NCBI GenBank assembly: GCA_947626745.1
Contig: CANQTF010000010.1
Location: forward strand, 1 to 64,000
Length of the DNA: 64,000 bases
DNA from: an uncultured Lachnospiraceae bacterium
GTDB lineage: Bacteria; Bacillota; Clostridia; Lachnospirales; Lachnospiraceae
Reading direction: 5' to 3'
The notes beneath the pieces are model-generated. The model saw nothing but the letters and a program-made list of their open reading frames with translations, did not search any database and was not told the origin of the DNA. The position numbers and the translations under genes were made by a program. This document shows, piece after piece, positions 1 to 64,000 of the stretch. The stretch's first letter is position 1. Each line of letters starts with the position of its first letter.

Positions 1-42
1 ATTTAGATGCGGAATTTGAAAAAGTTTTACAAACACACTTGA

Positions 43-750
43 CAATACTTCTCTGAGGAAGCAGTCGGCGCGGCGATCAAAAAGAGCGGCGCCTGCAGAG
101 AGGACTTATTTGTTACTACCAAGCTGTGGGTGTCGGATTCCAGCTACGAGGGCGCGAAAAAAGCGTTTGAAAACTCCTTACAAAAGCTGGGGCTGGAATA
201 CCTGGATCTATATCTTTTGCATCAGCCTATGGGCGACTACTACGGTGCGTGGAGGGCGCTCGAAGAATTATACAAGGGAGGGCGCATTCGCGCTATCGGC
301 ATCTGCAACTTCTACCCTCATGTGCTGGCGGATTTCTGTGAGACGGTGGAAGTGATGCCTATGGTAAATCAGGTGGAGCTGCATCCGTTCTTCCAGCAGA
401 CGGACGCACTTTCCCTGATGAAAGAATACGAAGTGCAGCCGGAAGCGTGGGGTCCCTTTGCGGAGGGGAAACATGGGATCTTTACGGATCCGGTGCTGAC
501 GGAAATTGGCGCAAAATACGGCAAGAGCGCGGCGCAGGTTGCTCTTCGCTGGAACGTACAGCGGGGCGTTGTCGTGATCCCGAAGTCCACACACAGGGAC
601 CGCATGGAACAGAATTTCGACATCTGGAATTTTAGTCTTACCGAGGACGAAATGAAAGCAATCGCACCGTTTGACATCGGCCACAGCGAGATCGTCAATC
701 ATTTTGATCCGAACTTTGTCCGGGCGCTGCATGGACGCTTTGTGAAGTAA
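43..750 (+). pseudogene. 5'-truncated aldo/keto reductase
   Basis: The reading frame gives a clear AKR5-like NADPH-dependent aldo/keto reductase, but only from the segment that normally follows the N-terminal strand and catalytic Asp/Tyr (the DTA-x-x-Y region). In-frame stops at 4-6 and 40-42 lie just upstream of QYFSEEAVGAAIKKSG, and no ATG with a ribosome-binding site precedes it; the earliest usable codon is GTG at 130. Visible family blocks are LFVTTKLW, LDLYLLHQP, IRAIGICNF, NQVELHPFFQQ, EAWGPFAEG and VVVIPKSTH (cofactor-binding end). The first ~60 residues, including the catalytic Tyr, are absent, so the product should be inactive. The next gene begins 14 bases after its stop, so this may once have headed the redox run. 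A start-of-contig or assembly artefact is the main alternative. Confidence 0.75.
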
Positions 751-764
751 AGGAGGTTTTGATT

Positions 765-1925
765 ATGAATATATTTACCTACCGTTATCCCGTAACGGTT
801 TATTTTGGAGAAAAAGCGGCCAAAAAGAACCTGCCGGCGGAGCTTGCGAAAGCGGGAAAAAACGTGATGCTTGCCTACGGCGGCGGCTCGATCAAAAAGA
901 ACGGCATTTATGATGAACTGACGAAACTTCTCGCCGACGCCGGAAAGAATGTCACGGAATTTACCGGCATTATGTCCAACCCCACTTACGCCAAAGTGCA
1001 GGAAGGCGCACGGCTCGCCCGTGAGAATCAGATCGACTTTATCCTCGCCGTGGGCGGCGGCAGCGTTATCGACTGCTGCAAGGTCGTATCCGCACAGGCA
1101 AGGACGGACGAAGATCTGTGGGAACTGGAAACCGTAAAGCATGGCGGCCCCATGGATTTTATTCCGATGGGCGCGGTGGTGACGGCTTTCGGCACCGGAG
1201 CGGAGATGAACAACGGCGCGGTGATCACCAACGAGGAAAAGAAAGTCAAAGGCCCTCTGTGGGGCGCGTTTTATGATTTTGCCATCCTCGATCCGGTCTA
1301 TACGATGACGATGCCGATGAAGCAGGTCGTTTCCGGGGCATTTGATGCGCTGTCCCACTGTATGGAGACCTACATGGGATCTCCGCGGGAGACAAATCTC
1401 TCCGACGAGATCAACGAGGCCTGCCAACGCAATATTATCCGCAATCTGCGGGCAGCCTTAAAAGATCCGCAGGACATTCAGGCAAGGAGCGAGCTTGTCT
1501 GGGCGGCGGCTATGGGCGAAAACGGGATCTTAAAGATCGGCAAGGTCACGGACTTTCAGGCGCATATGTTAGAGCATCAGCTTGGCGCTTACACCGACTG
1601 CAACCACGGACAGGGGCTGGCGGTCATCCATCCGGTGCTGTACTGCTATATGCTGCCGGAAGCGGCGCCCCAGTTTGCAAGACTGGCGGTCAACGTCTGG
1701 GGCATTGATCCTGACGGAAAATCGGAGGAAGAACTTGCCAATGCGTTTCTGGATTCCTTGGCGGCATTTATCCGGGAAATCGGACTGCCGGAAACTTTCT
1801 CTGAAATGGGCCTCCCGGAGAATACCGATTATAAAGCGATCGCGGACAGCACGGTGCTGACCGGCGGATGCTGTAAGAAATTTACGAAAGAAGAATTGTT
1901 GGCAGTTCTGAATGAGTGCAGATAA
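765..1925 (+). CDS. Iron-containing alcohol dehydrogenase (butanol dehydrogenase/YqhD type)
   Basis: A 386-residue group III Fe-dependent alcohol dehydrogenase, expected to be cytosolic and to reduce aldehydes with NAD(P)H. The N-terminal half has the dinucleotide-binding loops YGGGS (about 38-42) and GGGSVID (about 97-103). The metal-binding C-terminal half has FDALSHCMETYMGS (about 192-205) and DCNHGQGLAVIHP (about 278-290), whose histidines are the usual iron ligands. Family length is normal. ATG 765 is chosen over the in-frame TTG at 759 because AGGAGG at 751-756 sits 8 bases before the ATG. It is followed after 12 bases by the CMD-cupin gene and probably cotranscribed with it. Substrate preference cannot be read from the sequence. 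Confidence 0.92.
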   Translation: MNIFTYRYPVTVYFGEKAAKKNLPAELAKAGKNVMLAYGGGSIKKNGIYDELTKLLADAGKNVTEFTGIMSNPTYAKVQEGARLARENQIDFILAVGGGSVIDCCKVVSAQARTDEDLWELETVKHGGPMDFIPMGAVVTAFGTGAEMNNGAVITNEEKKVKGPLWGAFYDFAILDPVYTMTMPMKQVVSGAFDALSHCMETYMGSPRETNLSDEINEACQRNIIRNLRAALKDPQDIQARSELVWAAAMGENGILKIGKVTDFQAHMLEHQLGAYTDCNHGQGLAVIHPVLYCYMLPEAAPQFARLAVNVWGIDPDGKSEEELANAFLDSLAAFIREIGLPETFSEMGLPENTDYKAIADSTVLTGGCCKKFTKEELLAVLNECR

Positions 1926-1937
1926 GGAGGGATCGAT

Positions 1938-2675
1938 ATGGCAAAGAAACAAACGGCGGGACGTGATATGCTTGGCAGTCTCGCTCCCAAATTCGCAGAA
2001 CTGAATGACGACGTACTGTTTGGAGAAGTCTGGTCGCGGGAAGATAAACTCTCGCCTAGAGACAGAAGCATGGTCACCATTGCGGCGCTGTTCTCGGCGG
2101 GGCTTTACCCGCAGCTAAAAAGCCACCTTGCGCTAGGCAAGGAACACGGCGTTACTAGGACGGAGGCAGTGGAGATCGTAACCCAGCTTGCCTTTTACTG
2201 CGGCTGGCCGAAAGCGTGGAGCGCTTTTCCGCTGATCGCGGAAGTCTATGGCGAAGATGAGGGCGCTCCGGCAAAAGATCTTTCCGTTTTCCCCGTCGGA
2301 CAGAAGAACGATGCATTTGCGCAGTATTTCATTGGGCAGAGCTATCTCGCACCTGTTTCTACAGCGCAGGTACCGGTGTTCAACGTGACCTTTGAACCCG
2401 GCTGCCGCAACAACTGGCACATCCATCATGCAAAAAGCGGCGGCGGACAAATGTTACTCTGTGTTGCCGGTCGTGGATGGTATCAGGAGGAAGGAAAGGA
2501 GGCACAGGAACTCCGTCCCGGCGATGTCGTGAATATTCCTGCAAATGTAAAGCATTGGCACGGTGCAGCGAAGGACTGCTGGTTCCAGCACCTTGCGGTG
2601 GAGGTTCCCGGTGAGGAAAGCCGTACCGAGTGGTGCGAAGCCGTGACGGATGAGGTTTACGAAAAACTGGATTGA
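1938..2675 (+). CDS. Carboxymuconolactone decarboxylase-like / cupin fusion protein
   Basis: 245 residues with two domains. Residues ~10-105 form an AhpD/CMD-type helical domain (LSPRDRSMVTIAALFSAG, HLALGKEHGVTRTEAVEIV). Residues ~145-225 form a cupin with a metal-site pattern (NNWHIHHAKSGGGQMLLCV, then LRPGDVVNIPANVKHWHGA). Such fusions accompany aldo/keto reductases and flavodoxins in gut Firmicutes, but their reaction is not established. The usual CMD peroxidase C-x-x-C pair is not visible in the N-terminal domain (the segment reads FYCGWPKAW with one Cys), so AhpD-like thiol chemistry is doubtful. A strong AAGGAGGG precedes ATG 1938. It sits in the run alcohol dehydrogenase, this gene, flavodoxin, DUF4405, consistent with a redox or quinone/aldehyde detoxification operon. 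Confidence 0.85.
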   Translation: MAKKQTAGRDMLGSLAPKFAELNDDVLFGEVWSREDKLSPRDRSMVTIAALFSAGLYPQLKSHLALGKEHGVTRTEAVEIVTQLAFYCGWPKAWSAFPLIAEVYGEDEGAPAKDLSVFPVGQKNDAFAQYFIGQSYLAPVSTAQVPVFNVTFEPGCRNNWHIHHAKSGGGQMLLCVAGRGWYQEEGKEAQELRPGDVVNIPANVKHWHGAAKDCWFQHLAVEVPGEESRTEWCEAVTDEVYEKLD

Positions 2676-2689
2676 ATGGGGAGATTAGT

Positions 2690-3187
2690 GTGAAGAAGCT
2701 ATTGATTGTTTACTACTCGTGGTCGAACGGGAACACGAGAAAAATTGCAGAACGGCTGCAAAAAGCAACGGGCGCTGATATTGCAGAGCTTAAAACAGTT
2801 GTGCCGTATACGGGCAGCCATCAGGATGTCGTCGATCAGGGACAACGGGAGGTTGAGAGCGGTTTCCAGCCAAACATTGAACCGCTCCCGTATCCTGTCT
2901 CCGACTATGATGTGATTGCCGTCGGAACGCCGACATGGTGGTACACGATGGCTCCCGCTGTTCTGACTTTTCTGAACAGTCAAGACTGGACGGGAAAAAC
3001 TGTCATCCCGTTTATGACGAACGGCGGCTGGCCTGGTCATGTGATCAAGGATATGAAAAAAGTTTGCAAGGGAGCAAAGTCGGTCTGCGAAATGCAGATA
3101 CAGTTTGATTCTTCAGGCGGTGCTCATATGGAAACTCCGGATCAAAAAGTCAGTGATTGGATTGAAAGTGTAGAAAAGCTGTTATGA
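2690..3187 (+). CDS. Flavodoxin
   Basis: A ~165-residue FMN-binding flavodoxin, a small cytosolic electron carrier. The phosphate-binding loop is YYSWSNGNTRKIA near the N-terminus; later GTPTWWYTMAPAV and TNGGWPGHV match the two isoalloxazine loops. The GTG at 2690 (MKKLLIVYYSW) is chosen because GGGGAG at 2678-2683 lies just upstream; an in-frame TTG at 2672 overlaps the previous stop and would add an unneeded extension. The 3' end overlaps the next ATG by four bases (ATGA), so translation is probably coupled to the membrane protein that follows, which suggests they share an electron-transfer task. Confidence 0.9.
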   Translation: MKKLLIVYYSWSNGNTRKIAERLQKATGADIAELKTVVPYTGSHQDVVDQGQREVESGFQPNIEPLPYPVSDYDVIAVGTPTWWYTMAPAVLTFLNSQDWTGKTVIPFMTNGGWPGHVIKDMKKVCKGAKSVCEMQIQFDSSGGAHMETPDQKVSDWIESVEKLL

Positions 3188-3867
3188 AATCGAAACAAAT
3201 ATGGAAAATGACAGTCGATATTCTCATGACCGTTGCTCTGCTGCTGCTAATGGCGTACAGCCTGGTATGCGGCAGCAATCCCGCCGTTGGGGAAGCCATC
3301 CATGAATGGCTCGGCACCGGAATGTTTGTCTTGTTTGTTTTACATCATTTTTTGAACCGGAAGTGGAGTCTCAGTATACATAAAGGTAAATACACCCCTT
3401 ATCGTGTTGTGCAGACAACACTTGTTGTCCTTGTACTGCTCACTATGTGCGGTTCTATGGTCAGCGGCATCCTGCTGTCCCGTACCGTTTTTTCATTTTT
3501 GGGCGTAAGAGGCGGACAGGCAGCGGCAAGGAGCGCACATATGCTGTGCGCTTATTGGGGATTTGTATTTATGTCATTGCATCTGGGACTGCACTGGCGC
3601 ATGATCATGGGCATGGCAGCGAAGCTCATGAAGAAATCATCGAAAGGCTGCAGATGGATACTTCGCATGACAGCCGCTTTGATTGCGGTCTATGGAGTCT
3701 ATGCTTTTATCAAACGGGACTTTGGAAATTATATGCTTCTGCGGTATCATTTTGTGTTCTTTGATTTTGAAGAACCGCTGGCGCTGTTTTTGATGGATTA
3801 TGTTGCGATTATGGGATTGTTCGTGGGTGTTGGGTATTATATTTCAGTTCCAATGTCATCAACTTAA
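3184..3867 (+). CDS. DUF4405-like integral membrane protein (possible cytochrome b type)
   Basis: 227 residues with about six hydrophobic segments (near 12-30, 43-58, 70-95, 113-135, 155-172 and 198-220). The second segment carries HEWLGTGMFVLFVLHHFLNRKW and a later one HMLCAYWGFVFMSLHLGLHW. Regularly spaced histidines inside membrane helices are the pattern of DUF4405 proteins, which are suspected haem b carriers. Its start overlaps the flavodoxin stop, so a membrane oxidoreductase fed by flavodoxin is a reasonable inference. No signal peptide other than the first helix. No reaction is known for the family. Confidence 0.75.
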   Translation: MKSKQIWKMTVDILMTVALLLLMAYSLVCGSNPAVGEAIHEWLGTGMFVLFVLHHFLNRKWSLSIHKGKYTPYRVVQTTLVVLVLLTMCGSMVSGILLSRTVFSFLGVRGGQAAARSAHMLCAYWGFVFMSLHLGLHWRMIMGMAAKLMKKSSKGCRWILRMTAALIAVYGVYAFIKRDFGNYMLLRYHFVFFDFEEPLALFLMDYVAIMGLFVGVGYYISVPMSST

Positions 3868-4066
3868 AGAAGATTTATTAAAAAATAATTGAAAAAAATA
3901 TATGGGGTATTTTTTGCGTCTTTGATAAGTACCGTTTTTCAACATTTGGGATTGCGGGACGCTGACTTGGGTGTGTAAAAGAAGTGTAAAATCTGAATGA
4001 GTGACTATCAGGCAAAAAGTTATTGATGAAAGCGTCAATCAGTGTTACGATATTTTATACAAAAAG

Positions 4067-4146
4067 GGTGTTACCGAACGGTTCGCCTCGGTTAATTGTT
4101 ACTCAAAAAAGCAACCTAACTTTGGCGGGAGCGGTTGCTTTTTTGA
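4067..4146 (+). ncRNA. Candidate antisense (antitoxin) RNA
   Basis: A short + strand transcript is inferred from a TTATAC -10-like box (4055-4060), an internal hairpin ACCGA/TCGGT (about 4074-4094), and the Rho-independent hairpin at 4105-4144 followed by Ts. It would run antisense to the 3' end of the small hydrophobic ORF at 4116-4238, the usual layout of 3'-overlapping type I toxin-antitoxin pairs such as txpA/RatA. Boundaries are approximate and transcription is not shown. Confidence 0.4.
4105..4144. terminator. Bidirectional Rho-independent terminator
   Basis: AAAAAAGCAACC (4105-4116) pairs with GGTTGCTTTTTT (4133-4144), with A and T runs on both sides, so it can stop transcripts from either strand. 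It overlaps the last codons and stop of the small toxin-like ORF on the minus strand. Confidence 0.75.
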
Positions 4147-4238
4147 TGTCTATTATTTTTTCTGGTCTGCCGGATACTGATAATCGTCACGATGATACTG
4201 ATCATCGTCACTACAATACCGACAAGCTCCAAAATCAT
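4116..4238 (-). CDS. Small hydrophobic peptide, type I toxin-like
   Basis: A 40-residue ORF. The first ~22 residues are one strongly hydrophobic helix (ILELVGIVV, then ISIIVTIISI) and the rest is a basic tail (RQTRKNNRHQKSNRSRQS). This is the build of holin-like membrane toxins of Firmicutes type I toxin-antitoxin systems (TxpA/BsrG class). In-frame TTG and GTG codons just upstream would add up to five residues. Its ATG overlaps the stop of a 14-residue leader ORF, and its 3' end lies inside a bidirectional terminator opposite a possible antisense RNA. Function is inferred from architecture only. Confidence 0.5.
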   Translation of the reverse strand: MILELVGIVVTMISIIVTIISIRQTRKNNRHQKSNRSRQS

Positions 4239-4279
4239 ATACAACACCAATAGTGCTTACCTTTCACGTTATTTTCCAT
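4235..4279 (-). CDS. 14-residue leader ORF upstream of the toxin-like peptide
   Basis: ATG at 4279 preceded on the minus strand by a strong AAGGAGGGG site encodes MENNVKGKHYWCCI. It ends in ATGA, sharing bases with the start of the toxin-like ORF. The good ribosome-binding site belongs to the leader rather than to the toxin, which suggests that toxin translation is coupled to leader translation. Confidence 0.4.
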   Translation of the reverse strand: MENNVKGKHYWCCI

Positions 4280-4344
4280 ATGTATCCCCTCCTTCTTCAC
4301 ATCTCATTTTTTCTGCTTCCCAACAGAAGCATTTCAATCAGTTC

Positions 4345-4396
4345 TTTCAGCCCGGTTTGTGATATGGTATAATAGACGCAGATTCAGCAATCTGCG
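4345..4396 (+). promoter_or_regulatory. Promoter and 5' hairpin before the Fe-S aldo/keto reductase
   Basis: A perfect TATAAT lies at 4368-4373 with a weak -35 (TTTCAG, 4345-4350) at 17 bases. Immediately downstream CGCAGATT (4377-4384) and AATCTGCG (4389-4396) form an 8-bp stem with a 4-base loop at the very 5' end of the predicted mRNA, directly before the ribosome-binding site. It is probably an mRNA-stabilising 5' stem. Confidence 0.5.
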
Positions 4397-4410
4397 GGAA
4401 GGAGATTTTG

Positions 4411-5514
4411 ATGAAATACCGAGTAAACCGGAGAACCGGGGATAAGATCAGCGAGATCGGCATGGGTACGGCGTACATCGTGGAAGCGGACAAAGGAGAG
4501 GCTGTCCGCACGGTACGGCGGGCATATGAGGGCGGCGTCAATTATTTTGACCTTGCTGCCGGAGACGGGACCGCATTTTCCATTTTCGGGGAGGCACTGT
4601 CGGATGTGCGGGATCAGGTCATGTACCAGATCCATTTCGGGGCGGATTATTCCAAGGTCACATACGGCTGGACATTGGATCTGGATGCGGTGAAGCGTTC
4701 TGTGGACAGGCAGTTAAGGGATCTGAAAACGGATCATATCGATTACGGCTTTATCCACTGTATGGATACTTCGGCGGATTGGGCAGCCTATCAGAAGAAT
4801 GGCATTTTGCAATATCTGCTGGACATGAAAAGTCAGGGCGTGGTCAGGCACATGGGAGCGTCTTCCCATACGCCGTCCGTGATCCGGGAGATACTGGATG
4901 CGGATCTGATCGATATGCTGATGTTTTCCGTCAATCCGGCCTATGATTATCATCATGGGGAATACGCATACGGCGGAGTGGACGAACGGGCGGAGGTTTA
5001 CCGGCGGTGTGAAAAGCAGGGAGTCGGCATCTCCGTGATGAAGCCGTTTTCGGGCGGGCAGCTTTTGGACGGAAAGACATCGCCGTTTGGAAAAGCGCTT
5101 ACGCAGTACCAGTGTATCCGCTATGCACTGGACAAGCCCGGCGTGCTGACGGTCCTGCCCGGTGTGCAGAGCGTGAAGGAAATGGAATATTTATTAAAAT
5201 ATGAACAGCAGCCGGAAAGCGCGCTGGATTACAGCGTGATCGGCAATTTCGCCCCGCCGGAGGCAAGCGGGAAATGCGTGTACTGCAACCACTGTGAGCC
5301 GTGCCCTGCCAGAATAGACATCGGCGCCGTGAACAAGTTCTATGATCTGGCAAAGATCGGGGACGATATGGCGAGAGAACATTACCGTGTACTGGAAAAG
5401 AATGCCGCCGACTGCATTGGCTGCGGGCATTGCGACAGCCGGTGTCCGTTCTCGGTGGCGCAGACGGAGCGGATGCGGGAGATAAAGGAGTATTTCGAGA
5501 ATGGAACTGTATGA
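4411..5514 (+). CDS. Aldo/keto reductase with C-terminal 2x[4Fe-4S] ferredoxin domain
   Basis: 367 residues. The first ~280 form an aldo/keto-reductase-like TIM barrel (ISEIGMGTAYIVEAD, GGVNYFDLAAGDG, DHIDYGFIHCMD, VRHMGASSHTPSVIREIL, GISVMKPFSGGQLL). The C-terminus holds two clusters of cysteines typical of 4Fe-4S binding: CVYCNHCEPCP (about 289-299) and CIGCGHCDSRCP (about 334-345). This is the common anaerobe family that joins an aldo/keto-reductase fold to a ferredoxin; specific substrates are unknown. ATG 4411 has GGAAGGAG 7 bases upstream. The 3' end overlaps the deacylase gene by 14 bases, implying coupled translation. Confidence 0.88.
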   Translation: MKYRVNRRTGDKISEIGMGTAYIVEADKGEAVRTVRRAYEGGVNYFDLAAGDGTAFSIFGEALSDVRDQVMYQIHFGADYSKVTYGWTLDLDAVKRSVDRQLRDLKTDHIDYGFIHCMDTSADWAAYQKNGILQYLLDMKSQGVVRHMGASSHTPSVIREILDADLIDMLMFSVNPAYDYHHGEYAYGGVDERAEVYRRCEKQGVGISVMKPFSGGQLLDGKTSPFGKALTQYQCIRYALDKPGVLTVLPGVQSVKEMEYLLKYEQQPESALDYSVIGNFAPPEASGKCVYCNHCEPCPARIDIGAVNKFYDLAKIGDDMAREHYRVLEKNAADCIGCGHCDSRCPFSVAQTERMREIKEYFENGTV

Positions 5515-6046
5515 CGGAAGACCGGAAAACACAGAGGGCAGACTGCCGAGAGAGATCAGGACTTACGATCTTCTGGATGCGCTGGGCATCCGTTATCAGC
5601 GGACCGACCATGAGCCGGCGGACAATATGGCGGCTTGTAATGAAATCGATGCGGTGTTGGAGGTGGTGATCTGCAAGAACCTTTTTCTGTGCAATCGGCA
5701 GAAAACCTGTTTTTATCTCCTGATGATGCCGGGAGATAAAAAATTCAAGACCAAAGAATTGTCGGCGCAGATCGCTTCCTCCAGACTGTCCTTTGCCGAT
5801 CCGGAGGATATGCTGAAATATCTGGATATTGAACCCGGTGCGGTCAGCATCATGGGGCTGATGAATGACAGAGAGGGCGCGGTGCAGCTTTTGATAGACG
5901 AGGATGTGCTGAACGGAGAATATCTTGGCTGCCATCCGTGCGTGTGTACCTCCAGCCTGAAAATGCGGACAAAAGATGTCATAGAAAAATTTCTTCCGGC
6001 GGTTGGGCATGACTATCGGATCGTCCGTCTGACCGGAGAAGACTGA
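5501..6046 (+). CDS. YbaK/ProX-type aminoacyl-tRNA deacylase (misacylated tRNA-Pro editing)
   Basis: 181 residues matching the YbaK/ProX editing fold, which hydrolyses mischarged aminoacyl-tRNA (typically Ala- or Cys-tRNA-Pro) in trans. Visible blocks are ICKNLFLCNRQKTCFYLL, the conserved lysine segment DKKFKTKEL (about 77-85), LSFADPEDMLKYL, PGAVSIMGLMND and the substrate-site stretch GCHPCVCTSSLKM near the C-terminus. Length is normal for ProX. The ATG lies inside the upstream aldo/keto reductase gene (14-base overlap), with an AAAGGAG-like site in that gene. The functional link between the two is unclear. Confidence 0.85.
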   Translation: MELYDGRPENTEGRLPREIRTYDLLDALGIRYQRTDHEPADNMAACNEIDAVLEVVICKNLFLCNRQKTCFYLLMMPGDKKFKTKELSAQIASSRLSFADPEDMLKYLDIEPGAVSIMGLMNDREGAVQLLIDEDVLNGEYLGCHPCVCTSSLKMRTKDVIEKFLPAVGHDYRIVRLTGED

Positions 6047-6134
6047 TGCATGGCTGATGCGCGCGTTGGGCGCTCCGTATCCGAGTGATATTGGGAAATT
6101 AGGAACAGCGTTTACGGCTTTCTGTTGCTTGCAT

Positions 6135-6149
6135 ACAACTATATGTTGT
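6135..6149. promoter_or_regulatory. ACAAC-N5-GTTGT operator-like inverted repeat 1
   Basis: ACAAC TATAT GTTGT, a perfect 5-bp inverted repeat with a 5-base spacer. The same half-sites and spacer recur at 6191-6205, 56 bases downstream, before the helix-turn-helix remnant. An inverted arrangement of the same pentamers overlaps the promoter of the intact XRE gene at 7351. Confidence 0.5.
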
Positions 6150-6190
6150 TTGACCCACATAAATTTTTCCATATGAGGAATCCCTTAAAT

Positions 6191-6205
6191 ACAACTTATT
6201 GTTGT
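6191..6205. promoter_or_regulatory. ACAAC-N5-GTTGT operator-like inverted repeat 2
   Basis: ACAAC TTATT GTTGT, the second copy of the repeat, about 50 bases before the ATG of the XRE remnant. Spacing is identical to copy 1, which argues that it is a binding site rather than chance. Confidence 0.5.
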
Positions 6206-6254
6206 GAAATAATAATGGAAACAACAAAAAATATTTCACAAGAGGATGAATCGT

Positions 6255-6314
6255 ATGAAAGAATTACGTGAGCTGATCAGGGATCTGCGGGAAGACCACG
6301 ACCTGACTCTATAA
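6255..6314 (+). pseudogene. Remnant of an XRE-family helix-turn-helix gene
   Basis: ATG 6255, with AGAGGA 8 bases upstream, opens MKELRELIRDLREDHDLTL and stops. This matches the first helix of an XRE (Cro/C1) domain (LRELREDHDLTQ...), after which the homology ends. A good ribosome-binding site and two operator-like repeats survive upstream, so this appears to be the 5' stub of a deleted regulator gene. A real 19-residue peptide cannot be excluded. Confidence 0.5.
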
Positions 6315-6443
6315 AGTGAGCCCCGCTTTCTTTTTTTGCGGAGGCCGGACAGAGGATGGGCGGGATGCGGCCGGAAGTTGTTGACGGTGTCCTGCGTCTT
6401 ATTTTATTGGCTGCCCGCCATATGCCGGGCGAAATCGACCGGC

Positions 6444-6474
6444 TTGACAGAAGCATTCTGGGGGGGGGTATAAT
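6444..6474 (+). promoter_or_regulatory. Promoter with a nine-G spacer tract (probable phase-variable promoter)
   Basis: Consensus -35 TTGACA at 6444-6449 and consensus -10 TATAAT at 6469-6474 are separated by 19 bases. The last nine spacer bases are all G (6460-6468), directly abutting the -10 box. Loss of two Gs would give the optimal 17-base spacing. It reads toward the membrane protein gene at 6528. Confidence 0.75.
6460..6468 (+). repeat. G9 homopolymer tract in promoter spacer
   Basis: Nine consecutive Gs between the -35 and -10 boxes, one of five G9 runs in this window. Slippage would change promoter spacing and so promoter strength in graded fashion. Confidence 0.9.
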
Positions 6475-6527
6475 GGGAACAGCTTGCATAGATAGCAAGC
6501 GCAAATAAAGCGAGGGAGAGAAAAGTA

Positions 6528-7202
6528 ATGTATAAGGTACTGAGGAATTTTTGTATAGGGATTCTGGTCGTGCTGCTCATATTGATGTATGGCGGCAGTG
6601 CGCTGACGAAAATGGCGTTTAGCGAGCCGGCGGATATTTATGAAGACGCCTTGACCGATGCGGGCCGTTTAAAGAGAGGATTTGCCATTGAAACGGAGCT
6701 TCCTTTTCTGATGGAATGCTTTGGCACGGAAACGCAAACCCAGACAAACGGTTACGATAATTCGACCTTGATAGGCGATGCTACCTATTATTATATCATG
6801 CCCATATGGGTAGGAGAAGAAACCTATTATGTGGCGCTTGAAACAAGTTCAAAGAATGACAATTATGATATGCTGAAAGAACTCAGCAAGAGTACAATGG
6901 ACTGGATCTATATGGAATCGGAAGAGGTCGATGCGGCACCGGTCCATATTACAGGCGGATTGGTGACATTAGATGACGAATTGTACAAATACATGAAACA
7001 ATGGTTTGCAGAGACAGGGTGGTTTGCAGACGAGGCAGATATTGAGAAGTATGTCTTACCGCTTAGCTTCAGCGAAGAGAATTATACGAGTCTGAAGATA
7101 GTGTTTTTTGTGCAGCTTGCGATCGCCGTTGCGCTTTTGGGCGCGATCATCATTTTTTCGAGGAAAGAGAAAAAGGCTGCGGAGAGCGCCGTTTCCGATT
7201 GA
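6528..7202 (+). CDS. Hypothetical membrane-anchored protein with two terminal transmembrane helices
   Basis: 224 residues, family not recognised. One hydrophobic helix near the N-terminus (IGILVVLLILMYGGS, about 11-26) and one near the C-terminus (VFFVQLAIAVALLGAIIIF, about 190-209) flank a ~160-residue acidic extracellular-type domain; the end is basic (SRKEKK), giving an N-in/C-in topology by the positive-inside rule. GAGGGAGAG lies just before ATG 6528. It stands alone: the promoter with the G9 spacer tract lies ~50 bases upstream and a strong terminator follows at 7226-7274. Its place behind a phase-variable promoter suggests a surface-exposed or phage- or host-interacting role, but nothing in the sequence names it. 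Confidence 0.75.
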   Translation: MYKVLRNFCIGILVVLLILMYGGSALTKMAFSEPADIYEDALTDAGRLKRGFAIETELPFLMECFGTETQTQTNGYDNSTLIGDATYYYIMPIWVGEETYYVALETSSKNDNYDMLKELSKSTMDWIYMESEEVDAAPVHITGGLVTLDDELYKYMKQWFAETGWFADEADIEKYVLPLSFSEENYTSLKIVFFVQLAIAVALLGAIIIFSRKEKKAAESAVSD

Positions 7203-7225
7203 TAAAAGAACGTTATTTAACAAGG

Positions 7226-7274
7226 GAGTACTGCCCTATAACTATTTTGCAGTTATAGAGCGGTACTCTTTTTT
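7226..7274 (+). terminator. Rho-independent terminator after the membrane protein
   Basis: GAGTACTGCCCTATAACT (7226-7243) pairs with AGTTATAGAGCGGTACTC (7251-7268) around a 7-base loop, followed by six or more Ts. Confidence 0.9.
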
Positions 7275-7285
7275 ATATTGCCGAA

Positions 7286-7318
7286 TTGTTGCTCATACCC
7301 CGTTGTGTTATATACAAC
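7286..7318 (+). promoter_or_regulatory. Promoter and overlapping operator of the restriction regulator
   Basis: -35-like TTGTTG (7286-7291), 16-base spacer, -10-like TTATAT (7308-7313). The -10 is bracketed by GTTGT (7302-7306) and ACAAC (7314-7318), the pentamers seen in the two upstream repeats. This fits autoregulation by the small XRE protein, as in controller (C) proteins of restriction systems. Confidence 0.45.
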
Positions 7319-7350
7319 AATTGAATACTTTAAATCAAGGAGGTACGGAA

Positions 7351-7581
7351 ATGATACAACAAGATTTTGGACGGGCCTGTAAGAAGCTGAGAAAGATGAA
7401 AGGATTAAGCCAAGAGAAATTTGCCTTATTGATAGAAATGGATCGCACCTACTATGCTTCCGTGAAATCCGGGAAAAGAAACATTTCCATACAAAATATC
7501 AAGAAAATCGCGGACGGATTTGAAATACCGATGTCTCAATTATGCAGGACGATGGAAGAAGAGGGAAAGCATCATGATTAA
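7351..7581 (+). CDS. XRE-family regulator, probable restriction-system controller protein
   Basis: 76 residues, essentially one Cro/C1 helix-turn-helix domain (FGRACKKLRKMKGLSQEKFA, then MDRTYYASVKSGKRNISIQN, then IKKIADGFEIPMSQL), with no ligand domain. Size and position directly before an overlapping endonuclease gene match controller proteins that delay nuclease expression until methylation is complete. ATG 7351 is set by AAGGAGG at 7337-7343, although the frame is open much further upstream. The 3' end overlaps the endonuclease gene by 8 bases. The local sequence is AT-richer than the flanking genes, consistent with acquisition as a mobile module. Confidence 0.85.
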   Translation: MIQQDFGRACKKLRKMKGLSQEKFALLIEMDRTYYASVKSGKRNISIQNIKKIADGFEIPMSQLCRTMEEEGKHHD

Positions 7582-8302
7582 CACGTTAGATGATTTTATC
7601 AGAGAGTACAAAAAGATTCAGGAGATGGGTTGGATCACTACGCATCGTTCCGGTAATACGGGTATCGGCAAAACATTGGAGGATCTGCTTGGTATTAGGG
7701 AAAATAACTATCAAGGGCCGGATTTCGGTGAATATGAGTTAAAAGCTTCGCGATGCGATTCAAATAGCATGTTGACCCTTTTTACAAAGGCTCCGATGCC
7801 TAAGGGATCGAATACTGTTTTGCGGCTGGCATTTGGCTATGCAAGTTCTGCGTACGATAATGACGAAAAAGTTCTTCATGCTACATTAAATTCTTTGGGC
7901 TTTGTTAAGATTGCGGATACAGGTCATAAACTCAAAGTCGATTATTTGGCGAAAGATCCGGACGCTAAGATCATAATAGAATCAGAATCCGGATATGCCA
8001 ATGCTTACTGGAGCGTTGAAGATTTGCGAAAGAATTTTGAGAGGAAATATCCATATAAATTAGTATACGCCAAAGCGGAATCAAGAGGCCGTGGAAGCAG
8101 TGAGCAATTCCGTTATAGAGAAGCATATGTATGTGACGGATTCAGCTATGACGGTTTTCTCGATTTATTAAGAGAAGGCCGTATCTATATTGATCTTAGG
8201 ATAGGGCAGTATCCTGATGGCAGAACGCATGATCATGGAACGGGATTTAGAATAAGAGAAGCCGATCAGGATGCGCTGTTCAAAAAGCATCAGATTTGTT
8301 AA
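7574..8302 (+). CDS. Type II restriction endonuclease, MvaI/BcnI family
   Basis: 242 residues. The N-terminal block HRSGNTGIGKTLEDLLGI followed by NNYQGPDFGEYELKASR (about 48-62) is the MvaI/BcnI signature; the Asp, Glu and Lys of GPDFGEYELK are the expected metal and catalytic residues. Later TLFTKAPMP and a C-terminal HDHGTGFRIR segment agree with the family, whose characterised members cut CC-W-GG or CC-S-GG sequences as monomers, one strand at a time. ATG 7574 overlaps the regulator stop and has GAGGG upstream. The partner methyltransferase converges on it at 8329. The exact recognition sequence cannot be told from the sequence. Confidence 0.9.
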   Translation: MINTLDDFIREYKKIQEMGWITTHRSGNTGIGKTLEDLLGIRENNYQGPDFGEYELKASRCDSNSMLTLFTKAPMPKGSNTVLRLAFGYASSAYDNDEKVLHATLNSLGFVKIADTGHKLKVDYLAKDPDAKIIIESESGYANAYWSVEDLRKNFERKYPYKLVYAKAESRGRGSSEQFRYREAYVCDGFSYDGFLDLLREGRIYIDLRIGQYPDGRTHDHGTGFRIREADQDALFKKHQIC

Positions 8303-8310
8303 AGATTAAG

Positions 8311-8337
8311 AAAGAGTGAGGAAGCGCCTCACTCTTT
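8311..8337. terminator. Bidirectional terminator between endonuclease and methyltransferase
   Basis: AAAGAGTGAGG (8311-8321) pairs with CCTCACTCTTT (8327-8337) around a 5-base loop, with A-rich and T-rich flanks. It includes the methyltransferase stop codon on the minus strand. Confidence 0.85.
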
Positions 8338-9771
8338 TCTGAATACGACAATCAATTCTTTGCACATCGTCTTGGCTTTTTTTCCGGAAACATTGGTGGG
8401 TGAATTAAGGCTGGGCATTACTTTATTGCTGATAGCGCGCCTCATGGTCATTATGTGTTTTAAACCAAGATTCCTGCCTAATTCTACCAGTATTTGGTCT
8501 GTTTTGAGAGACACCTCTTTGACAGTTCTGTTGCCTACGACCCAAAACTGATAAGCGTTTGTTCTGCATTTTTTGGTCACGGCCTTCAACACGTCATTTA
8601 AGTCCTTGTAAAAACTAAATACATCTCCTGCGCGCTCTAAGTTTTCCGAGGGTTTTAGTATTTCTGAAAGCGCATGATCAAGCGTCGCGCTCGGTAAACA
8701 GTTTGCAAATCCCTTTTTAAATGGAGTGCCGCCCATGAGATTTTTATCGATATCAATGATCTCTTTATAAGAAAGAGTGTCATAATCACACCATTGGAGT
8801 GAAACTCTGCTAAATTGTCCGTACGCTACGGTCGTTCGGCTGTCACCGTAGGGAGGGGAGGTTATAACGATATCGATGGACTGATCCGGAACGCTGCTTA
8901 GAAGCCGGGAATCTTCGCGGCTGAGGTGTACGGAGCCTAAAACACGATCCTCTGCTCTCTTGATAAAAGCTTTCATTTTACATATGTTTGAAGATAAAGT
9001 ATTGAGATAGGTGGATCTTACATCAGGCTTATAAGCAGCTACTTTTTCAGGCGTCATTCGGTACATCTTAAATTCACCGTTTCGCCTGTTGGAAACGAGT
9101 CGGGTCGTTTCGGAAAAAGCTATCATGAAATAATCTTGTAAATCTGTATCTGCGATCTCGCAAATAAGATTTCTGATTATTTGAAGCTCTAAAATGCAGC
9201 GGGGCACAAACCAAAACCCTACGCTCTGTATCTCCGGGATAATAAGGTCGGAGTTATGGGCTGATAAATACGCATTTAAAATACTGCTGGCATTTGCGCC
9301 CCAGTTGGTCTTGTCGTTAATTTTCGCGGTAATATCATAATTATTTTCAAAGATGTAATCATCGATACCGGCTAAGACGACAGAGTAAAGGTCATATTTT
9401 TGATCGAGTTTATTGGCGAAGTCGTTAAATGCTTTGTCGAGATCGCAATGAAGAGGTGTTGTTTTTGCTTTGGATATTTTGTAGGCAAGCGGATTCAGGT
9501 CATTTCCGTATACTTCTGTACATCCTGCTAACAAGCCCTCTAAGAGAACCGTTCCGGATCCCATGAACGGATCAAGGAGAGATGACGAGGAACGATATTT
9601 GTTCACGATCTTGAGGATATTGCGGCTTATGGGATATACCATGACGGCCGGATAATTGTGAATGCTGTGGGTCAGTTCCTTGGTATCGTCATTTTTAAAA
9701 TCCCAGAAACCCTCCGGAAGATTGGAAAATTCCTCGATCAGTTCTTTGTCTATGATTCTTGCTTCGTCCAT
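8329..9771 (-). CDS. Type II DNA methyltransferase (SPPY motif, probably N4-cytosine)
   Basis: 480 residues. The S-adenosylmethionine motif DPFMGSGTVLLEGL lies near residues 67-80 and the catalytic motif TSPPYGDS near 302-309, an order of beta class amino-methyltransferases. SPPY, rather than DPPY, is most often found in N4-cytosine enzymes, and known partners of MvaI and BcnI are N4-cytosine methyltransferases. It would protect the host from the convergent endonuclease. An AAGG-type site precedes ATG 9771. Codon use is AT-richer than in adjacent loci, so the whole 7.3-9.8 kb module appears to have been transferred together. Confidence 0.9.
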   Translation of the reverse strand: MDEARIIDKELIEEFSNLPEGFWDFKNDDTKELTHSIHNYPAVMVYPISRNILKIVNKYRSSSSLLDPFMGSGTVLLEGLLAGCTEVYGNDLNPLAYKISKAKTTPLHCDLDKAFNDFANKLDQKYDLYSVVLAGIDDYIFENNYDITAKINDKTNWGANASSILNAYLSAHNSDLIIPEIQSVGFWFVPRCILELQIIRNLICEIADTDLQDYFMIAFSETTRLVSNRRNGEFKMYRMTPEKVAAYKPDVRSTYLNTLSSNICKMKAFIKRAEDRVLGSVHLSREDSRLLSSVPDQSIDIVITSPPYGDSRTTVAYGQFSRVSLQWCDYDTLSYKEIIDIDKNLMGGTPFKKGFANCLPSATLDHALSEILKPSENLERAGDVFSFYKDLNDVLKAVTKKCRTNAYQFWVVGNRTVKEVSLKTDQILVELGRNLGLKHIMTMRRAISNKVMPSLNSPTNVSGKKAKTMCKELIVVFRKE

Positions 9772-9910
9772 TGATCAAACCTTGTTTGTTTCTAATCGCT
9801 ATCATTCATAACAAAAATCTTCGGGGTCAATTGTAGCACATCAGGCATGCGATGTCCATCAAATTCCTTTCCCGATCCCGCAGCCTTTTGGTAAATATAG
9901 ATAAATTGAG

Positions 9911-9936
9911 GAAACTATTTTCGTAAAAATAGTTTC
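9911..9936. promoter_or_regulatory. Operator-like palindrome upstream of the tetR-family promoter
   Basis: GAAACTATTTT (9911-9921) and AAAATAGTTTC (9926-9936) form a perfect 11-bp inverted repeat with a 4-base centre, ending exactly at the -35 box of the promoter for the TetR-family gene. It shares the GAAACT half-site with the palindrome at 9967-9998. Confidence 0.6.
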
Positions 9937-9965
9937 TTGCGGCGCATAGCACGACATGATATGAT
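9937..9965 (+). promoter_or_regulatory. Promoter of the alpha-galactoside operon
   Basis: -35 TTGCGG (9937-9942), 17-base spacer, -10 TATGAT (9960-9965). It is tightly flanked on both sides by palindromes with a shared GGAAACT element, a layout expected for repression by the TetR-family protein encoded just downstream. Confidence 0.6.
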
Positions 9966-9966
9966 T

Positions 9967-10006
9967 AAGGAAACTGAAAATTAAAAATCAGTTTCCTTAT
10001 TTTTTT
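9967..10006 (+). promoter_or_regulatory. Second palindrome: operator and/or attenuator in the leader
   Basis: AAGGAAACTGA (9967-9977) pairs perfectly with TCAGTTTCCTT (9988-9998), followed by ATTTTTTT. It lies immediately after the -10 box, so it can be a repressor site at the start of transcription; as RNA it also has the shape of a Rho-independent terminator. Both roles are possible. Confidence 0.55.
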
Positions 10007-10045
10007 CAGAAACGCCATACAGCTTGCTGACAACGGGGGATAGAT

Positions 10046-10627
10046 ATGGATCTGAGAGAAGAGATTTTAAAAGGTACGATACGGATCTTTCGTGAAAAGG
10101 GTCTGAAATTTACGATGGACGACATCGCGGAGCGGTTGAAGATCAGCAAGAAGACGCTGTACAAGGTCTTTGACGACAAGGAGGCGCTGTTCCTTGCTAT
10201 GGTGGATTACATGTTCGACACGATCAAGGAGAGCGAGCAGGCGGTGGTGGACGACGACAGCCTGAGCACTGTGGAAAAAGTACACAGGATCTTGGGCGTG
10301 CTGCCGGAAGGGTATAAAGATGTGGATCTGCGCCAACTTTATCTATTGAAGGACAGATATCCGAAGATATACAAGCAGGTGGAGCTGCGCTTGGAGACAG
10401 GCTGGGAGACGACGATCGAGCTGATCGAGCGCGGCATTGCGGAGGGCAGTATCGTGCCGGTCAGGATCCCGATCCTCAAGATGATGCTGGAAGCGTCCTT
10501 GGAGCAGTTTTTTCAGCGGGATATCCTGATCCGAAACGAGATCTCCTATCAGGACGCGCTTGACGAGGTGGTCCGGATCTTAATGGAAGGAATCAAAGTA
10601 CACAAACAGGAGGGAAATGAGGTATGA
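10046..10627 (+). CDS. TetR/AcrR-family transcriptional regulator
   Basis: 193 residues. The N-terminal DNA-binding domain is clear: GTIRIFREKGLKFTMDDIAE, then LKISKKTLYKVFDDKEALF (helix-turn-helix about 25-47). The rest is a helical ligand domain with no family-specific signature. GGGGGA precedes ATG 10046. It overlaps the next gene by four bases (ATGA) and heads the operon that includes a GPH sugar transporter and an alpha-galactosidase. The promoter is straddled by two palindromes with shared half-sites, so it is probably an autorepressor of this operon. The inducer is not known. Confidence 0.9.
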   Translation: MDLREEILKGTIRIFREKGLKFTMDDIAERLKISKKTLYKVFDDKEALFLAMVDYMFDTIKESEQAVVDDDSLSTVEKVHRILGVLPEGYKDVDLRQLYLLKDRYPKIYKQVELRLETGWETTIELIERGIAEGSIVPVRIPILKMMLEASLEQFFQRDILIRNEISYQDALDEVVRILMEGIKVHKQEGNEV

Positions 10628-12111
10628 GTGAAAAAGCAAAGGTGATCTTCGGCAATCCGATGCCGGCGGGCGTCTATCGCAAAGCGGTGCGCTCCAAACA
10701 AAAGTATGTCAGAAGATTCGGGGACGATTCGGCGGCGGACTATCCGGTCACCGTCGAGAAAAACGCCTACATCGGCGATTCGCTGGGCGTTATGAATGTC
10801 CTGCTGGGGAAAAGCGGCAGCGCGCCGCAGAAAGAGGCGGTGTTTGATGAGGATAAAGGGATCATCGTCGGCAATATCCGAATGGGATTCGGCCATTACA
10901 GGATCTCCATGGCTATCGCGTCGGCGGCGAAGTCTATGGGCTACACGCCCTACTGGATGGATCTGAACTCTTACCGCCACACGACCTGCACGAAGGTCAT
11001 CAGTGCGCAGAATGACCTGTACTCTCTGGGCTCCAGACTTTCGGGCAAGAGCAGACTGTTCAACAAGCTGGTGTGGGAGCCTATGAATTACGAGGGCTTC
11101 CGCAAACTGAGCTACAACGCGTCGGATCAGAAGAATGCGGAACTTATGGCTGCCGTGTATCGGAACGTGCCGAAGGAGATTCCCGTGGTAGCGACCCATG
11201 TTTGGCCGGCACAGGCGGCGGTCCACGCGGGTATGAAGCATGTGGTCAATGCGATACCGGACAACTGGCCTATGGCGCTGCATTTGTCCGAGGGCAGTCT
11301 GCACACGGTGCAGACGCACTTCGCCTATCAGGGCTATCGGATCCTGAACGGCATGCGCGGCGGCGCGGTGCTGGAGCCTATGCCGGCGGAGGCGCTGGTA
11401 TACACGGGCCACTATATCGATCATGAGCTGGTGAGCAATATCGAGAAGGACTGTGAGGCGAGAATAAGGCGGCAGACGGAAGGGAAGCCTTTCCGGTTCC
11501 TGTTGACGATCGGAGGCGCCGGCGCGCAGAAAGACATTTTTGCGGCGATCATCAGATATCTGCTCCCGCTGATCCGCAAGGATAAGGCAGCCCTCTATGT
11601 CAATGTGGGTGATTACCGCAACGTGTGGGAAGAGCTTGTGCGGGAGATCCCGGGGCTGAGCGAGGTTTCCGAGACGCACTTTGATAAATGGGAGGAGACG
11701 GAGCGTTTTGCGGAAGCTGCGCTTACGGGTGATGTGACAGGGGTACATGCTTTTTGGCATGAAAATATCTTCGAGGCGGTCTACTGCACGAATCTGCTCA
11801 TGCGCAGCTGTGATGTGCTTGTGACGAAGCCGAGCGAGCTCGCATTTTATCCGGTGCCGAAGCTCTTTATCAAGCGCGTGGGCGGCCATGAGCAGTGGGG
11901 CGCGATCCATTCCGCGGAGATCGGGGACGGCACGCTGGAGTGCAGGGACATTCCGCATACGCTGCAGATGATCCGGCTTTTTATCCGGGAAAAGAGTCTG
12001 CTGCAGGATATGTGCGGCAATATTGTAAAGAATAAGGCGGCGGGCATCTACGACGGAGCGTATAAGGTCGTGGAGCTTGCGATGCAGAAGAAAGGATACA
12101 CGGGGAGGTAA
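10624..12111 (+). CDS. Glycosyltransferase-like protein (GT28/MGDG-synthase-like fold), function unknown
   Basis: 495 residues. The segment GNIRMGFGHYRISMAIASAA (about 82-101) resembles the N-terminal glycine/histidine loop of MGDG-synthase and MurG-type glycosyltransferases. The C-terminal half has a nucleotide-binding-like LLTIGGAGAQ and TKPSELAFYPVPKLFIK, which resembles their donor-site Lys-Pro-x-(Gly/Glu) motif. No transmembrane segment is evident. Translation is coupled to the TetR-family gene upstream and the transporter follows after 5 bases. I do not recognise a characterised member. A role in galactoside metabolism is suggested only by the operon. Confidence 0.6.
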   Translation: MSEKAKVIFGNPMPAGVYRKAVRSKQKYVRRFGDDSAADYPVTVEKNAYIGDSLGVMNVLLGKSGSAPQKEAVFDEDKGIIVGNIRMGFGHYRISMAIASAAKSMGYTPYWMDLNSYRHTTCTKVISAQNDLYSLGSRLSGKSRLFNKLVWEPMNYEGFRKLSYNASDQKNAELMAAVYRNVPKEIPVVATHVWPAQAAVHAGMKHVVNAIPDNWPMALHLSEGSLHTVQTHFAYQGYRILNGMRGGAVLEPMPAEALVYTGHYIDHELVSNIEKDCEARIRRQTEGKPFRFLLTIGGAGAQKDIFAAIIRYLLPLIRKDKAALYVNVGDYRNVWEELVREIPGLSEVSETHFDKWEETERFAEAALTGDVTGVHAFWHENIFEAVYCTNLLMRSCDVLVTKPSELAFYPVPKLFIKRVGGHEQWGAIHSAEIGDGTLECRDIPHTLQMIRLFIREKSLLQDMCGNIVKNKAAGIYDGAYKVVELAMQKKGYTGR

Positions 12112-12116
12112 CGCAC

Positions 12117-13487
12117 ATGAAACTTTCATTTAAGGAAAAGGCATCATACGGCTTGGGAGCTGTGGGAAAGGACATGGTCTACATGCTTTCCGCAAGCTAT
12201 GTCCTGTACTACTATCAGAGCATATTAGGCGTGAGCGCGGCGGCGATGGGGATCATTCTGATGGCGGCCCGCGTGTTCGACGCATTCAATGATCCGGTCA
12301 TGGGTGTGCTGGTGGCGAAGACGAGGACGAGATGGGGCAAATTCCGTCCGTGGCTTTTGATCGGCACGATCTTAAACGCGGCGATCCTGTTCATCATGTT
12401 CTCTGCGCCGCCGGCCCTGAACGGCAGCGGACTGGTGGCCTATGCGGCGATCGTCTATGTTGTGTGGGGCGTCACCTACACGATGATGGATATCCCCTAC
12501 TGGTCCATGATCCCGGCCTTCACGGAGGGCGGCAGGGAGCGCGAAGGGCTTACCACGCTGGCGCGTTCCTGTGCGGGCGTTGGCTCGGCGCTGATCACCA
12601 TTATCACGATGAAGTGCGTGGTGGCGCTGGGACAGGACGATTACCGCGTGGGCTTCCGGCGGTTTGCGCTGATCATCGCCGTGTTGTTCGTCGTGTTCAT
12701 CGTGATCACCTGCATCAATATCAAGGAAAAATCTACCGTAGACGTGGAAGCGCCCACCGTAGGGCAGATGTTCCGCGCACTGATCCAGAATGACCAGACG
12801 ATGGTCGTTGTGGCGGCGATCGTGCTGATCAACTGCTCGCTGTACATCACCTCCAATCTGCTGATCTACTTCTTCCAGTATGACATCGGAGGGCAGAAAT
12901 GGGTGGATGACTACACGTTATTCAACACGTTCGGCGGCGGTATCCAGATCCTGTCCATGATGCTTCTCTATCCGCTGCTGCGCAGATTTATCAACTCTCT
13001 GCAGGTGTTTTATGTGAGCTTTGTCATGGCGATCACCGGCTATGCGGTGCTCTTTGTGATGATGTGCATGGGGCTTACGAATATTTTCATGCTGTTTGTT
13101 CCGGCCTTCTTTGTGTTCTCGGCGTTCGGTATGCTGACGGTGCTGACCACGGTATTTCTGGCGAATACGGTGGACTATGGCGAGTTGAAGAACGACCGGC
13201 GCGACGAGAGCGTGATCTTCTCCATGCAGACCTTTGTCGTCAAGCTGGCATCCGGCGTGGCGGTGCTGATCGCGTCGATCTGCCTGTCCGTGGCGGATCT
13301 GAATGACAGCGCGGCGGCTTCGGGGGTGTCGTCATTCTCGATTTTTGCCCTTCGCATGACGATGACGGTGATCCCGATCTTGGGGCTTCTTCTGGCGGTG
13401 TTCCTGTTCCGCAGGAAATACATGCTCACGGAGCAGAAGGTGGAGGAGATCGCTTCGCAGATCAAGCGGAAGCATGAAGGAGAGTAA
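12117..13487 (+). CDS. GPH-family sugar:cation symporter (melibiose-permease type)
   Basis: 456 residues with about 12 predicted membrane helices. The start (KEKASYGLGAVGKDMVYML), the loop FDAFNDPVMGVLVAKTRTRWGKFRPW with the conserved cation-site Asp residues, and VWGVTYTMMDIPYWSMIPA are hallmarks of the glycoside-pentoside-hexuronide family that includes MelB. It should import an alpha-galactoside (melibiose or a raffinose-type sugar) for the GH36 enzyme encoded 10 bases downstream. GGGGAGG lies 10 bases before ATG 12117. Substrate assignment rests on the neighbour. Confidence 0.9.
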   Translation: MKLSFKEKASYGLGAVGKDMVYMLSASYVLYYYQSILGVSAAAMGIILMAARVFDAFNDPVMGVLVAKTRTRWGKFRPWLLIGTILNAAILFIMFSAPPALNGSGLVAYAAIVYVVWGVTYTMMDIPYWSMIPAFTEGGREREGLTTLARSCAGVGSALITIITMKCVVALGQDDYRVGFRRFALIIAVLFVVFIVITCINIKEKSTVDVEAPTVGQMFRALIQNDQTMVVVAAIVLINCSLYITSNLLIYFFQYDIGGQKWVDDYTLFNTFGGGIQILSMMLLYPLLRRFINSLQVFYVSFVMAITGYAVLFVMMCMGLTNIFMLFVPAFFVFSAFGMLTVLTTVFLANTVDYGELKNDRRDESVIFSMQTFVVKLASGVAVLIASICLSVADLNDSAAASGVSSFSIFALRMTMTVIPILGLLLAVFLFRRKYMLTEQKVEEIASQIKRKHEGE

Positions 13488-13497
13488 GGAGATCGAG

Positions 13498-15873
13498 ATG
13501 ATTCGGAGATTCGGACAATATTTCGCGCTGGCGACAGAGCACACCACATACTGTTTTCGGGTGACGAAAACGGGACATTTGGAACACTTGTATTACGGCA
13601 GGAGGATCACGGTCGAAAGCGACGCGGACATGGAGGCGCTGACGGAAAAACACGCCTTCATGCCGGGCAACACCAACGCCTACGATCAGGAAAATAAGGA
13701 CTTTTCTCTGGAGGACATCAGACTTGAGATGTCCTCCTATGGCAAGGGAGACATCAGGGAACCGTTCATCGAGGTGATCCACGCGGACGGAAGCGGCACG
13801 TCCGATTTTTTGTTTGAGAAGGCCGAGATCGGCACGGGCAAGGAAGCGTACCGGACGCTTCCGGGCTCTTACGACGAGAACAATGAGACGGAGCATCTCT
13901 GCGTTACCCTCAGAGATCGACAGTATGCGCTCGCTCTGGAGCTGCACTACTATGTGTACGCAGACTGCGATGTGATCACGAGAAGTGTACGGTTTATCAA
14001 TGAGAGCGCGGAGCAGGTCCGGCTGGAGCGGCTCATGAGTCTGCAGATCGACTTCGACACGCCGGAATATGTTTTTACGACCTTCACCGGGACATGGGCC
14101 AGAGAGATGAAGAGGACCGACACGCGTGTCATGTCCGGAAAGCATGTGAACGCCTCCTACACGGGGACATCGTCCAGCCGGGCGAATCCTTTCGTTATGC
14201 TGAGCAAGACGGACACCTCGGAGGAGGCGGGAGACTGCTATGGCTTCAACCTGATCTACAGCGGCAATCACTATGAGGCGGTGGAGGTCAGCGGATATGG
14301 AAAGACCAGATTCCTCTCCGGCATGAATCCGCAGTCCTTTTCTTTTCTGGTGGAGCCGGGGGAGGATCTGGAGGCGCCCGAGGCGGTGATGAGTTACTCC
14401 TGCGAGGGGTATAACGGCATGAGCCGGGGCATGCACCGCTTTGTGAGGGAGCACATCGTGCGCGGCGAGTGGAAGGACAGGCTGCGTCCCGTACTCCTGA
14501 ACAGTTGGGAGGCGGCTTATTTTGACATTGATGAGCGCAGACTTCTGCAGCTCGCCAAGGCGGGCAGGGATGCGGGCATCGAACTCTTTGTCATGGACGA
14601 CGGCTGGTTCGGAACGCGGGACGACGATACGCAGTCTTTGGGCGACTGGGAAGTGAATCGCAAAAAGCTGCCGGACGGCCTGGAGGGAATGGCACGGAAA
14701 GTGCGGGCGCTCGGCATGGATTTCGGCATATGGGTAGAGCCGGAGATGGTGAACGTAAAGAGCAGACTGTACGAGGCCCACCCCGACTGGGCGCTGCAGA
14801 TTCCCGGAAAGCCCCATGCGGAGGGAAGAAACCAGCGGATCTTGGATCTGACGAGACGGGAAGTGCAGGATCATATCATAGAAGAGATGAGCCGGGTGTT
14901 TTCCACGAAAGGGATCTCCTATGTGAAGTGGGACATGAACCGCACCTTTACCGACTACTATTCGAGCGCGCTGCCGCCGGAACGGCAGGGCGAGGTGGCG
15001 CACCGCTATGTGCTGGGCCTGTACCGCTGTATGCGGGAGCTGACGGAACGGTTTCCGCATATTCTGTTCGAGGGGTGTTCGGCGGGCGGCAACCGGTTCG
15101 ATCTGGGGATCCTGTGCTACTTTCCGCAGATCTGGGCCAGCGACGACACTGACGCGCTGTGCCGCGCCGAGATCCAGACGGGATACAGCTACGGCTATCC
15201 GATGTCTGTCGTAGGGGCGCATGTGTCCGGCTGCCCGAATCACCAGACACTGCGGACGACGCCGCTGGAGACGCGCTTTGATGTGGCGTGCTTTGGCATC
15301 TGCGGTTACGAGTGCAATCTCTGCGATATGAAAAAAGAAGAACTGGCTGCGGTGAAGGAGCAGATCGCCCTGTATAAGCGGTGGCGCGAGGTGCTGCAGA
15401 AAGGCGATTTCTATCGGGGCAGGACCTTTGCATGCGGGGAGGGCGGCGTTCCCGGCAATATCACGGAGTGGACGTGCGTGTCCGCCGATCGGGGCAGAGC
15501 CGTGGGATTTTTGATGCAGAAGCTCGTGCAGCCAAACATGCAGTCAGCGTATTACAAGGCAAAGGGACTCGATCCCGCGCGAAGATACCGCTTCTGCAAC
15601 CGGGCGCTGAAATACGATGTGAGAGAGTTCGGGGATCTGATCAACACGGCGGCGCCTGTCCATATCAGGCCGGATTCCCTGCTGCACAGGACGGTCGCGC
15701 GGTTTGTGAAGATGGACGGTGAGACGGAGGACTGCCGGGCATATGGCGACACGCTGATGTACGGCGGCGTCAGACTGAAACAGGCGTTTGCCGGGGCCGG
15801 CTACAACAGTGAGGTGAGGCATTTTCCCGACTTTGCCTCGCGGCTCTATTTTATGGAGGCGGAAGACGCGTAG
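13498..15873 (+). CDS. Alpha-galactosidase, GH36
   Basis: 791 residues, the usual length of tetrameric Firmicutes/raffinose-type GH36 enzymes. An N-terminal beta-sandwich is followed by a barrel containing LFVMDDGWFGTRDDD, GIWVEPEMVN, the nucleophile motif YVKWDMNR (about 474-481) and the acid/base segment WASDDTDAL (about 545-553). FEGCSAGGNRFD is also family-typical. No signal peptide, so hydrolysis of alpha-1,6-galactosides takes place inside the cell after uptake by the adjacent symporter. ATG 13498 is chosen because AAGGAG at 13486-13491 fits it; an upstream in-frame ATG at 13474 lies inside the transporter gene and lacks a site. Confidence 0.95.
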   Translation: MIRRFGQYFALATEHTTYCFRVTKTGHLEHLYYGRRITVESDADMEALTEKHAFMPGNTNAYDQENKDFSLEDIRLEMSSYGKGDIREPFIEVIHADGSGTSDFLFEKAEIGTGKEAYRTLPGSYDENNETEHLCVTLRDRQYALALELHYYVYADCDVITRSVRFINESAEQVRLERLMSLQIDFDTPEYVFTTFTGTWAREMKRTDTRVMSGKHVNASYTGTSSSRANPFVMLSKTDTSEEAGDCYGFNLIYSGNHYEAVEVSGYGKTRFLSGMNPQSFSFLVEPGEDLEAPEAVMSYSCEGYNGMSRGMHRFVREHIVRGEWKDRLRPVLLNSWEAAYFDIDERRLLQLAKAGRDAGIELFVMDDGWFGTRDDDTQSLGDWEVNRKKLPDGLEGMARKVRALGMDFGIWVEPEMVNVKSRLYEAHPDWALQIPGKPHAEGRNQRILDLTRREVQDHIIEEMSRVFSTKGISYVKWDMNRTFTDYYSSALPPERQGEVAHRYVLGLYRCMRELTERFPHILFEGCSAGGNRFDLGILCYFPQIWASDDTDALCRAEIQTGYSYGYPMSVVGAHVSGCPNHQTLRTTPLETRFDVACFGICGYECNLCDMKKEELAAVKEQIALYKRWREVLQKGDFYRGRTFACGEGGVPGNITEWTCVSADRGRAVGFLMQKLVQPNMQSAYYKAKGLDPARRYRFCNRALKYDVREFGDLINTAAPVHIRPDSLLHRTVARFVKMDGETEDCRAYGDTLMYGGVRLKQAFAGAGYNSEVRHFPDFASRLYFMEAEDA

Positions 15874-15943
15874 CATGACGGCCGCATTGACGATTGCATT
15901 TTGGCGTGGTAGTCTTATAGAGGAGTAGAAGGCGGGTTAAGGC

Positions 15944-16822
15944 ATGGGAAAGAGATGCAACACGCTGTTGGCGGTCGTTTTGACCGGCATGGTCTGTTCC
16001 GGCTGCCAACAGATATGGGATACCGGCGTGGGAAACGGCGGCTTGCAGCGGACGGCTGCCGCTGCGGACATACAGGCGCTCCCTGCCGAGATAACGAGCG
16101 CCGACACGAAATGCGGCGATGCGGCGGCAAGGGAAGTGCGGCTGGATACGGCGGCCGGGGAAACACGGCCTTGGTATACCGTGGAAGGCGATATCCTGAG
16201 CATCGTCGAGGAAGGCGCATATGTGCTGCGGGGAAAATGGAACGGCGGGATCAGGGTCAGCGTGTATGACGACGAGCTGGTTCATCTGATCTTGGATAAT
16301 GCGGAGATCGAGAATGACAAAGGCCCGGCGGTCTTGGTCGAGAATGCCGATAAAGTGGTGATCACACTGGCGGAGGGAACGCAGAACACTTTGTCTGACG
16401 GCGCAGGGTATGACGGGGAGGCGGAAGCCTGTCTCTATAGCGTTGCGGATCTGACGATCAACGGGCCGGGGAAACTGCATGTGTACGGATACCGCCATGA
16501 CGCGATCCGGTCGAAGGACTGTCTTAAGATCGTGGAGAGCGACGTTTCGATCCGCGCCAAGAATAACGGGATCCGGGGAAATGACGGCGTGATCATCAAG
16601 GACAGTCAGGTGGAAGTGGAGAGCGAAGGAACGGGGATCGTGTCCAAGGGCGGCAGGGATTATGTGATTCTGGAAGGCGGGCGCTGTCAGGTGACGTCGG
16701 GCGAGAACGCGATATCCGCCGACGTCTATGTCGCGGCCTCGGCATGTGAGCTGCAGCTGTATGCCGTGATGGAGACGATACGGTGCGGCGGGATCAAAGA
16801 AGTGGACGAGGGATACAGGTGA
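15944..16822 (+). CDS. Lipoprotein with DUF4353-like carbohydrate-binding beta-helix
   Basis: 292 residues. A lipoprotein signal with lipobox VCSGC (Cys about 24) indicates anchoring to the outer face of the membrane. Residues ~75-270 form repeating beta strands (HLILDNAEIENDKGPAVLVE, VVITLAEGTQNTLSDG, LTINGPGKLHVYGYRHDAIR, VSIRAKNNGIRGNDGVIIKD), the pattern of DUF4353 domains found next to CotH and VTC genes in Firmicutes. It overlaps the VTC gene by one base. A weak promoter (TTGACG 15887-15892, TAGTCT 15910-15915) may lie upstream. Ligand unknown. Confidence 0.75.
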   Translation: MGKRCNTLLAVVLTGMVCSGCQQIWDTGVGNGGLQRTAAAADIQALPAEITSADTKCGDAAAREVRLDTAAGETRPWYTVEGDILSIVEEGAYVLRGKWNGGIRVSVYDDELVHLILDNAEIENDKGPAVLVENADKVVITLAEGTQNTLSDGAGYDGEAEACLYSVADLTINGPGKLHVYGYRHDAIRSKDCLKIVESDVSIRAKNNGIRGNDGVIIKDSQVEVESEGTGIVSKGGRDYVILEGGRCQVTSGENAISADVYVAASACELQLYAVMETIRCGGIKEVDEGYR

Positions 16823-17547
16823 TGAACAAACAGGCGGATCAGGGCAGTTACAGACATGAGTATAAATACGTGTGCGATGCAAGGCAGAATGCCGTATTGA
16901 AGGTGCGGGCCGCCGGTTTTTTGCGGCGCGACAGCCACTGCAGCGCGGACGGGTGCTATCACATCAGAAGCCTGTATTTCGATGATCTCGAGGACGGCTG
17001 TTTTTATGAGAATGAGGGCGGAACGGATCTGAGAGACAAATACCGTATCCGCATCTATAACGCGGATCCCGACAGGATCATTCTGGAAAAGAAAAGCAAG
17101 GTCAGAGGCATGACGCGCAAGACGGCAAGCCCGATCCCGCAGCAGCTGTGCCGGCAGATGATGGAGGGGCGAAGCGTCAGCTTCAGCGCGGGCATGGGAC
17201 TTTCCGCGCCGCTGACACGGCTTCTTCTGGAAATGCAGGAAAAAGTTTTACGGCCGGTGGTCATTGTGGATTATGTCCGGTATCCTTTCGTAGACCCTAA
17301 CGGAAACGTGCGCGTCACGTTCGACGAGGCCCTTGCCTCCTCCAACGATATCGAGAGATTTCTGGAGAAAGAGATCGCTGCCAGACCGGTCATGGAGGCG
17401 GGACAGAGTATTTTGGAGGTCAAGTGGGACAGCTATCTGCCGGATCATATCAGAGGACATTTACAGACGGACGCTCTGCAGAGGAGCAGCTTTTCAAAAT
17501 ATTATCTGTGCAGGAAATACAACGTTTACGGAGGTGTGAGGATATGA
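16822..17547 (+). CDS. VTC-domain polyphosphate polymerase-like protein
   Basis: 241 residues, the whole length being a VTC (triphosphate-tunnel) domain. Diagnostic stretches are SYRHEYKYVCDARQN (substrate-binding Glu/Lys), IRSLYFDDLEDGCF, LRDKYRIRIYNADPDRIILE, KKSKVRGMTRK and VIVDYVRYPF, ending with MEAGQSILEVKWD. Bacterial VTC proteins are thought to polymerise polyphosphate or act on a related phosphate donor beside membrane partners. No membrane segment is present in the protein itself. ATG 16822 shares a base with the previous stop and its own stop overlaps the next gene by four bases, so the three genes are translationally coupled. Usual partners CotH and DUF4956 are not in this window. 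Confidence 0.85.
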   Translation: MNKQADQGSYRHEYKYVCDARQNAVLKVRAAGFLRRDSHCSADGCYHIRSLYFDDLEDGCFYENEGGTDLRDKYRIRIYNADPDRIILEKKSKVRGMTRKTASPIPQQLCRQMMEGRSVSFSAGMGLSAPLTRLLLEMQEKVLRPVVIVDYVRYPFVDPNGNVRVTFDEALASSNDIERFLEKEIAARPVMEAGQSILEVKWDSYLPDHIRGHLQTDALQRSSFSKYYLCRKYNVYGGVRI

Positions 17548-19091
17548 ATCTCCCCAAAGCTCTCAGGCGGCCGTCAGGGGCCGCGGCCGCGGCGTGGTTT
17601 CTGTTTTTCCTGTCGCTTCTGCCGATCCTTTATCTGGGGCTGCACAACCATGCTACCGGTGATGATTACTGGTACGGCGTACACACATATAGGGGACTGG
17701 TGGAGGGCGGCCTGATCGGCGCGCTGAAAGGCTCGCTCCGGACGGTGTCGGAGTTCTATGAGAATTGGCAGGGGACATGGTTTACCATGTTCCTGTTTAC
17801 CTTATCGCCGCATCATTTTCATGAAAACGGGTATGTCCTGACGGTTTTTATCTCACTGGGTCTGCTGATCGGCAGCTTTACCTGCCTGTCCCGTTACTAT
17901 CTGGTCAAAATGCTGGATTTCAGGGCCGACGCGGTCATCGTGTGCAGCGTCCTGTGTCTGGCTATCCAGTATATTCCGAGAACGACTTCGGGGATCTTCT
18001 GGTTTAACGGCGTCATGCACTATTCCGTGCCGCTCTTTCTGGCCGTGCTGGCGGTGATCCACAGTCATAGGTTTGTGCAATACGGGCGTTGGAAGGACTA
18101 TGCGGTGCTTTTTATCTGCTTTACGCTTCTGGGGGGGGGTAGCTATCTGGCGCCGGTGGCCGCGACGCTGGCGGTCTGCCTGATCTTGGCAAGCAGGATC
18201 AGGATCCGTGCGTTTGACCTGCGAAACCGGAAGCTTTCTTTTGCGTACGATTGGAAGAACCTCTGGATATTGGCCGCTTTTGCGGCGGAGCTTGTCGGAC
18301 TGGTCATCAGCTTTCTCGCGCCCGGCAACCGCGTGCGGGGCGGAGAGGAATTTGGGGCGGATCTGAAGTGGGGCTTACAGTGCGTCTACTATGCGATCGA
18401 CCGCGGCATCTATCTCGGGGAAGACTATTTCCTGAAGAATCCGGTGACGACCGTGGTCTATATTTTACTGGCGGTTTTGATCTGGAGCGAGATGTGGAGA
18501 AATATCGGCAGAGATTTCCGCTTCCGTTTCCCGCTGCTTTTTGTCGTCTGTATGAACGGGATCTATTGGGCCAGCTATGTGCCGGAGATCTATGCCAGAT
18601 CTGACGTGTCGGGCGGCGTTCCCAACACGTATTTTCATATTTTTCTCATCATAACGCTGGCAAACATGATCTATGTGACCGGCTGGCTGCAGCGGCGGCT
18701 GGTACGATATTGGCACAGAAAGGCCGAGCGCGCGGGTCTGACCTATGAGGAGACGGCTGCAAAGAGCATATGGGGACCGGAGCGGTTCAAAAAGCGGCTG
18801 ATGATACCGGCGATGGCGGTGGGGCTGGCGCTCCTGCCGGCGGCCGTACACTACAGCGGGCTCACCACGACGGACGGCTACTGTATGGAATACATTACAA
18901 GCGGGAAAATGGCGCAGTATGCCAAGGTGCGGAAGGAGCAGTACAGACTCCTGCATGACAGCACGGAGGCGGACGTGATCGTGCCTGAGGTCTGCGGGGA
19001 TCAGTATCCGCTGTGCCATATGCCCCTGCCGGACGACAATCAGAAAGCATACTATAATAAGAACAGCATCAATATACGGCAGGTGGACTAA
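17544..19091 (+). CDS. DUF6056-like polytopic membrane protein carrying a G9 tract
   Basis: 515 residues with about ten hydrophobic helices. The first extracytoplasmic loop holds HATGDDYWYGVHTY (about 36-49), the acidic pair expected in GT-C-fold glycosyltransferases that use lipid-linked sugars; the architecture matches DUF6056 proteins. ATG 17544 overlaps the VTC stop. A run of nine Gs at 18131-18139 encodes LLGGGSY (about 195-201). With ten Gs the next codon is TAG; with eight a TGA follows within about 17 codons, so slippage would remove the C-terminal 60%. A surface polymer or glycan role is inferred from fold and context. Confidence 0.75.
   Translation: MNLPKALRRPSGAAAAAWFLFFLSLLPILYLGLHNHATGDDYWYGVHTYRGLVEGGLIGALKGSLRTVSEFYENWQGTWFTMFLFTLSPHHFHENGYVLTVFISLGLLIGSFTCLSRYYLVKMLDFRADAVIVCSVLCLAIQYIPRTTSGIFWFNGVMHYSVPLFLAVLAVIHSHRFVQYGRWKDYAVLFICFTLLGGGSYLAPVAATLAVCLILASRIRIRAFDLRNRKLSFAYDWKNLWILAAFAAELVGLVISFLAPGNRVRGGEEFGADLKWGLQCVYYAIDRGIYLGEDYFLKNPVTTVVYILLAVLIWSEMWRNIGRDFRFRFPLLFVVCMNGIYWASYVPEIYARSDVSGGVPNTYFHIFLIITLANMIYVTGWLQRRLVRYWHRKAERAGLTYEETAAKSIWGPERFKKRLMIPAMAVGLALLPAAVHYSGLTTTDGYCMEYITSGKMAQYAKVRKEQYRLLHDSTEADVIVPEVCGDQYPLCHMPLPDDNQKAYYNKNSINIRQVD
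18131..18139 (+). repeat. G9 homopolymer tract in the DUF6056-like gene
   Basis: Nine consecutive Gs read CTG GGG GGG GGT. The gene is in frame at this length. Gain of one G creates an immediate TAG. Confidence 0.9.
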
Positions 19092-19107
19092 GCGGGGAGG
19101 AAGCGCG

Positions 19108-19998
19108 ATGAGACTGGGAGCGCTGGAGACGGGCGGCACCAAAATGGTGTGCGCGATAGGTGACGAGAACGGCAGGATACATGACAGGAAGGTCATACCG
19201 ACCGGCACGCCGCGAGAGACCGTGCCGCAGATGACGGCATATTTCGGGGAACACGGCGTGGAGGCGCTCGGGATCGGGTGTTTCGGGCCCGTTGAACTGG
19301 ACAGGACATCGCCGCGGTACGGCTATATCACGTCTACGCCCAAGAAGGCCTGGCGTGATTTCGATATGGCGGGCGCATTTGCGGACGCGCTGCACTGTCC
19401 TGTCGGTCTTGACACGGACGTGAACGCGGCGGCGCTCGGCGAAGCGGTCTTCGGACAGGCTGCCGGCAAGGGCGTCGTCGTCTATCTGACGGTCGGCACG
19501 GGCGTGGGCGCCGGTATCTATACGGAAGGAAAGCTGCTGCACGGCATGCTGCATCCGGAGGCCGGGCATGTGCTGATCCGGCGAAAGGAGAGCGACGGCT
19601 ACGCGGGGAACTGCCCCTATCACCGGGACTGTCTGGAAGGATTGGCGTCCGGGCCGGCCATAGAGGAACGCTGGGGAGAGAAGGCGGCGCTTCTGGCGGA
19701 CCGGGCGGAAGTGTGGGAGCTGGAGGCGGATTACATAGCACAGGCGCTTATGGGATATATCCTGACCCTGTCGCCCGAGATGATCATTCTCGGAGGCGGC
19801 GTCATGCGGCAGGAACAGCTTTTTCCGATGATCCGGCGAAACGTTGCGAGGCTGTTGAACGGTTACATACAGACGAAGGAGCTGGCCGATATGGACCGCT
19901 ATATCGTACCGGCGTCCCTCGCCGGGGATCAGGGGATCATGGGTGCGCTGGAGCTTGCGAGACAGGCTTTTGCCGCTTCGCGGGCGGATAAAAAATAA
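19108..19998 (+). CDS. ROK-family sugar kinase, fructokinase type
   Basis: 296 residues. The ATP/sugar start is GALETGGTKMVCAIG; LDTDVNAAALGEAVFG holds the catalytic Asp, followed by LTVGTGVGAGIY. The zinc site typical of ROK fructokinases is seen as HPEAGHVL with CPYHRDCLEG (about 165-180). It should phosphorylate free hexose in the cytosol, most likely fructose, which would be released from sucrose-type sugars. GGGGAGG precedes ATG 19108, 16 bases after the DUF6056-like gene. Fructose specificity is by family resemblance only. Confidence 0.88.
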   Translation: MRLGALETGGTKMVCAIGDENGRIHDRKVIPTGTPRETVPQMTAYFGEHGVEALGIGCFGPVELDRTSPRYGYITSTPKKAWRDFDMAGAFADALHCPVGLDTDVNAAALGEAVFGQAAGKGVVVYLTVGTGVGAGIYTEGKLLHGMLHPEAGHVLIRRKESDGYAGNCPYHRDCLEGLASGPAIEERWGEKAALLADRAEVWELEADYIAQALMGYILTLSPEMIILGGGVMRQEQLFPMIRRNVARLLNGYIQTKELADMDRYIVPASLAGDQGIMGALELARQAFAASRADKK

Positions 19999-20014
19999 AA
20001 AATGCATTCATCTC

Positions 20015-20041
20015 TAAAGTCTTGCGGGAAATATCCGATAC
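20015..20041 (+). promoter_or_regulatory. Sigma-D (FliA) promoter of the flgM operon
   Basis: TAAA (20015-20018), 15-base spacer, TCCGATAC (20034-20041), close to the flagellar sigma consensus TAAA-N15-GCCGATAT. It lies 40 bases before the flgM start. Confidence 0.85.
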
Positions 20042-20080
20042 AAATAGTGTAAAGATTTATGTTCGGAAAGGAGAGTCATT

Positions 20081-20362
20081 ATGCGTATAGAGGCTTACAC
20101 ACAGGTTCAGCAGTTATACAATGCGAAGAAACCTGTCAAGACGCAGGAACAGACAAGGACGGCTTCTTCTGACAAGATACAGATTTCCAGTATCGGCAAA
20201 GATATCCAGACTGCCAAGAATGCGGTCGCGGCGGCCGATGATATCAGAGAAGAGCTGACGGCTCCCATCAAAGCAGGTATCGCGAACGGCACTTATCAGG
20301 TGAGCAGCGAGAGTTTCGCGGAGAAACTGATGCGGAAGTATGAGGAGATCGAGAGTCTGTAG
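20081..20362 (+). CDS. flgM: FlgM, anti-sigma factor for flagellar sigma
   Basis: 93 residues. The C-terminal half DKIQISSIGKDIQTAKNAV, then IREELTAPIKAGIANGTY and SESFAEKLMRKY is the FlgM signature. It binds sigma-D in the cytoplasm until the hook is finished and FlgM is exported. GGAAAGGAG precedes ATG 20081. It heads the flgM-flgN-flgK-flgK-flgL-fliW-csrA run and has its own sigma-D-like promoter, so its synthesis is autogenously linked to late flagellar transcription. Confidence 0.93.
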   Translation: MRIEAYTQVQQLYNAKKPVKTQEQTRTASSDKIQISSIGKDIQTAKNAVAAADDIREELTAPIKAGIANGTYQVSSESFAEKLMRKYEEIESL

Positions 20363-20386
20363 ACACAGTGAAGGAGAGTATCTGCC

Positions 20387-20905
20387 GTGGCAAGCTTAAT
20401 GGAGGTCTTGATTGACGTTTTAGAGAAAGAAAGTCAGGAATACGAGAAGCTTCTTGCCTTGTCCATGCGTAAGACTCCCGTCATTGTGTCCGAGGACTTG
20501 GACGAATTATCAAAGATCACGGATGATGAGCAGATCATAGTGAGCCGGATCAACCATCTGGATACCCAGAGGACGGAAGCGATCGGTGATATTGCTAATG
20601 TGCTTAACAAGGATGTTGCAAAGTTAAAAATCGTTGATTTGATTAAAATGCTGGCGGCAAGACCGGAAGAACAGGAGAAGCTTGCGGCGGTGTTCGACAG
20701 ACTGCAGGAGAACGTGCGCAACGTGAAGCGCGTCAACGAGCAGAATCGTGAACTGCTGGAGCAGGCGCTCGAACTGGTGAAGTTCAACATGAATGTTCTC
20801 CAGTCGCTGAACAAGGCGCCCGAGACGGCGAATTATAATAAAGGCGCTTACAACACGGGCGATGTGATCGGCATGAGCAACAAGGCTTTTGACGCCAAGC
20901 AGTAA
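20387..20905 (+). CDS. flgN: FlgN, chaperone for hook-associated proteins
   Basis: 172 residues, mainly two long helices (residues ~2-150 with heptad-like patterns such as LEQALELVKFNMNVLQSLN), as in FlgN-family export chaperones that hold FlgK and FlgL before secretion. The GTG at 20387 is chosen because GGAGAG sits 8 bases upstream; ATG at 20399 is a possible later start. It lies directly between flgM and flgK, the conserved Gram-positive order. Confidence 0.88.
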   Translation: MASLMEVLIDVLEKESQEYEKLLALSMRKTPVIVSEDLDELSKITDDEQIIVSRINHLDTQRTEAIGDIANVLNKDVAKLKIVDLIKMLAARPEEQEKLAAVFDRLQENVRNVKRVNEQNRELLEQALELVKFNMNVLQSLNKAPETANYNKGAYNTGDVIGMSNKAFDAKQ

Positions 20906-20925
20906 TTGTTGAGGACGGTAGAGTT

Positions 20926-22575
20926 ATGTCATTGATGGGCAGTTTTTGGGTAGGCGTATCCGGCTTACAGACTTCAAATAATGCGCTGAACACGACGGCG
21001 CACAACATGTCTAATGTGGATACCACGGGCTATACAAGACAGCAGGTCGCACAGGGCACAAGGTCTTACGGGACATTGTACAAGGGGAGACCGAACTGGC
21101 AGCAGATAGGCCGCGGCGTCAACTATACCCTCACAAGACAAGAGAGAGATTATTTTCTGGATAAAAGATATCGCCGCGAGTCTGGGCGAAACGCTTTTTA
21201 TGACGTTTCCGCCGAGGCTTTGGAGGAGATAGAATATATATTGGGCGAGGGAGAGAGCGGCGGCTCTATCGAGAGCCACGAGTTCTCTGAGTCTATCGAC
21301 GAACTCTGGAAGGCTGTGCAGGAGCTGAGCAAAGATCCTACCAGCTCGGTGAACCAGAACCTGTTCGTGACGCGCTCCTATGAGTTCCTGACGAAAGCGT
21401 CTGCGGTCTACACGAGTCTGGGACAGTATCAGGACAATCTGAATCAAGAGATCATAGGCGACGTGAACAAGATCAACGACTATGCGGGGCAGATCGAACA
21501 GCTCAACCGGAAGATCGTGGCGATCGAGGCCGGAAAAGAGCATGCCAACGATCTCAGGGACAGGCGCAACTATCTGCTGGACGAGTTGGCGAAGTTAGCT
21601 GACATCTCTGTCAGCGAGGACATCACCGGCTATGTGAACGTTCGGATGGAAGGCGTGGATCTGGTGAAGGGCGGTCAGGTGAACGTGATCGATCTGTATA
21701 CCGATCCGGTCACCGGCTTCTACACGCCTTATTGGCGGATGCTGGCGGATGCCTCCTATGACAAGGACGGCAACCGCGTCGTGACGGAGGAGGGGATCGA
21801 GGGCGCGCAGGTGTTCGATCTGACGAGGACCGTCTCCTCCGACCTGAATACCGATATCGGCTCTCTGCGGAGCATGCTGTTAGCCAGAGGCGACCACAGG
21901 GCGACTTACAGCGAACTGCAGAATATCAACACGGATGGACAGTATGAGGCGGGCTGGTACGACAGACATATTTCTCAGTCGGTCATCATGAACGTGGAGG
22001 CGGAGTTCGATCAGCTTGTCCACTCTATCACGACGAAGATCAACGAGATCCTCGCCTGGGAGGCCGACCGTGTGGATCCGAACAACGAGACGGGATATCT
22101 GCGGGACGCGGACGGCAACCCGTACCAGCTCTTCCAGCTTCTCAACGAGCATGAAGGCTGGACGGTGTCGAATCTCAAGATCAATCAGGAGCTGCGGCAG
22201 AATCCGGCGCTTTTAAAGTTCCGCCTGAACGAGCATTCCGAGGACAATCCGGCTATGGAACGGCTGAAGGCCGCTTTCGAGGAACGGATTTATACGCTGA
22301 ATCCCAACGTGCAGACGCCGCTGTGCTTCAACGATTACTATACCAATCTCGTCGGACAGGTGGCGAACAGCGGCTCGGTCATGCGGGGCGTGCAGGAAAC
22401 GCAGACGGTGGCCGCCGACGGACTGCTGAATGCAAGGGAACAGGTGGTGGGCGTGTCCTCGGACGAGGAGCTCACCAACATGATCAAATTTCAGAACGCG
22501 TACAACGCATCGAGCCGGTACATCAACGTGATCGACGAGATGCTGGAACATATCTTGACAACACTGGGCCGATAG
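20926..22575 (+). CDS. flgK: FlgK1, hook-filament junction protein
   Basis: 549 residues. The N-terminal motif GLQTSNNALNTTAHNMSNVDTT (split here as GLQTSNNALNTTAH and NMSNVDTTGYTRQ) and C-terminal SSDEELTNMIKFQNAYNASSR are the conserved coiled ends of FlgK. It forms the first junction ring between hook and filament after export through the flagellar type III apparatus. GAGG precedes ATG 20926. A second, diverged flgK follows after 19 bases. Confidence 0.92.
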   Translation: MSLMGSFWVGVSGLQTSNNALNTTAHNMSNVDTTGYTRQQVAQGTRSYGTLYKGRPNWQQIGRGVNYTLTRQERDYFLDKRYRRESGRNAFYDVSAEALEEIEYILGEGESGGSIESHEFSESIDELWKAVQELSKDPTSSVNQNLFVTRSYEFLTKASAVYTSLGQYQDNLNQEIIGDVNKINDYAGQIEQLNRKIVAIEAGKEHANDLRDRRNYLLDELAKLADISVSEDITGYVNVRMEGVDLVKGGQVNVIDLYTDPVTGFYTPYWRMLADASYDKDGNRVVTEEGIEGAQVFDLTRTVSSDLNTDIGSLRSMLLARGDHRATYSELQNINTDGQYEAGWYDRHISQSVIMNVEAEFDQLVHSITTKINEILAWEADRVDPNNETGYLRDADGNPYQLFQLLNEHEGWTVSNLKINQELRQNPALLKFRLNEHSEDNPAMERLKAAFEERIYTLNPNVQTPLCFNDYYTNLVGQVANSGSVMRGVQETQTVAADGLLNAREQVVGVSSDEELTNMIKFQNAYNASSRYINVIDEMLEHILTTLGR

Positions 22576-22594
22576 GCGGAAGGAGTGAAAGCAG

Positions 22595-24451
22595 ATGGCT
22601 TCAACATTTTTCGGACTGGAAATAGCGTCGTCGGGACTGCGGGCCGCCAATGCGGCGCTCAATACGACGGCCAACAATATCAGCAACACGAACACGCTCG
22701 GGTACAGCAGACAGGAAGTGCAGCAGGAGGCTGCGAATCCGCTGCGCGTCTTCGCCCAGTACGGCTGCGCGGGCGCGGGCGTCAACACGCTGGCGATCGA
22801 ACGTATCAGAGAGCAGTTCTACGACAACAAATTCCGCCAGAACGAGACGAAGCTGGGCGAGTTCGACACGAAAGCGTACTACTGCAAGATGATCGAGGAT
22901 TATCTGGCGGACGACGGTACGACGGGCTTCACCTCGGTGTTCGATCAGCTGGTCGTCGCACTGCAGAGTCTGGCCGACGACCCGAACAACGATTCCGTGA
23001 AGATGTCTTTCCGCTCCACGGCCAAGAGCCTGACGGATTACTTCAATAATATGTACGGCGATCTGCAGAACCTGCAGGCGGATGTGAATGACGAGATCAA
23101 GATCCGCGTGGATCATATCAATTCCATAGCGCAGGATATCGCGACGGTCAACAAGCAGATCAACACCATCGAGATGACGGGAGCGACAGCCAACGAACTG
23201 CGCGACAAGCGGGACAATCTGATCGATGAGTTGTCCGCCGTGGTGGACGTGGAAGTAGAGGAATCCCCCATCTATGATCAGTCGGGCAACGCCACGGGAG
23301 CGAACCGCTTCATCGTCCGCATCGCGGGCGGTCAGGTGTTGGTGGATATGAACGACTATAACCAGCTTATGTGTGTGGCGCGCAGGACGGAGGAGAAGGT
23401 GAATCAGACCGATATCGACGGTCTCTACGATATCCGCTGGACGAACGGCAACGATTTCGGCCTGTACAACGAGGCGATGGGCGGCGAGCTGAAGGGCCTG
23501 ATCCAGATGCGCGACGGCAACAACGGCGAATATTTCAACGGCACGGCGTCCCGCGTCTCCTATAACGGCAAGACGAGCACGGTCACCGTCAGCACGACGG
23601 AAGCCTATCTGCAGAGCATGACGCAGTGTAAGCTGTCTGACACGGGCGGCGTCATCAATATCGGCGACCAGCTCTACTACTATACGGATTGGACCTACGA
23701 GGGCGACGGCAAGTATACCTTCACGATAGACAACACGGCCAGCGACGAGCCTTTGACCGCGGTCAAGACGGGCAGAGGGGTGTCTATCAACCAGAAAGTG
23801 GATTATCAGGGCGTTCCCTACTATATGTCGCAGATGAACGAGTGGATTCGCGAGTTTGCGCAGCGCGTGAACGATATCTTCACGGAGGGTCTTACGGGCG
23901 CGGGTGAAGATGCCGGCATCCTTTTCACGGGAACTTACCCGAACGGCAGCGGGGAATACCGCGAGGACGAACTGAACGATTCCGCACACAACGGCAAGGG
24001 CTATTATTACCTGACGGCCGGTAATGTGACGGTCACGGACGAACTGATGCACGACGCGAGTCTGCTCGGCACGAGAGAGAACGTGGATTCCGAGGATACG
24101 CCGGACGTCAATGAGCAGGACGGCGTGGAGCAGAACAATCAGGTGCGCAAGGTCATCTCCATGATCAACGACGAGAAGCAGTTCAGCTTCCGCGGCAGGT
24201 CGGCGGGCGGTTTTCTGGAGTGCGTGCTCTCCGACGCGATGCTGAACGCCAAGAACGCGGATACCTTCTATGCGACGTATTACAGCTTGGAGACGAACAT
24301 CGACAACCAGCGGATATCCGTATCCGGCGTGGACGAGGACGAGGAAGCGCTCAACCTGATCAAGTATGAGAACTCCTATACCTTGGCGTCCAAGATGATC
24401 TCCGTGATGACGGAGGTGTACGACAGGCTGATCCTGCAGACGGGCGTATAG
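22595..24451 (+). CDS. flgK: FlgK2, second FlgK paralogue
   Basis: 618 residues, again with FlgK ends: GLRAANAALNTTANNISN, then GYSRQEVQQE at the N-terminus, and VDEDEEALNLIKYENSYTLA at the C-terminus. It is ~70 residues longer than FlgK1 and diverged through the central domain, so this is an old duplication and not a recent copy. GGAAGGAG precedes ATG 22595. Both copies keep the terminal helices needed for assembly. Whether both enter the same junction or one is specialised is unknown. Confidence 0.9.
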   Translation: MASTFFGLEIASSGLRAANAALNTTANNISNTNTLGYSRQEVQQEAANPLRVFAQYGCAGAGVNTLAIERIREQFYDNKFRQNETKLGEFDTKAYYCKMIEDYLADDGTTGFTSVFDQLVVALQSLADDPNNDSVKMSFRSTAKSLTDYFNNMYGDLQNLQADVNDEIKIRVDHINSIAQDIATVNKQINTIEMTGATANELRDKRDNLIDELSAVVDVEVEESPIYDQSGNATGANRFIVRIAGGQVLVDMNDYNQLMCVARRTEEKVNQTDIDGLYDIRWTNGNDFGLYNEAMGGELKGLIQMRDGNNGEYFNGTASRVSYNGKTSTVTVSTTEAYLQSMTQCKLSDTGGVINIGDQLYYYTDWTYEGDGKYTFTIDNTASDEPLTAVKTGRGVSINQKVDYQGVPYYMSQMNEWIREFAQRVNDIFTEGLTGAGEDAGILFTGTYPNGSGEYREDELNDSAHNGKGYYYLTAGNVTVTDELMHDASLLGTRENVDSEDTPDVNEQDGVEQNNQVRKVISMINDEKQFSFRGRSAGGFLECVLSDAMLNAKNADTFYATYYSLETNIDNQRISVSGVDEDEEALNLIKYENSYTLASKMISVMTEVYDRLILQTGV

Positions 24452-24522
24452 AGAGCGCCCGGAGCGTGATGCGGTGTCGTGAGAGTGATTTGAGTGTGAT
24501 GAGAGAAGAGAGGTAACAAGCC

Positions 24523-26124
24523 ATGAGAATAACGAACAGGATCATGCGGAACAATTCGCTGTACAATCTCAACCAGAACAAGCTGTTGGAGGATAAGCTG
24601 ACGAACCAGATGACGAACGAGAGCAAGATCGCCAGACCCTCCGACGATCCGGTGGTGGCGATCCGGGCGCTGCGTCTTCGGAGCAACGTGACTTATGTGA
24701 CGCAGTACTATGAGAAGAATGCAGAGGATGCGGAACACTGGCTCTCCGTCACGGCGGACGCGATCAAGACCATTGACGATATCCTGACGGATCTGTATGA
24801 AAAGGCGGGTTCGGCCGCGAACAAAGACCTGACCTCGGATGACCTGAACATTATCCTGACACAGATGAAATCCCTGACGGAGGAATTTTACGCCAGCGGC
24901 AACGTAGACTACGCGGGGCGTTATATCTTCTCCGGCTACAGGACGGATACGGCGATCACCTTCTCTGCGGAAGACGAGAAGCGGATGCGCGATGAAGCAT
25001 ATTCTTACAATATCAAAGAGGATTTCGGCTATGCGGACATCGACTCCTTTGATTTTACCGATTTCAGCGGTATCGGCGCGCCCCTGGCGGACGATGCGGA
25101 CGGCGACGGCATAGACGATACCACACAGCAGAGTTATGAGCAGAGCGTTACCAACTCCAAACTCTACCGCGTGCGCCTGTCCTATGACGATATCGACGGC
25201 AAGGACGGCGAAGGCGTGCCGATCCTGCCGCAGCTGAAGGACGGCGTAGGCAATCCGCTGACCTTCCAGTACAAGGATGCGGACGGCAATACGCAGACAT
25301 TGGGGCTCACTTCCTTCGACGATCCGGAGGAGGCGTACCGCGCGGTGGCGAAGAACGATCCACCCCGCGTCGCTTACATTCCGTCCACGGGCGAGATCGT
25401 GTTCAGCGAGGGCGTATATACCGAGAGCTTCAACGATAAGAGCAAATTCAGCGTCACCTACGACAAATCCACGTGGAAAGAGGGCGACATCAATCCCGTA
25501 CACTACTTCGAGTGTACCGAGACAAGGGCCGTGGGCGAGGGCAAACAGCGGAAGACGGCCTACAATCAGGACGGCGTCACGACGATGCCGCAGGATATCT
25601 ACTATGACGTAGGCTTCAACCAGAAGATTCAGGTCAACACCACCGCGCCGGAGATTTTCAGCCACGACGTACAGCGTGACATGGACGACTTCCAGCGTTG
25701 CATGGATCAGCTGCAGGGCATTGAGACCAAGCTGAGCGACATCGAGGAGAAGATGAAGGAATTTCCCGAGGACAGCAGCGCCTACAAGGATCTGATGAAG
25801 CAGAAGGAGGCGGCGGAGAAGGCGCAGACCTATATCCGGGAGAATATCCACAGCCAGTTCGAGAACCAGATCACCAAGTATCAGAAGTATCTGGACGCCA
25901 ACAATGTGGCGAGCACGAACAATGCCACCAGAGGAAGCAGACTGGATCTGATCTCCAACCGTCTGATGAACCAGCAGGCCACATTCAAGGACCTGCAGAC
26001 GGACAACGAGAGCATCGATGTCACACAGGTGGCGGTGGAACTCACCAGTTCCGAGATGATCTATCAGGCGGCGCTCATGGCGACAGGCAAGGTCATGCAG
26101 ACAAACCTGATGAATTATATCTAA
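24523..26124 (+). CDS. flgL: FlgL, hook-filament junction protein 3
   Basis: 533 residues, longer than the ~300 of enteric FlgL but usual for Clostridia, because of an enlarged middle domain (roughly 170-400). The N-terminus MRITNRIMRNNSLYNLNQNK and IARPSDDPVVAIRALRLRSN, and the C-terminus DVTQVAVELTSSEMIYQAAL, are family-typical. It joins FlgK to the first flagellin subunits. GAGAGGTAAC lies before ATG 24523. It is followed by fliW after 30 bases. Confidence 0.92.
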   Translation: MRITNRIMRNNSLYNLNQNKLLEDKLTNQMTNESKIARPSDDPVVAIRALRLRSNVTYVTQYYEKNAEDAEHWLSVTADAIKTIDDILTDLYEKAGSAANKDLTSDDLNIILTQMKSLTEEFYASGNVDYAGRYIFSGYRTDTAITFSAEDEKRMRDEAYSYNIKEDFGYADIDSFDFTDFSGIGAPLADDADGDGIDDTTQQSYEQSVTNSKLYRVRLSYDDIDGKDGEGVPILPQLKDGVGNPLTFQYKDADGNTQTLGLTSFDDPEEAYRAVAKNDPPRVAYIPSTGEIVFSEGVYTESFNDKSKFSVTYDKSTWKEGDINPVHYFECTETRAVGEGKQRKTAYNQDGVTTMPQDIYYDVGFNQKIQVNTTAPEIFSHDVQRDMDDFQRCMDQLQGIETKLSDIEEKMKEFPEDSSAYKDLMKQKEAAEKAQTYIRENIHSQFENQITKYQKYLDANNVASTNNATRGSRLDLISNRLMNQQATFKDLQTDNESIDVTQVAVELTSSEMIYQAALMATGKVMQTNLMNYI

Positions 26125-26154
26125 GACGACGAAGAGGAAAGGCGGTTACGGCAT

Positions 26155-26610
26155 ATGCAGATATTGACGAAAGTATTTGGTGAGATCGTTATCGATGATG
26201 ACAAGATCATACATTTTCCGAAAGGGATCATAGGATTCCCGGATCTGACGGAATTTACACTCGTCCACGACGAGGAGAAGGGAACGGAGTCCATCCACTG
26301 GCTGCAGTCTCTGCAGGAGCCGGCTTTCGCGATGCCCGTCATGGATCCGCTGATCGTCTGCCCTGATTACAATCCCGAGGCGGACGACGAACTGTTAGGC
26401 GTGATCGGCGAGATCGTTCCGGAGGAGCTGCTCGTTCTGGTGACGGTGACGGTGCCGAAGAATCTCACGAAGATGTCCGTCAACCTGAAAGGCCCTATCG
26501 TGATCAACGCGGCCGAAAAGAAGGCGGTGCAGATCATCGTGGAGGGCGACGAATATCCGGTCAAATACCCGATCTATGACATAGTAAACCAGAAGAAAGC
26601 AGGTGAGTAG
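26155..26610 (+). CDS. fliW: FliW, flagellin-binding CsrA antagonist
   Basis: 151 residues. FGEIVIDDDKIIHFPKGIIG, FPDLTEFTLVHDEE and the LLVLVTVTVPKNLTKMSVNL strand are characteristic. FliW binds either CsrA or flagellin; free flagellin releases CsrA, which then represses flagellin translation. The stop is immediately followed by the csrA ATG, so the two proteins are made together. Confidence 0.93.
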   Translation: MQILTKVFGEIVIDDDKIIHFPKGIIGFPDLTEFTLVHDEEKGTESIHWLQSLQEPAFAMPVMDPLIVCPDYNPEADDELLGVIGEIVPEELLVLVTVTVPKNLTKMSVNLKGPIVINAAEKKAVQIIVEGDEYPVKYPIYDIVNQKKAGE

Positions 26611-26829
26611 ATGTTAGCTTTATCCAGAAAAAAGAATGAAGCGCTCGTGATCAACAACAATGTGGAAGTCACGGTGCTGGAGATCAAGGGCGAGCAGGTA
26701 AAGCTGGGCATCAGCGCACCCCGCGAAGTGCCCGTATACCGTAAGGAAGTGTATGTGCAGATTCAGGATGCCAACAAAGAAGCGGTCAACGTGGACGGCA
26801 TGGAAGCGTTGAAGGATCTGCTGGGCTGA
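26611..26829 (+). CDS. csrA: CsrA, translational repressor
   Basis: 72 residues: MLALSRKKNEALVINNN, then EVTVLEIKGEQVKLGISAP and VPVYRKEVYVQI are the classic CsrA core, including the Arg that contacts GGA in RNA. In Gram-positive flagellates it represses flagellin mRNA translation, opposed by FliW. The ribosome-binding site AGGTGAG is in the end of fliW. A plausible target hairpin is present in the flagellin leader at 34528-34543. Terminator at 26850. Confidence 0.93.
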   Translation: MLALSRKKNEALVINNNVEVTVLEIKGEQVKLGISAPREVPVYRKEVYVQIQDANKEAVNVDGMEALKDLLG

Positions 26830-26849
26830 CCCCGGAGAAAGAGCGAAAG

Positions 26850-26884
26850 ACAGGCGGAACGCGGAGACGCGCCGCCTGTTTTTG
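26850..26884 (+). terminator. Terminator after csrA
   Basis: ACAGGCGG (26850-26857) pairs with CCGCCTGT (26872-26879), with an inner CGCG/CGCG pair, followed by TTTTT. It separates the flagellar run from the convergent glycosyltransferase gene. Confidence 0.85.
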
Positions 26885-26906
26885 TGTGCGGCGCTGCCGG
26901 GCGGTC

Positions 26907-28100
26907 TTAAGATACGAGGCCGGACAGGATCCGGATCATCTCCGCGATCCGCAGCTCGTAGGTGTGATGCTTTGCGGTCTTTTCGTAACCGTTTACGGCG
27001 ATCTCGACCCGCTCGTCCTCGTGGGACAGATAGTACCGCACCTTCTCCTCCAGCTCGTCCGGGGAACTGTAGGTTTCCAGATCGCGGCCGATCTCGAAGT
27101 AGTCCGGTATCTCCGCCTGATAGTTGGTGAGGAGGAAGCCGCCGCAGCCGAGCACGTCCCAGACCCGGAGGGACAGCCCTGTCTCGATAGGGCGCATGGT
27201 CATGTTCAGATTGATCCTGCTCGCGTGGAAGACCTTCGGCATCTCGGTCAGCGTCCGCACGCTGCCGCGCACGTCAAGACCCGCCAGCTCCGGTATGGAG
27301 GGATCGCTGCGCGTGTAGAGAGCGACCTGAAAATGCTCCGCCAGACGATGCAGTGTCCGGATGCGTTCTACGGAGGCCAGCTTCATGCCGATATATTGGT
27401 GGGCTGCCAGATAACGGCGGGTGTCCCCGTAGGTGTCCGCCCCCTCGTAGAAATCCGGATCGGCGGCCGCGATCTCGTCGATCACGCGCTGCGGCAGACT
27501 GTCCGCGATGAAGTTACAGCCGTACACCTTAAGCTGCGCTTCGATCAGGCCGTCCACAAAGCCCCGCGTGTAGGCGCTCAGATGCGGGGACAGCCTGTCA
27601 TATCTGCATTTCTCGGTATAGAGCGATCCGACGAAGCTCACGTCCGCGCCGTATCCGGCAAAGTCTTCCTCGGACATGTGCAGGACGATCTCCTCCCAGC
27701 GCTTCGCGTTGGTGGCCAGAGGAAGATAGAAGATGCGTTCCGGGTTGACGGGGCGGAAATATTCGTACTGCGCCCGGTCGAACAGGAAGACCCGGTTCCA
27801 CTCGCTCTTTAGGGCGTTGGAGAAGAGCTCCGGCACCGGGGAATCCACGCTCCAGCACACGTAAGGCACACGGAACCGGCTGCAGGTGTAAGAGATCGCC
27901 GGAAAAAAGTTGATGCTGAACACGAAGGCAAAAGCGTGGGAGGTCAGCCAGCCGGTGAGCGTCTCGGCACACTGCCTGGGCGTGACGCGCTTGTCGGTCA
28001 TCTCCGCCTCCTCCGTGAGGACGGTGACGCCGAGATCGCGAAAGACCTGTATGATATCCGGCTCGCATATGCTGTTGTAACGGTAGAACAATATCTCCAT
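26907..28100 (-). CDS. CgeB-type glycosyltransferase (DUF3880 + glycosyltransferase 1_2)
   Basis: 397 residues. The N-terminal half (about 1-180) is DUF3880-like with FSINFFPAISYTCSRFRVPY and VDSPVPELF; the C-terminal half holds DVSFVGSLYTEK and the donor-site block ASRINLNMTMRPIETGLS, then RVWDVLGCGGFLLTNYQAEI, common to all CgeB-like proteins here. Predicted cytosolic; it would transfer a nucleotide-activated sugar to a flagellar or surface acceptor. ATG 28100 has AGGAGA 8 bases upstream; the longer start at 28130 has none. Divergent from the sigma-D-driven pair at 28247, with its own sigma-A-like promoter overlapping theirs. Confidence 0.85.
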   Translation of the reverse strand: MEILFYRYNSICEPDIIQVFRDLGVTVLTEEAEMTDKRVTPRQCAETLTGWLTSHAFAFVFSINFFPAISYTCSRFRVPYVCWSVDSPVPELFSNALKSEWNRVFLFDRAQYEYFRPVNPERIFYLPLATNAKRWEEIVLHMSEEDFAGYGADVSFVGSLYTEKCRYDRLSPHLSAYTRGFVDGLIEAQLKVYGCNFIADSLPQRVIDEIAAADPDFYEGADTYGDTRRYLAAHQYIGMKLASVERIRTLHRLAEHFQVALYTRSDPSIPELAGLDVRGSVRTLTEMPKVFHASRINLNMTMRPIETGLSLRVWDVLGCGGFLLTNYQAEIPDYFEIGRDLETYSSPDELEEKVRYYLSHEDERVEIAVNGYEKTAKHHTYELRIAEMIRILSGLVS

Positions 28101-28145
28101 ATCCAAGATCTCCTGATGAAAGCCTTTCAAAGCTTACACAAAAAG

Positions 28146-28174
28146 AGTATAATAAAAAACGGACATGAAGTAAA
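28146..28174 (-). promoter_or_regulatory. Sigma-A-like promoter for the 26907-28100 glycosyltransferase
   Basis: Read on the minus strand: -35 TTTACT (28174-28169), 17-base spacer, -10 TATACT (28151-28146). Its -35 region overlaps the TAAA box of the divergent sigma-D promoter, so the two polymerases may exclude one another. Confidence 0.45.
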
Positions 28175-28197
28175 GCCAAAACAGGAACGGCCGATAT
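28171..28197 (+). promoter_or_regulatory. Perfect-consensus sigma-D promoter before two glycosyltransferases
   Basis: TAAA (28171-28174), exactly 15 bases, then GCCGATAT (28190-28197). This is the full consensus of the flagellar sigma factor, located 50 bases before the start of the first of two CgeB-type glycosyltransferase genes. Confidence 0.88.
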
Positions 28198-28246
28198 AAT
28201 ATCAGAGATATGTTTGGGAATCATCTTGAAGGGTTGGGAGGAGCAT

Positions 28247-29407
28247 ATGAGGATATTGTTTATGGACAGCAGGACGCAGCCCTGCACCAACGCGATCCTG
28301 GCGCTGGACAGGCTCGGCCATAGCGTGGCCCGCTATATGACGGAGGTAGAGGATATAGACGGCAATGAGGAGGAAGAGGAGGCGTTGGCGGAATTTATCA
28401 AAAGCAGCGATGTGCCGCTTGTCATGAGCGTGATCTTTGCCGCCGACGTGGCAAGGATAACGCACGAGCTGGGCGTCAGATATGCGGTCTGGCTGATGGA
28501 TTCGCCCGCCTTCACGGCCTGGTGTCCGGAGGCTGATTATGATAACTGCGCACTGTTTTACTTTGACCGCCATGAGTGCGAGCTGCGCAGGCAGAACGGA
28601 CACAGCAACGCGTACCACCTTCCGCTGGCCGCGGACGTCCTATGGGGAGAACAGCTCGTGATTACAGACGAGGAGATCAAGCGGTACGGCTGTGATATGT
28701 CCTTTGTCGGCGGCCTGTATTCGACGAACATCTACGATCAGATCATAGACAAGCTGTCGGAGCAGGAGCAGAGCATATTTACGGATATCATAGAGCAGAG
28801 CGCTTTCGTGTGGGACGGGCGGGAATGCCTGGGCATCACGCCGGAGCTTGTTCAAGCCGTGGTGCAGAAGGCCCCGGAAGCGTTCGTGGGGATCTTTGAT
28901 ATGACCGTGGGCTATTATCTGCAGTCCTTTATACTGGAGAGAAAGCTCACGCATGTGGAGCGTACGCTTCTGATGGAGCTGCTGGCGCAGCGCTATGACA
29001 TCCACCTGTATACGTGGAATAAAGAAAAAGTGCCCGAAGGGATCAAAAGATTTCCGGAGGTCGATGCGTCGGCGGATGAGTTGAAGATCCACTATGCCAG
29101 CAAGATCAATCTCAATATCACGCTGCGAAGCATCGTCACCGGCGTGCCCCGACGCATCTTTGATGTGATGAGCGTGGGCGGCTTTATGCTGACGAACTGG
29201 CAGGCGGAGATCCCGGAGCTGTTTGAGGACGGGAAAGAGATCGTCACCTATAAGACGCCGGAGGAGCTGATCGACAAGGCCGATTATTATCTGCGGCATG
29301 AGACCGAGCGGCTGCGGATCGGGGTCAACGGGTACAAGAAAGTAAAAAGCTGCTATACATACGAGCATCAGTTGAAGAAGCTGCTCGACATGCTGCAGAT
29401 GAACTGA
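28247..29407 (+). CDS. CgeB-type glycosyltransferase under sigma-D control
   Basis: 386 residues. Domain order as in the neighbours: DUF3880-like N-terminus (MRILFMDSRTQPC, VMSVIFAADVARIT, YAVWLMDSPAFTAW), middle with CDMSFVGGLYSTN, and C-terminal ASKINLNITLRSIVTGVPRR, then IFDVMSVGGFMLTNWQAEI. ATG 28247 is preceded by GGGAGG; an upstream GTG-type extension to 28214 has no site. Cotranscribed with a close paralogue after 26 bases and placed behind a sigma-D promoter between csrA and flaG, so flagellin or the cap is the most likely acceptor. Sugar donor not identifiable. Confidence 0.87.
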   Translation: MRILFMDSRTQPCTNAILALDRLGHSVARYMTEVEDIDGNEEEEEALAEFIKSSDVPLVMSVIFAADVARITHELGVRYAVWLMDSPAFTAWCPEADYDNCALFYFDRHECELRRQNGHSNAYHLPLAADVLWGEQLVITDEEIKRYGCDMSFVGGLYSTNIYDQIIDKLSEQEQSIFTDIIEQSAFVWDGRECLGITPELVQAVVQKAPEAFVGIFDMTVGYYLQSFILERKLTHVERTLLMELLAQRYDIHLYTWNKEKVPEGIKRFPEVDASADELKIHYASKINLNITLRSIVTGVPRRIFDVMSVGGFMLTNWQAEIPELFEDGKEIVTYKTPEELIDKADYYLRHETERLRIGVNGYKKVKSCYTYEHQLKKLLDMLQMN

Positions 29408-29433
29408 GGCTTTGACGATCGGGAAGGACATGT

Positions 29434-30597
29434 ATGAAGATTTTGTTTGTGGGAAGCGAACAACAGCAGATGGCAGGGATCGTCTTGGCGCTGGCGCGTA
29501 TGGGGCATGAGGCGGAGATGTATGCCAAGCCTATGGAAGAGATAGAGAACCAGGAGGAAGAGGAGAGGGCCGTGGAGCTGTATCTCAAGGGCATGGCGCC
29601 GGATTTTATCCTGTCCAATGTGTTTATCAGAGAGGTGGCGCGGGCATCTAACCGGCTGGGGATCAAGTATGCGGTCTGGTGTATGGATTCTCCCAGTTTT
29701 CCGGCGTGGGTGCCGGAAGCGGACTATGATAACTGCTATGTGTTCTATTTTGATTACAGGGAGTATGAGCGCAGAAAAAAGCAGGGACAGCGAAACGGCT
29801 ATCATATGCCGCTGGCGGCGGACCTGGCGCAGAGCGGACAGCTTGTGATCACGGACGAGGAGATCGGAAGATACGCCTGTGATATGTCTTTTGTGGGAAG
29901 CATGTACACGAACAATATGTATGACCGCGCGGTGGAAGCGCTGTCCCCCGCAGTGCGGGAGGCAGTCTCCGCTATCATAGAACGGGGCGCGTTTCTGTGG
30001 GACGGACAGGACAGGCTGCAGGTATCGGAGGAGCTGTTGGCTGCCGTACGGAGAGACTGCCCCAGCATCTTCGATTTCCCCTGTGACATGCCCGACGACT
30101 ACTTCTTTCAAACGTGTTATGTGGCGCGGAAGATGACCAATGTGGAGAGGCTGCTGATGATGGAGCTCTTGGCGCAGCGGTTTGATGTCCGCCTGTATAC
30201 ATGGGATACGGAGAAGGCGCCGGAAGGAATCAGGAGATTTCCGGCGGTTTCCGCGGCCGACGGCGCTCTGAAGGTCTTCCATGCCAGCAGGATCAATCTG
30301 AACATTACTCTGCGGAGCATATTGAGCGGCGTGCCGGCACGGATCTTCGACGTGATGAGCGTGGGCGGCTTCGTATTGTCCAACTGGCAGGAAGAGATCC
30401 CGGAGCTGTTTGCGGAGGACGAGGAGATCGTGACCTACAGGACGCCGGAGGAATTGCTGGACAAGGCGGATTATTACCTGCGGCATGAGGACAGAAGGCT
30501 CAGAATAGCGATGAACGGATACCGCAAGGTCAAAGAGTGCTATACGTGGGAGAAGCAGCTTGAGAAAATTATTTCTGTTTTGTTCCCGAAACACTAA
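29434..30597 (+). CDS. CgeB-type glycosyltransferase, paralogue of the preceding gene
   Basis: 387 residues, alignable end to end with the product of 28247-29407: MKILFVGSEQQQMAGIVLAL, YAVWCMDSPSFPAWVPEADY, CDMSFVGSMYTNN, RFDVRLYTWDTEKAPEGI, then ASRINLNITLRSILSGVPAR. The pair is a tandem duplication that has diverged at the N-terminal acceptor half more than in the donor-binding half. GGGAAGGA lies upstream of ATG 29434. Two successive transferases would fit stepwise growth of a short glycan on flagellin. Confidence 0.87.
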   Translation: MKILFVGSEQQQMAGIVLALARMGHEAEMYAKPMEEIENQEEEERAVELYLKGMAPDFILSNVFIREVARASNRLGIKYAVWCMDSPSFPAWVPEADYDNCYVFYFDYREYERRKKQGQRNGYHMPLAADLAQSGQLVITDEEIGRYACDMSFVGSMYTNNMYDRAVEALSPAVREAVSAIIERGAFLWDGQDRLQVSEELLAAVRRDCPSIFDFPCDMPDDYFFQTCYVARKMTNVERLLMMELLAQRFDVRLYTWDTEKAPEGIRRFPAVSAADGALKVFHASRINLNITLRSILSGVPARIFDVMSVGGFVLSNWQEEIPELFAEDEEIVTYRTPEELLDKADYYLRHEDRRLRIAMNGYRKVKECYTWEKQLEKIISVLFPKH

Positions 30598-30621
30598 ACA
30601 TATTTGGTTTTTTTCCGATAT
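30595..30621 (+). promoter_or_regulatory. Sigma-D promoter of flaG-fliD-fliS
   Basis: TAAA (30595-30598), 15-base spacer, TCCGATAT (30614-30621). The TAAA contains the stop codon of the upstream glycosyltransferase. The flaG start is about 125 bases downstream, leaving a long leader with no gene in it. Confidence 0.85.
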
Positions 30622-30755
30622 ATATAGCAAAGATTACGCGCAGACTCTCTGTCATTATGCAAGGATTTCATAGGATCCCTGCACAGGGCAGCGGCCGGTC
30701 GCGTTATCGTAAGACGATTCTACCAAAATACAAAATCACACGGAGGTGAATAACA

Positions 30756-31202
30756 ATGGCAATTGAACCATTAAGCAGTGCCATGACTTATCAGGCACAG
30801 GCGGTTGTAAAACCGCAGACGGTAACACCAGTGAACACGGACGTTCCTGAAGATGGGCAGACAGTGAATGTGGATGAGACGACCGCGGCGGTAGCGCAGA
30901 CGCAGACGCAGGAAGAGAAGAGCGGCAGCGAGGGCAGCGGAAGCCAGCAGCAGCAGGCGGCATTGAATTCTCAGGCGACGCCCGATCAGCTCAAGAAGAT
31001 GATCGCGGAGATGAATAAGAAGATCAATAACACCAATGAAGAGGCTGTGTTCGGCGTCCACGAAGAGACAAACAGGATCATGATCAAGATTTTGGATAAG
31101 GATACGAAGGAAGTCATCAAAGAGTTCCCGCCCGAGAAGACGCTTGATATGATTGCGCGGATCTGGGAGATGGCCGGTATCCTTGTAGACGAGAAACGTT
31201 AG
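30756..31202 (+). CDS. flaG: FlaG-family flagellar protein
   Basis: 148 residues. A variable Gln/Thr/Ser-rich N-terminal part (to about 75, with many QTQT and GSGSQQQQ stretches) precedes the conserved FlaG domain: MNKKINNTNEEAVFGVHEET, then NRIMIKILDKDTKEVIKEFP and PEKTLDMIARIWEMAGILVD. FlaG affects filament length and sits before fliD in many Gram-positive flagellates. ACGGAGGTG precedes ATG 30756. First gene after a sigma-D promoter. Confidence 0.9.
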   Translation: MAIEPLSSAMTYQAQAVVKPQTVTPVNTDVPEDGQTVNVDETTAAVAQTQTQEEKSGSEGSGSQQQQAALNSQATPDQLKKMIAEMNKKINNTNEEAVFGVHEETNRIMIKILDKDTKEVIKEFPPEKTLDMIARIWEMAGILVDEKR

Positions 31203-31232
31203 CATGTAAGATATAACGGGAGGTAAATCGAT

Positions 31233-33434
31233 ATGCCAATCAGAATCACGGGTATGTATTCGGGGCTGGATACGGAAGCCATCATCAGCGAGCTCGTCTC
31301 CGCGCAGAGCGTGAAGAAGAGCAAGTACGTCAAGGAACAGACGAAGCTGAGCTGGAAGATGGATGCGTGGAAGGCGCTGAATACCAAGATCTATAATTTT
31401 TATACCAATACGCTGGACAATATGCGCTGGCAGGCTTCTTTCATGAAGAAGAGCACGAAGGTGTCCGACCCCAACGCGCTGAGCGTTACCGCGGGCAACA
31501 ACGCGGTCAACGGCGTGCAGAACGTTATGGTAAGGCAGCTTGCACAGGGCGGCAGGATCACAGGACGGGATCTGAGCGCGGAGCATGCCGATATATCGGC
31601 GTCCTCTAAGCTGAGCGAGCTCGGCATCACAGGCGATGCGAGCTTTGACGTGACCGTGGACGGCAAGAAGACCAGCATCAAGCTGAACGGTGATATGACG
31701 ATCAACGATGTGGTCAAGAAGCTGAAGGACGCGGGGATCAACGCCAGCTTTGACGAGGAGAACCACAGATTTTTCATCAGCTCCAAGGAGACGGGCGATG
31801 CGGCGGATTTCGCTATCACGGCCAACAACGAGGCGGGCTTAAACGCGCTGGAGTCGCTTGGGCTGCTCACCAAGGAAGACCTGCAGAGCGACGAGTACAA
31901 GAAGTGGGCGAGCTATAAGAGCGATCAGGCTGGTTATGACCAGGCGGTCGCCGACGAGGTTGCCAAACGGGCGGCGGCGTATAAGGCGGCGAACGAGGCT
32001 CTGCAGAAACAGAACGAATCCCTGGCGGAAGAGCTCGATAAGCTGAAGGAGGACTCGAATTACAAGGCGGTAAAGGACGCGGAGCCTGACAAGAGCGCGG
32101 ATGACCTGTACGATGAGCTGTACGGTGAGGAACAGGAGAAGGATGGCGTCATGAAGCGCGAGGGCGGACTGCAGGCCGAGCTGGATGCGGCCAAGTCGAA
32201 GCTCGAGGAGGCGCAGAAGGCGCTGCAGGAAGCCAATGCGGAGGGCTCGGGCAAGAGCGAGGAAGAGAAGGCCGCGCTGCAGCAGCAGGTGGAAAACGCA
32301 CAGAGCAGCGTGAATGAGGCACAGGCCAGGTTCAACGAGAAGAACAGCCAATACAAGGCCGTCAAGGCGGCGGAGGATAAGCAGGCGCAGATCGACGCCA
32401 ACAATACTACCATGACCGAGAACCAGAAGTATTACAGCGTGTCATCGGGAGTTGACGAGAACGGCGAGTCGACCGAGACGGTAACCGGAACGACGGATCT
32501 GGAGAATCAGGTCAAGGGTGAGTTCGAGAAGAAGGTGGAGCTTGCCGACCAGATCGTAAATTCAGGCCAGTATGCGGATAAGAGCTTCGCCACCAGAGTG
32601 GACGGGCAGGATGCGATCATCGAGGTAGACGGCGCCGAGTTCACTTCGTCCGACAATGAATTCAGCATCAACGGGCTGGATATCAGCGTATATGCAACGA
32701 CGGACAAGGCGGTCACGGTCACCACGGGCGACGATACGGACGGCATCTACGATATGGTGAAGAACTTCTTCACCGAGTACAATAAGCTGATCATCGAGAT
32801 GGATACCCTGTATAACGCGGATTCCGCGAAGGGCTATGATCCGCTCACCTCCGAGGAGAAGGCGGAGATGTCCGATTCCGAGATCGAGGAGTGGGAGAAG
32901 AAGATCAAGGATTCCCTGCTGCGGAGAGACGGAACGCTGGGCGATGTGTCGGGAGCGATGAAGGACGTAATGCTGCAGGGCGTTTCGGTGGGCGGCAAAA
33001 CGATGTATCTGTCCGACTTCGGCATCAATACGCTGGGGTACTGGAACTCCGGCGATAACGAGAAGGGCGCATACCATATCAACGGCGACGCGGACGACGC
33101 GAACACCAAGGGCGAGGAAGATATCCTGCGCAAGATGCTGGCGGAAGATTCGGGCACGGTGATGGATTTCTTCACGGGCCTGGCGAACAATCTGTATGAT
33201 AAGCTGTCGCAGAAGATGACCGCCGTCAAGGATACAAGCAGCGCGTTCACGGTATATAACGACAAGCTGATGCAGAAGGAATATAAGGACTATAAGGACC
33301 GCATCGCCAAGGAAGAGGATAAGCTGAATGCGCTGATGGATAAGTGGTACAGCAAGTTCTCGCAGATGGAGACAGCGATGGCGAAGCTGCAGTCCAAGAG
33401 CGGCTCGCTGTCCAGTATGCTCGGCGGAGGCTGA
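31233..33434 (+). CDS. fliD: FliD, filament cap protein with a large coiled-coil insertion
   Basis: 733 residues, against ~450-550 in most FliD proteins. The N-terminal part (ITGMYSGLDTEAIISELVSA, then KTKLSWKMDAWKALN-like helices and LSVTAGNNAVNGVQNVMVRQ) and C-terminal part (ITVYNDKLMQKEYKDYKDRI-like, KLNALMDKWYSKFSQMETAM) are typical. Between about 220 and 440 lies an inserted Lys/Glu/Ala-rich stretch with long heptad-like helices, such as ELDAAKSKLEEAQKALQEAN and QQVENAQSSVNEAQARFNEK, which would enlarge the exposed domains of the cap. GGGAGGT precedes ATG 31233. Followed by fliS. The cap is the contact point with mucus or cells, so the insertion may be adhesive. Confidence 0.92.
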   Translation: MPIRITGMYSGLDTEAIISELVSAQSVKKSKYVKEQTKLSWKMDAWKALNTKIYNFYTNTLDNMRWQASFMKKSTKVSDPNALSVTAGNNAVNGVQNVMVRQLAQGGRITGRDLSAEHADISASSKLSELGITGDASFDVTVDGKKTSIKLNGDMTINDVVKKLKDAGINASFDEENHRFFISSKETGDAADFAITANNEAGLNALESLGLLTKEDLQSDEYKKWASYKSDQAGYDQAVADEVAKRAAAYKAANEALQKQNESLAEELDKLKEDSNYKAVKDAEPDKSADDLYDELYGEEQEKDGVMKREGGLQAELDAAKSKLEEAQKALQEANAEGSGKSEEEKAALQQQVENAQSSVNEAQARFNEKNSQYKAVKAAEDKQAQIDANNTTMTENQKYYSVSSGVDENGESTETVTGTTDLENQVKGEFEKKVELADQIVNSGQYADKSFATRVDGQDAIIEVDGAEFTSSDNEFSINGLDISVYATTDKAVTVTTGDDTDGIYDMVKNFFTEYNKLIIEMDTLYNADSAKGYDPLTSEEKAEMSDSEIEEWEKKIKDSLLRRDGTLGDVSGAMKDVMLQGVSVGGKTMYLSDFGINTLGYWNSGDNEKGAYHINGDADDANTKGEEDILRKMLAEDSGTVMDFFTGLANNLYDKLSQKMTAVKDTSSAFTVYNDKLMQKEYKDYKDRIAKEEDKLNALMDKWYSKFSQMETAMAKLQSKSGSLSSMLGGG

Positions 33435-33478
33435 TAAGCGGCAGGCATCTATAAGTACGCGCAAGGAGGAACAAACGC

Positions 33479-33856
33479 ATGCCCGGACAGAATCCTTATG
33501 AACAGTATCAGATCAATAAGATCATGACGGCTTCGCCGGCGGAGATCACGCTGATGCTGTATGAGGGAGCGATCAAGTTTTGCAATATCGCTATTATGGC
33601 AATTGAACAGAAGGATATGGAGAAGGCGCACACCAATATTATGAAGACGCAGCGTATCATTGAAGAATTCCGAAATACGCTGGATCGCAAGTATGCGGTG
33701 GCGGAAGACTTTGACAGGATTTATGTTTATGTGCTGCAGCGCCTGTTTCAGGCCAATATCAATAAGGACGAAGAGATCCTTGAGGAAGTCAACCGCCATC
33801 TGCGCAGTCTCCGGGATACTTGGAAGGAAGTCATGAAGCGCTGCAATAAGGCATAG
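33479..33856 (+). CDS. fliS: FliS, flagellin export chaperone
   Basis: 125 residues, nearly all FliS: NPYEQYQINKIMTASPAEIT, LMLYEGAIKFCNIAIMAIEQ and the later LFQANINKDEEILEEVNRHL, RSLRDTWKEVM. It binds the flagellin C-terminus in the cytosol and delivers it to the export gate. AAGGAGGA precedes ATG 33479. Located between fliD and the FliT-like gene in the standard order. Confidence 0.95.
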   Translation: MPGQNPYEQYQINKIMTASPAEITLMLYEGAIKFCNIAIMAIEQKDMEKAHTNIMKTQRIIEEFRNTLDRKYAVAEDFDRIYVYVLQRLFQANINKDEEILEEVNRHLRSLRDTWKEVMKRCNKA

Positions 33857-33872
33857 AAAGGTGTGTAACGGT

Positions 33873-34349
33873 ATGGGTCAGAGCAGTGCGCAGATATTAC
33901 TGCAGAGTCTTGAGAAGAAGAACCGGGTTTTGGATCGTATCATCTCGCAGATCGGTGTGCAGGAGGAGATCCTGAAACAGGAAGAGTTCGACATGGATGC
34001 CTTTGACCGGACGATCGATGCGCAGGGCGCTTATCTGGAGCAGTTAGAGAAGCTGGACAACGGTTTCGAGACCCTGTACGACAGAGTACGGGAAGAGCTG
34101 ATCGGGAACAGGGAGCTGTACCGCGATGAGATCGCGCGCATGAAGGAAGAGATCCAGCAGATCACCGACAAGATCGTGACGATCAATGCGGGCAATATGC
34201 GCAATAAGGTGCTGGCGGAGAATCAGTTTAAGAAGAAGCGCACCGCTATCGGTGAGGGAACGGCCAAAAGCAAGGTCGCAAGAAATTACTATAACAGCAT
34301 GAACAACTTAAATTATGTATCACCGCAGTTCTACGACAGTAAGAAGTAG
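33873..34349 (+). CDS. FliT/FlgN-like flagellar export chaperone candidate
   Basis: 158 residues, predicted to be almost wholly helical (LEKKNRVLDRIISQIGVQEE, ILKQEEFDMDAFDRTIDAQG, YLEQLEKLDNGFETLYDRVR), ending in a basic, Tyr/Asn-rich tail (NYYNSMNNLNYVSPQFY). It has no catalytic motif. Its place directly after fliS and before flagellin is that of FliT, the FliD chaperone, although its length is more like FlgN. ATG 33873 is preferred to the GTG at 33861; AAAGG lies upstream. Assignment is by context. Confidence 0.65.
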   Translation: MGQSSAQILLQSLEKKNRVLDRIISQIGVQEEILKQEEFDMDAFDRTIDAQGAYLEQLEKLDNGFETLYDRVREELIGNRELYRDEIARMKEEIQQITDKIVTINAGNMRNKVLAENQFKKKRTAIGEGTAKSKVARNYYNSMNNLNYVSPQFYDSKK

Positions 34350-34406
34350 CGGAAAACCTTGTACTTACGGGCTTTCAGAAAAATATAAAAAAATTTGAAA
34401 AAGCCC

Positions 34407-34433
34407 TAAAGTAAATCGGAAGTTATCCGATAT
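34407..34433 (+). promoter_or_regulatory. Sigma-D promoter of flagellin
   Basis: TAAA (34407-34410), 15-base spacer, TCCGATAT (34426-34433). Start of transcription near 34441 gives an mRNA leader of about 127 bases. Confidence 0.88.
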
Positions 34434-34527
34434 ATATTACAAGTAAAGTAAAACAAATTTACTTACGCAACCGTAGCGGAACCGAAGGCAGCGTACGAGC
34501 CGGAGGGACCGTTACAAACAAAAACTA

Positions 34528-34560
34528 GCAGCATGGAAGCTGCATTAAATTCAAGGAGGA
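34528..34560 (+). promoter_or_regulatory. CsrA-type binding hairpin plus ribosome-binding site in the flagellin leader
   Basis: GCAGC (34528-34532) and GCTGC (34539-34543) form a stem whose 6-base loop ATGGAA exposes GGA, the CsrA recognition triplet. A second GGA lies 15 bases downstream within the ribosome-binding site AAGGAGGA (34553-34560). Two spaced GGA sites, one covering the ribosome site, are the arrangement by which CsrA represses hag in Bacillus subtilis. Confidence 0.65.
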
Positions 34561-34567
34561 ATATATT

Positions 34568-35497
34568 ATGGTAGTACAACACAACATTACAGCGATGAAC
34601 TCTAACAGAATGCTTGGTCTTACGACCAGCGCACAGGCTAAGTCAACTGAGAAGTTGTCTTCTGGTTACAAGATCAACCGTGCAGCAGACGATGCAGCAG
34701 GTCTGGCGATTTCCGAGAAGATGAGAAGACAGATCAGAGGTCTTACGCAGGCATCTGCTAACGCACAGGACGGTATCTCCTGCGTGCAGACGGCAGAAGG
34801 TGCATTGAACGAAGTTCATGATATGTTACAGCGTATCAATGAGTTGGCAGTTAAGGGTGAGACGGCTACACTGACATCTACAGACCGTTCTTACATCATG
34901 ACCGAGGTTCAGCAGCTTATGTCCGAGATCGACCGTGTACAGAGCACGACGACTTTCAACGAGCAGAATCTGTTGACAGGTGAGTTCACGAGCAAGGCTC
35001 TTCAGGTTGGTGCAGAGGCAGGCCAGCACATCGCAATCACGATTCAGGATATGAGCGTGAGCGGTTTGGCAAGTCTGGTAACCACGAACTCCGGCTCCAA
35101 GACGTTTGGTGACGGCACAAATACTGGCATCAAATTGGAAGATGTAGCATCGAAGGTTCTGTCCAGCTTCTATCAGGGCTTCAACAAGGATGCGATCTCT
35201 ACGGTTAAGACAGAGAAAGACTTCGCAAGCCTGAACGCATTCGTTAAGGCTGCATTACAGGAAGTTTCCAAACAGCGTTCCGATCTTGGTGCGGTTCAGA
35301 ACAGACTTGAGCACACCATCAACAATCTGGACAACGTAGTTGAGAACACGACTTCCGCTGAGGCACAGATCCGTGATACGGATATCGCTACAGAGATGGT
35401 TAAGTACGCTAACAACAACATCCTGCAGCAGGCCGGCACATCGATGCTGTCTCAGGCTAATCAGAGCAACCAGTTGGCACTGTCCTTACTTGGCTAA
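34568..35497 (+). CDS. fliC: Flagellin
   Basis: 309 residues, the main filament subunit. The D0/D1 ends are highly conserved: MVVQHNITAMNSNRMLGLTT, STEKLSSGYKINRAADDAAG, LAISEKMRRQIRGLTQASAN at the start, and IRDTDIATEMVKYANNNILQ, QAGTSMLSQANQSNQLALSL at the end. The central domain is short (~90 residues), so the filament surface is compact and its serine/threonine-rich stretch (about 170-190, TTNSGSKTF) is a candidate O-glycan site. A single Cys (about 72, in DGISCVQTAEG) is unusual among flagellins. AAGGAGGA sits 8 bases upstream of ATG 34568. Transcription appears to be sigma-D driven and translation CsrA-controlled; terminator at 35541. Confidence 0.97.
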   Translation: MVVQHNITAMNSNRMLGLTTSAQAKSTEKLSSGYKINRAADDAAGLAISEKMRRQIRGLTQASANAQDGISCVQTAEGALNEVHDMLQRINELAVKGETATLTSTDRSYIMTEVQQLMSEIDRVQSTTTFNEQNLLTGEFTSKALQVGAEAGQHIAITIQDMSVSGLASLVTTNSGSKTFGDGTNTGIKLEDVASKVLSSFYQGFNKDAISTVKTEKDFASLNAFVKAALQEVSKQRSDLGAVQNRLEHTINNLDNVVENTTSAEAQIRDTDIATEMVKYANNNILQQAGTSMLSQANQSNQLALSLLG

Positions 35498-35540
35498 TCG
35501 ATTAGCGGTTCATGAAGAACATTGCGTAATAACTACCAAA

Positions 35541-35566
35541 GAGCCACCCGTTCGGGTGGCTCTTTT
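35541..35566 (+). terminator. Terminator after flagellin
   Basis: GAGCCACCC (35541-35549) and GGGTGGCTC (35554-35562) with a 4-base loop, preceded by AAA and followed by TTTT. Confidence 0.92.
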
Positions 35567-35610
35567 CATGTCTGAAAGCATGTCTGCAGGGAAAGAGACA
35601 AGCGGTCTGT

Positions 35611-36672
35611 TTATTTGGTCAGCTCTTCAAGCTTTTGCAGCGCCATGGGGAAGTCGCCGCATTTCCGGTAATGTGCGAGGGCGGCGGCCCTGTCTCCCAT
35701 CATCTCGTTGATCAATCCGATATTGTAGGAAGGAATGAAAGTGTTGGCGCCTTCCACATGGGCGACGCCGCAGGACAGCGCCTTGACGAATTCCAGCAGC
35801 GCTTTCATGTACTGCCCGTTCCTGAGATAGATCAGTCCCATCAGATCCAGAAAGTCCGCCGATACCGCAAAAGCGTCGTAGACGCCTGAGAGCCCCAGTG
35901 CTTCCTCTGCGCGGCCCAGATGCAGCAGCGCATAGCCGTAACCGATCACCATCATCTGGACATATTCCGCGGACGGGTCCACATCATAGGAAAGCCCTTT
36001 GCCGTAATACAGACAGGCATTCTCGTCGTCGCGGATCATGTTGTACGCCTGACCGATCTGAAAATAGGTATAGGGGTTGTCGGGATTTCTTGCCAGGTCT
36101 TTCTCCAGAAGCGTGATATTGCGCATCGCCTTTTCGCGCAGCGCGTCCTCGCTGCCGTTGTAGCCGGAATGCTCGACGCTCAGAGGGATACGGTAGGCGC
36201 TTGCGGCCGCGCTCTCTGCGCAGACCGGGCGCACCTGTTCGTGGATGATGCCCTCATAGTGATAGTATCGGCGTGAAAAAAACCTTTCCACCAGATCGGT
36301 GTACACGCTGTCGGCGCCGTTCATCCGGTAATGATTCTGTCTGGACAGAAGGCCGACGGCATGGGGCTTCTCCTCTGACAGGCGAAGGATCGCATCTATG
36401 TCGAGCTTGGTCAGATACTCGTCGCAGTCGATCACGAGGATCCTGTCGTGGGAGGCTTTCTCAATAGAATAATTTCTGGCGGCAGAGAAATCGTCGCGCC
36501 AGACATAATCCAGCACTTGATCGGCGTAGGCGGCTGCGATGTCCTTGGTCCGGTCCGTGGAACCCGTATCTACGACGACAATCTCCCAGTCATACTGCCG
36601 CAGCGGCTGCAGACATTTTGCGATATTCTGTTCTTCGTTTTTGGCAATGATGCATACGGAAATCGGAAGCAT
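35611..36672 (-). CDS. GT2-type glycosyltransferase with TPR tail
   Basis: 353 residues. Residues 1-~200 are a GT2 (GT-A) domain: LPISVCIIAKNEEQNIAKCL, VVVDTGSTDRTKDIA, DDFSAARNYSIEKASHDRIL and the metal-binding VIDCDEY. Residues ~215-350 are tetratricopeptide-like repeats (NPDNPYTYFQIGQAYNMIRD, ACLYYGKGLSYDVDPSAEYV, ALLEFVKALSCGVAHVEGAN). The GT2-TPR pattern occurs four times in this island and recalls the GT2-TPR proteins that modify surface proteins in Firmicutes. Last gene of the minus-strand run 42150-35611; AGGAGA precedes ATG 36672. Acceptor presumed to be a flagellar or surface protein. Confidence 0.85.
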   Translation of the reverse strand: MLPISVCIIAKNEEQNIAKCLQPLRQYDWEIVVVDTGSTDRTKDIAAAYADQVLDYVWRDDFSAARNYSIEKASHDRILVIDCDEYLTKLDIDAILRLSEEKPHAVGLLSRQNHYRMNGADSVYTDLVERFFSRRYYHYEGIIHEQVRPVCAESAAASAYRIPLSVEHSGYNGSEDALREKAMRNITLLEKDLARNPDNPYTYFQIGQAYNMIRDDENACLYYGKGLSYDVDPSAEYVQMMVIGYGYALLHLGRAEEALGLSGVYDAFAVSADFLDLMGLIYLRNGQYMKALLEFVKALSCGVAHVEGANTFIPSYNIGLINEMMGDRAAALAHYRKCGDFPMALQKLEELTK

Positions 36673-36709
36673 GGCAGTTCTCCTTGCTGCGGCCGGACAG
36701 ATCGGCCGG

Positions 36710-37894
36710 TCATTTTACGCCGTAACAGCGATCCAGCGCCTCCAGTATGGAATCGACGCAGTTTACCCAAGTGTAGCTAGCGGCAGTTTTGGCGTAGGCG
36801 TTCTCGATCAGCTCCTGCGCCTGTGCTGGATGGGAAAGCCAGTACTCCGCAATTTCCGGCAGCCGCTCCAAATGCTCCAGACTGTAAAGGGCGATGTCCT
36901 TTTGATCCGTGTAATGTTCGTCTATCCACGAACTGGAATCCGTCAGGCAGACGGAATGCCGCAGCATCGTGTTGAAGATTCGATCGTGTGTGCCGGCTTT
37001 AAACCACGGCATCACATTCAGATTGATCCGCGCGTCCCGCATATAGGCAAAGGTTTCCGCCAACCCGATACGGTCGCTCAGAATATGCAGCTTGTCCGAG
37101 GAGGCGGAGGGATGGTTTTCCCAGCCGCGTCCCAATACGGATACGGGCAGCCCGGCGTCAGCCAGCACCTGTATCGCCTTGCCGCGGTAGTACATGCGGA
37201 CCATCCAGTCGATGGGCGTCATATTGCGCATAATTGTCTTGACCGCGCTGTCGCTTAACGGCATATGGCGCTCCTGCAGCACGTCCAGAACAGACCGGAT
37301 CAAGGACTTGTCGGTGTGTGCGGTCAGATCCCGGCCGATCTGCATATAGATCTCATACATCGGGGAATCTTTGCCGAACAGAGTCTCCAGCTGCGGCAGC
37401 ATGCTTTCCGGAACATAATATGTGCCGGAAAACAGGATATCGTAGCTCTTATCCGTATAGGGAATGGCAGACTTGTCGTCCGGCGTTCCGGCATGTGCGA
37501 GGAACTCGATGTGCTCCACGCCGGGAAAATATCGTTTGACATAGGCCACATGCTCTTCGTCGGGACAGAACTGGATATATCTTTTGGGGTGCCGCTCCAT
37601 AGTGGGGTGGAGGCGCAGCGGGTGATCCATCAGGATGTGAAGCGTGACGGCGCCCAGCGTATCCCACAGATTGATGAACGTATCGTTGTGGATGCCCGCA
37701 CGGTCAAAGCAGATCACCGCATCGACGTTCCGCTCGCAGAAGGTCATGAACTCCTCCGTGGAATGGCAGGGCTTGGAAGGATCGACCAGATCGAGGATAA
37801 AGGTCTCGTGTCCGCGCCCGGCCAGCTCACCGGCTATTTCGTCAGTGAAATAATTGAAAGATTCCGTTGATTCATAGAACAGTATAAACCTCAT
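36710..37894 (-). CDS. CgeB-like glycosyltransferase, diverged branch
   Basis: 394 residues. The N-terminal half (MRFILFYESTESFNYFTDEI, DAVICFDRAG, LHILMDHPLRLHP) differs from the DUF3880 type at 26907-30597 but resembles the C-terminal half of the 39922-42150 protein (HVAYVKR-F-P, DILFSGTYY). The C-terminal donor block is RGWENHPSASSDKLHILSD, ARINLNVMPWFKAGTHDRIF, NTMLRHSVCLTDSS. ATG 37894 with GGGAGA 8 bases upstream is preferred to ATG 37912, which overlaps the previous stop. Third gene of a four-gene minus-strand operon. Confidence 0.82.
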   Translation of the reverse strand: MRFILFYESTESFNYFTDEIAGELAGRGHETFILDLVDPSKPCHSTEEFMTFCERNVDAVICFDRAGIHNDTFINLWDTLGAVTLHILMDHPLRLHPTMERHPKRYIQFCPDEEHVAYVKRYFPGVEHIEFLAHAGTPDDKSAIPYTDKSYDILFSGTYYVPESMLPQLETLFGKDSPMYEIYMQIGRDLTAHTDKSLIRSVLDVLQERHMPLSDSAVKTIMRNMTPIDWMVRMYYRGKAIQVLADAGLPVSVLGRGWENHPSASSDKLHILSDRIGLAETFAYMRDARINLNVMPWFKAGTHDRIFNTMLRHSVCLTDSSSWIDEHYTDQKDIALYSLEHLERLPEIAEYWLSHPAQAQELIENAYAKTAASYTWVNCVDSILEALDRCYGVK

Positions 37895-37911
37895 TTTTTG
37901 TCTCCCATACA

Positions 37912-39909
37912 TTACTTTGTTGTATCGTTATGCGCCGCTTCTTCTCTATAGCGGAGGAGCAGTTCGTCCAGATCGGTGCCGTATGCCAACAGCCCGGGAC
38001 GGCCGTTGGCTTCGTCGTCTATGCAGCGGCGGAGGATCTCCAGTATGTCAGCCAGCTCCTGATGAAAGTCGGAGCCGGGCAGCATCACGTCGGGTCTGTT
38101 TTTGACCGTATCGATAAATAATTGATATGCCTTCCCAAGCTCCCGCTTTTGGAAGAGCGCCGCCAGCTGTTCTTTGAGCGCCAGCGTCTCGGCCTTTTCC
38201 TGTGTAAAGCCGATAGGTGCTTCGTAGCAGGAAAGGCCGCGCCAGCGGATCCACACGTACAGAAGTTGTTCGGAGAGGAAGCCGTAGACTCTTTTGTGGT
38301 AGTCGTCGTAGGCGCTGACGTCGATGTGCTCGGCGGCGGCGCGGAATACGGCAAAGAGCCATTCGGCGTACTCGTCAAACAGTGTCTTGGTCGTCACAAA
38401 GAGGTTGCCGGAGTAGACGCTGTGGCCGTCGAGGACCGCTTGAAAAAACGGCGCGCAGTCCGGGAAAAGCGCGGCAGCGGCATCTTGGACGGCCATGAGA
38501 TCGGCAAGATTATGGGCTTTGGCGTAGGCGTCGCGGTAGCATTCCGGATAAGTGACGGGCTGTGACAGGATCACGTCATATTCTGCAAGGATCGGCATGA
38601 AGTCCGCCTTCGACATGATGCGGCCTTCCTTTGTCAGAAAGTATCTGCGGTAGTGGCACAGACCGATATATTCCGTGTTCCGCACATTTTTCCATGCCCA
38701 ATACAGGCCGGTCAGCTCGCTGTAATAGGGGTTCTGCGCGGAGATGTTATCGCCGGTGTCGTCGCCGGGATAACCGAGATCGTCCTTGAGCGCCCGCCCC
38801 ACATGCAGCGGGTGGTATATGGGATCCTCCGGTACATGGAAGGGCACATGGGTACACACATAGATCTGCAGGACGCCCTTGCTGTAATTGGCGGCGACGG
38901 CCCGGCAGACAGCGCACAGCTCCGCCTCGCCGACGGGAAGGTCGAGAAGGTGCAGGAGCAGCCGGTTCAGCTCCGTGACATAATCCTTGATATAAGGATT
39001 GTCGTGATAATTCGGGATCCTCTGTAAGGTCTCCGCCTTCAGCTCCAGAAAGAAATCATACGGAACGCGGGTGAGCCGCAGACTGATCATCTTCATGGCG
39101 GCGAGATAGCACAGGGTAAGGAACTGATATTCCGTTTCTTTGCGGTATTCGTTGAGAAAGCCGCGGGCCGCGCATTCGTCCCACATCATTTTGTCCACCG
39201 CCAGAATATCAAAATGGTGGGAAGCGTCGGGGACGAGCACCGTGGAGGAGGGATTGACATAGTAGTGATACAGCCGTTCCTCGAGGATGTACACCTTAGA
39301 CGCATAGAAATAGAGCAGTGTGGAGAAAAAGTGATCCTCGTATGCCAGGCCTTCGGGGAAAAAAATCTGGTTGTCCAGCAGAAAATCCCTGCAGAACAGT
39401 TTGTCCCACACGCCGTATCCGATGGAGCCGCATACGAGAAACAGCTTTCGCTTCTCTGTCGTATCGATCTCCAGCATGCGGTCCTGAGCCTCTGTCTGCT
39501 TCGGCGGCAGCGCCTGACCGGGCAGCGCGCTGTCCCGCCAGTTGCGGCACATGACGATGTCGCAGCCGTGCGCTGCTATCTTCTCGTGCAGCTTTTCATA
39601 CATGTCAGGCTCTATCCAGTCGTCCGAATCCACATACCCCACATAGGGAGCGGAGGCGTACTGCAGACCGATGTTCCTGGCGCGTCCCTGATGTCCGTTC
39701 TCATCGCAGTGAATGATCGTGACGGATTCCGGACAGGACGCCTCGATCGCGGTGAGCTTATCCCATGTGCCGTCCGTAGAGCAGTCGTCCACCATAATGA
39801 GCTCCAGCCTCTCTATGCCGATCGTCTGGCGGCGCAGGGAGTCGAAGCATCTGTCGATATATTTTTCCACATTGTAACAGGGAATGATGACGCTGATCAG
39901 TTTGTCCAT
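37912..39909 (-). CDS. Bifunctional GT2 + DUF4422 glycosyltransferase
   Basis: 665 residues. Residues 1-~330 are a GT2 domain (LISVIIPCYNVEKYIDRCFD, VDDCSTDGTW, GRARNIGLQYASAPYVGYVD, DSDDWIEPDMYEKL). Residues ~355-560 match DUF4422, a glycosyltransferase-like domain of capsule loci (IYVCTHVPFHVPEDPIYHPL, NPYYSELTGLYWAWKN, EYIGLCHYRRYF, HSVYSGNLFVTTK). A short helical tail follows. Two transferases in one chain would add consecutive sugars. AAAGGA precedes ATG 39909, 13 bases after the upstream gene. DUF4422 is often linked with galactofuranose-containing polysaccharides, which would fit glf at 50129. Confidence 0.85.
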   Translation of the reverse strand: MDKLISVIIPCYNVEKYIDRCFDSLRRQTIGIERLELIMVDDCSTDGTWDKLTAIEASCPESVTIIHCDENGHQGRARNIGLQYASAPYVGYVDSDDWIEPDMYEKLHEKIAAHGCDIVMCRNWRDSALPGQALPPKQTEAQDRMLEIDTTEKRKLFLVCGSIGYGVWDKLFCRDFLLDNQIFFPEGLAYEDHFFSTLLYFYASKVYILEERLYHYYVNPSSTVLVPDASHHFDILAVDKMMWDECAARGFLNEYRKETEYQFLTLCYLAAMKMISLRLTRVPYDFFLELKAETLQRIPNYHDNPYIKDYVTELNRLLLHLLDLPVGEAELCAVCRAVAANYSKGVLQIYVCTHVPFHVPEDPIYHPLHVGRALKDDLGYPGDDTGDNISAQNPYYSELTGLYWAWKNVRNTEYIGLCHYRRYFLTKEGRIMSKADFMPILAEYDVILSQPVTYPECYRDAYAKAHNLADLMAVQDAAAALFPDCAPFFQAVLDGHSVYSGNLFVTTKTLFDEYAEWLFAVFRAAAEHIDVSAYDDYHKRVYGFLSEQLLYVWIRWRGLSCYEAPIGFTQEKAETLALKEQLAALFQKRELGKAYQLFIDTVKNRPDVMLPGSDFHQELADILEILRRCIDDEANGRPGLLAYGTDLDELLLRYREEAAHNDTTK

Positions 39910-39921
39910 TGCCGATCCTTT

Positions 39922-42150
39922 CTAGGATAATTCTTGTAATAGCTTCATGAACTCGTCGGCGCGGTGTGCCCATGTGTGGCGCGCGGCTGCGGCGCTGTGG
40001 CCGCTGTCGGCGATGCGCTGCATGCGGTCCGGGTCGCGCAGGAGGGCAGCGGCCGTCTCTCCCAGCTTATCCGCTTCCGCCAGAGAGTAGAAGACCAGTT
40101 CTTCGTCATCGCGGAATTGTTCCTTCAGGTAGACGCTGTCGTCCGTCAGGCACACCGCGCTCTGCAGCATGGCGTTGAAAATGCGTTCGCAGCAGCCGTC
40201 CTTAAACCAGGATAACTGATTCAGAACGAGCTTGCTGTCGCCCATCAGGCCGAGAGCCTCCTCGAAGGAAATGACGGAATGCAGGTCGAACAAAGGGTTG
40301 CCGTAAAGCGGGGTATCTTCCCAACCGCCGCCATATACAGTCACGGTAATGCCGGCGTCCACAAGCGACTGCAGGACCTTCAGGCGGTACGTGGCGGAGA
40401 GGTTGAGATCCACATAGCGGTGCTGCGCGATCATATACTTCAGCTCCGCCTCCGACACGTCCGGTCGTATCTGCCGGAGGCAGTCCTCGACGGTCTGCTC
40501 AAAGGTGGTGTGCGTGTGGCTGCGCAGATATTCCAGCAGCGTCTTGTCAAAGATATCGAACGTGCAGTCCTTGGCGAATTTGTAGCTGCCCACGAACAGC
40601 ACGTCGATGCTGCGTTCCCTTATGGGCACAGGCGGGCGGCCGGGCTGCAGCTCTTCGCCGCCGGCCGGAATAAAAAAGGCATTGCGTACCGCAGGACAGA
40701 AGCGCTTGACATACGCCACATGCGTTCTGTCCTCGCAGATGACGATTCCGTGTGCCGGGCTGTCGTCCAGCGTGTCATGGTAGTACATGGGATGATCCCA
40801 CAGCAGATTGAAGACGGGGATCTGCCATTGATCCCACAGCGATTTTTCGTCGGCCGTTTTCAGGTTGAACGCATAATTGTTAAAGGTCAGCACGGCGTCG
40901 ATCCCCTTTTCATGGAACGCATAGAGCTCCTCCATGCTCTCCGTCAGCTGCTCCTGCGAAGAAAAATAGTTGAATATAAGCAGTTCACAGCCCATTTCTT
41001 CGAGCGCTTTCGCGTATTGATCCGCAAGATACTGCAGGATAAACAGCCCGCTTCTGAAGATCACGATGCGTCTCGGCCGCGCTGCCGCCGTTTTCCTTAA
41101 CAGTCGGACGGCCCGTTCCGCAGCGGGAGGATATTCCCCGCACTCGTGGTAGTAAGCCAGTGCATTGTCGAGATCTCCCGTCTGCTCACAGATCAGCGCG
41201 ATATGGTAGAAGGCGAGGAAGCTGTTGGCGCCGTGGAATCTGCAGTCGGCGTATGCGGTCGCTTGGAGGAACTGTTCGATTGCCTGCGGATACATGCCGT
41301 TGGCCATATAGATGCGCCCCATCAGGTAGACAAAATCCGCAGTGACGGCAAATTCGTCATAGATATGTGCAAACCCGAGCGCCGCTTCGGCGCGGCCGGT
41401 CAGTAACAGCGTGTTGCCGTAGGAGATCACCAGCGCCTGTACATATGCCAGCGAAGGATCTACGTCAAAATAAAGTCCCTTGCCATAGTATTCACAGGCC
41501 GATTCATAGTCTTCTATGATCTCGTAGCCCTTGCCGAGTTGATAGTAGACATAGGGATTCTCCGGCTCCAGCGAGAGTTGTCTGTGCAGCAGCGTCAGAT
41601 TCCGCTTGCTCTTGGCGCGCTGCTCTTCGGGCGTCATATCGTACCCGGAGTGTCCGATGGTCGTGTGCAGCAGAAGACACGGGAGCTCCCGGCCGTTTTT
41701 TGGCGTGAGCTGTTCGTGGATGATGCCGGTATAGTGATAGAGGCGTCTGTCAAAGAAGCGCTCGGTATTGTCCGTGTTATTCAGGACATAATGCCCGTTC
41801 TCCGTGACCAGATTCCGGCGCGATACCGCTCCCACGCTGTCGGCGTGATGTTCGCGGAAATAGTCCAGCTCTTCCACATCGATCTCTTGGATCCACTCGT
41901 CGCAGTCCAGCATCAGGATCCAGTCGTTGGAGGCTTCCCGCAGGGAGAAGTTGCGCGCGGCGGAGAAGTCGTCACACCAGACGAAGTCCAGCACTTTATC
42001 CGCATATGCGGCGGCGATCTCCTTGGTCCGGTCGGCGGAGCCTGTGTCCACGACGACGATCTCAAAGCCGTAGGGTTTGACGGAACGGAGACACTTTTCT
42101 ATGCGCTTTTCTTCGTTTTTGGCTATGATACATACAGATATCGGGTGCAT
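39922..42150 (-). CDS. GT2-TPR-CgeB-like trimodular glycosyltransferase
   Basis: About 742 residues. Residues 1-~205: GT2 (HPISVCIIAKNEEKRIEKCL, VVVDTGSADRTKEIA, DDFSAARNFSLREASNDWIL, LDCDEW). Residues ~215-375: TPR repeats (NPYVYYQLGKGYEIIEDYES, ACEYYGKGLYFDVDPSLAYV). Residues ~380-740: CgeB-like transferase (RRIVIFRSGLFILQYLADQY, DVLFVGSYKF, VYGGGWEDTPLYGN, NQLSWFKDGCCERIFNAMLQ). It therefore fuses the two proteins encoded separately at 35611 and 36710 in the same operon. Start uncertain: ATG 42150 gives the family-standard MHPISV start with weak GGAAA; ATG 42165 is possible. It heads the operon that reads toward flagellin. Confidence 0.83.
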   Translation of the reverse strand: MHPISVCIIAKNEEKRIEKCLRSVKPYGFEIVVVDTGSADRTKEIAAAYADKVLDFVWCDDFSAARNFSLREASNDWILMLDCDEWIQEIDVEELDYFREHHADSVGAVSRRNLVTENGHYVLNNTDNTERFFDRRLYHYTGIIHEQLTPKNGRELPCLLLHTTIGHSGYDMTPEEQRAKSKRNLTLLHRQLSLEPENPYVYYQLGKGYEIIEDYESACEYYGKGLYFDVDPSLAYVQALVISYGNTLLLTGRAEAALGFAHIYDEFAVTADFVYLMGRIYMANGMYPQAIEQFLQATAYADCRFHGANSFLAFYHIALICEQTGDLDNALAYYHECGEYPPAAERAVRLLRKTAAARPRRIVIFRSGLFILQYLADQYAKALEEMGCELLIFNYFSSQEQLTESMEELYAFHEKGIDAVLTFNNYAFNLKTADEKSLWDQWQIPVFNLLWDHPMYYHDTLDDSPAHGIVICEDRTHVAYVKRFCPAVRNAFFIPAGGEELQPGRPPVPIRERSIDVLFVGSYKFAKDCTFDIFDKTLLEYLRSHTHTTFEQTVEDCLRQIRPDVSEAELKYMIAQHRYVDLNLSATYRLKVLQSLVDAGITVTVYGGGWEDTPLYGNPLFDLHSVISFEEALGLMGDSKLVLNQLSWFKDGCCERIFNAMLQSAVCLTDDSVYLKEQFRDDEELVFYSLAEADKLGETAAALLRDPDRMQRIADSGHSAAAARHTWAHRADEFMKLLQELS

Positions 42151-42219
42151 AATTTTGGTTTCCATGTTAATATAGTACCATAACATGCCGAATAAATCTA
42201 CGGAAAGAATTCGGCGGCA

Positions 42220-42228
42220 GGGGGGGGG
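42220..42228 (+). repeat. G9 homopolymer tract between divergent glycosyltransferase operons
   Basis: Nine Gs in the 122-base divergent region between the minus-strand start (42150) and the + strand start (42273), 45 bases before the latter. It lies in the probable 5' leader or promoter of the + operon. ATG 42185 opens a frame through the tract (out of frame with the 42273 gene at nine Gs, in frame at eight), but it has no ribosome-binding site. Confidence 0.88.
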
Positions 42229-42272
42229 AAGTCCGGCCGCCGAACGGCATGCGCGGAAGGGGAGGACGATAC

Positions 42273-42695
42273 ATGGACGCGGACAGCTTGATGAAGGATG
42301 ATGTTTTCTGGCAAAAGATGAATGCGCTCTTTGCGGCGCGCGACTATGACTGGATTACCGTACTGACGGATATCGAGCACAATGCGGAGCACAGCGACGA
42401 CGTGGCTTTGATGTACTATCTGCGGACGACGTATATTCAAGAGAAAAACGGCCCGGGGCAAAAGACAATCTTGGATAAGGTGGGCTCGCTGGAGGAAGTA
42501 TACAGACGGTATACGGCGTTAAAATTCTATCTCAGGCGGATCGAGTACGACCTGATGGACGGGGATATGACGTCGTTCTTTGAATTTGTAGCCTCCTATC
42601 AGGTGTCCGCGCAGGAGATCATGGAGATGATGAAATGCTGTGTCGCGCAGGAACACATGGATAAAGTCGGCCGCAGGATACAGGGCGCGCTGTGA
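42273..42695 (+). CDS. Small protein related to the linker region of the next glycosyltransferase
   Basis: 140 residues, acidic and helical, no known domain and no membrane segment. Its C-terminal half (EEVYRRYTALKFYLRRIEYD, FFEFVASYQVSAQEIMEMMK) aligns with residues ~535-600 of the following glycosyltransferase (LADRYREVKFGLYRLEYDIA, FLRLLQEGRLTEECLEQMIQ). It thus looks like a free-standing copy of the linker module. GGGGAGG precedes ATG 42273. The next gene starts 15 bases after its stop. A partner, regulatory or scaffold role in the glycosyltransferase complex is a guess. Confidence 0.7.
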   Translation: MDADSLMKDDVFWQKMNALFAARDYDWITVLTDIEHNAEHSDDVALMYYLRTTYIQEKNGPGQKTILDKVGSLEEVYRRYTALKFYLRRIEYDLMDGDMTSFFEFVASYQVSAQEIMEMMKCCVAQEHMDKVGRRIQGAL

Positions 42696-42709
42696 GGAGG
42701 GGAAGAGAC

Positions 42710-45700
42710 ATGGACGATAAGCTGTTTTGTTTCATCATGTGCAGCAATAACCGATGGTACGCGGAAGAATGCATGCACTATATCAACCGTCTGCATGTTC
42801 CGGAAGGATACCGCATTGAAGTGCTCACGGTGGAGGACGCGGCGTCTATGACGGCGGGTTACAATGAAGCGATGCAGAGTTCTCAGGCAAAATATAAGGT
42901 GTATATGCATCAGGATACCTTTATCATCAACTGCAATTTCATACAGGACTGCCTGAATATCTTCGGAAGCGATCCGAGGATCGGGATGATTGGCAACGTG
43001 GGCTGTAAGAAGATGCCGGTCATCGGCGTTATGTGGGAAACGAAGCGCTGCGGCAAGCTGTATGAGACCCATATCGTCGCGACGGAGAGATGCGAATTTG
43101 AAGAGGCGGTGGAGGGAACCTATACTGCGGTGGAGGCGATCGACGGGTTTATCATGATCACCCAGTATGATGTTCCGTGGCGCGAGGATCTGTTCGATAA
43201 GTGGGATTTCTATGACGCGTCGCAGAGCATGGAATTTATCAGGCGGGGTTATAAAGTCGTAGTTCCCCACATGGACGAGCCCTGGTGCGTCCATGACTGC
43301 GGGTTTATCAACTTGAAGAACTACGAGGGGGAGAGGGTCAAATATGTGCAGGAATATCTGGTGAACATGCACAAGATAGAGATCATCGCCGCCGTAAACA
43401 ATGAGGCATACTGGGAAGAGTGCGTCCGCTATATCCGCAGACTTAAAGTACCCGAGGGCTATGAGCTGTCGTGTCGGGGCATCCGCGGGGCATCATCGAT
43501 GCCGGAGGCTTACAATCAGGGATTGAAGGATTCGGACGCCAAATACAAGATTTATATACATCAGGACACGTTTCTGATCCGGCCGGATCTGCTGCAGCAG
43601 CTTATCGCTATTTTTACGGCGCATCCGGACATCGGCATGGTCGGGGTCATCGGGAACAGCGAATGGCGGCGCGACGCTGTCGTGATGAAGGCGAGAGCCA
43701 CCGGGCGGACAATGGGCTGGAACGGCACATGCCAGAATGATATCAATGCGCAGGAGGGATCCGGCAGCGGCCTGTGGGACGTGGCGGCGATAGACGGTAT
43801 GTTCATGGCGACCCAGTATGACATTCCGTGGCGGGAGGATATCTTGAAGGGCTGGGATTTCTATGACTGTTCGCAGTCGATGGAATTTCGCATCAAGGGG
43901 TACCGCGTGGCGGTCCCTTATCAGGAGACGCCCTGGTGTCTGCACGACTGCGGGCCCAGCAAGCTGCAAAATTATGATGAGAACCGGAAGGCATTCTGCG
44001 AGGCATACGCACAGTACGGCTTTGTCTATCGGGAAGAGGACAGGCAGGAGCTGGAGGCATGGAAAAGAGAGACGAGCGGAGAGGCTTGGGAAGCGTCGAA
44101 GGAGCTGCTGCGAAGACTGCCGGAGCTGACGGGACAGCGGAGGATCGACGAGCTAAAGGACATGCTGGCGCGGGCGGGAGAAACCGGTATGGAATTTCCC
44201 GAGTTATCTGTCCTAGAGCAGCTTCTTGCGATCTGGGGGGGGGAGATGAAGGCACACGGCAGAGAAGTGTTCTGGGAGGGCTGCGCCGATTATGCGGCGC
44301 TGGCGGACAGGTACAGGGAGGTCAAATTCGGACTGTACCGTCTGGAGTATGATATCGCGCAGCCGGATTCGCCTTTCCTGCGTCTGCTGCAGGAGGGGCG
44401 GCTGACGGAGGAATGTCTGGAGCAGATGATACAAAGCAGCGTACACGACAAACGTAAGGTAAAGGATAAGCTGCGGGAAATCACGGGAGCCGGAAGCGGG
44501 GAAGAGAAGGAGGGCATGAAGCTGCTCCTGTACGCATGGGGCGCCAACAATGAAAGGGTGTTTGCAGACAATCTGGAACAAGCCGGCTTTCAGCTTGTCC
44601 GATACGATAAGCCCTGCAGACATTATACGAGAGATGTGGAGCTGGCGGCGGATATGATACCCTATATCCATGCGCAGCACGTGGAAGCGGTCGTTTCCTT
44701 CAACTATTTTCCGATCATCTCCATGATCTGCGACACCTGCCGGATACCGTACTTCGCGTGGGTGTACGACTGCCCGCATTTTACGCTCTATGCCAGACAG
44801 ATCATGCTGCCGTGCAACCACATCGGGATCTTCGACAGGGAAATGGCGAGGCATCTGCAGGAGGTCTATCAGGTCCCGCATGTTTTCCATGCGCCGCTGT
44901 CGGTGGATACGGAGCATTTTGACAGAATGATCCGCGGAACGCAGGGAATATTCGGCGGGGAAGGGCAGGGCCCGCATGAGAAGGCGGCGGACAAGTATCG
45001 GTGCGACGTTTCTTTTGTGGGATCTCTGTATACGGACGAACACAATTACTATGAGACGCTGTTGAGCGCCGGAGAGCAGGAAATGCTCCGGCCGCTGGTC
45101 GAGCGGCAGTGCTTCCGCTATGACAGGGACTGCATCGGCGAGGCGCTTGCGGCAGAAGAAATTGACACAAGTGTCATAAAAGATAAAATGAGAGCTGCGG
45201 GGCTGATGCTGGGAGAAGATTATTTCGATCGGTCAGAGGACGATATCCTTCGCGCGGCCGTTCTGGACAAGAAGGTGACTGTGGAAGAGCGCGGCAGCCT
45301 GTTACAGGAAGTCGCAAGGCGTTACGGACAGACATACCGCGTGGCGTTCTATACGGAATCCGATGTGAGCAGGTATCCGCTGCTGCAAAAGTATCACGGG
45401 GGCGTTGTGGATTATCATCTGCAGATGCCGCGGGTGTTTGCGGGCAGCAGGATCAATCTGAACATTACCCTGCGCTCGATCCGTTCCGGCATACCGTTAA
45501 GGGTACTTGACATTATGGCCTGCGGCGGCTTTGTCCTGACAAACAGACAGGCGGAAATAGATGCGTATTTTGAGGAAGGCAAAGAGCTTGTATGCTATGA
45601 CGGCATGGAGGACTGCATGGACAAGATAGCGTACTATCTGGAGCATGAAGAGGAGCGGGCGCAGATCGCTGCGGCCGGCCGGCTTGCCGTGCGGGAGCGG

Positions 45701-45748
45701 TTCGGATACCAAAAAGGCATTATGACCTTGTTCGGCATAGAAGCTTAG
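42710..45748 (+). CDS. Tandem StrF-like GT2 x2 + CgeB-type glycosyltransferase with G9 tract
   Basis: 1012 residues. Two copies of a StrF-like GT2 domain (about 1-220 and 225-450) share INRLHVPEGYRIEV / IRRLKVPEGYELSC, KYKVYMHQDTFII / KYKIYIHQDTFLI, EAIDGFIMITQYDVPWREDL / AAIDGMFMATQYDIPWREDI and PWCVHDCG / PWCLHDCG. A helical linker (about 455-600) leads to a CgeB-type unit (about 605-1005) with FNYFPIISMICDTCRIPYFA, CDVSFVGSLYTDEH and GSRINLNITLRSIRSGIPLR. A run of nine Gs at 44235-44243 encodes IWGGEM (~508-513) in the linker. Eight Gs give TGA two codons later, ten Gs a stop ~35 codons later, so slippage would release the two GT2 units without the CgeB unit. ATG 42710 has GAGGAGGGG upstream. 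Confidence 0.85.
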   Translation: MDDKLFCFIMCSNNRWYAEECMHYINRLHVPEGYRIEVLTVEDAASMTAGYNEAMQSSQAKYKVYMHQDTFIINCNFIQDCLNIFGSDPRIGMIGNVGCKKMPVIGVMWETKRCGKLYETHIVATERCEFEEAVEGTYTAVEAIDGFIMITQYDVPWREDLFDKWDFYDASQSMEFIRRGYKVVVPHMDEPWCVHDCGFINLKNYEGERVKYVQEYLVNMHKIEIIAAVNNEAYWEECVRYIRRLKVPEGYELSCRGIRGASSMPEAYNQGLKDSDAKYKIYIHQDTFLIRPDLLQQLIAIFTAHPDIGMVGVIGNSEWRRDAVVMKARATGRTMGWNGTCQNDINAQEGSGSGLWDVAAIDGMFMATQYDIPWREDILKGWDFYDCSQSMEFRIKGYRVAVPYQETPWCLHDCGPSKLQNYDENRKAFCEAYAQYGFVYREEDRQELEAWKRETSGEAWEASKELLRRLPELTGQRRIDELKDMLARAGETGMEFPELSVLEQLLAIWGGEMKAHGREVFWEGCADYAALADRYREVKFGLYRLEYDIAQPDSPFLRLLQEGRLTEECLEQMIQSSVHDKRKVKDKLREITGAGSGEEKEGMKLLLYAWGANNERVFADNLEQAGFQLVRYDKPCRHYTRDVELAADMIPYIHAQHVEAVVSFNYFPIISMICDTCRIPYFAWVYDCPHFTLYARQIMLPCNHIGIFDREMARHLQEVYQVPHVFHAPLSVDTEHFDRMIRGTQGIFGGEGQGPHEKAADKYRCDVSFVGSLYTDEHNYYETLLSAGEQEMLRPLVERQCFRYDRDCIGEALAAEEIDTSVIKDKMRAAGLMLGEDYFDRSEDDILRAAVLDKKVTVEERGSLLQEVARRYGQTYRVAFYTESDVSRYPLLQKYHGGVVDYHLQMPRVFAGSRINLNITLRSIRSGIPLRVLDIMACGGFVLTNRQAEIDAYFEEGKELVCYDGMEDCMDKIAYYLEHEEERAQIAAAGRLAVRERFGYQKGIMTLFGIEA
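44235..44243 (+). repeat. G9 homopolymer tract between modules of the large glycosyltransferase
   Basis: Nine Gs read TGG GGG GGG GAG, in frame. Located in the linker between the tandem GT2 domains and the CgeB-type domain. Confidence 0.9.
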
Positions 45749-45765
45749 AGCAGGGAAAGCGGCGC

Positions 45766-46914
45766 TTAGTCCAGCATCTCCCGCACCCTGTGCCGGAAGG
45801 TGTGGCGCGCGGCCGTTTTGTCGTGGCCGTTTCGGGCGATGGCGGCGCGCTCGTCCTCGTGCGACAGATAATAGCCGATCTTGTCAAGAAGATCCTCTTT
45901 GCTCTCGTAGTAATCGAAGTCTTCTCCCGGCACGAAGTCGTCCAGAAGATCCGCCTGATAATTGCTCAGCAGGAAGCCGCCGCTGCCGAGGATATCGAAG
46001 GCGCGCAGCGGGATACCGCTCCTGATGCTCCTGAGAGAGATGTTGAGGTTGATCCGGCTTTGCCGGAACACGAGAGGCATCTGGGTGTAGTAGTCCGCCG
46101 TGCCGTGATTGGTAAGGTTCGGCAGGGTGAAGCCGCGGTTGGGCGTAAACAGGTCGAAGGGGAAGCGCTCTGCTACGGCGCGGATCAGCTCGGCGCGCTC
46201 CAACCCCGTGATCTTGCGGTTGATCACATACTGGGCGTAGAGGTACTCTTTGGATTCCACGCCGTCGGGATTCGGATCCATCGGCAGCGCTTTATAGAGG
46301 TCTTCCATTATAGGAGACAATGATTCCTGAATAAAATTGTAGCCCTGTATTTTCATCTGCGCCGCCATAATGGCGTCCAGATAGCCCTTCGCATAATCTG
46401 ACAGGTCTGTCATACGGTCGAAGAAGTTGTGTTCTTCGGTGTAGAGAGAACCGACGAAGGAGACATTGTACGGATACGAGGCGGCGCCCGACGGTCCGCC
46501 GCACAGTTTGTCCAGACGTTCGGTGTTGACGGCCATCGGCATATAGCGGACGGTGCTGATGCCGGCGTTGCGAAATTCCAGATATAGCTCTTTGTCGAAG
46601 ATATAGACGGTGTTGCAGGGATTGATGACGGTATAGGAGTAGAGCATCACATAGGGGCTGTCGTAGATCCATGCAAGATAGCGCACGTCCTCTTTCCGGC
46701 ACACGTTGGAGATGACGGGGAAATAATTAAAGGAAAAGACGATGTCGGGAACGTCCCTGCGCAGGGCGGCGGTCAGATCCCGCTCCAGCTCGGCATCGCG
46801 TCTGGCGTTTTTGTCGGCGAAGGGAAAGCACACGACCTCATGGCCCTCTGACGTGAACGCTTCCTTGATATCCTCATTTCCGAAACTGTTCCATTCGATA
46901 AACATGATCTTCAT
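45766..46914 (-). CDS. CgeB-type glycosyltransferase (DUF3880 + GT 1_2)
   Basis: 382 residues: MKIMFIEWNSFGNEDIKEAF, FSFNYFPVISNVCRKEDVRY, AWIYDSPYVML, NVSFVGSLYTEEHNFFDRMT and SRINLNISLRSIRSGIPLRA, FDILGSGGFLLSNYQADLLD. It is closest in pattern to the C-terminal unit of the 42710-45748 protein (both have the SIRSGIPLRA/V block). The ATG at 46914 overlaps the stop of a DtxR/MntR-type regulator by four bases, so translation is coupled. Convergent with the 42710 gene, 17 bases apart, with no clear terminator between. Confidence 0.86.
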   Translation of the reverse strand: MKIMFIEWNSFGNEDIKEAFTSEGHEVVCFPFADKNARRDAELERDLTAALRRDVPDIVFSFNYFPVISNVCRKEDVRYLAWIYDSPYVMLYSYTVINPCNTVYIFDKELYLEFRNAGISTVRYMPMAVNTERLDKLCGGPSGAASYPYNVSFVGSLYTEEHNFFDRMTDLSDYAKGYLDAIMAAQMKIQGYNFIQESLSPIMEDLYKALPMDPNPDGVESKEYLYAQYVINRKITGLERAELIRAVAERFPFDLFTPNRGFTLPNLTNHGTADYYTQMPLVFRQSRINLNISLRSIRSGIPLRAFDILGSGGFLLSNYQADLLDDFVPGEDFDYYESKEDLLDKIGYYLSHEDERAAIARNGHDKTAARHTFRHRVREMLD

Positions 46915-47294
46915 GGTTTTTCCCCGTGCGTATACCTGGCTGCATGTTCCATGATCTTCTCGAAGGTCTGCGCGCTCAGGTCGTGTTCGATCTTGCAGGC
47001 GTCCTCCGCGGCGGTCTTGGCATCTACGCCGAGGGCCACGAAGAAATCCGTCAGCACCCGATGCCTGTTGTAGATGTCCGAAGCAATGGTGTAGCCGGCG
47101 TCCGTCAGCTCGATGAAGCCGTCCCCGTCTACCTGTATACAGCCGTTTTCGCGCAGCTTCTTCATGGCGACGCTGATGCTGGGCTTGCTGTAATTCATCT
47201 CTGTGGCGATATCGACGGAGCGGACATGGCCGATGCGCTCTTTTAAGATCAGGATCGTCTCCAGATAATCTTCTGCGGATTCATGTATTTCCAT
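46911..47294 (-). CDS. DtxR/MntR-type metal-responsive regulator
   Basis: 127 residues. MEIHESAEDYLETILILKER, VRSVDIATEMNYSKPSISVA and MKKLRENGCIQVDGDGFIEL are the winged-helix part of the family; NRHRVLTDFFVALGVD, AAEDACKIEHDLS and EKIMEHAARY form the dimerisation/metal region with the usual His/Glu/Cys ligands. No SH3-like third domain, as in MntR-like short members. GGGAGGA precedes ATG 47294. It lies inside a glycosyltransferase operon and overlaps the downstream glycosyltransferase, with no metal transporter nearby in the window. Its target may be elsewhere, or metal status may set glycosylation. Confidence 0.88.
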   Translation of the reverse strand: MEIHESAEDYLETILILKERIGHVRSVDIATEMNYSKPSISVAMKKLRENGCIQVDGDGFIELTDAGYTIASDIYNRHRVLTDFFVALGVDAKTAAEDACKIEHDLSAQTFEKIMEHAARYTHGEKP

Positions 47295-47324
47295 GACAGT
47301 CCTCCCTCTCTTCGTTCCGGTGCG

Positions 47325-48395
47325 TTACTGCAGCAGCCGCAGTCTGCTGCGGGCGGGTTCGTAATCGCCGCATCTGCGGTAGGCGTCTTTGGCCTCGGAC
47401 ACATGACCGGTGCATTCATAGATCACGCCGATATTGTAGAAGGCCTTGTAGCTGTTGACGCCGTCCACGGCAAACTCTTCTATAGTGGTAGCTTTTTGAA
47501 ACTCCTGTACAGCCTCCGCGAACAGGCCGTTGTTCATGTAGATCAGTCCTATCAAAAAGACAAAATCCGCGCGCTTGGAAAATGCTTCGTATACGCCAAG
47601 CAGGTTCAGGGCCTCCTTGCTGCGCTTCAGATCCAACAGCGTGTAGCCGTAAGACTCCACCATTGTCTGCACATAGTCTAAGGCGGGGTCCACGTCCAAG
47701 GCAAGCCCGAGGTCAAAGTAGTGAAGGGCCTTCTCGTAATCGCGGATCTTGCGGTAGCACTGACCGAGCTGATAGTAGGTGTAAGCGTCCCCGCCGCGGG
47801 TCAGGAGTTCTCTCTCCAGCAGGGCAATGTTGCGCATGGATTTTTCCCGCATCTCTTCCGCAGAGCCGTCATATCCCACGTGCAGCACCGTGACGGGCGC
47901 GTCGTAGACATATTTGGGGCGGGCTGCGTCTGCCTTTGCCAAAGCGCGGGGGACGAGCTGTTCGTGGACGATGCCCTCGAAGCAAAAAAACCTGCGGTTT
48001 ACGAAGCGGCTGACCCGCACCTGTTCGTACGCCGTCTGTCCGTTCTCGGTAAACCGGTTCCGGATCAGGATACGCCCCGCCGCCTGCGGCTGCGTCTCCA
48101 TGAGAGCGGCGAGAGCCGGCAGATCCACGGATTCCACATACTCGTCGCAGTCGATAGAAAGTATCCAGTCGTGGGAGGCTTTGCTCATGGCATAGTTCTT
48201 GGCGGCTGAGAAATCGCCGCACCAGTCGAAGTGAAAGATACGGTCCGTGTAGCGCCCGGCCAGCTTGACCGTGCGGTCCGTCGAGCCGGTGTCCGTAAGG
48301 ACGATCTCAAAGCCGTACGCCGTCAGACGTCTGCAGCATTCCTCTATATGTTTTTCCTCGTTTTTGGCTATGATGCAGACTGATATGGGCTGCAT
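47325..48395 (-). CDS. GT2-type glycosyltransferase with TPR tail
   Basis: 356 residues. GT2 part: QPISVCIIAKNEEKHIEECC, VLTDTGSTDRTVKLA, GDFSAAKNYAMSKASHDWIL, IDCDEY. TPR part: DAYTYYQLGQCYRKIRDYEK, ALHYFDLGLALDVDPALDYV, AVQEFQKATTIEEFAVDGVN. ATG 48395 with GAGGTG upstream gives the family-standard start; the open frame runs much further upstream (to 48611) but through the spacer and the neighbouring gene without family homology. Second gene of a four-gene minus-strand operon (49485 to 45766). Confidence 0.86.
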   Translation of the reverse strand: MQPISVCIIAKNEEKHIEECCRRLTAYGFEIVLTDTGSTDRTVKLAGRYTDRIFHFDWCGDFSAAKNYAMSKASHDWILSIDCDEYVESVDLPALAALMETQPQAAGRILIRNRFTENGQTAYEQVRVSRFVNRRFFCFEGIVHEQLVPRALAKADAARPKYVYDAPVTVLHVGYDGSAEEMREKSMRNIALLERELLTRGGDAYTYYQLGQCYRKIRDYEKALHYFDLGLALDVDPALDYVQTMVESYGYTLLDLKRSKEALNLLGVYEAFSKRADFVFLIGLIYMNNGLFAEAVQEFQKATTIEEFAVDGVNSYKAFYNIGVIYECTGHVSEAKDAYRRCGDYEPARSRLRLLQ

Positions 48396-48429
48396 GCCAC
48401 ACCTCGTTTCTGCGCGCGGCCTCGCATGG

Positions 48430-49485
48430 TCAGGATGCGGCAAGCTCCCGCAGCCTCCGCAGGGCCGGCGCGTAATCGCCGCATTTTTTGTAGTATGTGC
48501 GGGCCTCTTCCGGCTTCCCGAGCGTCTCGTAGATAGAAGCGATATTGTAATTTGCCTGATAGCTGTTGACGCCTTTGCGGGAGCAGGAGGGACAGGCGGT
48601 CGCTTTCTCAAATTCCTCGATCGCCTTGTCGTAGATGCCCTTTTTCATATAGATCATACCCATAAGGTAGATAAAATCAGCGTGGTGGGAGAACTGTTCA
48701 TATTTATCCTGCAGCGACATCGCCGCGTCGTATCTGGCAAGCTCGATCAGGCAGTAGCCGTATGTCTCCACCATGCTCTGCACAAAGGCGGACGAGGGAT
48801 CGGCGTTCAGCTCCAAGCCCTTCTGATAATACTGGGCGGCCTTCTCCAGATCGTTCAGCGAGACATAATTCTGCCCCAGCTGAAAGTATATGTAAGGATT
48901 CGGGCCCTTGGCCTTCAGGTCATGCAGCAGCAGCTCCAGATTGCGGGTCGCGCGCATGCGTTTGCCGGATTCGGAAACATATCCCTCATGGTAGAAGGTG
49001 AGCGGGATCTGGAAGCTGTCGACTTCCCTGCCGTCCAGCGCGAAGACCTGCTCGTGTATGATACCTTCGAAATGACAGTAGCGTCTGTTGAACAGTCTGC
49101 CGAGGCGTTCCGACATGACGGAACGCACGCCCTGAATGCTGTAGGGGTTGTTGCGGACGATCATGCCGACGGAACGGCTGTTGCGCGCAGTCGCCTCCTC
49201 CAGTTCCGCGAGATTGACGTTTTCAAGGTATTCGTCGCAGTCGATGATCAGCACCCAGTCGTTGGAAGCCTGCTGCACGGAGAAGTTTCTGGCAGCGGAG
49301 AAATCGTTGCACCATGCGAAGTGAAATACCTTGTCGGCGTAGCGCTGCGCGATCTCCACGGTCCTGTCCACCGAGCCGGTATCCACCACGATGATCTCAA
49401 ACCTGCACGGGCGCAGTCTTTTAAGACATTCCTCTATATGGTTATCCTCATTTTTGGCGATCATGCAAACGGAAATAGGGATCAT
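48430..49485 (-). CDS. GT2-type glycosyltransferase with TPR tail
   Basis: 351 residues, a close paralogue of the product of 47325-48395: IPISVCMIAKNEDNHIEECL, VVVDTGSVDRTVEIA, NDFSAARNFSVQQASNDWVL, IDCDEY, then NPYIYFQLGQNYVSLNDLEK, AAQYYQKGLELNADPSSAFV and AIEEFEKATACPSCSRKGVN. GGAGG precedes ATG 49485. Heads the operon; promoter at 49539-49567. The CPSC pair in the last TPR is not seen in the paralogues. Confidence 0.86.
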   Translation of the reverse strand: MIPISVCMIAKNEDNHIEECLKRLRPCRFEIIVVDTGSVDRTVEIAQRYADKVFHFAWCNDFSAARNFSVQQASNDWVLIIDCDEYLENVNLAELEEATARNSRSVGMIVRNNPYSIQGVRSVMSERLGRLFNRRYCHFEGIIHEQVFALDGREVDSFQIPLTFYHEGYVSESGKRMRATRNLELLLHDLKAKGPNPYIYFQLGQNYVSLNDLEKAAQYYQKGLELNADPSSAFVQSMVETYGYCLIELARYDAAMSLQDKYEQFSHHADFIYLMGMIYMKKGIYDKAIEEFEKATACPSCSRKGVNSYQANYNIASIYETLGKPEEARTYYKKCGDYAPALRRLRELAAS

Positions 49486-49538
49486 GGCAGAAAGCCTCCG
49501 TGTATATGTATATTTGCAGATCCGGGTCTGCTATCTAT

Positions 49539-49567
49539 ATAGTACCATTTTCTGTAAGGGACGACAA
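49539..49567 (-). promoter_or_regulatory. Promoter of the 49485-45766 glycosyltransferase operon
   Basis: On the minus strand: -35 TTGTCG (49567-49562), 17-base spacer, -10 TACTAT (49544-49539). The stretch ATGGTACTATAT around the -10 is repeated base for base upstream of the other minus-strand glycosyltransferase operon (about 42171-42182). A 14-bp perfect palindrome AGTACTATAGTACT lies at 49609-49622. Confidence 0.55.
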
Positions 49568-49784
49568 TAATATCTTTTCGGGAAAAAGCGGCGCAGCCGC
49601 CGCAGAACAGTACTATAGTACTAGACTTTTTCCACAAAAACGACGGGTCAAATAAGGAATAAATTGCCAAAGATATCGATATTTCGTTTAAAATGTGGTT
49701 TTGGAGTTTTTTTTTCGGACTATCTGTGATATACTTCGACTAAGACACTAAGAAACCGCAGCATCATACAAATGGAGGGCTTAT

Positions 49785-50129
49785 ATGACGAAGGCAGAAA
49801 TTCTTAAGGCAGAAATTTTGAAGCAGTATAAGAGTGTCAGGCAGTTTGCGATCGAGATGAATATTCCTTATTCCACCTTGGTTACCGCGTTGGACAGAGG
49901 CATTGAGGGGATGGCCTACGGCACTGTGATCAAGATGTGCGACAAGCTGAATCTGAATCCGGTCGATTTTACGCCGTTGAACCAGAAGAGCATACTGGGC
50001 GGCAAGATCATGGAGAATCGCGTGATGCAGTACTATGTGAAGCTGAACAAGCTCGGGCGCAAGAAGACGCTGGAGCTGATGGAAGATTACGCGCAGTTAG
50101 ACAAGTATAAGGCGGCAGAGGAAGATTGA
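49785..50129 (+). CDS. Small helix-turn-helix protein
   Basis: 114 residues. Residues ~10-65 look like a Cro/C1-type helix-turn-helix (SVRQFAIEMNIPYSTLVTAL, YGTVIKMCDKLNLNPVDFTP); the remainder is helical and charged (YVKLNKLGRKKTLELMEDYA). The N-terminus contains a duplicated AEILK coming from a 12-15 base direct repeat at the DNA level. TGGAGGGC precedes ATG 49785; a TATACT -10-like box lies at 49730-49735. Its stop shares a base with the glf start, so it is translationally tied to glf and may regulate it. Confidence 0.75.
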   Translation: MTKAEILKAEILKQYKSVRQFAIEMNIPYSTLVTALDRGIEGMAYGTVIKMCDKLNLNPVDFTPLNQKSILGGKIMENRVMQYYVKLNKLGRKKTLELMEDYAQLDKYKAAEED

Positions 50130-51265
50130 TGCGGTACGATTATCTGGTGGTGGGAAGCGGCCTGTTCGGCGCGGTCTTTGCCCGCGAGATGACCGACAGG
50201 GGAAAGAGCGTGCTGGTGATCGACAAGAGAGGACATGTGGGCGGAAACGTCTACACAAGGTCCGTGTCGGGGATTCAGGTACACGAGTACGGGGCGCATA
50301 TCTTTCACACCTCCGACAAAAAAATATGGGAGTATGTGAACAGGTATGCGGAGTTCAACCATTACATAAATTCGCCGATCGCATATTATAAGGGAGAGTT
50401 GTACAATCTCCCTTTTAATATGAACACATTCAACAGGATGTGGGGCGTGGTGACGCCGGACGAGGCGAAGGCCAGGATCGCCTCCCAGATCGATGCGCTC
50501 GGGATCACGGAGCCGAAGAATCTGGAAGAACAGGCGCTGTCGCTCGTGGGGACAGATGTCTACGAGAAGCTGGTGAAGGGCTACACCGAGAAGCAGTGGG
50601 GAAGGGACTGCAGGGAACTGCCCGCCTTTATCATCAAAAGGCTTCCGCTGCGTTTTACCTATGACAATAACTATTTTAACGACCGGTATCAGGGGATCCC
50701 GGTGGACGGCTACACCGCTATGGTGGAGAAGCTGCTCGCGGGGATCGAGGTGTACACCGGCATATCCTATCGGGCGTTCGCGAAGGAGCAGGAGAACGGG
50801 GACGGCGCTGCGGCCGTCGATGCGGCAGGGAACACCTATCGCAAGGTGGTCTACACGGGAATGCTCGACGAGTATTTCGACTATCGGCTGGGGCATTTGG
50901 AGTACCGCTCCCTGCGGTTCGAGACGGAGGAGCTGCCGGCGTGCGACAACTATCAGGGGAATGCCGTGGTGAATTACACGGAGCGCGAGATCCCCTATAC
51001 GCGGGTGATCGAGCACAAGCATTTTGCGTTCGGGACGCAGAAGGGGACCGTGATCACCAGAGAGTATCCTGCCGAGTGGCACGAGGGCGACGAGCCATAC
51101 TACCCGCTCAACGACGAGCGCAACAACGCGCTGTTTGCCAGATATCGGGAACTGGCGGAGACGAAGCCGCAGGTGATCTTCGGCGGCCGGCTCGGGCAGT
51201 ACAGGTACTATGACATGGACAAGGTGATCGGCGCGGCGCTTGCGGCGGCGGAAGCGGAGGCGTGA
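50129..51265 (+). CDS. glf: UDP-galactopyranose mutase
   Basis: 378 residues, normal for bacterial Glf. The FAD-binding start DYLVVGSGLFGAVFAREM and DKRGHVGGNVYTR, the substrate strip GAHIFHTSDKKIWEYVNRYA, KGYTEKQWGRDCRELPAFII, YDNNYFNDRYQGIPVDGYTA and the C-terminal GGRLGQYRYYDMDKVIGAAL are all diagnostic. It makes UDP-galactofuranose in the cytosol, the donor for galactofuranose-containing glycans. ATG 50129 overlaps the preceding stop. Its position beside the glycosyltransferase island suggests that galactofuranose is one of the sugars used there. Confidence 0.96.
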   Translation: MRYDYLVVGSGLFGAVFAREMTDRGKSVLVIDKRGHVGGNVYTRSVSGIQVHEYGAHIFHTSDKKIWEYVNRYAEFNHYINSPIAYYKGELYNLPFNMNTFNRMWGVVTPDEAKARIASQIDALGITEPKNLEEQALSLVGTDVYEKLVKGYTEKQWGRDCRELPAFIIKRLPLRFTYDNNYFNDRYQGIPVDGYTAMVEKLLAGIEVYTGISYRAFAKEQENGDGAAAVDAAGNTYRKVVYTGMLDEYFDYRLGHLEYRSLRFETEELPACDNYQGNAVVNYTEREIPYTRVIEHKHFAFGTQKGTVITREYPAEWHEGDEPYYPLNDERNNALFARYRELAETKPQVIFGGRLGQYRYYDMDKVIGAALAAAEAEA

Positions 51266-51305
51266 CGGCGGCGCAGGGCGCACAGGGAAATATGACGGCG
51301 GAGTA

Positions 51306-51334
51306 TTGACAAAGAGCAGTGCTCTGCCTATAAT
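51306..51334 (+). promoter_or_regulatory. Sigma-A promoter with palindromic spacer before the carboxyltransferase
   Basis: TTGACA (51306-51311), 17-base spacer, TATAAT (51329-51334): full consensus. The spacer contains AGAGCA-G-TGCTCT (51314-51326), a perfect inverted repeat, so a repressor could bind between the boxes. Confidence 0.8.
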
Positions 51335-51426
51335 AGAGAAAGATAATTTGAATATCAAAGTATTGGATAATCAAATAATTAAGAGCTTCGGGAAAGATTC
51401 CCTTTTTAGGAGGAGAACGGCGGACG

Positions 51427-53043
51427 ATGAACTGGGATGAGGCGATCAAAGAACTGGACGACAGAAGACGGAAAGCGCTGGCGGGCGGCGGGCCGGGCAG
51501 GATCGACAAGCAGCATGCGAGCGGTAAGCTGACGGCGCGCGAGCGCATAGAGATCCTGCTTGATCCGGGAACTTTTGTGGAGGTGGACGACTTCGTCGAA
51601 TCGCGTATCGACGATTTTGATCTGGACAAGAGAAGAGTGCCGGGGGACGGCGTGGTGACCGGGTACGGGGAGATCGACGGCCGTCAGGTGTTTGTGGCGA
51701 GCGAGGATTTTACCGTGATCGGCGGCACACTGGGCGAGTACCACTCGTTTAAGATCTGCCGCATTCAGGATATGGCGCTGGAGATGAGCGCGCCTCTGAT
51801 CTGTATCAATGACAGCGGCGGCGCGAGGATCGAGGAGGGCATCTCTTCCCTGAGCGGCTACAGCGGCATGTTCCTCAGACACACGAAAGCGTCGGGCGTC
51901 ATTCCGCAGATCGCGGTCATCTTAGGGCCCTGCTCGGGCGGCGCGTGCTATGCGCCGGCGATCTGCGACTTTATTTTTATGGTAAAAGACATCTCCAAGA
52001 TGTTTATCACAGGGCCGAACGTAGTCAAGACGGTCATCAACGAGGAGGTGTCGGTGGAGGAACTTGGCGGCGCGCAGGTACACGCCAGGAAGAGCGGCGT
52101 CTCGCACTTTACCTACGATACGGAGAAGGAATGCCTTATGGGCGTGCGCAAGCTGCTGTCCTATCTGCCGAGCAGCTGGCAGGAGAAACCGCCCACGATC
52201 AACAATCAGGAGCGGCAGAGCATCCTGCCCCGTGTGGGCAAGGTGTTCGGCAAGGTGGACAACGGCAGGGTGGCCGCGTCCCAGAAGGCCAAGGCGGCAA
52301 AGATCAGGGATCTTGTGCCGGACAACTCGCGCCATGCTTACGATGTGCTGGAGGTGATCGACTGCATCGTGGACGAGGGCAGCTTTTTTGAGGTGCAGAA
52401 GGAGTTTGCCGCCAATGCGGTGGTGGGCTTTTGCAGAATGGAGGGCAAGGTGGCGGGGATCGTCGCGAACCAGCCCAACTCGTTAGGCGGATCGTTAGAC
52501 TACCACGCATCGGATAAGATCGCCAGATTTATCCGCTTCTGCGACTGCTTCAACATTCCGCTGATCACGCTGGTCGACGTACCCGCCTTTCTGCCGGGCA
52601 CGTCGCAGGAGCACAACGGCATCATACGCCACGGCGCAAAGATACTCTATGCCTATTCCGAGGCTACGGTGCCGAAGATATCCCTCATCATGCGCAAGGC
52701 GTACGGCGGCGCGTATATTGCCATGAATTCCAAGGAGATGGGGGCGGACATCGTCTTTGCGTGGCCGATTGCGGAGATCGCGGTCATGGGCGCCGACGGC
52801 GCGGTCAATATCGCTTTCAAGAGGAAGATCAAGGCGGCGGAGGATCCGGAAGCCATGCGCAAACAGTGCAAGGCGGAGTATGAGGAGCGTTTCCTGAATC
52901 CCTATGTGGCGGCGGCCAGGGGCTATGTGAATGCGGTGATCAAGCCGGAGGAGACGAGAGAAGCGCTGGTGAAAGCGCTGCGCGGCCTCAAGAACAAGCA
53001 TGTGGAGAATCCCCGCAAAAAGCACGGGAACATTCCGCTGTAA
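51427..53043 (+). CDS. Acyl-CoA carboxylase/decarboxylase carboxyltransferase subunit (PccB/MmdA type)
   Basis: 538 residues with the paired crotonase-like halves of biotin-dependent carboxyltransferases: INDSGGARIEEGISSLSGYS and GPCSGGACYAPAICDFIFM in the first, LVDVPAFLPGTSQEHNGIIR and KISLIMRKAYGGAYIAMNSK in the second. It moves carboxyl between carboxybiotin and an acyl-CoA (propionyl/methylmalonyl-CoA class). No biotin carboxylase, biotin carrier or membrane decarboxylase gene is beside it, so the partners must be elsewhere. AGGAGGA lies ~10 bases before ATG 51427. Single-gene unit with a consensus promoter and terminator. Direction (carboxylation or Na+-linked decarboxylation) cannot be told. 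Confidence 0.9.
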   Translation: MNWDEAIKELDDRRRKALAGGGPGRIDKQHASGKLTARERIEILLDPGTFVEVDDFVESRIDDFDLDKRRVPGDGVVTGYGEIDGRQVFVASEDFTVIGGTLGEYHSFKICRIQDMALEMSAPLICINDSGGARIEEGISSLSGYSGMFLRHTKASGVIPQIAVILGPCSGGACYAPAICDFIFMVKDISKMFITGPNVVKTVINEEVSVEELGGAQVHARKSGVSHFTYDTEKECLMGVRKLLSYLPSSWQEKPPTINNQERQSILPRVGKVFGKVDNGRVAASQKAKAAKIRDLVPDNSRHAYDVLEVIDCIVDEGSFFEVQKEFAANAVVGFCRMEGKVAGIVANQPNSLGGSLDYHASDKIARFIRFCDCFNIPLITLVDVPAFLPGTSQEHNGIIRHGAKILYAYSEATVPKISLIMRKAYGGAYIAMNSKEMGADIVFAWPIAEIAVMGADGAVNIAFKRKIKAAEDPEAMRKQCKAEYEERFLNPYVAAARGYVNAVIKPEETREALVKALRGLKNKHVENPRKKHGNIPL

Positions 53044-53070
53044 GCGGACGGATATCGGACAGCACAAAAA

Positions 53071-53097
53071 AGAGTTGGCCGGCGGGCCAACTCTTTT
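53071..53097. terminator. Bidirectional terminator between carboxyltransferase and FliD-like genes
   Basis: AGAGTTGGCC (53071-53080) pairs with GGCCAACTCT (53085-53094) around GGCG, preceded by AAAA and followed by TTTT. Confidence 0.92.
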
Positions 53098-53126
53098 CTT
53101 ATGTGTCGATCTGTGATCCTGCTGTC

Positions 53127-54440
53127 TCAGCAGTAGCTGTTGAACATCATGCCGCTGTATGCGCTCGTGATGTAGGGGCTTGCGAAATTCTTGCCGGGGT
53201 TCTTGTACGCCACGATGATGTTGTTCACGTAGTTCATCGGATTGAGCGATACCTGATTGGTCTTGCGCAGCACGGCGTTCGTAAAGCTCTTCAAAGGAGA
53301 GAAAGCCTCGGCCGCGTCTTCGCTCATGGCGCTCTGCTTAAGCGTCTCATCGTCCACCTCGAGCGTACCGTCCAGATTCAGGTTCAGGCCCACGGAAGTG
53401 AGCTGCTTTGCAAATACCCGCGCCACACCGCTCATCTCGTTGAACAGCTGACCGCTCTTGGGCTGGTTGTCCGTGTACTCGGAGACTGCCTGCAGGAAAG
53501 AGTTGAAGCCTCTCACCAGCGTGTTGACATTCTCCGTGAGAGATTCCACGTCCGTCTTCAGACCGATGGAAGCCGTCTCGCCCTCCTCGCTGCTCACACC
53601 GGTCAGATCTATCTCGTAGATGCGGCCAAGCGTAAACTTGTTGGAGGCGGAGGTGTGCTCTTCGCCGTCTATGCTGTAGGAGGCGTTCGACGGCTGTGTA
53701 GTTACGTGATCCAGTCCGAAATAATCTACCGTGCCGGAAGTCTTGCTCGTCCTGTGGTCGGACACTCTGTAGATATAATCCCGGCCCTCTTTCCTGCCGG
53801 TGGCATTGGACTCCATCCGCAGATAGGAAGTGCCGTCTTCGCCGGAAACGGTCTGGGCCTTGATCCCGATGTTCGCATTGGTGATCAGGCGGGCAAGACG
53901 ATCCTGCACGTCGCGGTTGGTGTCTGTCGCCTTGATGCTGAACTGGAATTCATAGTTCAGATCGTCGATGTTGATGTCGAAAGAATAGGTGTCCGGCGGC
54001 AGGGCGACAGGCTCGTTGTCCGGCAGATACTTGCCGGAATTGATCTGCGGCGTCGCAAGACTGTTTACTTCTATATCATATGTGGGAAGCTCTTCGCCCT
54101 CCTGCACCGTGCCGATGAAATTGGCTGTCGCGATATCCGGATTGCTGGAGTATGCCACCTTCTTATTCAGAAGCTCCGCCTCGTCAAGACCGCCGAGGGA
54201 AGCGATGGTGTTGCGCAGCTCTCTGGCGTTTTCCTTCATGTTGACGGCAAATTCACGGGAGTCACGGCTCGTATCGAGGATGTACAGAGGGGATTCCTTG
54301 TTCAGCTTTACAATGGAATTATATACGCTGCGCAGCTCGCTCTTCTTATGAGAATCATAAGGCGTGCTGGACTTCGGCGCATAGGTAGTCATATAGAAAT
54401 TATAGACATTCGTAAGATTGCCGATACTGTTATAAGCCAT
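53127..54440 (-). CDS. FliD-like flagellar protein paralogue
   Basis: 437 residues. The segments NKFTLGRIYEIDLTGVSSEE, SLTENVNTLVRGFNSFLQAV and LNLDGTLEVDDETLKQSAMS resemble the cap-protein (FliD) C-terminal half, and the N-terminal part has helix-forming stretches (MKENARELRNTIASLGGLDE). The usual FliD N-terminal GLDTE motif is not present. The chain ends in MMFNSYC, with a C-terminal Cys. AAGGAGGGGG precedes ATG 54440. A near-consensus sigma-D motif lies ~220 bases upstream. It could be a second cap or a filament-associated protein; the family is common but poorly described in Lachnospiraceae. Confidence 0.6.
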   Translation of the reverse strand: MAYNSIGNLTNVYNFYMTTYAPKSSTPYDSHKKSELRSVYNSIVKLNKESPLYILDTSRDSREFAVNMKENARELRNTIASLGGLDEAELLNKKVAYSSNPDIATANFIGTVQEGEELPTYDIEVNSLATPQINSGKYLPDNEPVALPPDTYSFDINIDDLNYEFQFSIKATDTNRDVQDRLARLITNANIGIKAQTVSGEDGTSYLRMESNATGRKEGRDYIYRVSDHRTSKTSGTVDYFGLDHVTTQPSNASYSIDGEEHTSASNKFTLGRIYEIDLTGVSSEEGETASIGLKTDVESLTENVNTLVRGFNSFLQAVSEYTDNQPKSGQLFNEMSGVARVFAKQLTSVGLNLNLDGTLEVDDETLKQSAMSEDAAEAFSPLKSFTNAVLRKTNQVSLNPMNYVNNIIVAYKNPGKNFASPYITSAYSGMMFNSYC

Positions 54441-54662
54441 AGTCCCCCTCCTTTCTTCCGTGAATGTTCCCGAGAAATGTCCCTCGGGCGATGACGTCCT
54501 CTCATGGCTGTCCGTTGCCGGCGGACTGTCATCGGTGGGTGATGCAATAGGCTGTTATCTGTCTTCTTATAATAATATCCGATAATCTGGTAAGCCTATT
54601 ATATCACCGTATCCGTCTGAAACGCAACAAAAATCGCACAAAAATACCTATTTATATTTCTT

Positions 54663-54690
54663 ATATCGAAGCCGGGCCGCGAAAAGTTTA
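54663..54690 (-). promoter_or_regulatory. Sigma-D-like promoter for the FliD-like gene
   Basis: On the minus strand: TAAA (54690-54687), 16-base spacer, TTCGATAT (54670-54663). One base longer than consensus and with TT in place of GC. The gap of ~220 bases to the start codon holds no gene. Confidence 0.45.
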
Positions 54691-54731
54691 TAGGATACAG
54701 AAAAATATATGCAGATATTCGCAAAATACGG

Positions 54732-54760
54732 TTGACTTCACGGAAAGCGTGTGATATATT
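54732..54760 (+). promoter_or_regulatory. Promoter of rpmG-secE-nusG-rplKA
   Basis: TTGACT (54732-54737), 17-base spacer, TATATT (54755-54760), about 80 bases before the rpmG start. Confidence 0.8.
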
Positions 54761-54845
54761 GTTGGGGCAAGATAAGATTCAGGTCTTTTTTTTATGCTCA
54801 AAAATAACGGAAACACAGTTGACGAATACACACGGAGGTATCGAA

Positions 54846-54995
54846 ATGCGTACAAGGATCACATTGGCATGCACAGAGTGCAAACAGCGTAACTACAATA
54901 CGACCAAAGACAAGAAGACCCATCCCGACAGAATGGAGACGAAGAAGTATTGCAGATTCTGCAAGACACATACCTTGCATAAGGAGACGAAATAA
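54846..54995 (+). CDS. rpmG: 50S ribosomal protein L33
   Basis: 49 residues: [40 protein letters not shown]. It keeps both C-x-x-C pairs (CTEC and CRFC), so it is the zinc-binding form of L33. GGAGG lies before ATG 54846. Normal first gene of the secE-nusG run in Firmicutes. Confidence 0.95.
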
Positions 54996-55026
54996 TCGCC
55001 GGTCGTTTTGATGAAAGGAGTATGAC

Positions 55027-55245
55027 ATGGGAGATTCTGCTAAATCGGGCAAGGAATCGAAGATCACGAAGTTCTGGAACGGTGTGAAGACCGAGTTTAA
55101 GAAAATTACATGGCCGAACAAAGACGATCTCATCAAGCAGTCCATCGCGGTCGTTGTGATCTCCGTTGTGATCGGGGCGATCATCACGATACTGGACTTT
55201 GGTCTGCAGTACGGCGTGGATTTCCTCACGACGCTCTCATTTTAG
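55027..55245 (+). CDS. secE: Preprotein translocase subunit SecE
   Basis: 72 residues with one transmembrane helix (VVVISVVIGAIITILDFGLQ, about 41-60) after the conserved KITKFWNGVKTEFKKITWPN amphipathic helix. Essential part of the SecYEG channel. AAAGGAG precedes ATG 55027. Between rpmG and nusG in the usual order. Confidence 0.95.
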   Translation: MGDSAKSGKESKITKFWNGVKTEFKKITWPNKDDLIKQSIAVVVISVVIGAIITILDFGLQYGVDFLTTLSF

Positions 55246-55286
55246 ACGGCTCCGAAACATTGGACTGGGAAAGGCGTGGTATTAGT

Positions 55287-55802
55287 ATGGCAGAAGCAAA
55301 TTGGTATGTCGTTCATACCTATTCCGGGTATGAGAACAAGGTGAAGGCCAATATCGAGAAGACGATAGAAAACAGGCATCTGGAGGAAGAGATCCTGGAG
55401 GTCAGGGTGCCGATGCAGGACGTCATGGAGATGAAGAACGGTACGCGCAGAACGGTGCAGAAGAAGATGTTCCCCGGATATGTCCTGATCAATATGGTCA
55501 TGAATGACGATACATGGTATGTGGTCAGGAATACCAGAGGCGTGACGGGATTCGTAGGGCCGGGCAGTAAGCCGGTACCGCTCACCGAGGCGGAGATGAA
55601 GCCTCTCGGCATCAGGATGGAGAATATGACCGTGGACTTTGCGGAGGGCGATACCATCGCGGTAGTCGCCGGCGTCTGGAAGGACACGATCGGCGTTGTA
55701 CAGAGGATCGACTACGGCAAGCAGACGGCGACCATCAATGTCGAACTGTTCGGCAGAGAGACGCCCGTGGAGATCAGCTTCGCGGAAGTCAGAAAAATGT
55801 AA
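55287..55802 (+). CDS. nusG: Transcription elongation/antitermination factor NusG
   Basis: 171 residues: NGN domain (ANWYVVHTYSGYENKVKANI, RTVQKKMFPGYVLINMVMND, VRNTRGVTGFVGPGSKPVPL) and KOW domain (EGDTIAVVAGVWKDTIGVVQ). It rides on RNA polymerase and controls pausing. ATG 55287 gives the standard MAEANWYVVHT start; the frame is open upstream into secE without homology. 41 bases after secE. Confidence 0.96.
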   Translation: MAEANWYVVHTYSGYENKVKANIEKTIENRHLEEEILEVRVPMQDVMEMKNGTRRTVQKKMFPGYVLINMVMNDDTWYVVRNTRGVTGFVGPGSKPVPLTEAEMKPLGIRMENMTVDFAEGDTIAVVAGVWKDTIGVVQRIDYGKQTATINVELFGRETPVEISFAEVRKM

Positions 55803-55836
55803 TGCAGGTATTTATCCCCTTGCGGGTTAAATATAT

Positions 55837-55878
55837 TGTGGGAGTAACGCTCCGCGGAGACGTTACGCCCGTACCACA
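55837..55878 (+). promoter_or_regulatory. Structured leader before rplK (probable L1/L11 autoregulation site)
   Basis: Nested inverted repeats TGTGG (55837-55841)/CCACA (55874-55878) and GTAACG (55844-55849)/CGTTAC (55861-55866) form one long hairpin in the nusG-rplK spacer. In many bacteria L1 binds the mRNA here to repress L11 and L1 synthesis; the assignment is by position and structure. Confidence 0.55.
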
Positions 55879-55898
55879 TTATTTTAGGAGGTGCCATT

Positions 55899-56324
55899 AT
55901 GGCAAAGAAAGTAGAAGGATACATCAAGTTACAGATTCCTGCCGGCAAAGCTACGCCGGCGCCGCCGGTCGGTCCCGCACTCGGACAGCACGGCGTGAAC
56001 ATCGTTGAATTTACCAAACAGTTCAACGCCAAGACAGCCGACAAGGGTGATGTCATCATCCCGGTCGTTATCACTGTCTATGCGGACAGAAGCTTTAGTT
56101 TCATCACAAAGACTCCCCCTGCCGCGGTCCTTTTGAAGAAAGCATGCAATATCAAATCCGGATCGGCTACCCCGAACAAAGCGAAGGTTGCCACGATCTC
56201 CAAGGATAAGCTGCGCGAGATCGCAGAGACGAAGATGCCTGATCTGAATGCCGCGAGCGTTGAGGCGGCTATGAGCATGATCGCCGGAACCGCAAGAAGC
56301 ATGGGTATCACAGTAGAAGAGTAA
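55899..56324 (+). CDS. rplK: 50S ribosomal protein L11
   Basis: 141 residues: [60 protein letters not shown] are invariant L11 segments; the C-terminal domain ([20 protein letters not shown]) binds the GTPase centre of 23S rRNA. TAGGAGGTG precedes ATG 55899. Confidence 0.97.
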
Positions 56325-56337
56325 TGGAGGATTTGAC

Positions 56338-57027
56338 ATGAAACATGGTAAGAAATATACAGATGCAGCGAAGCTGGTAGATCGCTCCGTTCAGTATGAT
56401 ACGGCTGAGGCGATCGCACTGGTCAAGAAGACGGCGACGGCAAAATTCGACGAGACCGTGGAAGTCCATATCAGAACAGGCTGTGACGGGCGTCATGCCG
56501 AGCAGCAGATCCGCGGTGCGGTGGTACTGCCGAACGGAACCGGTAAGAGCGTAAAAGTATTGGTATTTGCCAAAGGCGATAAGCTGGCTGAGGCGGAAGC
56601 GGCGGGCGCCGACTATGTAGGCGGCGAGGAGCTGATCCCGAAGATCCAGAACGAAGGCTGGCTTGATTTCGACGTGGTCGTTGCCACGCCCGATATGATG
56701 GGCGTCGTGGGCCGTCTCGGTAAAGTCCTCGGCCCTAAGGGCCTGATGCCCAACCCGAAGGCCGGAACGGTAACGATGGACGTCACGAAGGCGGTCAGCG
56801 ATATCAAAGCCGGTAAGATCGAGTACAGACTGGACAAGGCGAACATTATCCATGTGCCGGTCGGCAAGGTCTCCTTCGATGAAGCGAAGCTGCAGGAGAA
56901 CTTCGATGCGCTGATGGAGGCGATCGTTAAGGCGAAACCTTCAGCACTGAAAGGCCAGTACCTGAGAAGCATCACGCTGACCACCACAATGGGCCCCGGC
57001 GTGAAGGTCAACACGGCGAGATACTAA
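56338..57027 (+). CDS. rplA: 50S ribosomal protein L1
   Basis: 229 residues: [60 protein letters not shown] and [20 protein letters not shown]. Forms the mobile L1 stalk at the E site and can repress its own operon. TGGAGGA precedes ATG 56338. It is followed directly by a terminator, not by rplJ as is usual. Confidence 0.97.
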
Positions 57028-57034
57028 TTTGCAT

Positions 57035-57069
57035 AAAAGATTCCTGTCTAAAGGGATAGGAATCTTTTT
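57035..57069 (+). terminator. Terminator after rplA
   Basis: AAAAGATTCCT (57035-57045) pairs with AGGAATCTTTT (57058-57068) with a 12-base loop and a T run. It ends the rpmG-rplA unit. Confidence 0.9.
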
Positions 57070-57104
57070 TTATACCGACTTTGGGTCGGAAACGGAGGAA
57101 AGCC

Positions 57105-58394
57105 ATGGACAGGGTGTGGAGCAGATTGAAGAAAACGGCGGTCACTTTGGGCGCGGGAGGCTGTATCGGCTTCCTGCTGATCTTCCTCGTCTATATGCTT
57201 CCGGTGGATCGCATGAGAGCCAATGCGGCCGCCTCGCTGGAGCTGTTTGACAAGTGGGACTGGAATCCGCAGATCATAAGCGGGTATGATGCCACGACGG
57301 TGGACACGTACACGGACGCATGGATGATGCGGATCGCCATATATGACGGGGACGAGTCGGTGCTGCAGAAATGCATGAGCAACTTCTATTACGGGTACAA
57401 CAATATGGAGATCGCGAACGGGCCGTGTGAGAGTCTGGCCGCCTACGTGAACGGTGTGCAAGGCTATCAAAGCTATTCATACGGCAGATACTGGCACGGC
57501 TATCTTGTGATCCTGAAGCCGCTTCTGCTTTTCTTTGATTACGGTGATATCATAGGTATTTTGAAATATGTGCAGCTTGCGCTGGTGGTCTTCTGCTGTG
57601 TCCTCATGGATCGGAAGAAGCTCACAAGATGCATTCCGTGTCTGTTGGCGATGCTCGCGTGTATCGAATCCGCCACGATCGGCATGTCGATGCAGTTTTC
57701 GTGGGTATTCCTGATCGCCATGATCTCGGTGATATGCTGTCTGCGCATCAAGGATACGGATTACTATGCTTTTTCCGTGGAACTGCTGTTTTTGATCACG
57801 GGTATGTGTACCGGTTATATGGATTTCCTGACTTATCCGCTGTTCACGCTGGGCGTGCCGCTCACCGTTATGCTGGTGCAGCGGGGCACGGCGGCCGGGA
57901 AGGGAAAGCTGTTCGCGGCGACCCTGCTGGATTCCGCATACTGGGCGCTGGGATATCTTGGCGTTTGGTTCATCAAATGGGTGTTGTGTACGGTCATCAC
58001 GGATGAGAATGTCATTTCGGATGCCTTGTATACGGTCATGTACCGCATGAGCGACGGCACACTGGAAGAAGAGATCGGCGTGTGGGATATCTGGAAGGAG
58101 AATCTCTTTGTGATAGGCAAGTGGCCCTATCTGCTGGCCTTTGTCTGCGCGGCGGCGTGGCTTTTGCTTGCGGGGGGGGGTAAGCTGTCGCGGCCGTCGG
58201 TCAAGACGACGCTCAGCTATCTGTTTGTCATTCTGCTGCCGTTTGTGTGGTATGCCTGTGTCAGACAGCATTCTTATGTACACAGCTTTATGGTATTCAG
58301 GGATCTGGGGATATCCGTCTTCGGCACACTGTGTTTCCTGATGCAACTCAGGGGAAGCACAACGCCTGTCAATGAGGTGAAAAAGGTGTTATAA
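57105..58394 (+). CDS. Polytopic membrane protein with G9 tract, inserted between rplA and rplJ
   Basis: 429 residues with about nine hydrophobic helices; family not recognised. The first helix (LGAGGCIGFLLIFLVYMLPV) is followed by a ~110-residue extracytoplasmic loop with acidic clusters (VDTYTDAWMMRIAIYDGDES) and HGYLVILKPLLLFFDYGDII, a layout recalling GT-C-type or polymer-exporting membrane proteins. GGAGGA precedes ATG 57105; an upstream ATG at 57081 is less well placed. Nine Gs at 58172-58180 encode LAGGGKL (~355-361). Ten Gs give an immediate TAA; eight Gs lead to a stop after the last helices are misread. Its neighbour encodes CapA. Confidence 0.75.
   Translation: MDRVWSRLKKTAVTLGAGGCIGFLLIFLVYMLPVDRMRANAAASLELFDKWDWNPQIISGYDATTVDTYTDAWMMRIAIYDGDESVLQKCMSNFYYGYNNMEIANGPCESLAAYVNGVQGYQSYSYGRYWHGYLVILKPLLLFFDYGDIIGILKYVQLALVVFCCVLMDRKKLTRCIPCLLAMLACIESATIGMSMQFSWVFLIAMISVICCLRIKDTDYYAFSVELLFLITGMCTGYMDFLTYPLFTLGVPLTVMLVQRGTAAGKGKLFAATLLDSAYWALGYLGVWFIKWVLCTVITDENVISDALYTVMYRMSDGTLEEEIGVWDIWKENLFVIGKWPYLLAFVCAAAWLLLAGGGKLSRPSVKTTLSYLFVILLPFVWYACVRQHSYVHSFMVFRDLGISVFGTLCFLMQLRGSTTPVNEVKKVL
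58172..58180 (+). repeat. G9 homopolymer tract in the inserted membrane protein gene
   Basis: Nine Gs read GCG GGG GGG GGT, in frame. One extra G makes the next codon TAA. Confidence 0.9.
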
Positions 58395-58401
58395 TACACA
58401 T

Positions 58402-59676
58402 ATGGGTAGAACGAAAAAGAAGCAGACACAGAAAAAAAGAGCAAAGAGAAGCCATCGTTTTCTGAAGCCGTTCCTTTGGACGCTGTGTCCGGTGGTGGCG
58501 GCGGGCATTGCGGGAATGGCGGCCTATCTCTGGATCGTTGCGCCGGCGGCCTCGACGCCCGACACCCATTTCCAGCTGACCAAAGAAGTGGTGGAGCGCG
58601 GCGGGGAAGAGGAGGCGTCACAGATCGAGGAGATCATAGCCGTCAACGATAAGTACGGGGATATCCTGAACGATCCGGCGTACATGATAGAGAACAATAT
58701 TTACGCCAAAGACGCGGCGGACCCCGAGAAGGTGACGATCGCCTTTGCGGGCGATATCCTTTTTGATGACCGCTATGCGGTAATGGCCGGCGTGATGCAG
58801 AACGGCGGAGACATCACGCGCGGGATCGATCCGGCGCTGATCGATGAGATGCGCAGCGCCGACATCATGATGCTGAACAATGAATTTCCCTATTCGGACC
58901 GCGGAGAACCGCTTGCCGACAAGCAGTTCACCTTCCGCGCGCCTGTCTCCTCGGCGGATTATCTGAATACGCTGGGCGTCGATCTCGTCTCGCTTGCCAA
59001 CAACCATGCCTATGATTACGGGGAGACGGCGCTCCTTGACACGCTGGCGGCGCTGCAGGATGCCGGGATCGTCTATGTGGGCGCGGGGCGCGACCTCGCC
59101 GAGGCCAGACGGCCGGTCTGCTACATCGTCAATAATGTGAAGATCGCCGTGGTGTCAGCGACGCAGATCGAGCGGCTGGACAATCCCGATACCAAGGGCG
59201 CGACGGACACGACGCCCGGCGTGTTCCGATGCTGGAACGGGGAGGATCTGTTGGAGACGGTCAGAGAGGCCGCCGCGGACAATGATTTTGTGATCGCCTA
59301 TATCCACTGGGGAACCGAGAACCAAGAGGCGACCGACTGGGCGCAGGAAGAGCTGGCGTCTGCGCTGGCGTCTGCGGGCACGGATCTGATCATCGGCGAT
59401 CACCCGCACTGTCTGCAGCGCATCGACGTTGTGGACGGCGTGCCTGTGGTGTACAGTCTGGGTAATTTCTGGTTTAATTCCAAGACGATCGACACGGGGA
59501 TGATCAGGATATCTCTGGACGAAGACGGAATGCAGAGTTGTCAGTTTGTCCCGTGTCTGCAGAGCGGCGGCAGGACGACTCTTCTGCAGGGCGAGGAGAA
59601 GGAGCGGGTGCTGGATTACATGCGGCGCATTTCTTCCGGCGTACGGATCGACGAAGAGGGCTATATCACGTGGTGA
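58402..59676 (+). CDS. CapA-family (PGA-cap) metallophosphatase-like membrane protein
   Basis: 424 residues. A basic N-terminus and one anchor helix (CPVVAAGIAGMAAYLWIVAP) put the rest outside. Family motifs: IAFAGDILFDDRY, MLNNEFPYSDRGEP, DLVSLANNHAYDYGE, YIHWGTE, IIGDHPHCLQ and VVYSLGNFWFN, with the Asp, Asn and His ligands of the calcineurin-like fold. Members take part in poly-gamma-glutamate capsule or other surface polymer handling. No CapB/CapC genes are here. The ATG lies 7 bases after the previous stop, with only a distant GGTG, so expression may depend on translation of the upstream gene and its G9 tract. Confidence 0.88.
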   Translation: MGRTKKKQTQKKRAKRSHRFLKPFLWTLCPVVAAGIAGMAAYLWIVAPAASTPDTHFQLTKEVVERGGEEEASQIEEIIAVNDKYGDILNDPAYMIENNIYAKDAADPEKVTIAFAGDILFDDRYAVMAGVMQNGGDITRGIDPALIDEMRSADIMMLNNEFPYSDRGEPLADKQFTFRAPVSSADYLNTLGVDLVSLANNHAYDYGETALLDTLAALQDAGIVYVGAGRDLAEARRPVCYIVNNVKIAVVSATQIERLDNPDTKGATDTTPGVFRCWNGEDLLETVREAAADNDFVIAYIHWGTENQEATDWAQEELASALASAGTDLIIGDHPHCLQRIDVVDGVPVVYSLGNFWFNSKTIDTGMIRISLDEDGMQSCQFVPCLQSGGRTTLLQGEEKERVLDYMRRISSGVRIDEEGYITW

Positions 59677-59711
59677 GGCGGCACGGCCGCACAGGAAAGG
59701 AGACGACACAG

Positions 59712-60158
59712 ATGTCAGATTATGCACGGATCACCGACCGCCGTCCGGCGGCGGAGCGCACCGGGCGGCAGAGCGGCGCCAAAGAAGGCGCGGGCTTTGA
59801 CGATGTCCTGCGGTCGCAGGAAGATAAGGGCGCGCGGGACAAAACGCAGGACGCCGGCGCCGGGCAGGATACGGATTGCCGGAAACAGCTTCAAGAGCAC
59901 ATGGAGGAGATGATCGACCGCATCAGGCACGGTACGATCCAGCCGAAGATCCGGATCGGCGCGCAGGAGTATACGCAGGAGGAATGGAAGAAGCTGTTGG
60001 AGAAGTTCGACGGCGCGGAGGAGACGCTCCGGGAACAGATCGCAGAGGAGATCGAGAAGCGCAGGGAACAGGCGGAGAAGGAAAAAATCGCGGCAGAGGC
60101 CGCCGAGGAGGAAGAACTGCGCGCCGGAAAAGAAAAAGCAGTTGACAGTCTGCCGTGA
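59712..60158 (+). CDS. Highly charged helical hypothetical protein
   Basis: 148 residues, no recognised family. A disordered, Arg/Asp/Gly-rich N-terminal half (to ~55) is followed by a stretch HMEEMIDRIRHGTIQPKIRI, GAQEYTQEEWKKLLEKFDGA and a Glu/Lys-rich coiled coil (EEIEKRREQAEKEKIAAEAA). The TIQPKIRIGAQ-YTQEEW block looks like a conserved small-protein motif of Lachnospiraceae, but I cannot name it. No signal peptide. AGGAGA precedes ATG 59712. The rplJ promoter lies inside its 3' end. Confidence 0.65.
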   Translation: MSDYARITDRRPAAERTGRQSGAKEGAGFDDVLRSQEDKGARDKTQDAGAGQDTDCRKQLQEHMEEMIDRIRHGTIQPKIRIGAQEYTQEEWKKLLEKFDGAEETLREQIAEEIEKRREQAEKEKIAAEAAEEEELRAGKEKAVDSLP

Positions 60159-60171
60159 TGTGTGCTATATT
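60142..60171 (+). promoter_or_regulatory. Promoter of rplJ-rplL
   Basis: TTGACA (60142-60147) with a -10 of TATATT (60166-60171, 18-base spacer) or CTATAT one base earlier (17-base spacer). It is placed so that the mRNA begins with the L10 leader. Confidence 0.75.
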
Positions 60172-60195
60172 GTTCAAGGTTGTAAAAACCATGCC

Positions 60196-60291
60196 GAAGA
60201 CAGTAGGTGCCGTAATGACGGCGTAAGCATACCGCCTACCGAGGAGATGAGTTGCTTTGCAGAGTAGATCCTTCCTGTCTTCAGGGAGGAT
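60196..60291 (+). ncRNA. L10 leader: ribosomal protein autoregulatory attenuator
   Basis: GAAGACAG (60196-60203) can pair with CTGTCTTC (60275-60282), enclosing AGTAGGT/GCCTACC helices. Alternatively ATCCTTCCTG (60268-60277) pairs with CAGGGAGGAT (60282-60291), one G-T pair, followed by TTTAT, as a terminator. The two pairings exclude each other, the known scheme in which L10-L7/L12 binding favours termination. Confidence 0.85.
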
Positions 60292-60342
60292 TTTATGTTA
60301 TAGGACTCCTTTCGGCGCAAAATCTATAAGGAGGTAAATGTA

Positions 60343-60987
60343 ATGGCAAAAGTCGAACTGAAAAAACCTGTCGTAGACGAGATCTCCGCTTCCATCAAAG
60401 ACGCGCAGGCCGTCGTTCTGGTCGATCACCGCGGCCTTACGGTAGAGCAGGATACGGAACTGCGTAAGCAGCTTCGCGAGGCCGGCGTTACCTACAAGGT
60501 CTACAAGAACACAATGATGAACTTCGCATTCAAGGGTACGGATTTCGAATCTCTGACGACATATCTGTCAGGCCCCAGTGCGATGGCGGTCTCCAAAGAT
60601 GACGCGACGGCTCCTGCGAGAGTGCTGTGCAAATTTGCAAAGACGGCGGAAGCGTTGGAGATCAAGGGCGGCGTTGTGGAAGGCGTGGTTTACGACGCCA
60701 AGGGGATCGAGAACGTTTCCAAGATCCCTTCCAGAGAGGAACTGCTGTCCAAGCTGCTTGGCAGTATCCAGTCTCCGATCACCAATTTTGCCCGCGTCAT
60801 GAAACAGTTGGCGGACAAGGGCGGCGCGGCAGAGGCTCCTGCAGAGGAGGCGCCCGCAGCGGAAGCACCGGCAGAGGCTCCCGCGGAGGAAGCACCTGCG
60901 GCGGAGGCGTCGGCAGAAGAAGCGCCCGCAGCGGAGGCACCGGCAGCGGAAGAGCCCGCGGCAGAAGAGACACCGGCGGCAGAGTAA
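60343..60987 (+). CDS. rplJ: 50S ribosomal protein L10 with Ala/Glu/Pro-rich C-terminal extension
   Basis: 214 residues, against ~165-175 usual. Residues 1-~165 are normal L10: KPVVDEISASIKDAQAVVLV, DHRGLTVEQDTELRKQLREA, PSREELLSKLLGSIQSPITN, FARVMKQLADKG. Residues ~166-214 are an added low-complexity tail of repeating EAPAEEAPAAEAP units, highly acidic. The tail follows the helix that carries L7/L12 dimers and may act as a flexible extra stalk element. AAGGAGGT precedes ATG 60343. Confidence 0.96.
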   Translation: MAKVELKKPVVDEISASIKDAQAVVLVDHRGLTVEQDTELRKQLREAGVTYKVYKNTMMNFAFKGTDFESLTTYLSGPSAMAVSKDDATAPARVLCKFAKTAEALEIKGGVVEGVVYDAKGIENVSKIPSREELLSKLLGSIQSPITNFARVMKQLADKGGAAEAPAEEAPAAEAPAEAPAEEAPAAEASAEEAPAAEAPAAEEPAAEETPAAE

Positions 60988-61087
60988 TGGGCCGTCAGTC
61001 GATAACAGAGCATATTTCATTTTAAAACGAACGAATCAACAGCAAAAAATAATTCAGTTTCAGGAAAATGAACGGAGGTAAACAATC

Positions 61088-61468
61088 ATGGCAAAATTAT
61101 CTACGCAGGAAATCATCGATGCGATCAAAGAGTTGACGGTATTAGAGCTGAACGATCTGGTAAAAGCATGTGAGGAAGAGTTTGGCGTATCCGCAGCGGC
61201 GGGTGTCGTAGTCGCAGCGGCAGCAGGTGACGGCGGCGCAGCGGCAGCAGAGGAGAAGACAGAGTTCGATGTTGAGCTGACGGATGTCGGCCCGAACAAG
61301 GTCAAAGTCATCAAGGTGGTACGTGAGGCGACAGGTCTTGGCCTGAAGGAAGCGAAGGATCTTGTTGATTCCGCTCCGAAGGTAGTAAAAGAGGGCGCTT
61401 CCAAGGAAGAGGCCGACGACATCAAGGCTAAACTGGAAGCTGAGGGCGCTAAGGTCACATTGAAGTGA
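61088..61468 (+). CDS. rplL: 50S ribosomal protein L7/L12
   Basis: 126 residues: N-terminal dimerisation part ([20 protein letters not shown]), flexible Ala/Gly hinge, and the C-terminal factor-binding domain ([40 protein letters not shown]). ACGGAGGT precedes ATG 61088. The 100-base gap after rplJ holds nothing else that I can see. Confidence 0.97.
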
Positions 61469-61500
61469 TCCACAGGGCAGCCTATAAGTTCATAAGCAGA

Positions 61501-61536
61501 AAAACCGTTCGTTCCTGCGGGGAATGAACGGTTTTG
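61501..61536 (+). terminator. Terminator after rplL
   Basis: AAAACCGTTCGTTCC (61501-61515) pairs with GGAATGAACGGTTTT (61521-61535), one G-T pair, 5-base loop, short T run. It may act as a partial terminator between rplL and rpoB. Confidence 0.8.
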
Positions 61537-61598
61537 TGCTTGTCGGAAGACATGTTTTTGTCGATCGAGATTCTGTATAAATTTCTGAAATTATTCAT

Positions 61599-61627
61599 TG
61601 ACTCTCCAAAAAATTTGTTGTAGAATG
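61599..61627 (+). promoter_or_regulatory. Promoter of rpoB
   Basis: TTGACT (61599-61604), 17-base spacer, TAGAAT (61622-61627). The leader to the rpoB start is about 85 bases. Confidence 0.7.
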
Positions 61628-61718
61628 GAAGATGCACTATTGTGGTGTGATATGCTTATTTGAGCGATATGATCCGACGGATAAGCCATAAATCATTAAG
61701 AACGGGGTGAAATTGTCG

Positions 61719-64000
61719 ATGGAAAAGAACAGGATTCGTATGACTGCCGCAGGCAGGAATACGCGTATGACCTATGCACGACAGAAAGAGGTTCTTGAGA
61801 TGCCGAATCTGATCGAAGTCCAGAAGGACTCCTATCAGTGGTTCTTGGACGAAGGACTGAAAGAGGTTTTCGACGACATCTCTCCTATTTCAGACTACAG
61901 CGGACATTTGAGTCTGGAATTTGTGGATTTTGAGTTGTGTGAGGACGATGTCAAGTATTCTATTGAGAAATGCAAGGAGAGAGATGCTACTTACGCGGCA
62001 CCCCTTAAAGTAAAAGTCCGCCTGATCAACAAGGAAAAAGACGAGATCACGGAGCACGAGATCTTCATGGGCGATCTGCCGCTCATGACGGCTACCGGCA
62101 CGTTTGTCATCAACGGCGCGGAGCGCGTTATCGTCAGCCAGCTTGTGCGTTCTCCCGGCATTTATTATGCGATCGGACACGATAAGATCGGCAAGAGACT
62201 GTTCTCTGCCACCGTTATCCCGAACCGCGGCGCATGGCTGGAGTACGAGACGGACTCCAATGATGTGTTTTATGTGCGCGTGGACAGGACGAGAAAAGTT
62301 CCGATCACCGTGCTGATCCGCGCACTGGGCGTCGGCACGAACGAAGAGATCAGAGAGCTGTTCGGCGACGAGCCCAAGATCGAGGCTAGCTTTGCCAAGG
62401 ACACGGCCGAGAACTATCAGGAAGGTCTGCTTGAATTATATAAGAAGATCCGCCCCGGTGAGCCTCTGAGCGTTGAGAGCGCAGAGAGCCTCATTACATC
62501 AATGTTCTTTGACCCGAGAAGATATGATCTGGCGAAGGTCGGCAGATATAAATTCAACAAGAAGCTGATGTTCAGAAACAGGATCAGACACCATATCCTG
62601 GCGGAAGACGCCGTGGATACCCTGACGGGCGAGGTGCTCGCCAAGGCCGGAGAGAAAGTGACGGCCGAGATGGCGGACGCGATCCAGAATGCGGCGATCC
62701 CGTATGTGTGGATCCAGACTGAGGAGAAAAATGTCAAGGTCCTCTCCAACATGATGGTGGACATCACGAACTTTATCGAGTGCAACCCCAGAGAGCTGGG
62801 CATTACGGAACTCGTATACTTCCCTGTGCTGCAGCAGATCCTGCAGGAGTACAGCGATGATCCCGAGGCGCTTGCCGAGGCGGTCCAGAAGAATGTACAC
62901 GAGCTGATCCCGAAGCATATTACGAAGGAAGATATCCTTGCTTCCATCAATTACAATATCCATCTCGAGTACGGTATCGGCAACGACGACGATATCGACC
63001 ACTTGGGCAACAGACGTATCCGTGCGGTCGGCGAACTTCTGCAGAACCAGTACCGTATCGGTCTGTCCAGACTGGAGAGAGTCGTTCGTGAGAGGATGAC
63101 GACGCACGATGCGGAGGAGATCTCCCCGCAGGTGCTGATCAATATCAAACCGGTACAGGCTGCGGTCAAGGAGTTCTTCGGTTCTTCCCAGTTGTCGCAG
63201 TTTATGGATCAGAACAATCCGCTTGGCGAGCTGACGCACAAGAGACGTCTCTCGGCGCTGGGCCCGGGCGGTCTGTCCCGAGACAGAGCCGGATTCGAGG
63301 TCCGCGACGTACACTATACGCACTACGGCAGGATGTGCCCGATCGAGACGCCGGAAGGTCCGAACATCGGTCTGATCAACTCCCTTGCGTCCTACGCGAG
63401 GATCAATGAGTACGGTTTCGTGGAGGCTCCCTATCGCGAGATCGACAAATCCGACCCGGAGAATCCCCGCGTTACGGACAAGGTAGTCTATATGACCGCC
63501 GACGAGGAGGATAACTACCATGTGGCGCAGGCATCGGCGCCGCTTGACGAGAACGGATACTTTAAGCGCAATAACATATCGGGCCGCTTCAAGGATGAGA
63601 CACAGGAATATCCGAAGACGATGTTTGACTATATGGACGTGTCGCCGAAGATGGTATTCTCCGTCGCGACGGCGCTGATCCCGTTTCTGCAGAACGACGA
63701 CGCGAACCGTGCGCTGATGGGATCCAACATGCAGAGGCAGGCTGTGCCGCTCCTCTTTACGGAAGCGCCCACGGTAGGTACCGGCATGGAGCCCAAGGCG
63801 GCCGTTGACTCGGGCGTCTGCGTGGTGGCAAAGAAGGCGGGTACGATCGACTATGTATCTTCCGAACTGATCAAGATGACGTACGACGACGGCGAGAAGG
63901 ATGAGTATCATCTCACGAAGTTTGCCCGCAGCAACCAGTCCAACTGCTACAACCAGAAGCCGATCGTGTTCAAGGGCAACCATGTGGCGCAGGGCGAGGT
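61719..64000 (+). CDS. rpoB: RNA polymerase beta subunit (partial, runs off the window)
   Basis: First ~760 residues of the ~1250-residue beta subunit. [20 protein letters not shown], then [40 protein letters not shown], the rifampicin region [20 protein letters not shown] and [20 protein letters not shown], and [20 protein letters not shown] are diagnostic. The rifampicin-region residues are wild-type (Q-x-M-D-Q, H-K-R-R-L-S). ATG 61719 has GGGGTGA upstream; a TTG at 61713 would add two residues. The C-terminal part lies beyond 64000. Confidence 0.97.

Follow-up and report, generated by a model that had tools for sequence, protein, structure and literature searches.

Runs of nine guanines as candidate phase-variation loci in an uncultured Lachnospiraceae bacterium and its relatives

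Known poly-G systems and the runs of the window

According to the published reports, the poly-G phasome of Campylobacter comprises many G runs per genome with a peak at nine, 77% of them in ORFs, and G9 and G10 make up 53% and 26% of the run lengths (PMC6321876). In Neisseria, the porA promoter undergoes poly-G phase variation (PMC3639595) and tracts span 7 to 19 nt (PMC4085013). At the pilus G-tracts of Bifidobacterium breve, the run joins two surface-gene ORFs via replication slippage; two loci were studied there, one being mainly G11/G12 (PMC9187656). The titles and abstract openings among the literature matches listed described no poly-G phase variation in Lachnospiraceae.

The runs reported here, from the genome of an uncultured Lachnospiraceae bacterium (G000), resemble the Campylobacter phasome in their large number, their peak at nine and the presence of both frame-shift and promoter types. 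They differ by their Firmicute host and by a mode narrower than in that survey (PMC6321876), 45 of the 50 runs of eight to ten Gs in G000 being G9. As in Neisseria, where the porA promoter is an example, G runs occur in promoters as well as in coding sequences (PMC3639595, PMC4085013), but mostly at one length instead of the 7-19 nt given for the Neisseria tracts (PMC4085013). The likeness to Bifidobacterium breve lies in a surface-gene G run in a Gram-positive gut commensal, whereas the two loci of that report are to be compared with tens of loci per genome and one common length here (PMC9187656).

The window, that is the whole stretch of 64,000 nucleotides analysed, contains five runs of exactly nine Gs, all on the + strand, at positions 6460-6468, 18131-18139, 42220-42228, 44235-44243 and 58172-58180. 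G6, G7 and G8 runs are absent from the window, and so are C runs of six or more. The first-pass annotation, which had counted five exact G9 runs on the + strand and no C9, was therefore correct, even C6 being absent. It had also expected fewer than one G9 by chance. Indeed, Markov models of the window predict 0.61, 0.057 and 0.023 G9 runs at orders 1, 3 and 4, the Poisson probability of at least five being 4e-4, 5e-9 and 5e-11, respectively. Over-representation of poly-G, as looked for in contingency loci, is thus found in the window (5 runs against 0.06 expected). Conversely, the zero count of G6-8 runs compares with a mean of 6.0 and a minimum of 1 in 200 order-3 simulations of the window.

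Window loci carrying the runs

The first run (6460..6468, + strand) lies in the spacer of a sigma-70-like promoter (6444..6474, +) made of TTGACA (6444-6449) and TATAAT (6469-6474) separated by 19 nt. This promoter is upstream of the presumed controlled gene (6528..7202, +), which encodes a DUF6709 protein of 224 aa (Pfam PF20456, E 3e-16).

The second run (18131..18139, +) is in frame in a gene for a 555-aa protein (17424..19091, +), where it codes for Gly-Gly within a TLLGG stretch. Relatives use mixed Gly codons in this stretch, and the run is absent at this position in 16/16 relatives. A relative of this gene (L202) has a separate G9, some 30 nt upstream of where the window carries its run. 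The protein has no Pfam match at E 1, and searches of Pfam and NCBIfam gave no usable match for it or for the 57081 protein described below. The label "DUF6056-like" given to it earlier is thus without profile confirmation. A GGANQMT stretch is common to L031, which matches DUF6056, and to relatives of the 17424 protein such as L206.

The third run (42220..42228, +) is located in the leader of a 148-aa ORF (42249..42695, +) without convincing family, the ATG at 42249 being 20 nt downstream. It is surrounded by an inverted repeat, TTCGGCGGC / GCCGCCGAA (42210..42244, +). The predicted stem has a z of -1.38 and 19 of 200 shuffles fold equally well; it is therefore weak as an RNA structure, and we rejected this hairpin as ordinary. 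Rfam searches of the window and of 13 further loci showed no RNA element at any run, the only matches being an L10 leader and a cobalamin riboswitch, both away from the runs.

The fourth run (44235..44243, +) is in frame in a gene (42692..45748, +) for a modular glycosyltransferase of 1018 aa with Glyco_tranf_2_5, DUF3880 and Glyco_trans_1_2 domains. At this site, TGGGGGGGGGAG in the window corresponds to TGGAACGCGGAG in the relative L034. The run is absent in 6/6 relatives that span the position, five others not spanning it. The fifth run (58172..58180, +) is in frame in a gene for a 437-aa protein (57081..58394, +), with the stop codon 211 nt downstream; a relative of this protein was found in 8 of the 13 congeners searched, and the run is absent at this position in 11/11 relatives. 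Directly 3' of this gene is that of a CapA-like PGA_cap protein (58402..59676, +; PF09587, E 3e-63).

The coding runs had been described as in frame at nine and as giving an early stop after a one-base change. The first statement holds for all three. The second is true of most changes and not of all: four of the six alternative frames stop within 41 nt, and two stay open, for 106 nt at the 44235 run and for 158 nt, with 211 nt of gene left, at the 58172 run.

Placement of the runs in the genome

The 2.69-Mb genome of G000 contains 45 G9, 4 G8 and 1 G10, the 46 runs of at least nine Gs being spread over 16 contigs. G6-G7 runs number at most 20 against the 45 G9, this bound being the count of G6 windows (217) minus those arising from G8-G10 runs. 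As 40 of the 45 G9 lie elsewhere in the genome, the set is not peculiar to a flagellar/surface glycan region. To call all of the loci surface or glycan loci is also too strong genome-wide: runs occur inside a KAS III-like gene, an SDR gene and a solute-binding lipoprotein gene, and one is upstream of a Mur ligase gene. Many run-bearing genes belong to glycan, surface and chemotaxis families, for which the runs may have a preference. No common flank was found among the G000 runs by neighbour tallies or by blastn of +/-300 nt. Repeated paralogues (L048, L085, L087) do contain some of the runs of G184 and G187.

The placement of 48 G000 runs was read. Eight are in promoter spacers, 19 in frame, 9 at frame breaks (7 clear and 2 tentative, judged by eye), 7 in leaders, and 5 are unclear. 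A one-base change would alter the frame or the spacing at the 19 in-frame runs, at the 7-9 breaks and at the 8 spacers. Of the 48 runs (all G8 or longer), the 8 spacer runs have an exact TTGACA on one side and a -10 box on the other, promoters being called with at most two mismatches in all; as a control, 118 of 20,000 random positions fell in promoter spacers, 40 of them with an exact TTGACA. Run-bearing spacers measure 19 nt (four), 16 nt (three) or 20 nt (one), never 17-18, as compared to 17-18 nt in 11/17 tract-free TTGACA promoters from these stretches, for which a single mismatch was allowed in the -10. The DUF4854 promoter has a 19-nt spacer in three species, though the run is displaced by 2 nt in one of them.

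In four genomes, the frame changes at 6/46 runs flanked by coding signal 5' and 3', as compared to 28/1035 control G4-5 runs (Fisher P 0.002); the count becomes 6/56 when the G8 genome G152 is included. Each of the seven clear and two tentative breaks in G000 has no fewer than 600 nt open in the alternative frame. Codon-position constraint is seen both before and after the run in two genes that are broken at G9 in two or three species, as would be the case if off-state genes were kept intact. In the methyltransferase pair L007/L088, aligned without gap over 900 nt, mismatches by codon position are 11/7/18 for the frame that precedes the run and 11/7/34 downstream of it, counted in the alternative frame. 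The DUF4956 gene shows a similar bias on both sides. In a third gene (L011/L065), the constraint is visible after the run only, because just 2-3 codons precede it.

On this sequence evidence, the G9 runs are probably poly-G contingency loci of the Campylobacter and Neisseria kind. The phase variation suggested earlier is well supported by the spacer runs, by the in-frame and frame-breaking runs and by the many glycan, surface and chemotaxis genes among the loci. The excess of runs across the genome, their sharp length mode and their position on the coding strand also agree with it. The mechanism that we infer, together with switching within populations and any phenotype, is strand slippage during replication, which would occasionally add or remove one G. 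Such a gain or loss would break or restore the frame when it falls in a coding run and would alter the -35/-10 spacing when it falls in a promoter; in a leader, a change in length may affect translation. Nine would be the default length of the genome, with the flanks setting the default state of each locus. Rarer length variants would give the opposite state, so that different surface and motility types would coexist in a clonal population.

Run length and orientation across clades

At the DUF4956 locus, six species were compared: one has no run and is in frame, one is in frame with G8, one in frame with G9, and G9 is out of frame in three. These orthologues came from a protein search, not from a selection for runs, and this is the only such locus that yielded orthologous runs. 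At nine orthologous loci of G000, G184 and G187, 23/23 runs are exactly G9, a count biased towards nine since the stretches were picked by an exact-G9 search. Among 77 congeneric species, the usual run length is 8, 9 or 10 according to the clade. Such a tight, clade-dependent length mode within one genus is new.

Programmed slippage could also occur on the run in RNA, by RNA polymerase or the ribosome, with the DNA unchanged; each broken gene would then yield a fixed share of full-length product. The RNA-DNA hybrid has a length near nine, which would explain the fixed length, and the broken frames at G9 common to two or three species, with constraint after the run, would fit, as would the selection-biased G9 at nine orthologous loci. 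Sister clades are however dominated by lengths 8 or 10, the DUF4956 gene of some species is in frame at the DNA level, in-frame runs (19/48) could only lose product, and 8/48 runs lie between -35 and -10, where they would not be transcribed from that promoter, with spacings unlike those of tract-free promoters. We regard RNA slippage as improbable.

The skew-positive (GC) strand carries 48/49 runs of G7 or more in the window and the G000 stretches, and the strand bias is genome-wide. A replication-oriented chromosomal motif of the Chi/KOPS kind, with its length fixed by protein binding, would produce this orientation; clade-specific length and the 3' neighbour bias of some clades (in G123, T follows 26/28 of the runs read; in G152, it follows none of 27) would also agree with it. 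Yet motifs of this type are dense, whereas runs occur about once per 60 kb in G000, 3' neighbours are mixed in the G9 clade, and placement in spacers and at frame breaks would be unexpected. Moreover, G on the coding strand also accounts for the orientation: for 217 runs of five genomes, the coding signal is on the G strand in 122 cases, on the C strand in 4, mixed in 1 and absent in 90. A chromosomal motif is thus very improbable. A homopolymer artefact of assembly or sequencing, conceivable for genomes that are all consensus assemblies, many of them fragmented, is hardly credible: the length mode follows the mutS tree of 40 species (4 changes against a shuffled mean of 16.3), separate assemblies have runs at orthologous places, and the strand bias is not expected from assembly.

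Campylobacter is not known to carry mutS. Here mutS is present, 74 of the 77 congeneric genomes, G000 included, scoring above the TIGR01070 cut-off, and mutS loss, as looked for in a mismatch-repair-deficient phase-variable lineage, is not supported as the cause; the variation of the mode between clades of one genus is a further difference from Campylobacter. The single length per run in the consensus assemblies, the in-frame position of most coding runs, the 23/23 selected G9 and the presence of mutS speak against phase variation.

We tentatively propose a heritable set-point of G-run length in the genus, which may act in trans on all loci and may have taken the values 8, 9 and 10 in different clades. 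Slippage would favour insertions in runs shorter than the set-point and deletions in longer ones, the transition being unusually steep. Candidate determinants would be those factors of replication or repair in which the clades differ. If so, every change of the set-point would alter frames and promoter spacings simultaneously at the loci that remain, and loci would have to be adjusted through their flanks or be replaced. The clade-specific mode offers a natural comparison for homopolymer length control in bacteria that keep mutS. Phase variation, if true, would give uncultured Gram-positive gut commensals a switch set of Campylobacter size acting on genes for surface glycans, chemoreceptors and adhesion systems. 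Since the sites are predicted together with their default length and default state, reads that already exist allow an immediate test.

G runs of a preferred length in the window and beyond

Eight runs of five Gs and five runs of exactly nine Gs (G9) are found in the window, with none of six to eight and with no C run longer than five. An order-3 model of the window predicts 0.057 G9 runs and about six runs of six to eight Gs, as against five and none observed. Composition alone does not yield this gap and this spike at one length. The positions reported by the first-pass annotation (6460-6468, 18131-18139, 42220-42228, 44235-44243 and 58172-58180) are correct, each run being exactly nine; its statements that no run of nine Cs occurs and that chance would give well under one G9 hold as well.

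The whole-genome scan that it had called for was performed on the source assembly, G000 (2.69 Mb, 49 contigs, 83.5% complete, the window being contig 10). We counted 45 exact G9, four G8 and one G10, runs of G9 or longer being spread over 16 contigs. Within a family sample of 120 genomes including G000, 68 had any G9 and G000 had the most, followed by genomes with 23, 20, 12 and 10. In a class sample of 148 genomes, any G9 was seen in 49, the next values after G000 being 21, 17, 14, 10 and 10. Three genomes of another family of the class (G210, G245, G300) contain 10-17 G9 each, nearly all as CG9T; they represent a distinct lineage whose motif is stricter.

Overall, the runs are best read as poly-G contingency loci of known kind having a tight and clade-specific default length, and we infer replication slippage and switching at them. 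No report of such loci in this lineage was found in the literature searched.

Clade-specific run length

Exact G8/G9/G10 runs were counted in 77 congeneric species, many with few runs, and the counts vary by clade: 34/2/0 in G152 and 54/6/0 in G156, 4/45/1 in G000 and 8/81/6 in G187, 3/2/28 in G123 and 7/1/24 in G163. The mutS cut-off was passed by 74 of the 77 genomes. A mutS tree was built for 40 of the genomes, mostly picked for high run number, and on it modal length requires 4 changes as compared to 16.3 with shuffled labels. Thirteen G10 genomes cluster together (support 100/99), as do 18 G9 genomes (100/97); the remaining nine, six G8 and three G9, make up a third group. In G000 the mode holds 0.90 of the runs; among the 34 genomes with at least 20 runs, roughly half have a value of 0.5-0.7. 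Campylobacter tracts are 53% G9 and 26% G10 (PMC6321876), a looser distribution than in G000. In C. jejuni, gain tends to prevail at tracts of 8-9 and loss at those of 10-11 (PMC4085013). Given these shares and this trend, one natural reading is that the length mode would be set by mutational equilibrium.

Neighbouring bases were tallied at loci L105-L144: of the runs read, 26 of 28 in G123 have T as the next base; in G152, A or C comes next at all 27, and C precedes 20.

Relatives lacking a run often have a G-rich, irregular site (e.g. GGGTGGGAG, GGAGGAGGG, GAGGGAGGA). In the family of the 17424 gene, which carries the 18131 run, relatives encode Gly-Gly at the site in mixed codons, and a G186 relative (L202) has its own G9 elsewhere in the gene.

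Placement and reading frames

Forty-eight G000 runs of G8 or longer were read (the 45 G9, two of the four G8 and the G10). Assigned by eye, 8 lie in promoter spacers, 19 are in-frame coding runs, 9 coincide with frame breaks (7 clear; L011 and L030:6971 tentative) and 7 belong to leaders or 5′ regions, 5 being ambiguous.

All eight promoter-spacer runs have an exact TTGACA, with spacers of 19 nt (n = 4), 16 nt (n = 3) and 20 nt (n = 1); 118 of 20,000 random positions satisfied the same scan. The usual optimum spacer is 17 nt, so the run promoters are off usual spacing at default run length. TTGACA promoters without a tract in the same stretches have spacers of 17-18 in 11 of 17 cases. This class is marked in G000 only, since few such runs occur in G184 (3/63), G187 (1/51) and G123 (1/28), all with spacer 19, or in G152 (1/27, spacer 18, two mismatches).

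The first-pass annotation had placed every run in surface or glycan loci. The G000 tract genes include acyltransferases, FkbM, TylF and other methyltransferases, MBOAT, GT1 and GT2 glycosyltransferases, polysaccharide deacetylase, CotH, DUF2334, DUF6056, a large Ig-like protein, two chemoreceptors, TadZ, an EAL/GGDEF protein and a protein kinase. KAS III-like, SDR and solute-binding lipoprotein genes are less surface-like, as is a Mur ligase whose run sits 196 nt upstream of the ORF; several tract genes have no family match. The G9 upstream of the Mur ligase occurs in two species (L014, L061) with an identical 3′ flank, and a short inverted repeat, AGATAGT...ACTATCT, comes after the run. In the window, the 57081 tract gene and a capA-like gene stand between the ribosomal L1 gene (56338-57027) and the L10 leader (RF00557, 60176-60305).

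A codon-usage test in G000, G184, G187 and G123 gave coding signal on both sides of 46 runs. The frame changes at 6 of these (2/12, 2/19, 2/8 and 0/7, respectively), as compared to 28 changes among 1035 G4-5 runs used as controls (P = 0.002); with G152 (0/10) the figure is 6/56. Most genes thus keep their frame at the run length of their clade: 40 of the 46 are in frame, including all seven in G123 at G10 (one of them G11), and so are all ten in G152, where 26 of 27 runs read are G8.

Loci compared between species

Three frame-broken genes were compared between species. For a methyltransferase (L007/L088) and DUF4956 (L018/L075/L103), third-position mismatches are in excess on either side of the run, in different frames, with no indels over 600 nt 3′ of it. 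For L011/L065, with 2-3 codons before the run, only the 3′ part was testable.

DUF4956 is the clearest broken-frame case among the genes compared. In G183 the run is absent and the frame open. In G186 the frame continues across a run of eight Gs and is then broken about 40 nt downstream by a second difference of one base. Nine Gs are in frame in G191 and out of frame in G000, G184 and G187.

The length comparison proposed between strains was carried out across species. At nine orthologous loci of G000, G184 and G187, 23 of 23 runs are G9, orthologues of other length being likely missed because the stretches were picked by exact-G9 searches; the DUF4956 search, not so picked, gave lengths of 0, 8, 9, 9, 9 and 9.

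Two G187 loci were also noted. At L085 (C1:12000-16400, - strand), tandem Nif11-leader RiPP precursor genes, assigned by Pfam and NCBIfam matches near and mostly below cut-offs, carry a G run at the double-glycine leader/core junction of the putative precursors. The copies, three G9 and one G8, differ in subsequent frame; they may form a phase-variable peptide array. L102 (C11:69600-78700), perhaps a prophage or mobile island, has eight G9 in about 7 kb, neighboured by a C5 cytosine methylase, MT-A70, an N6/N4 methylase and a PAPS-reductase-like gene.
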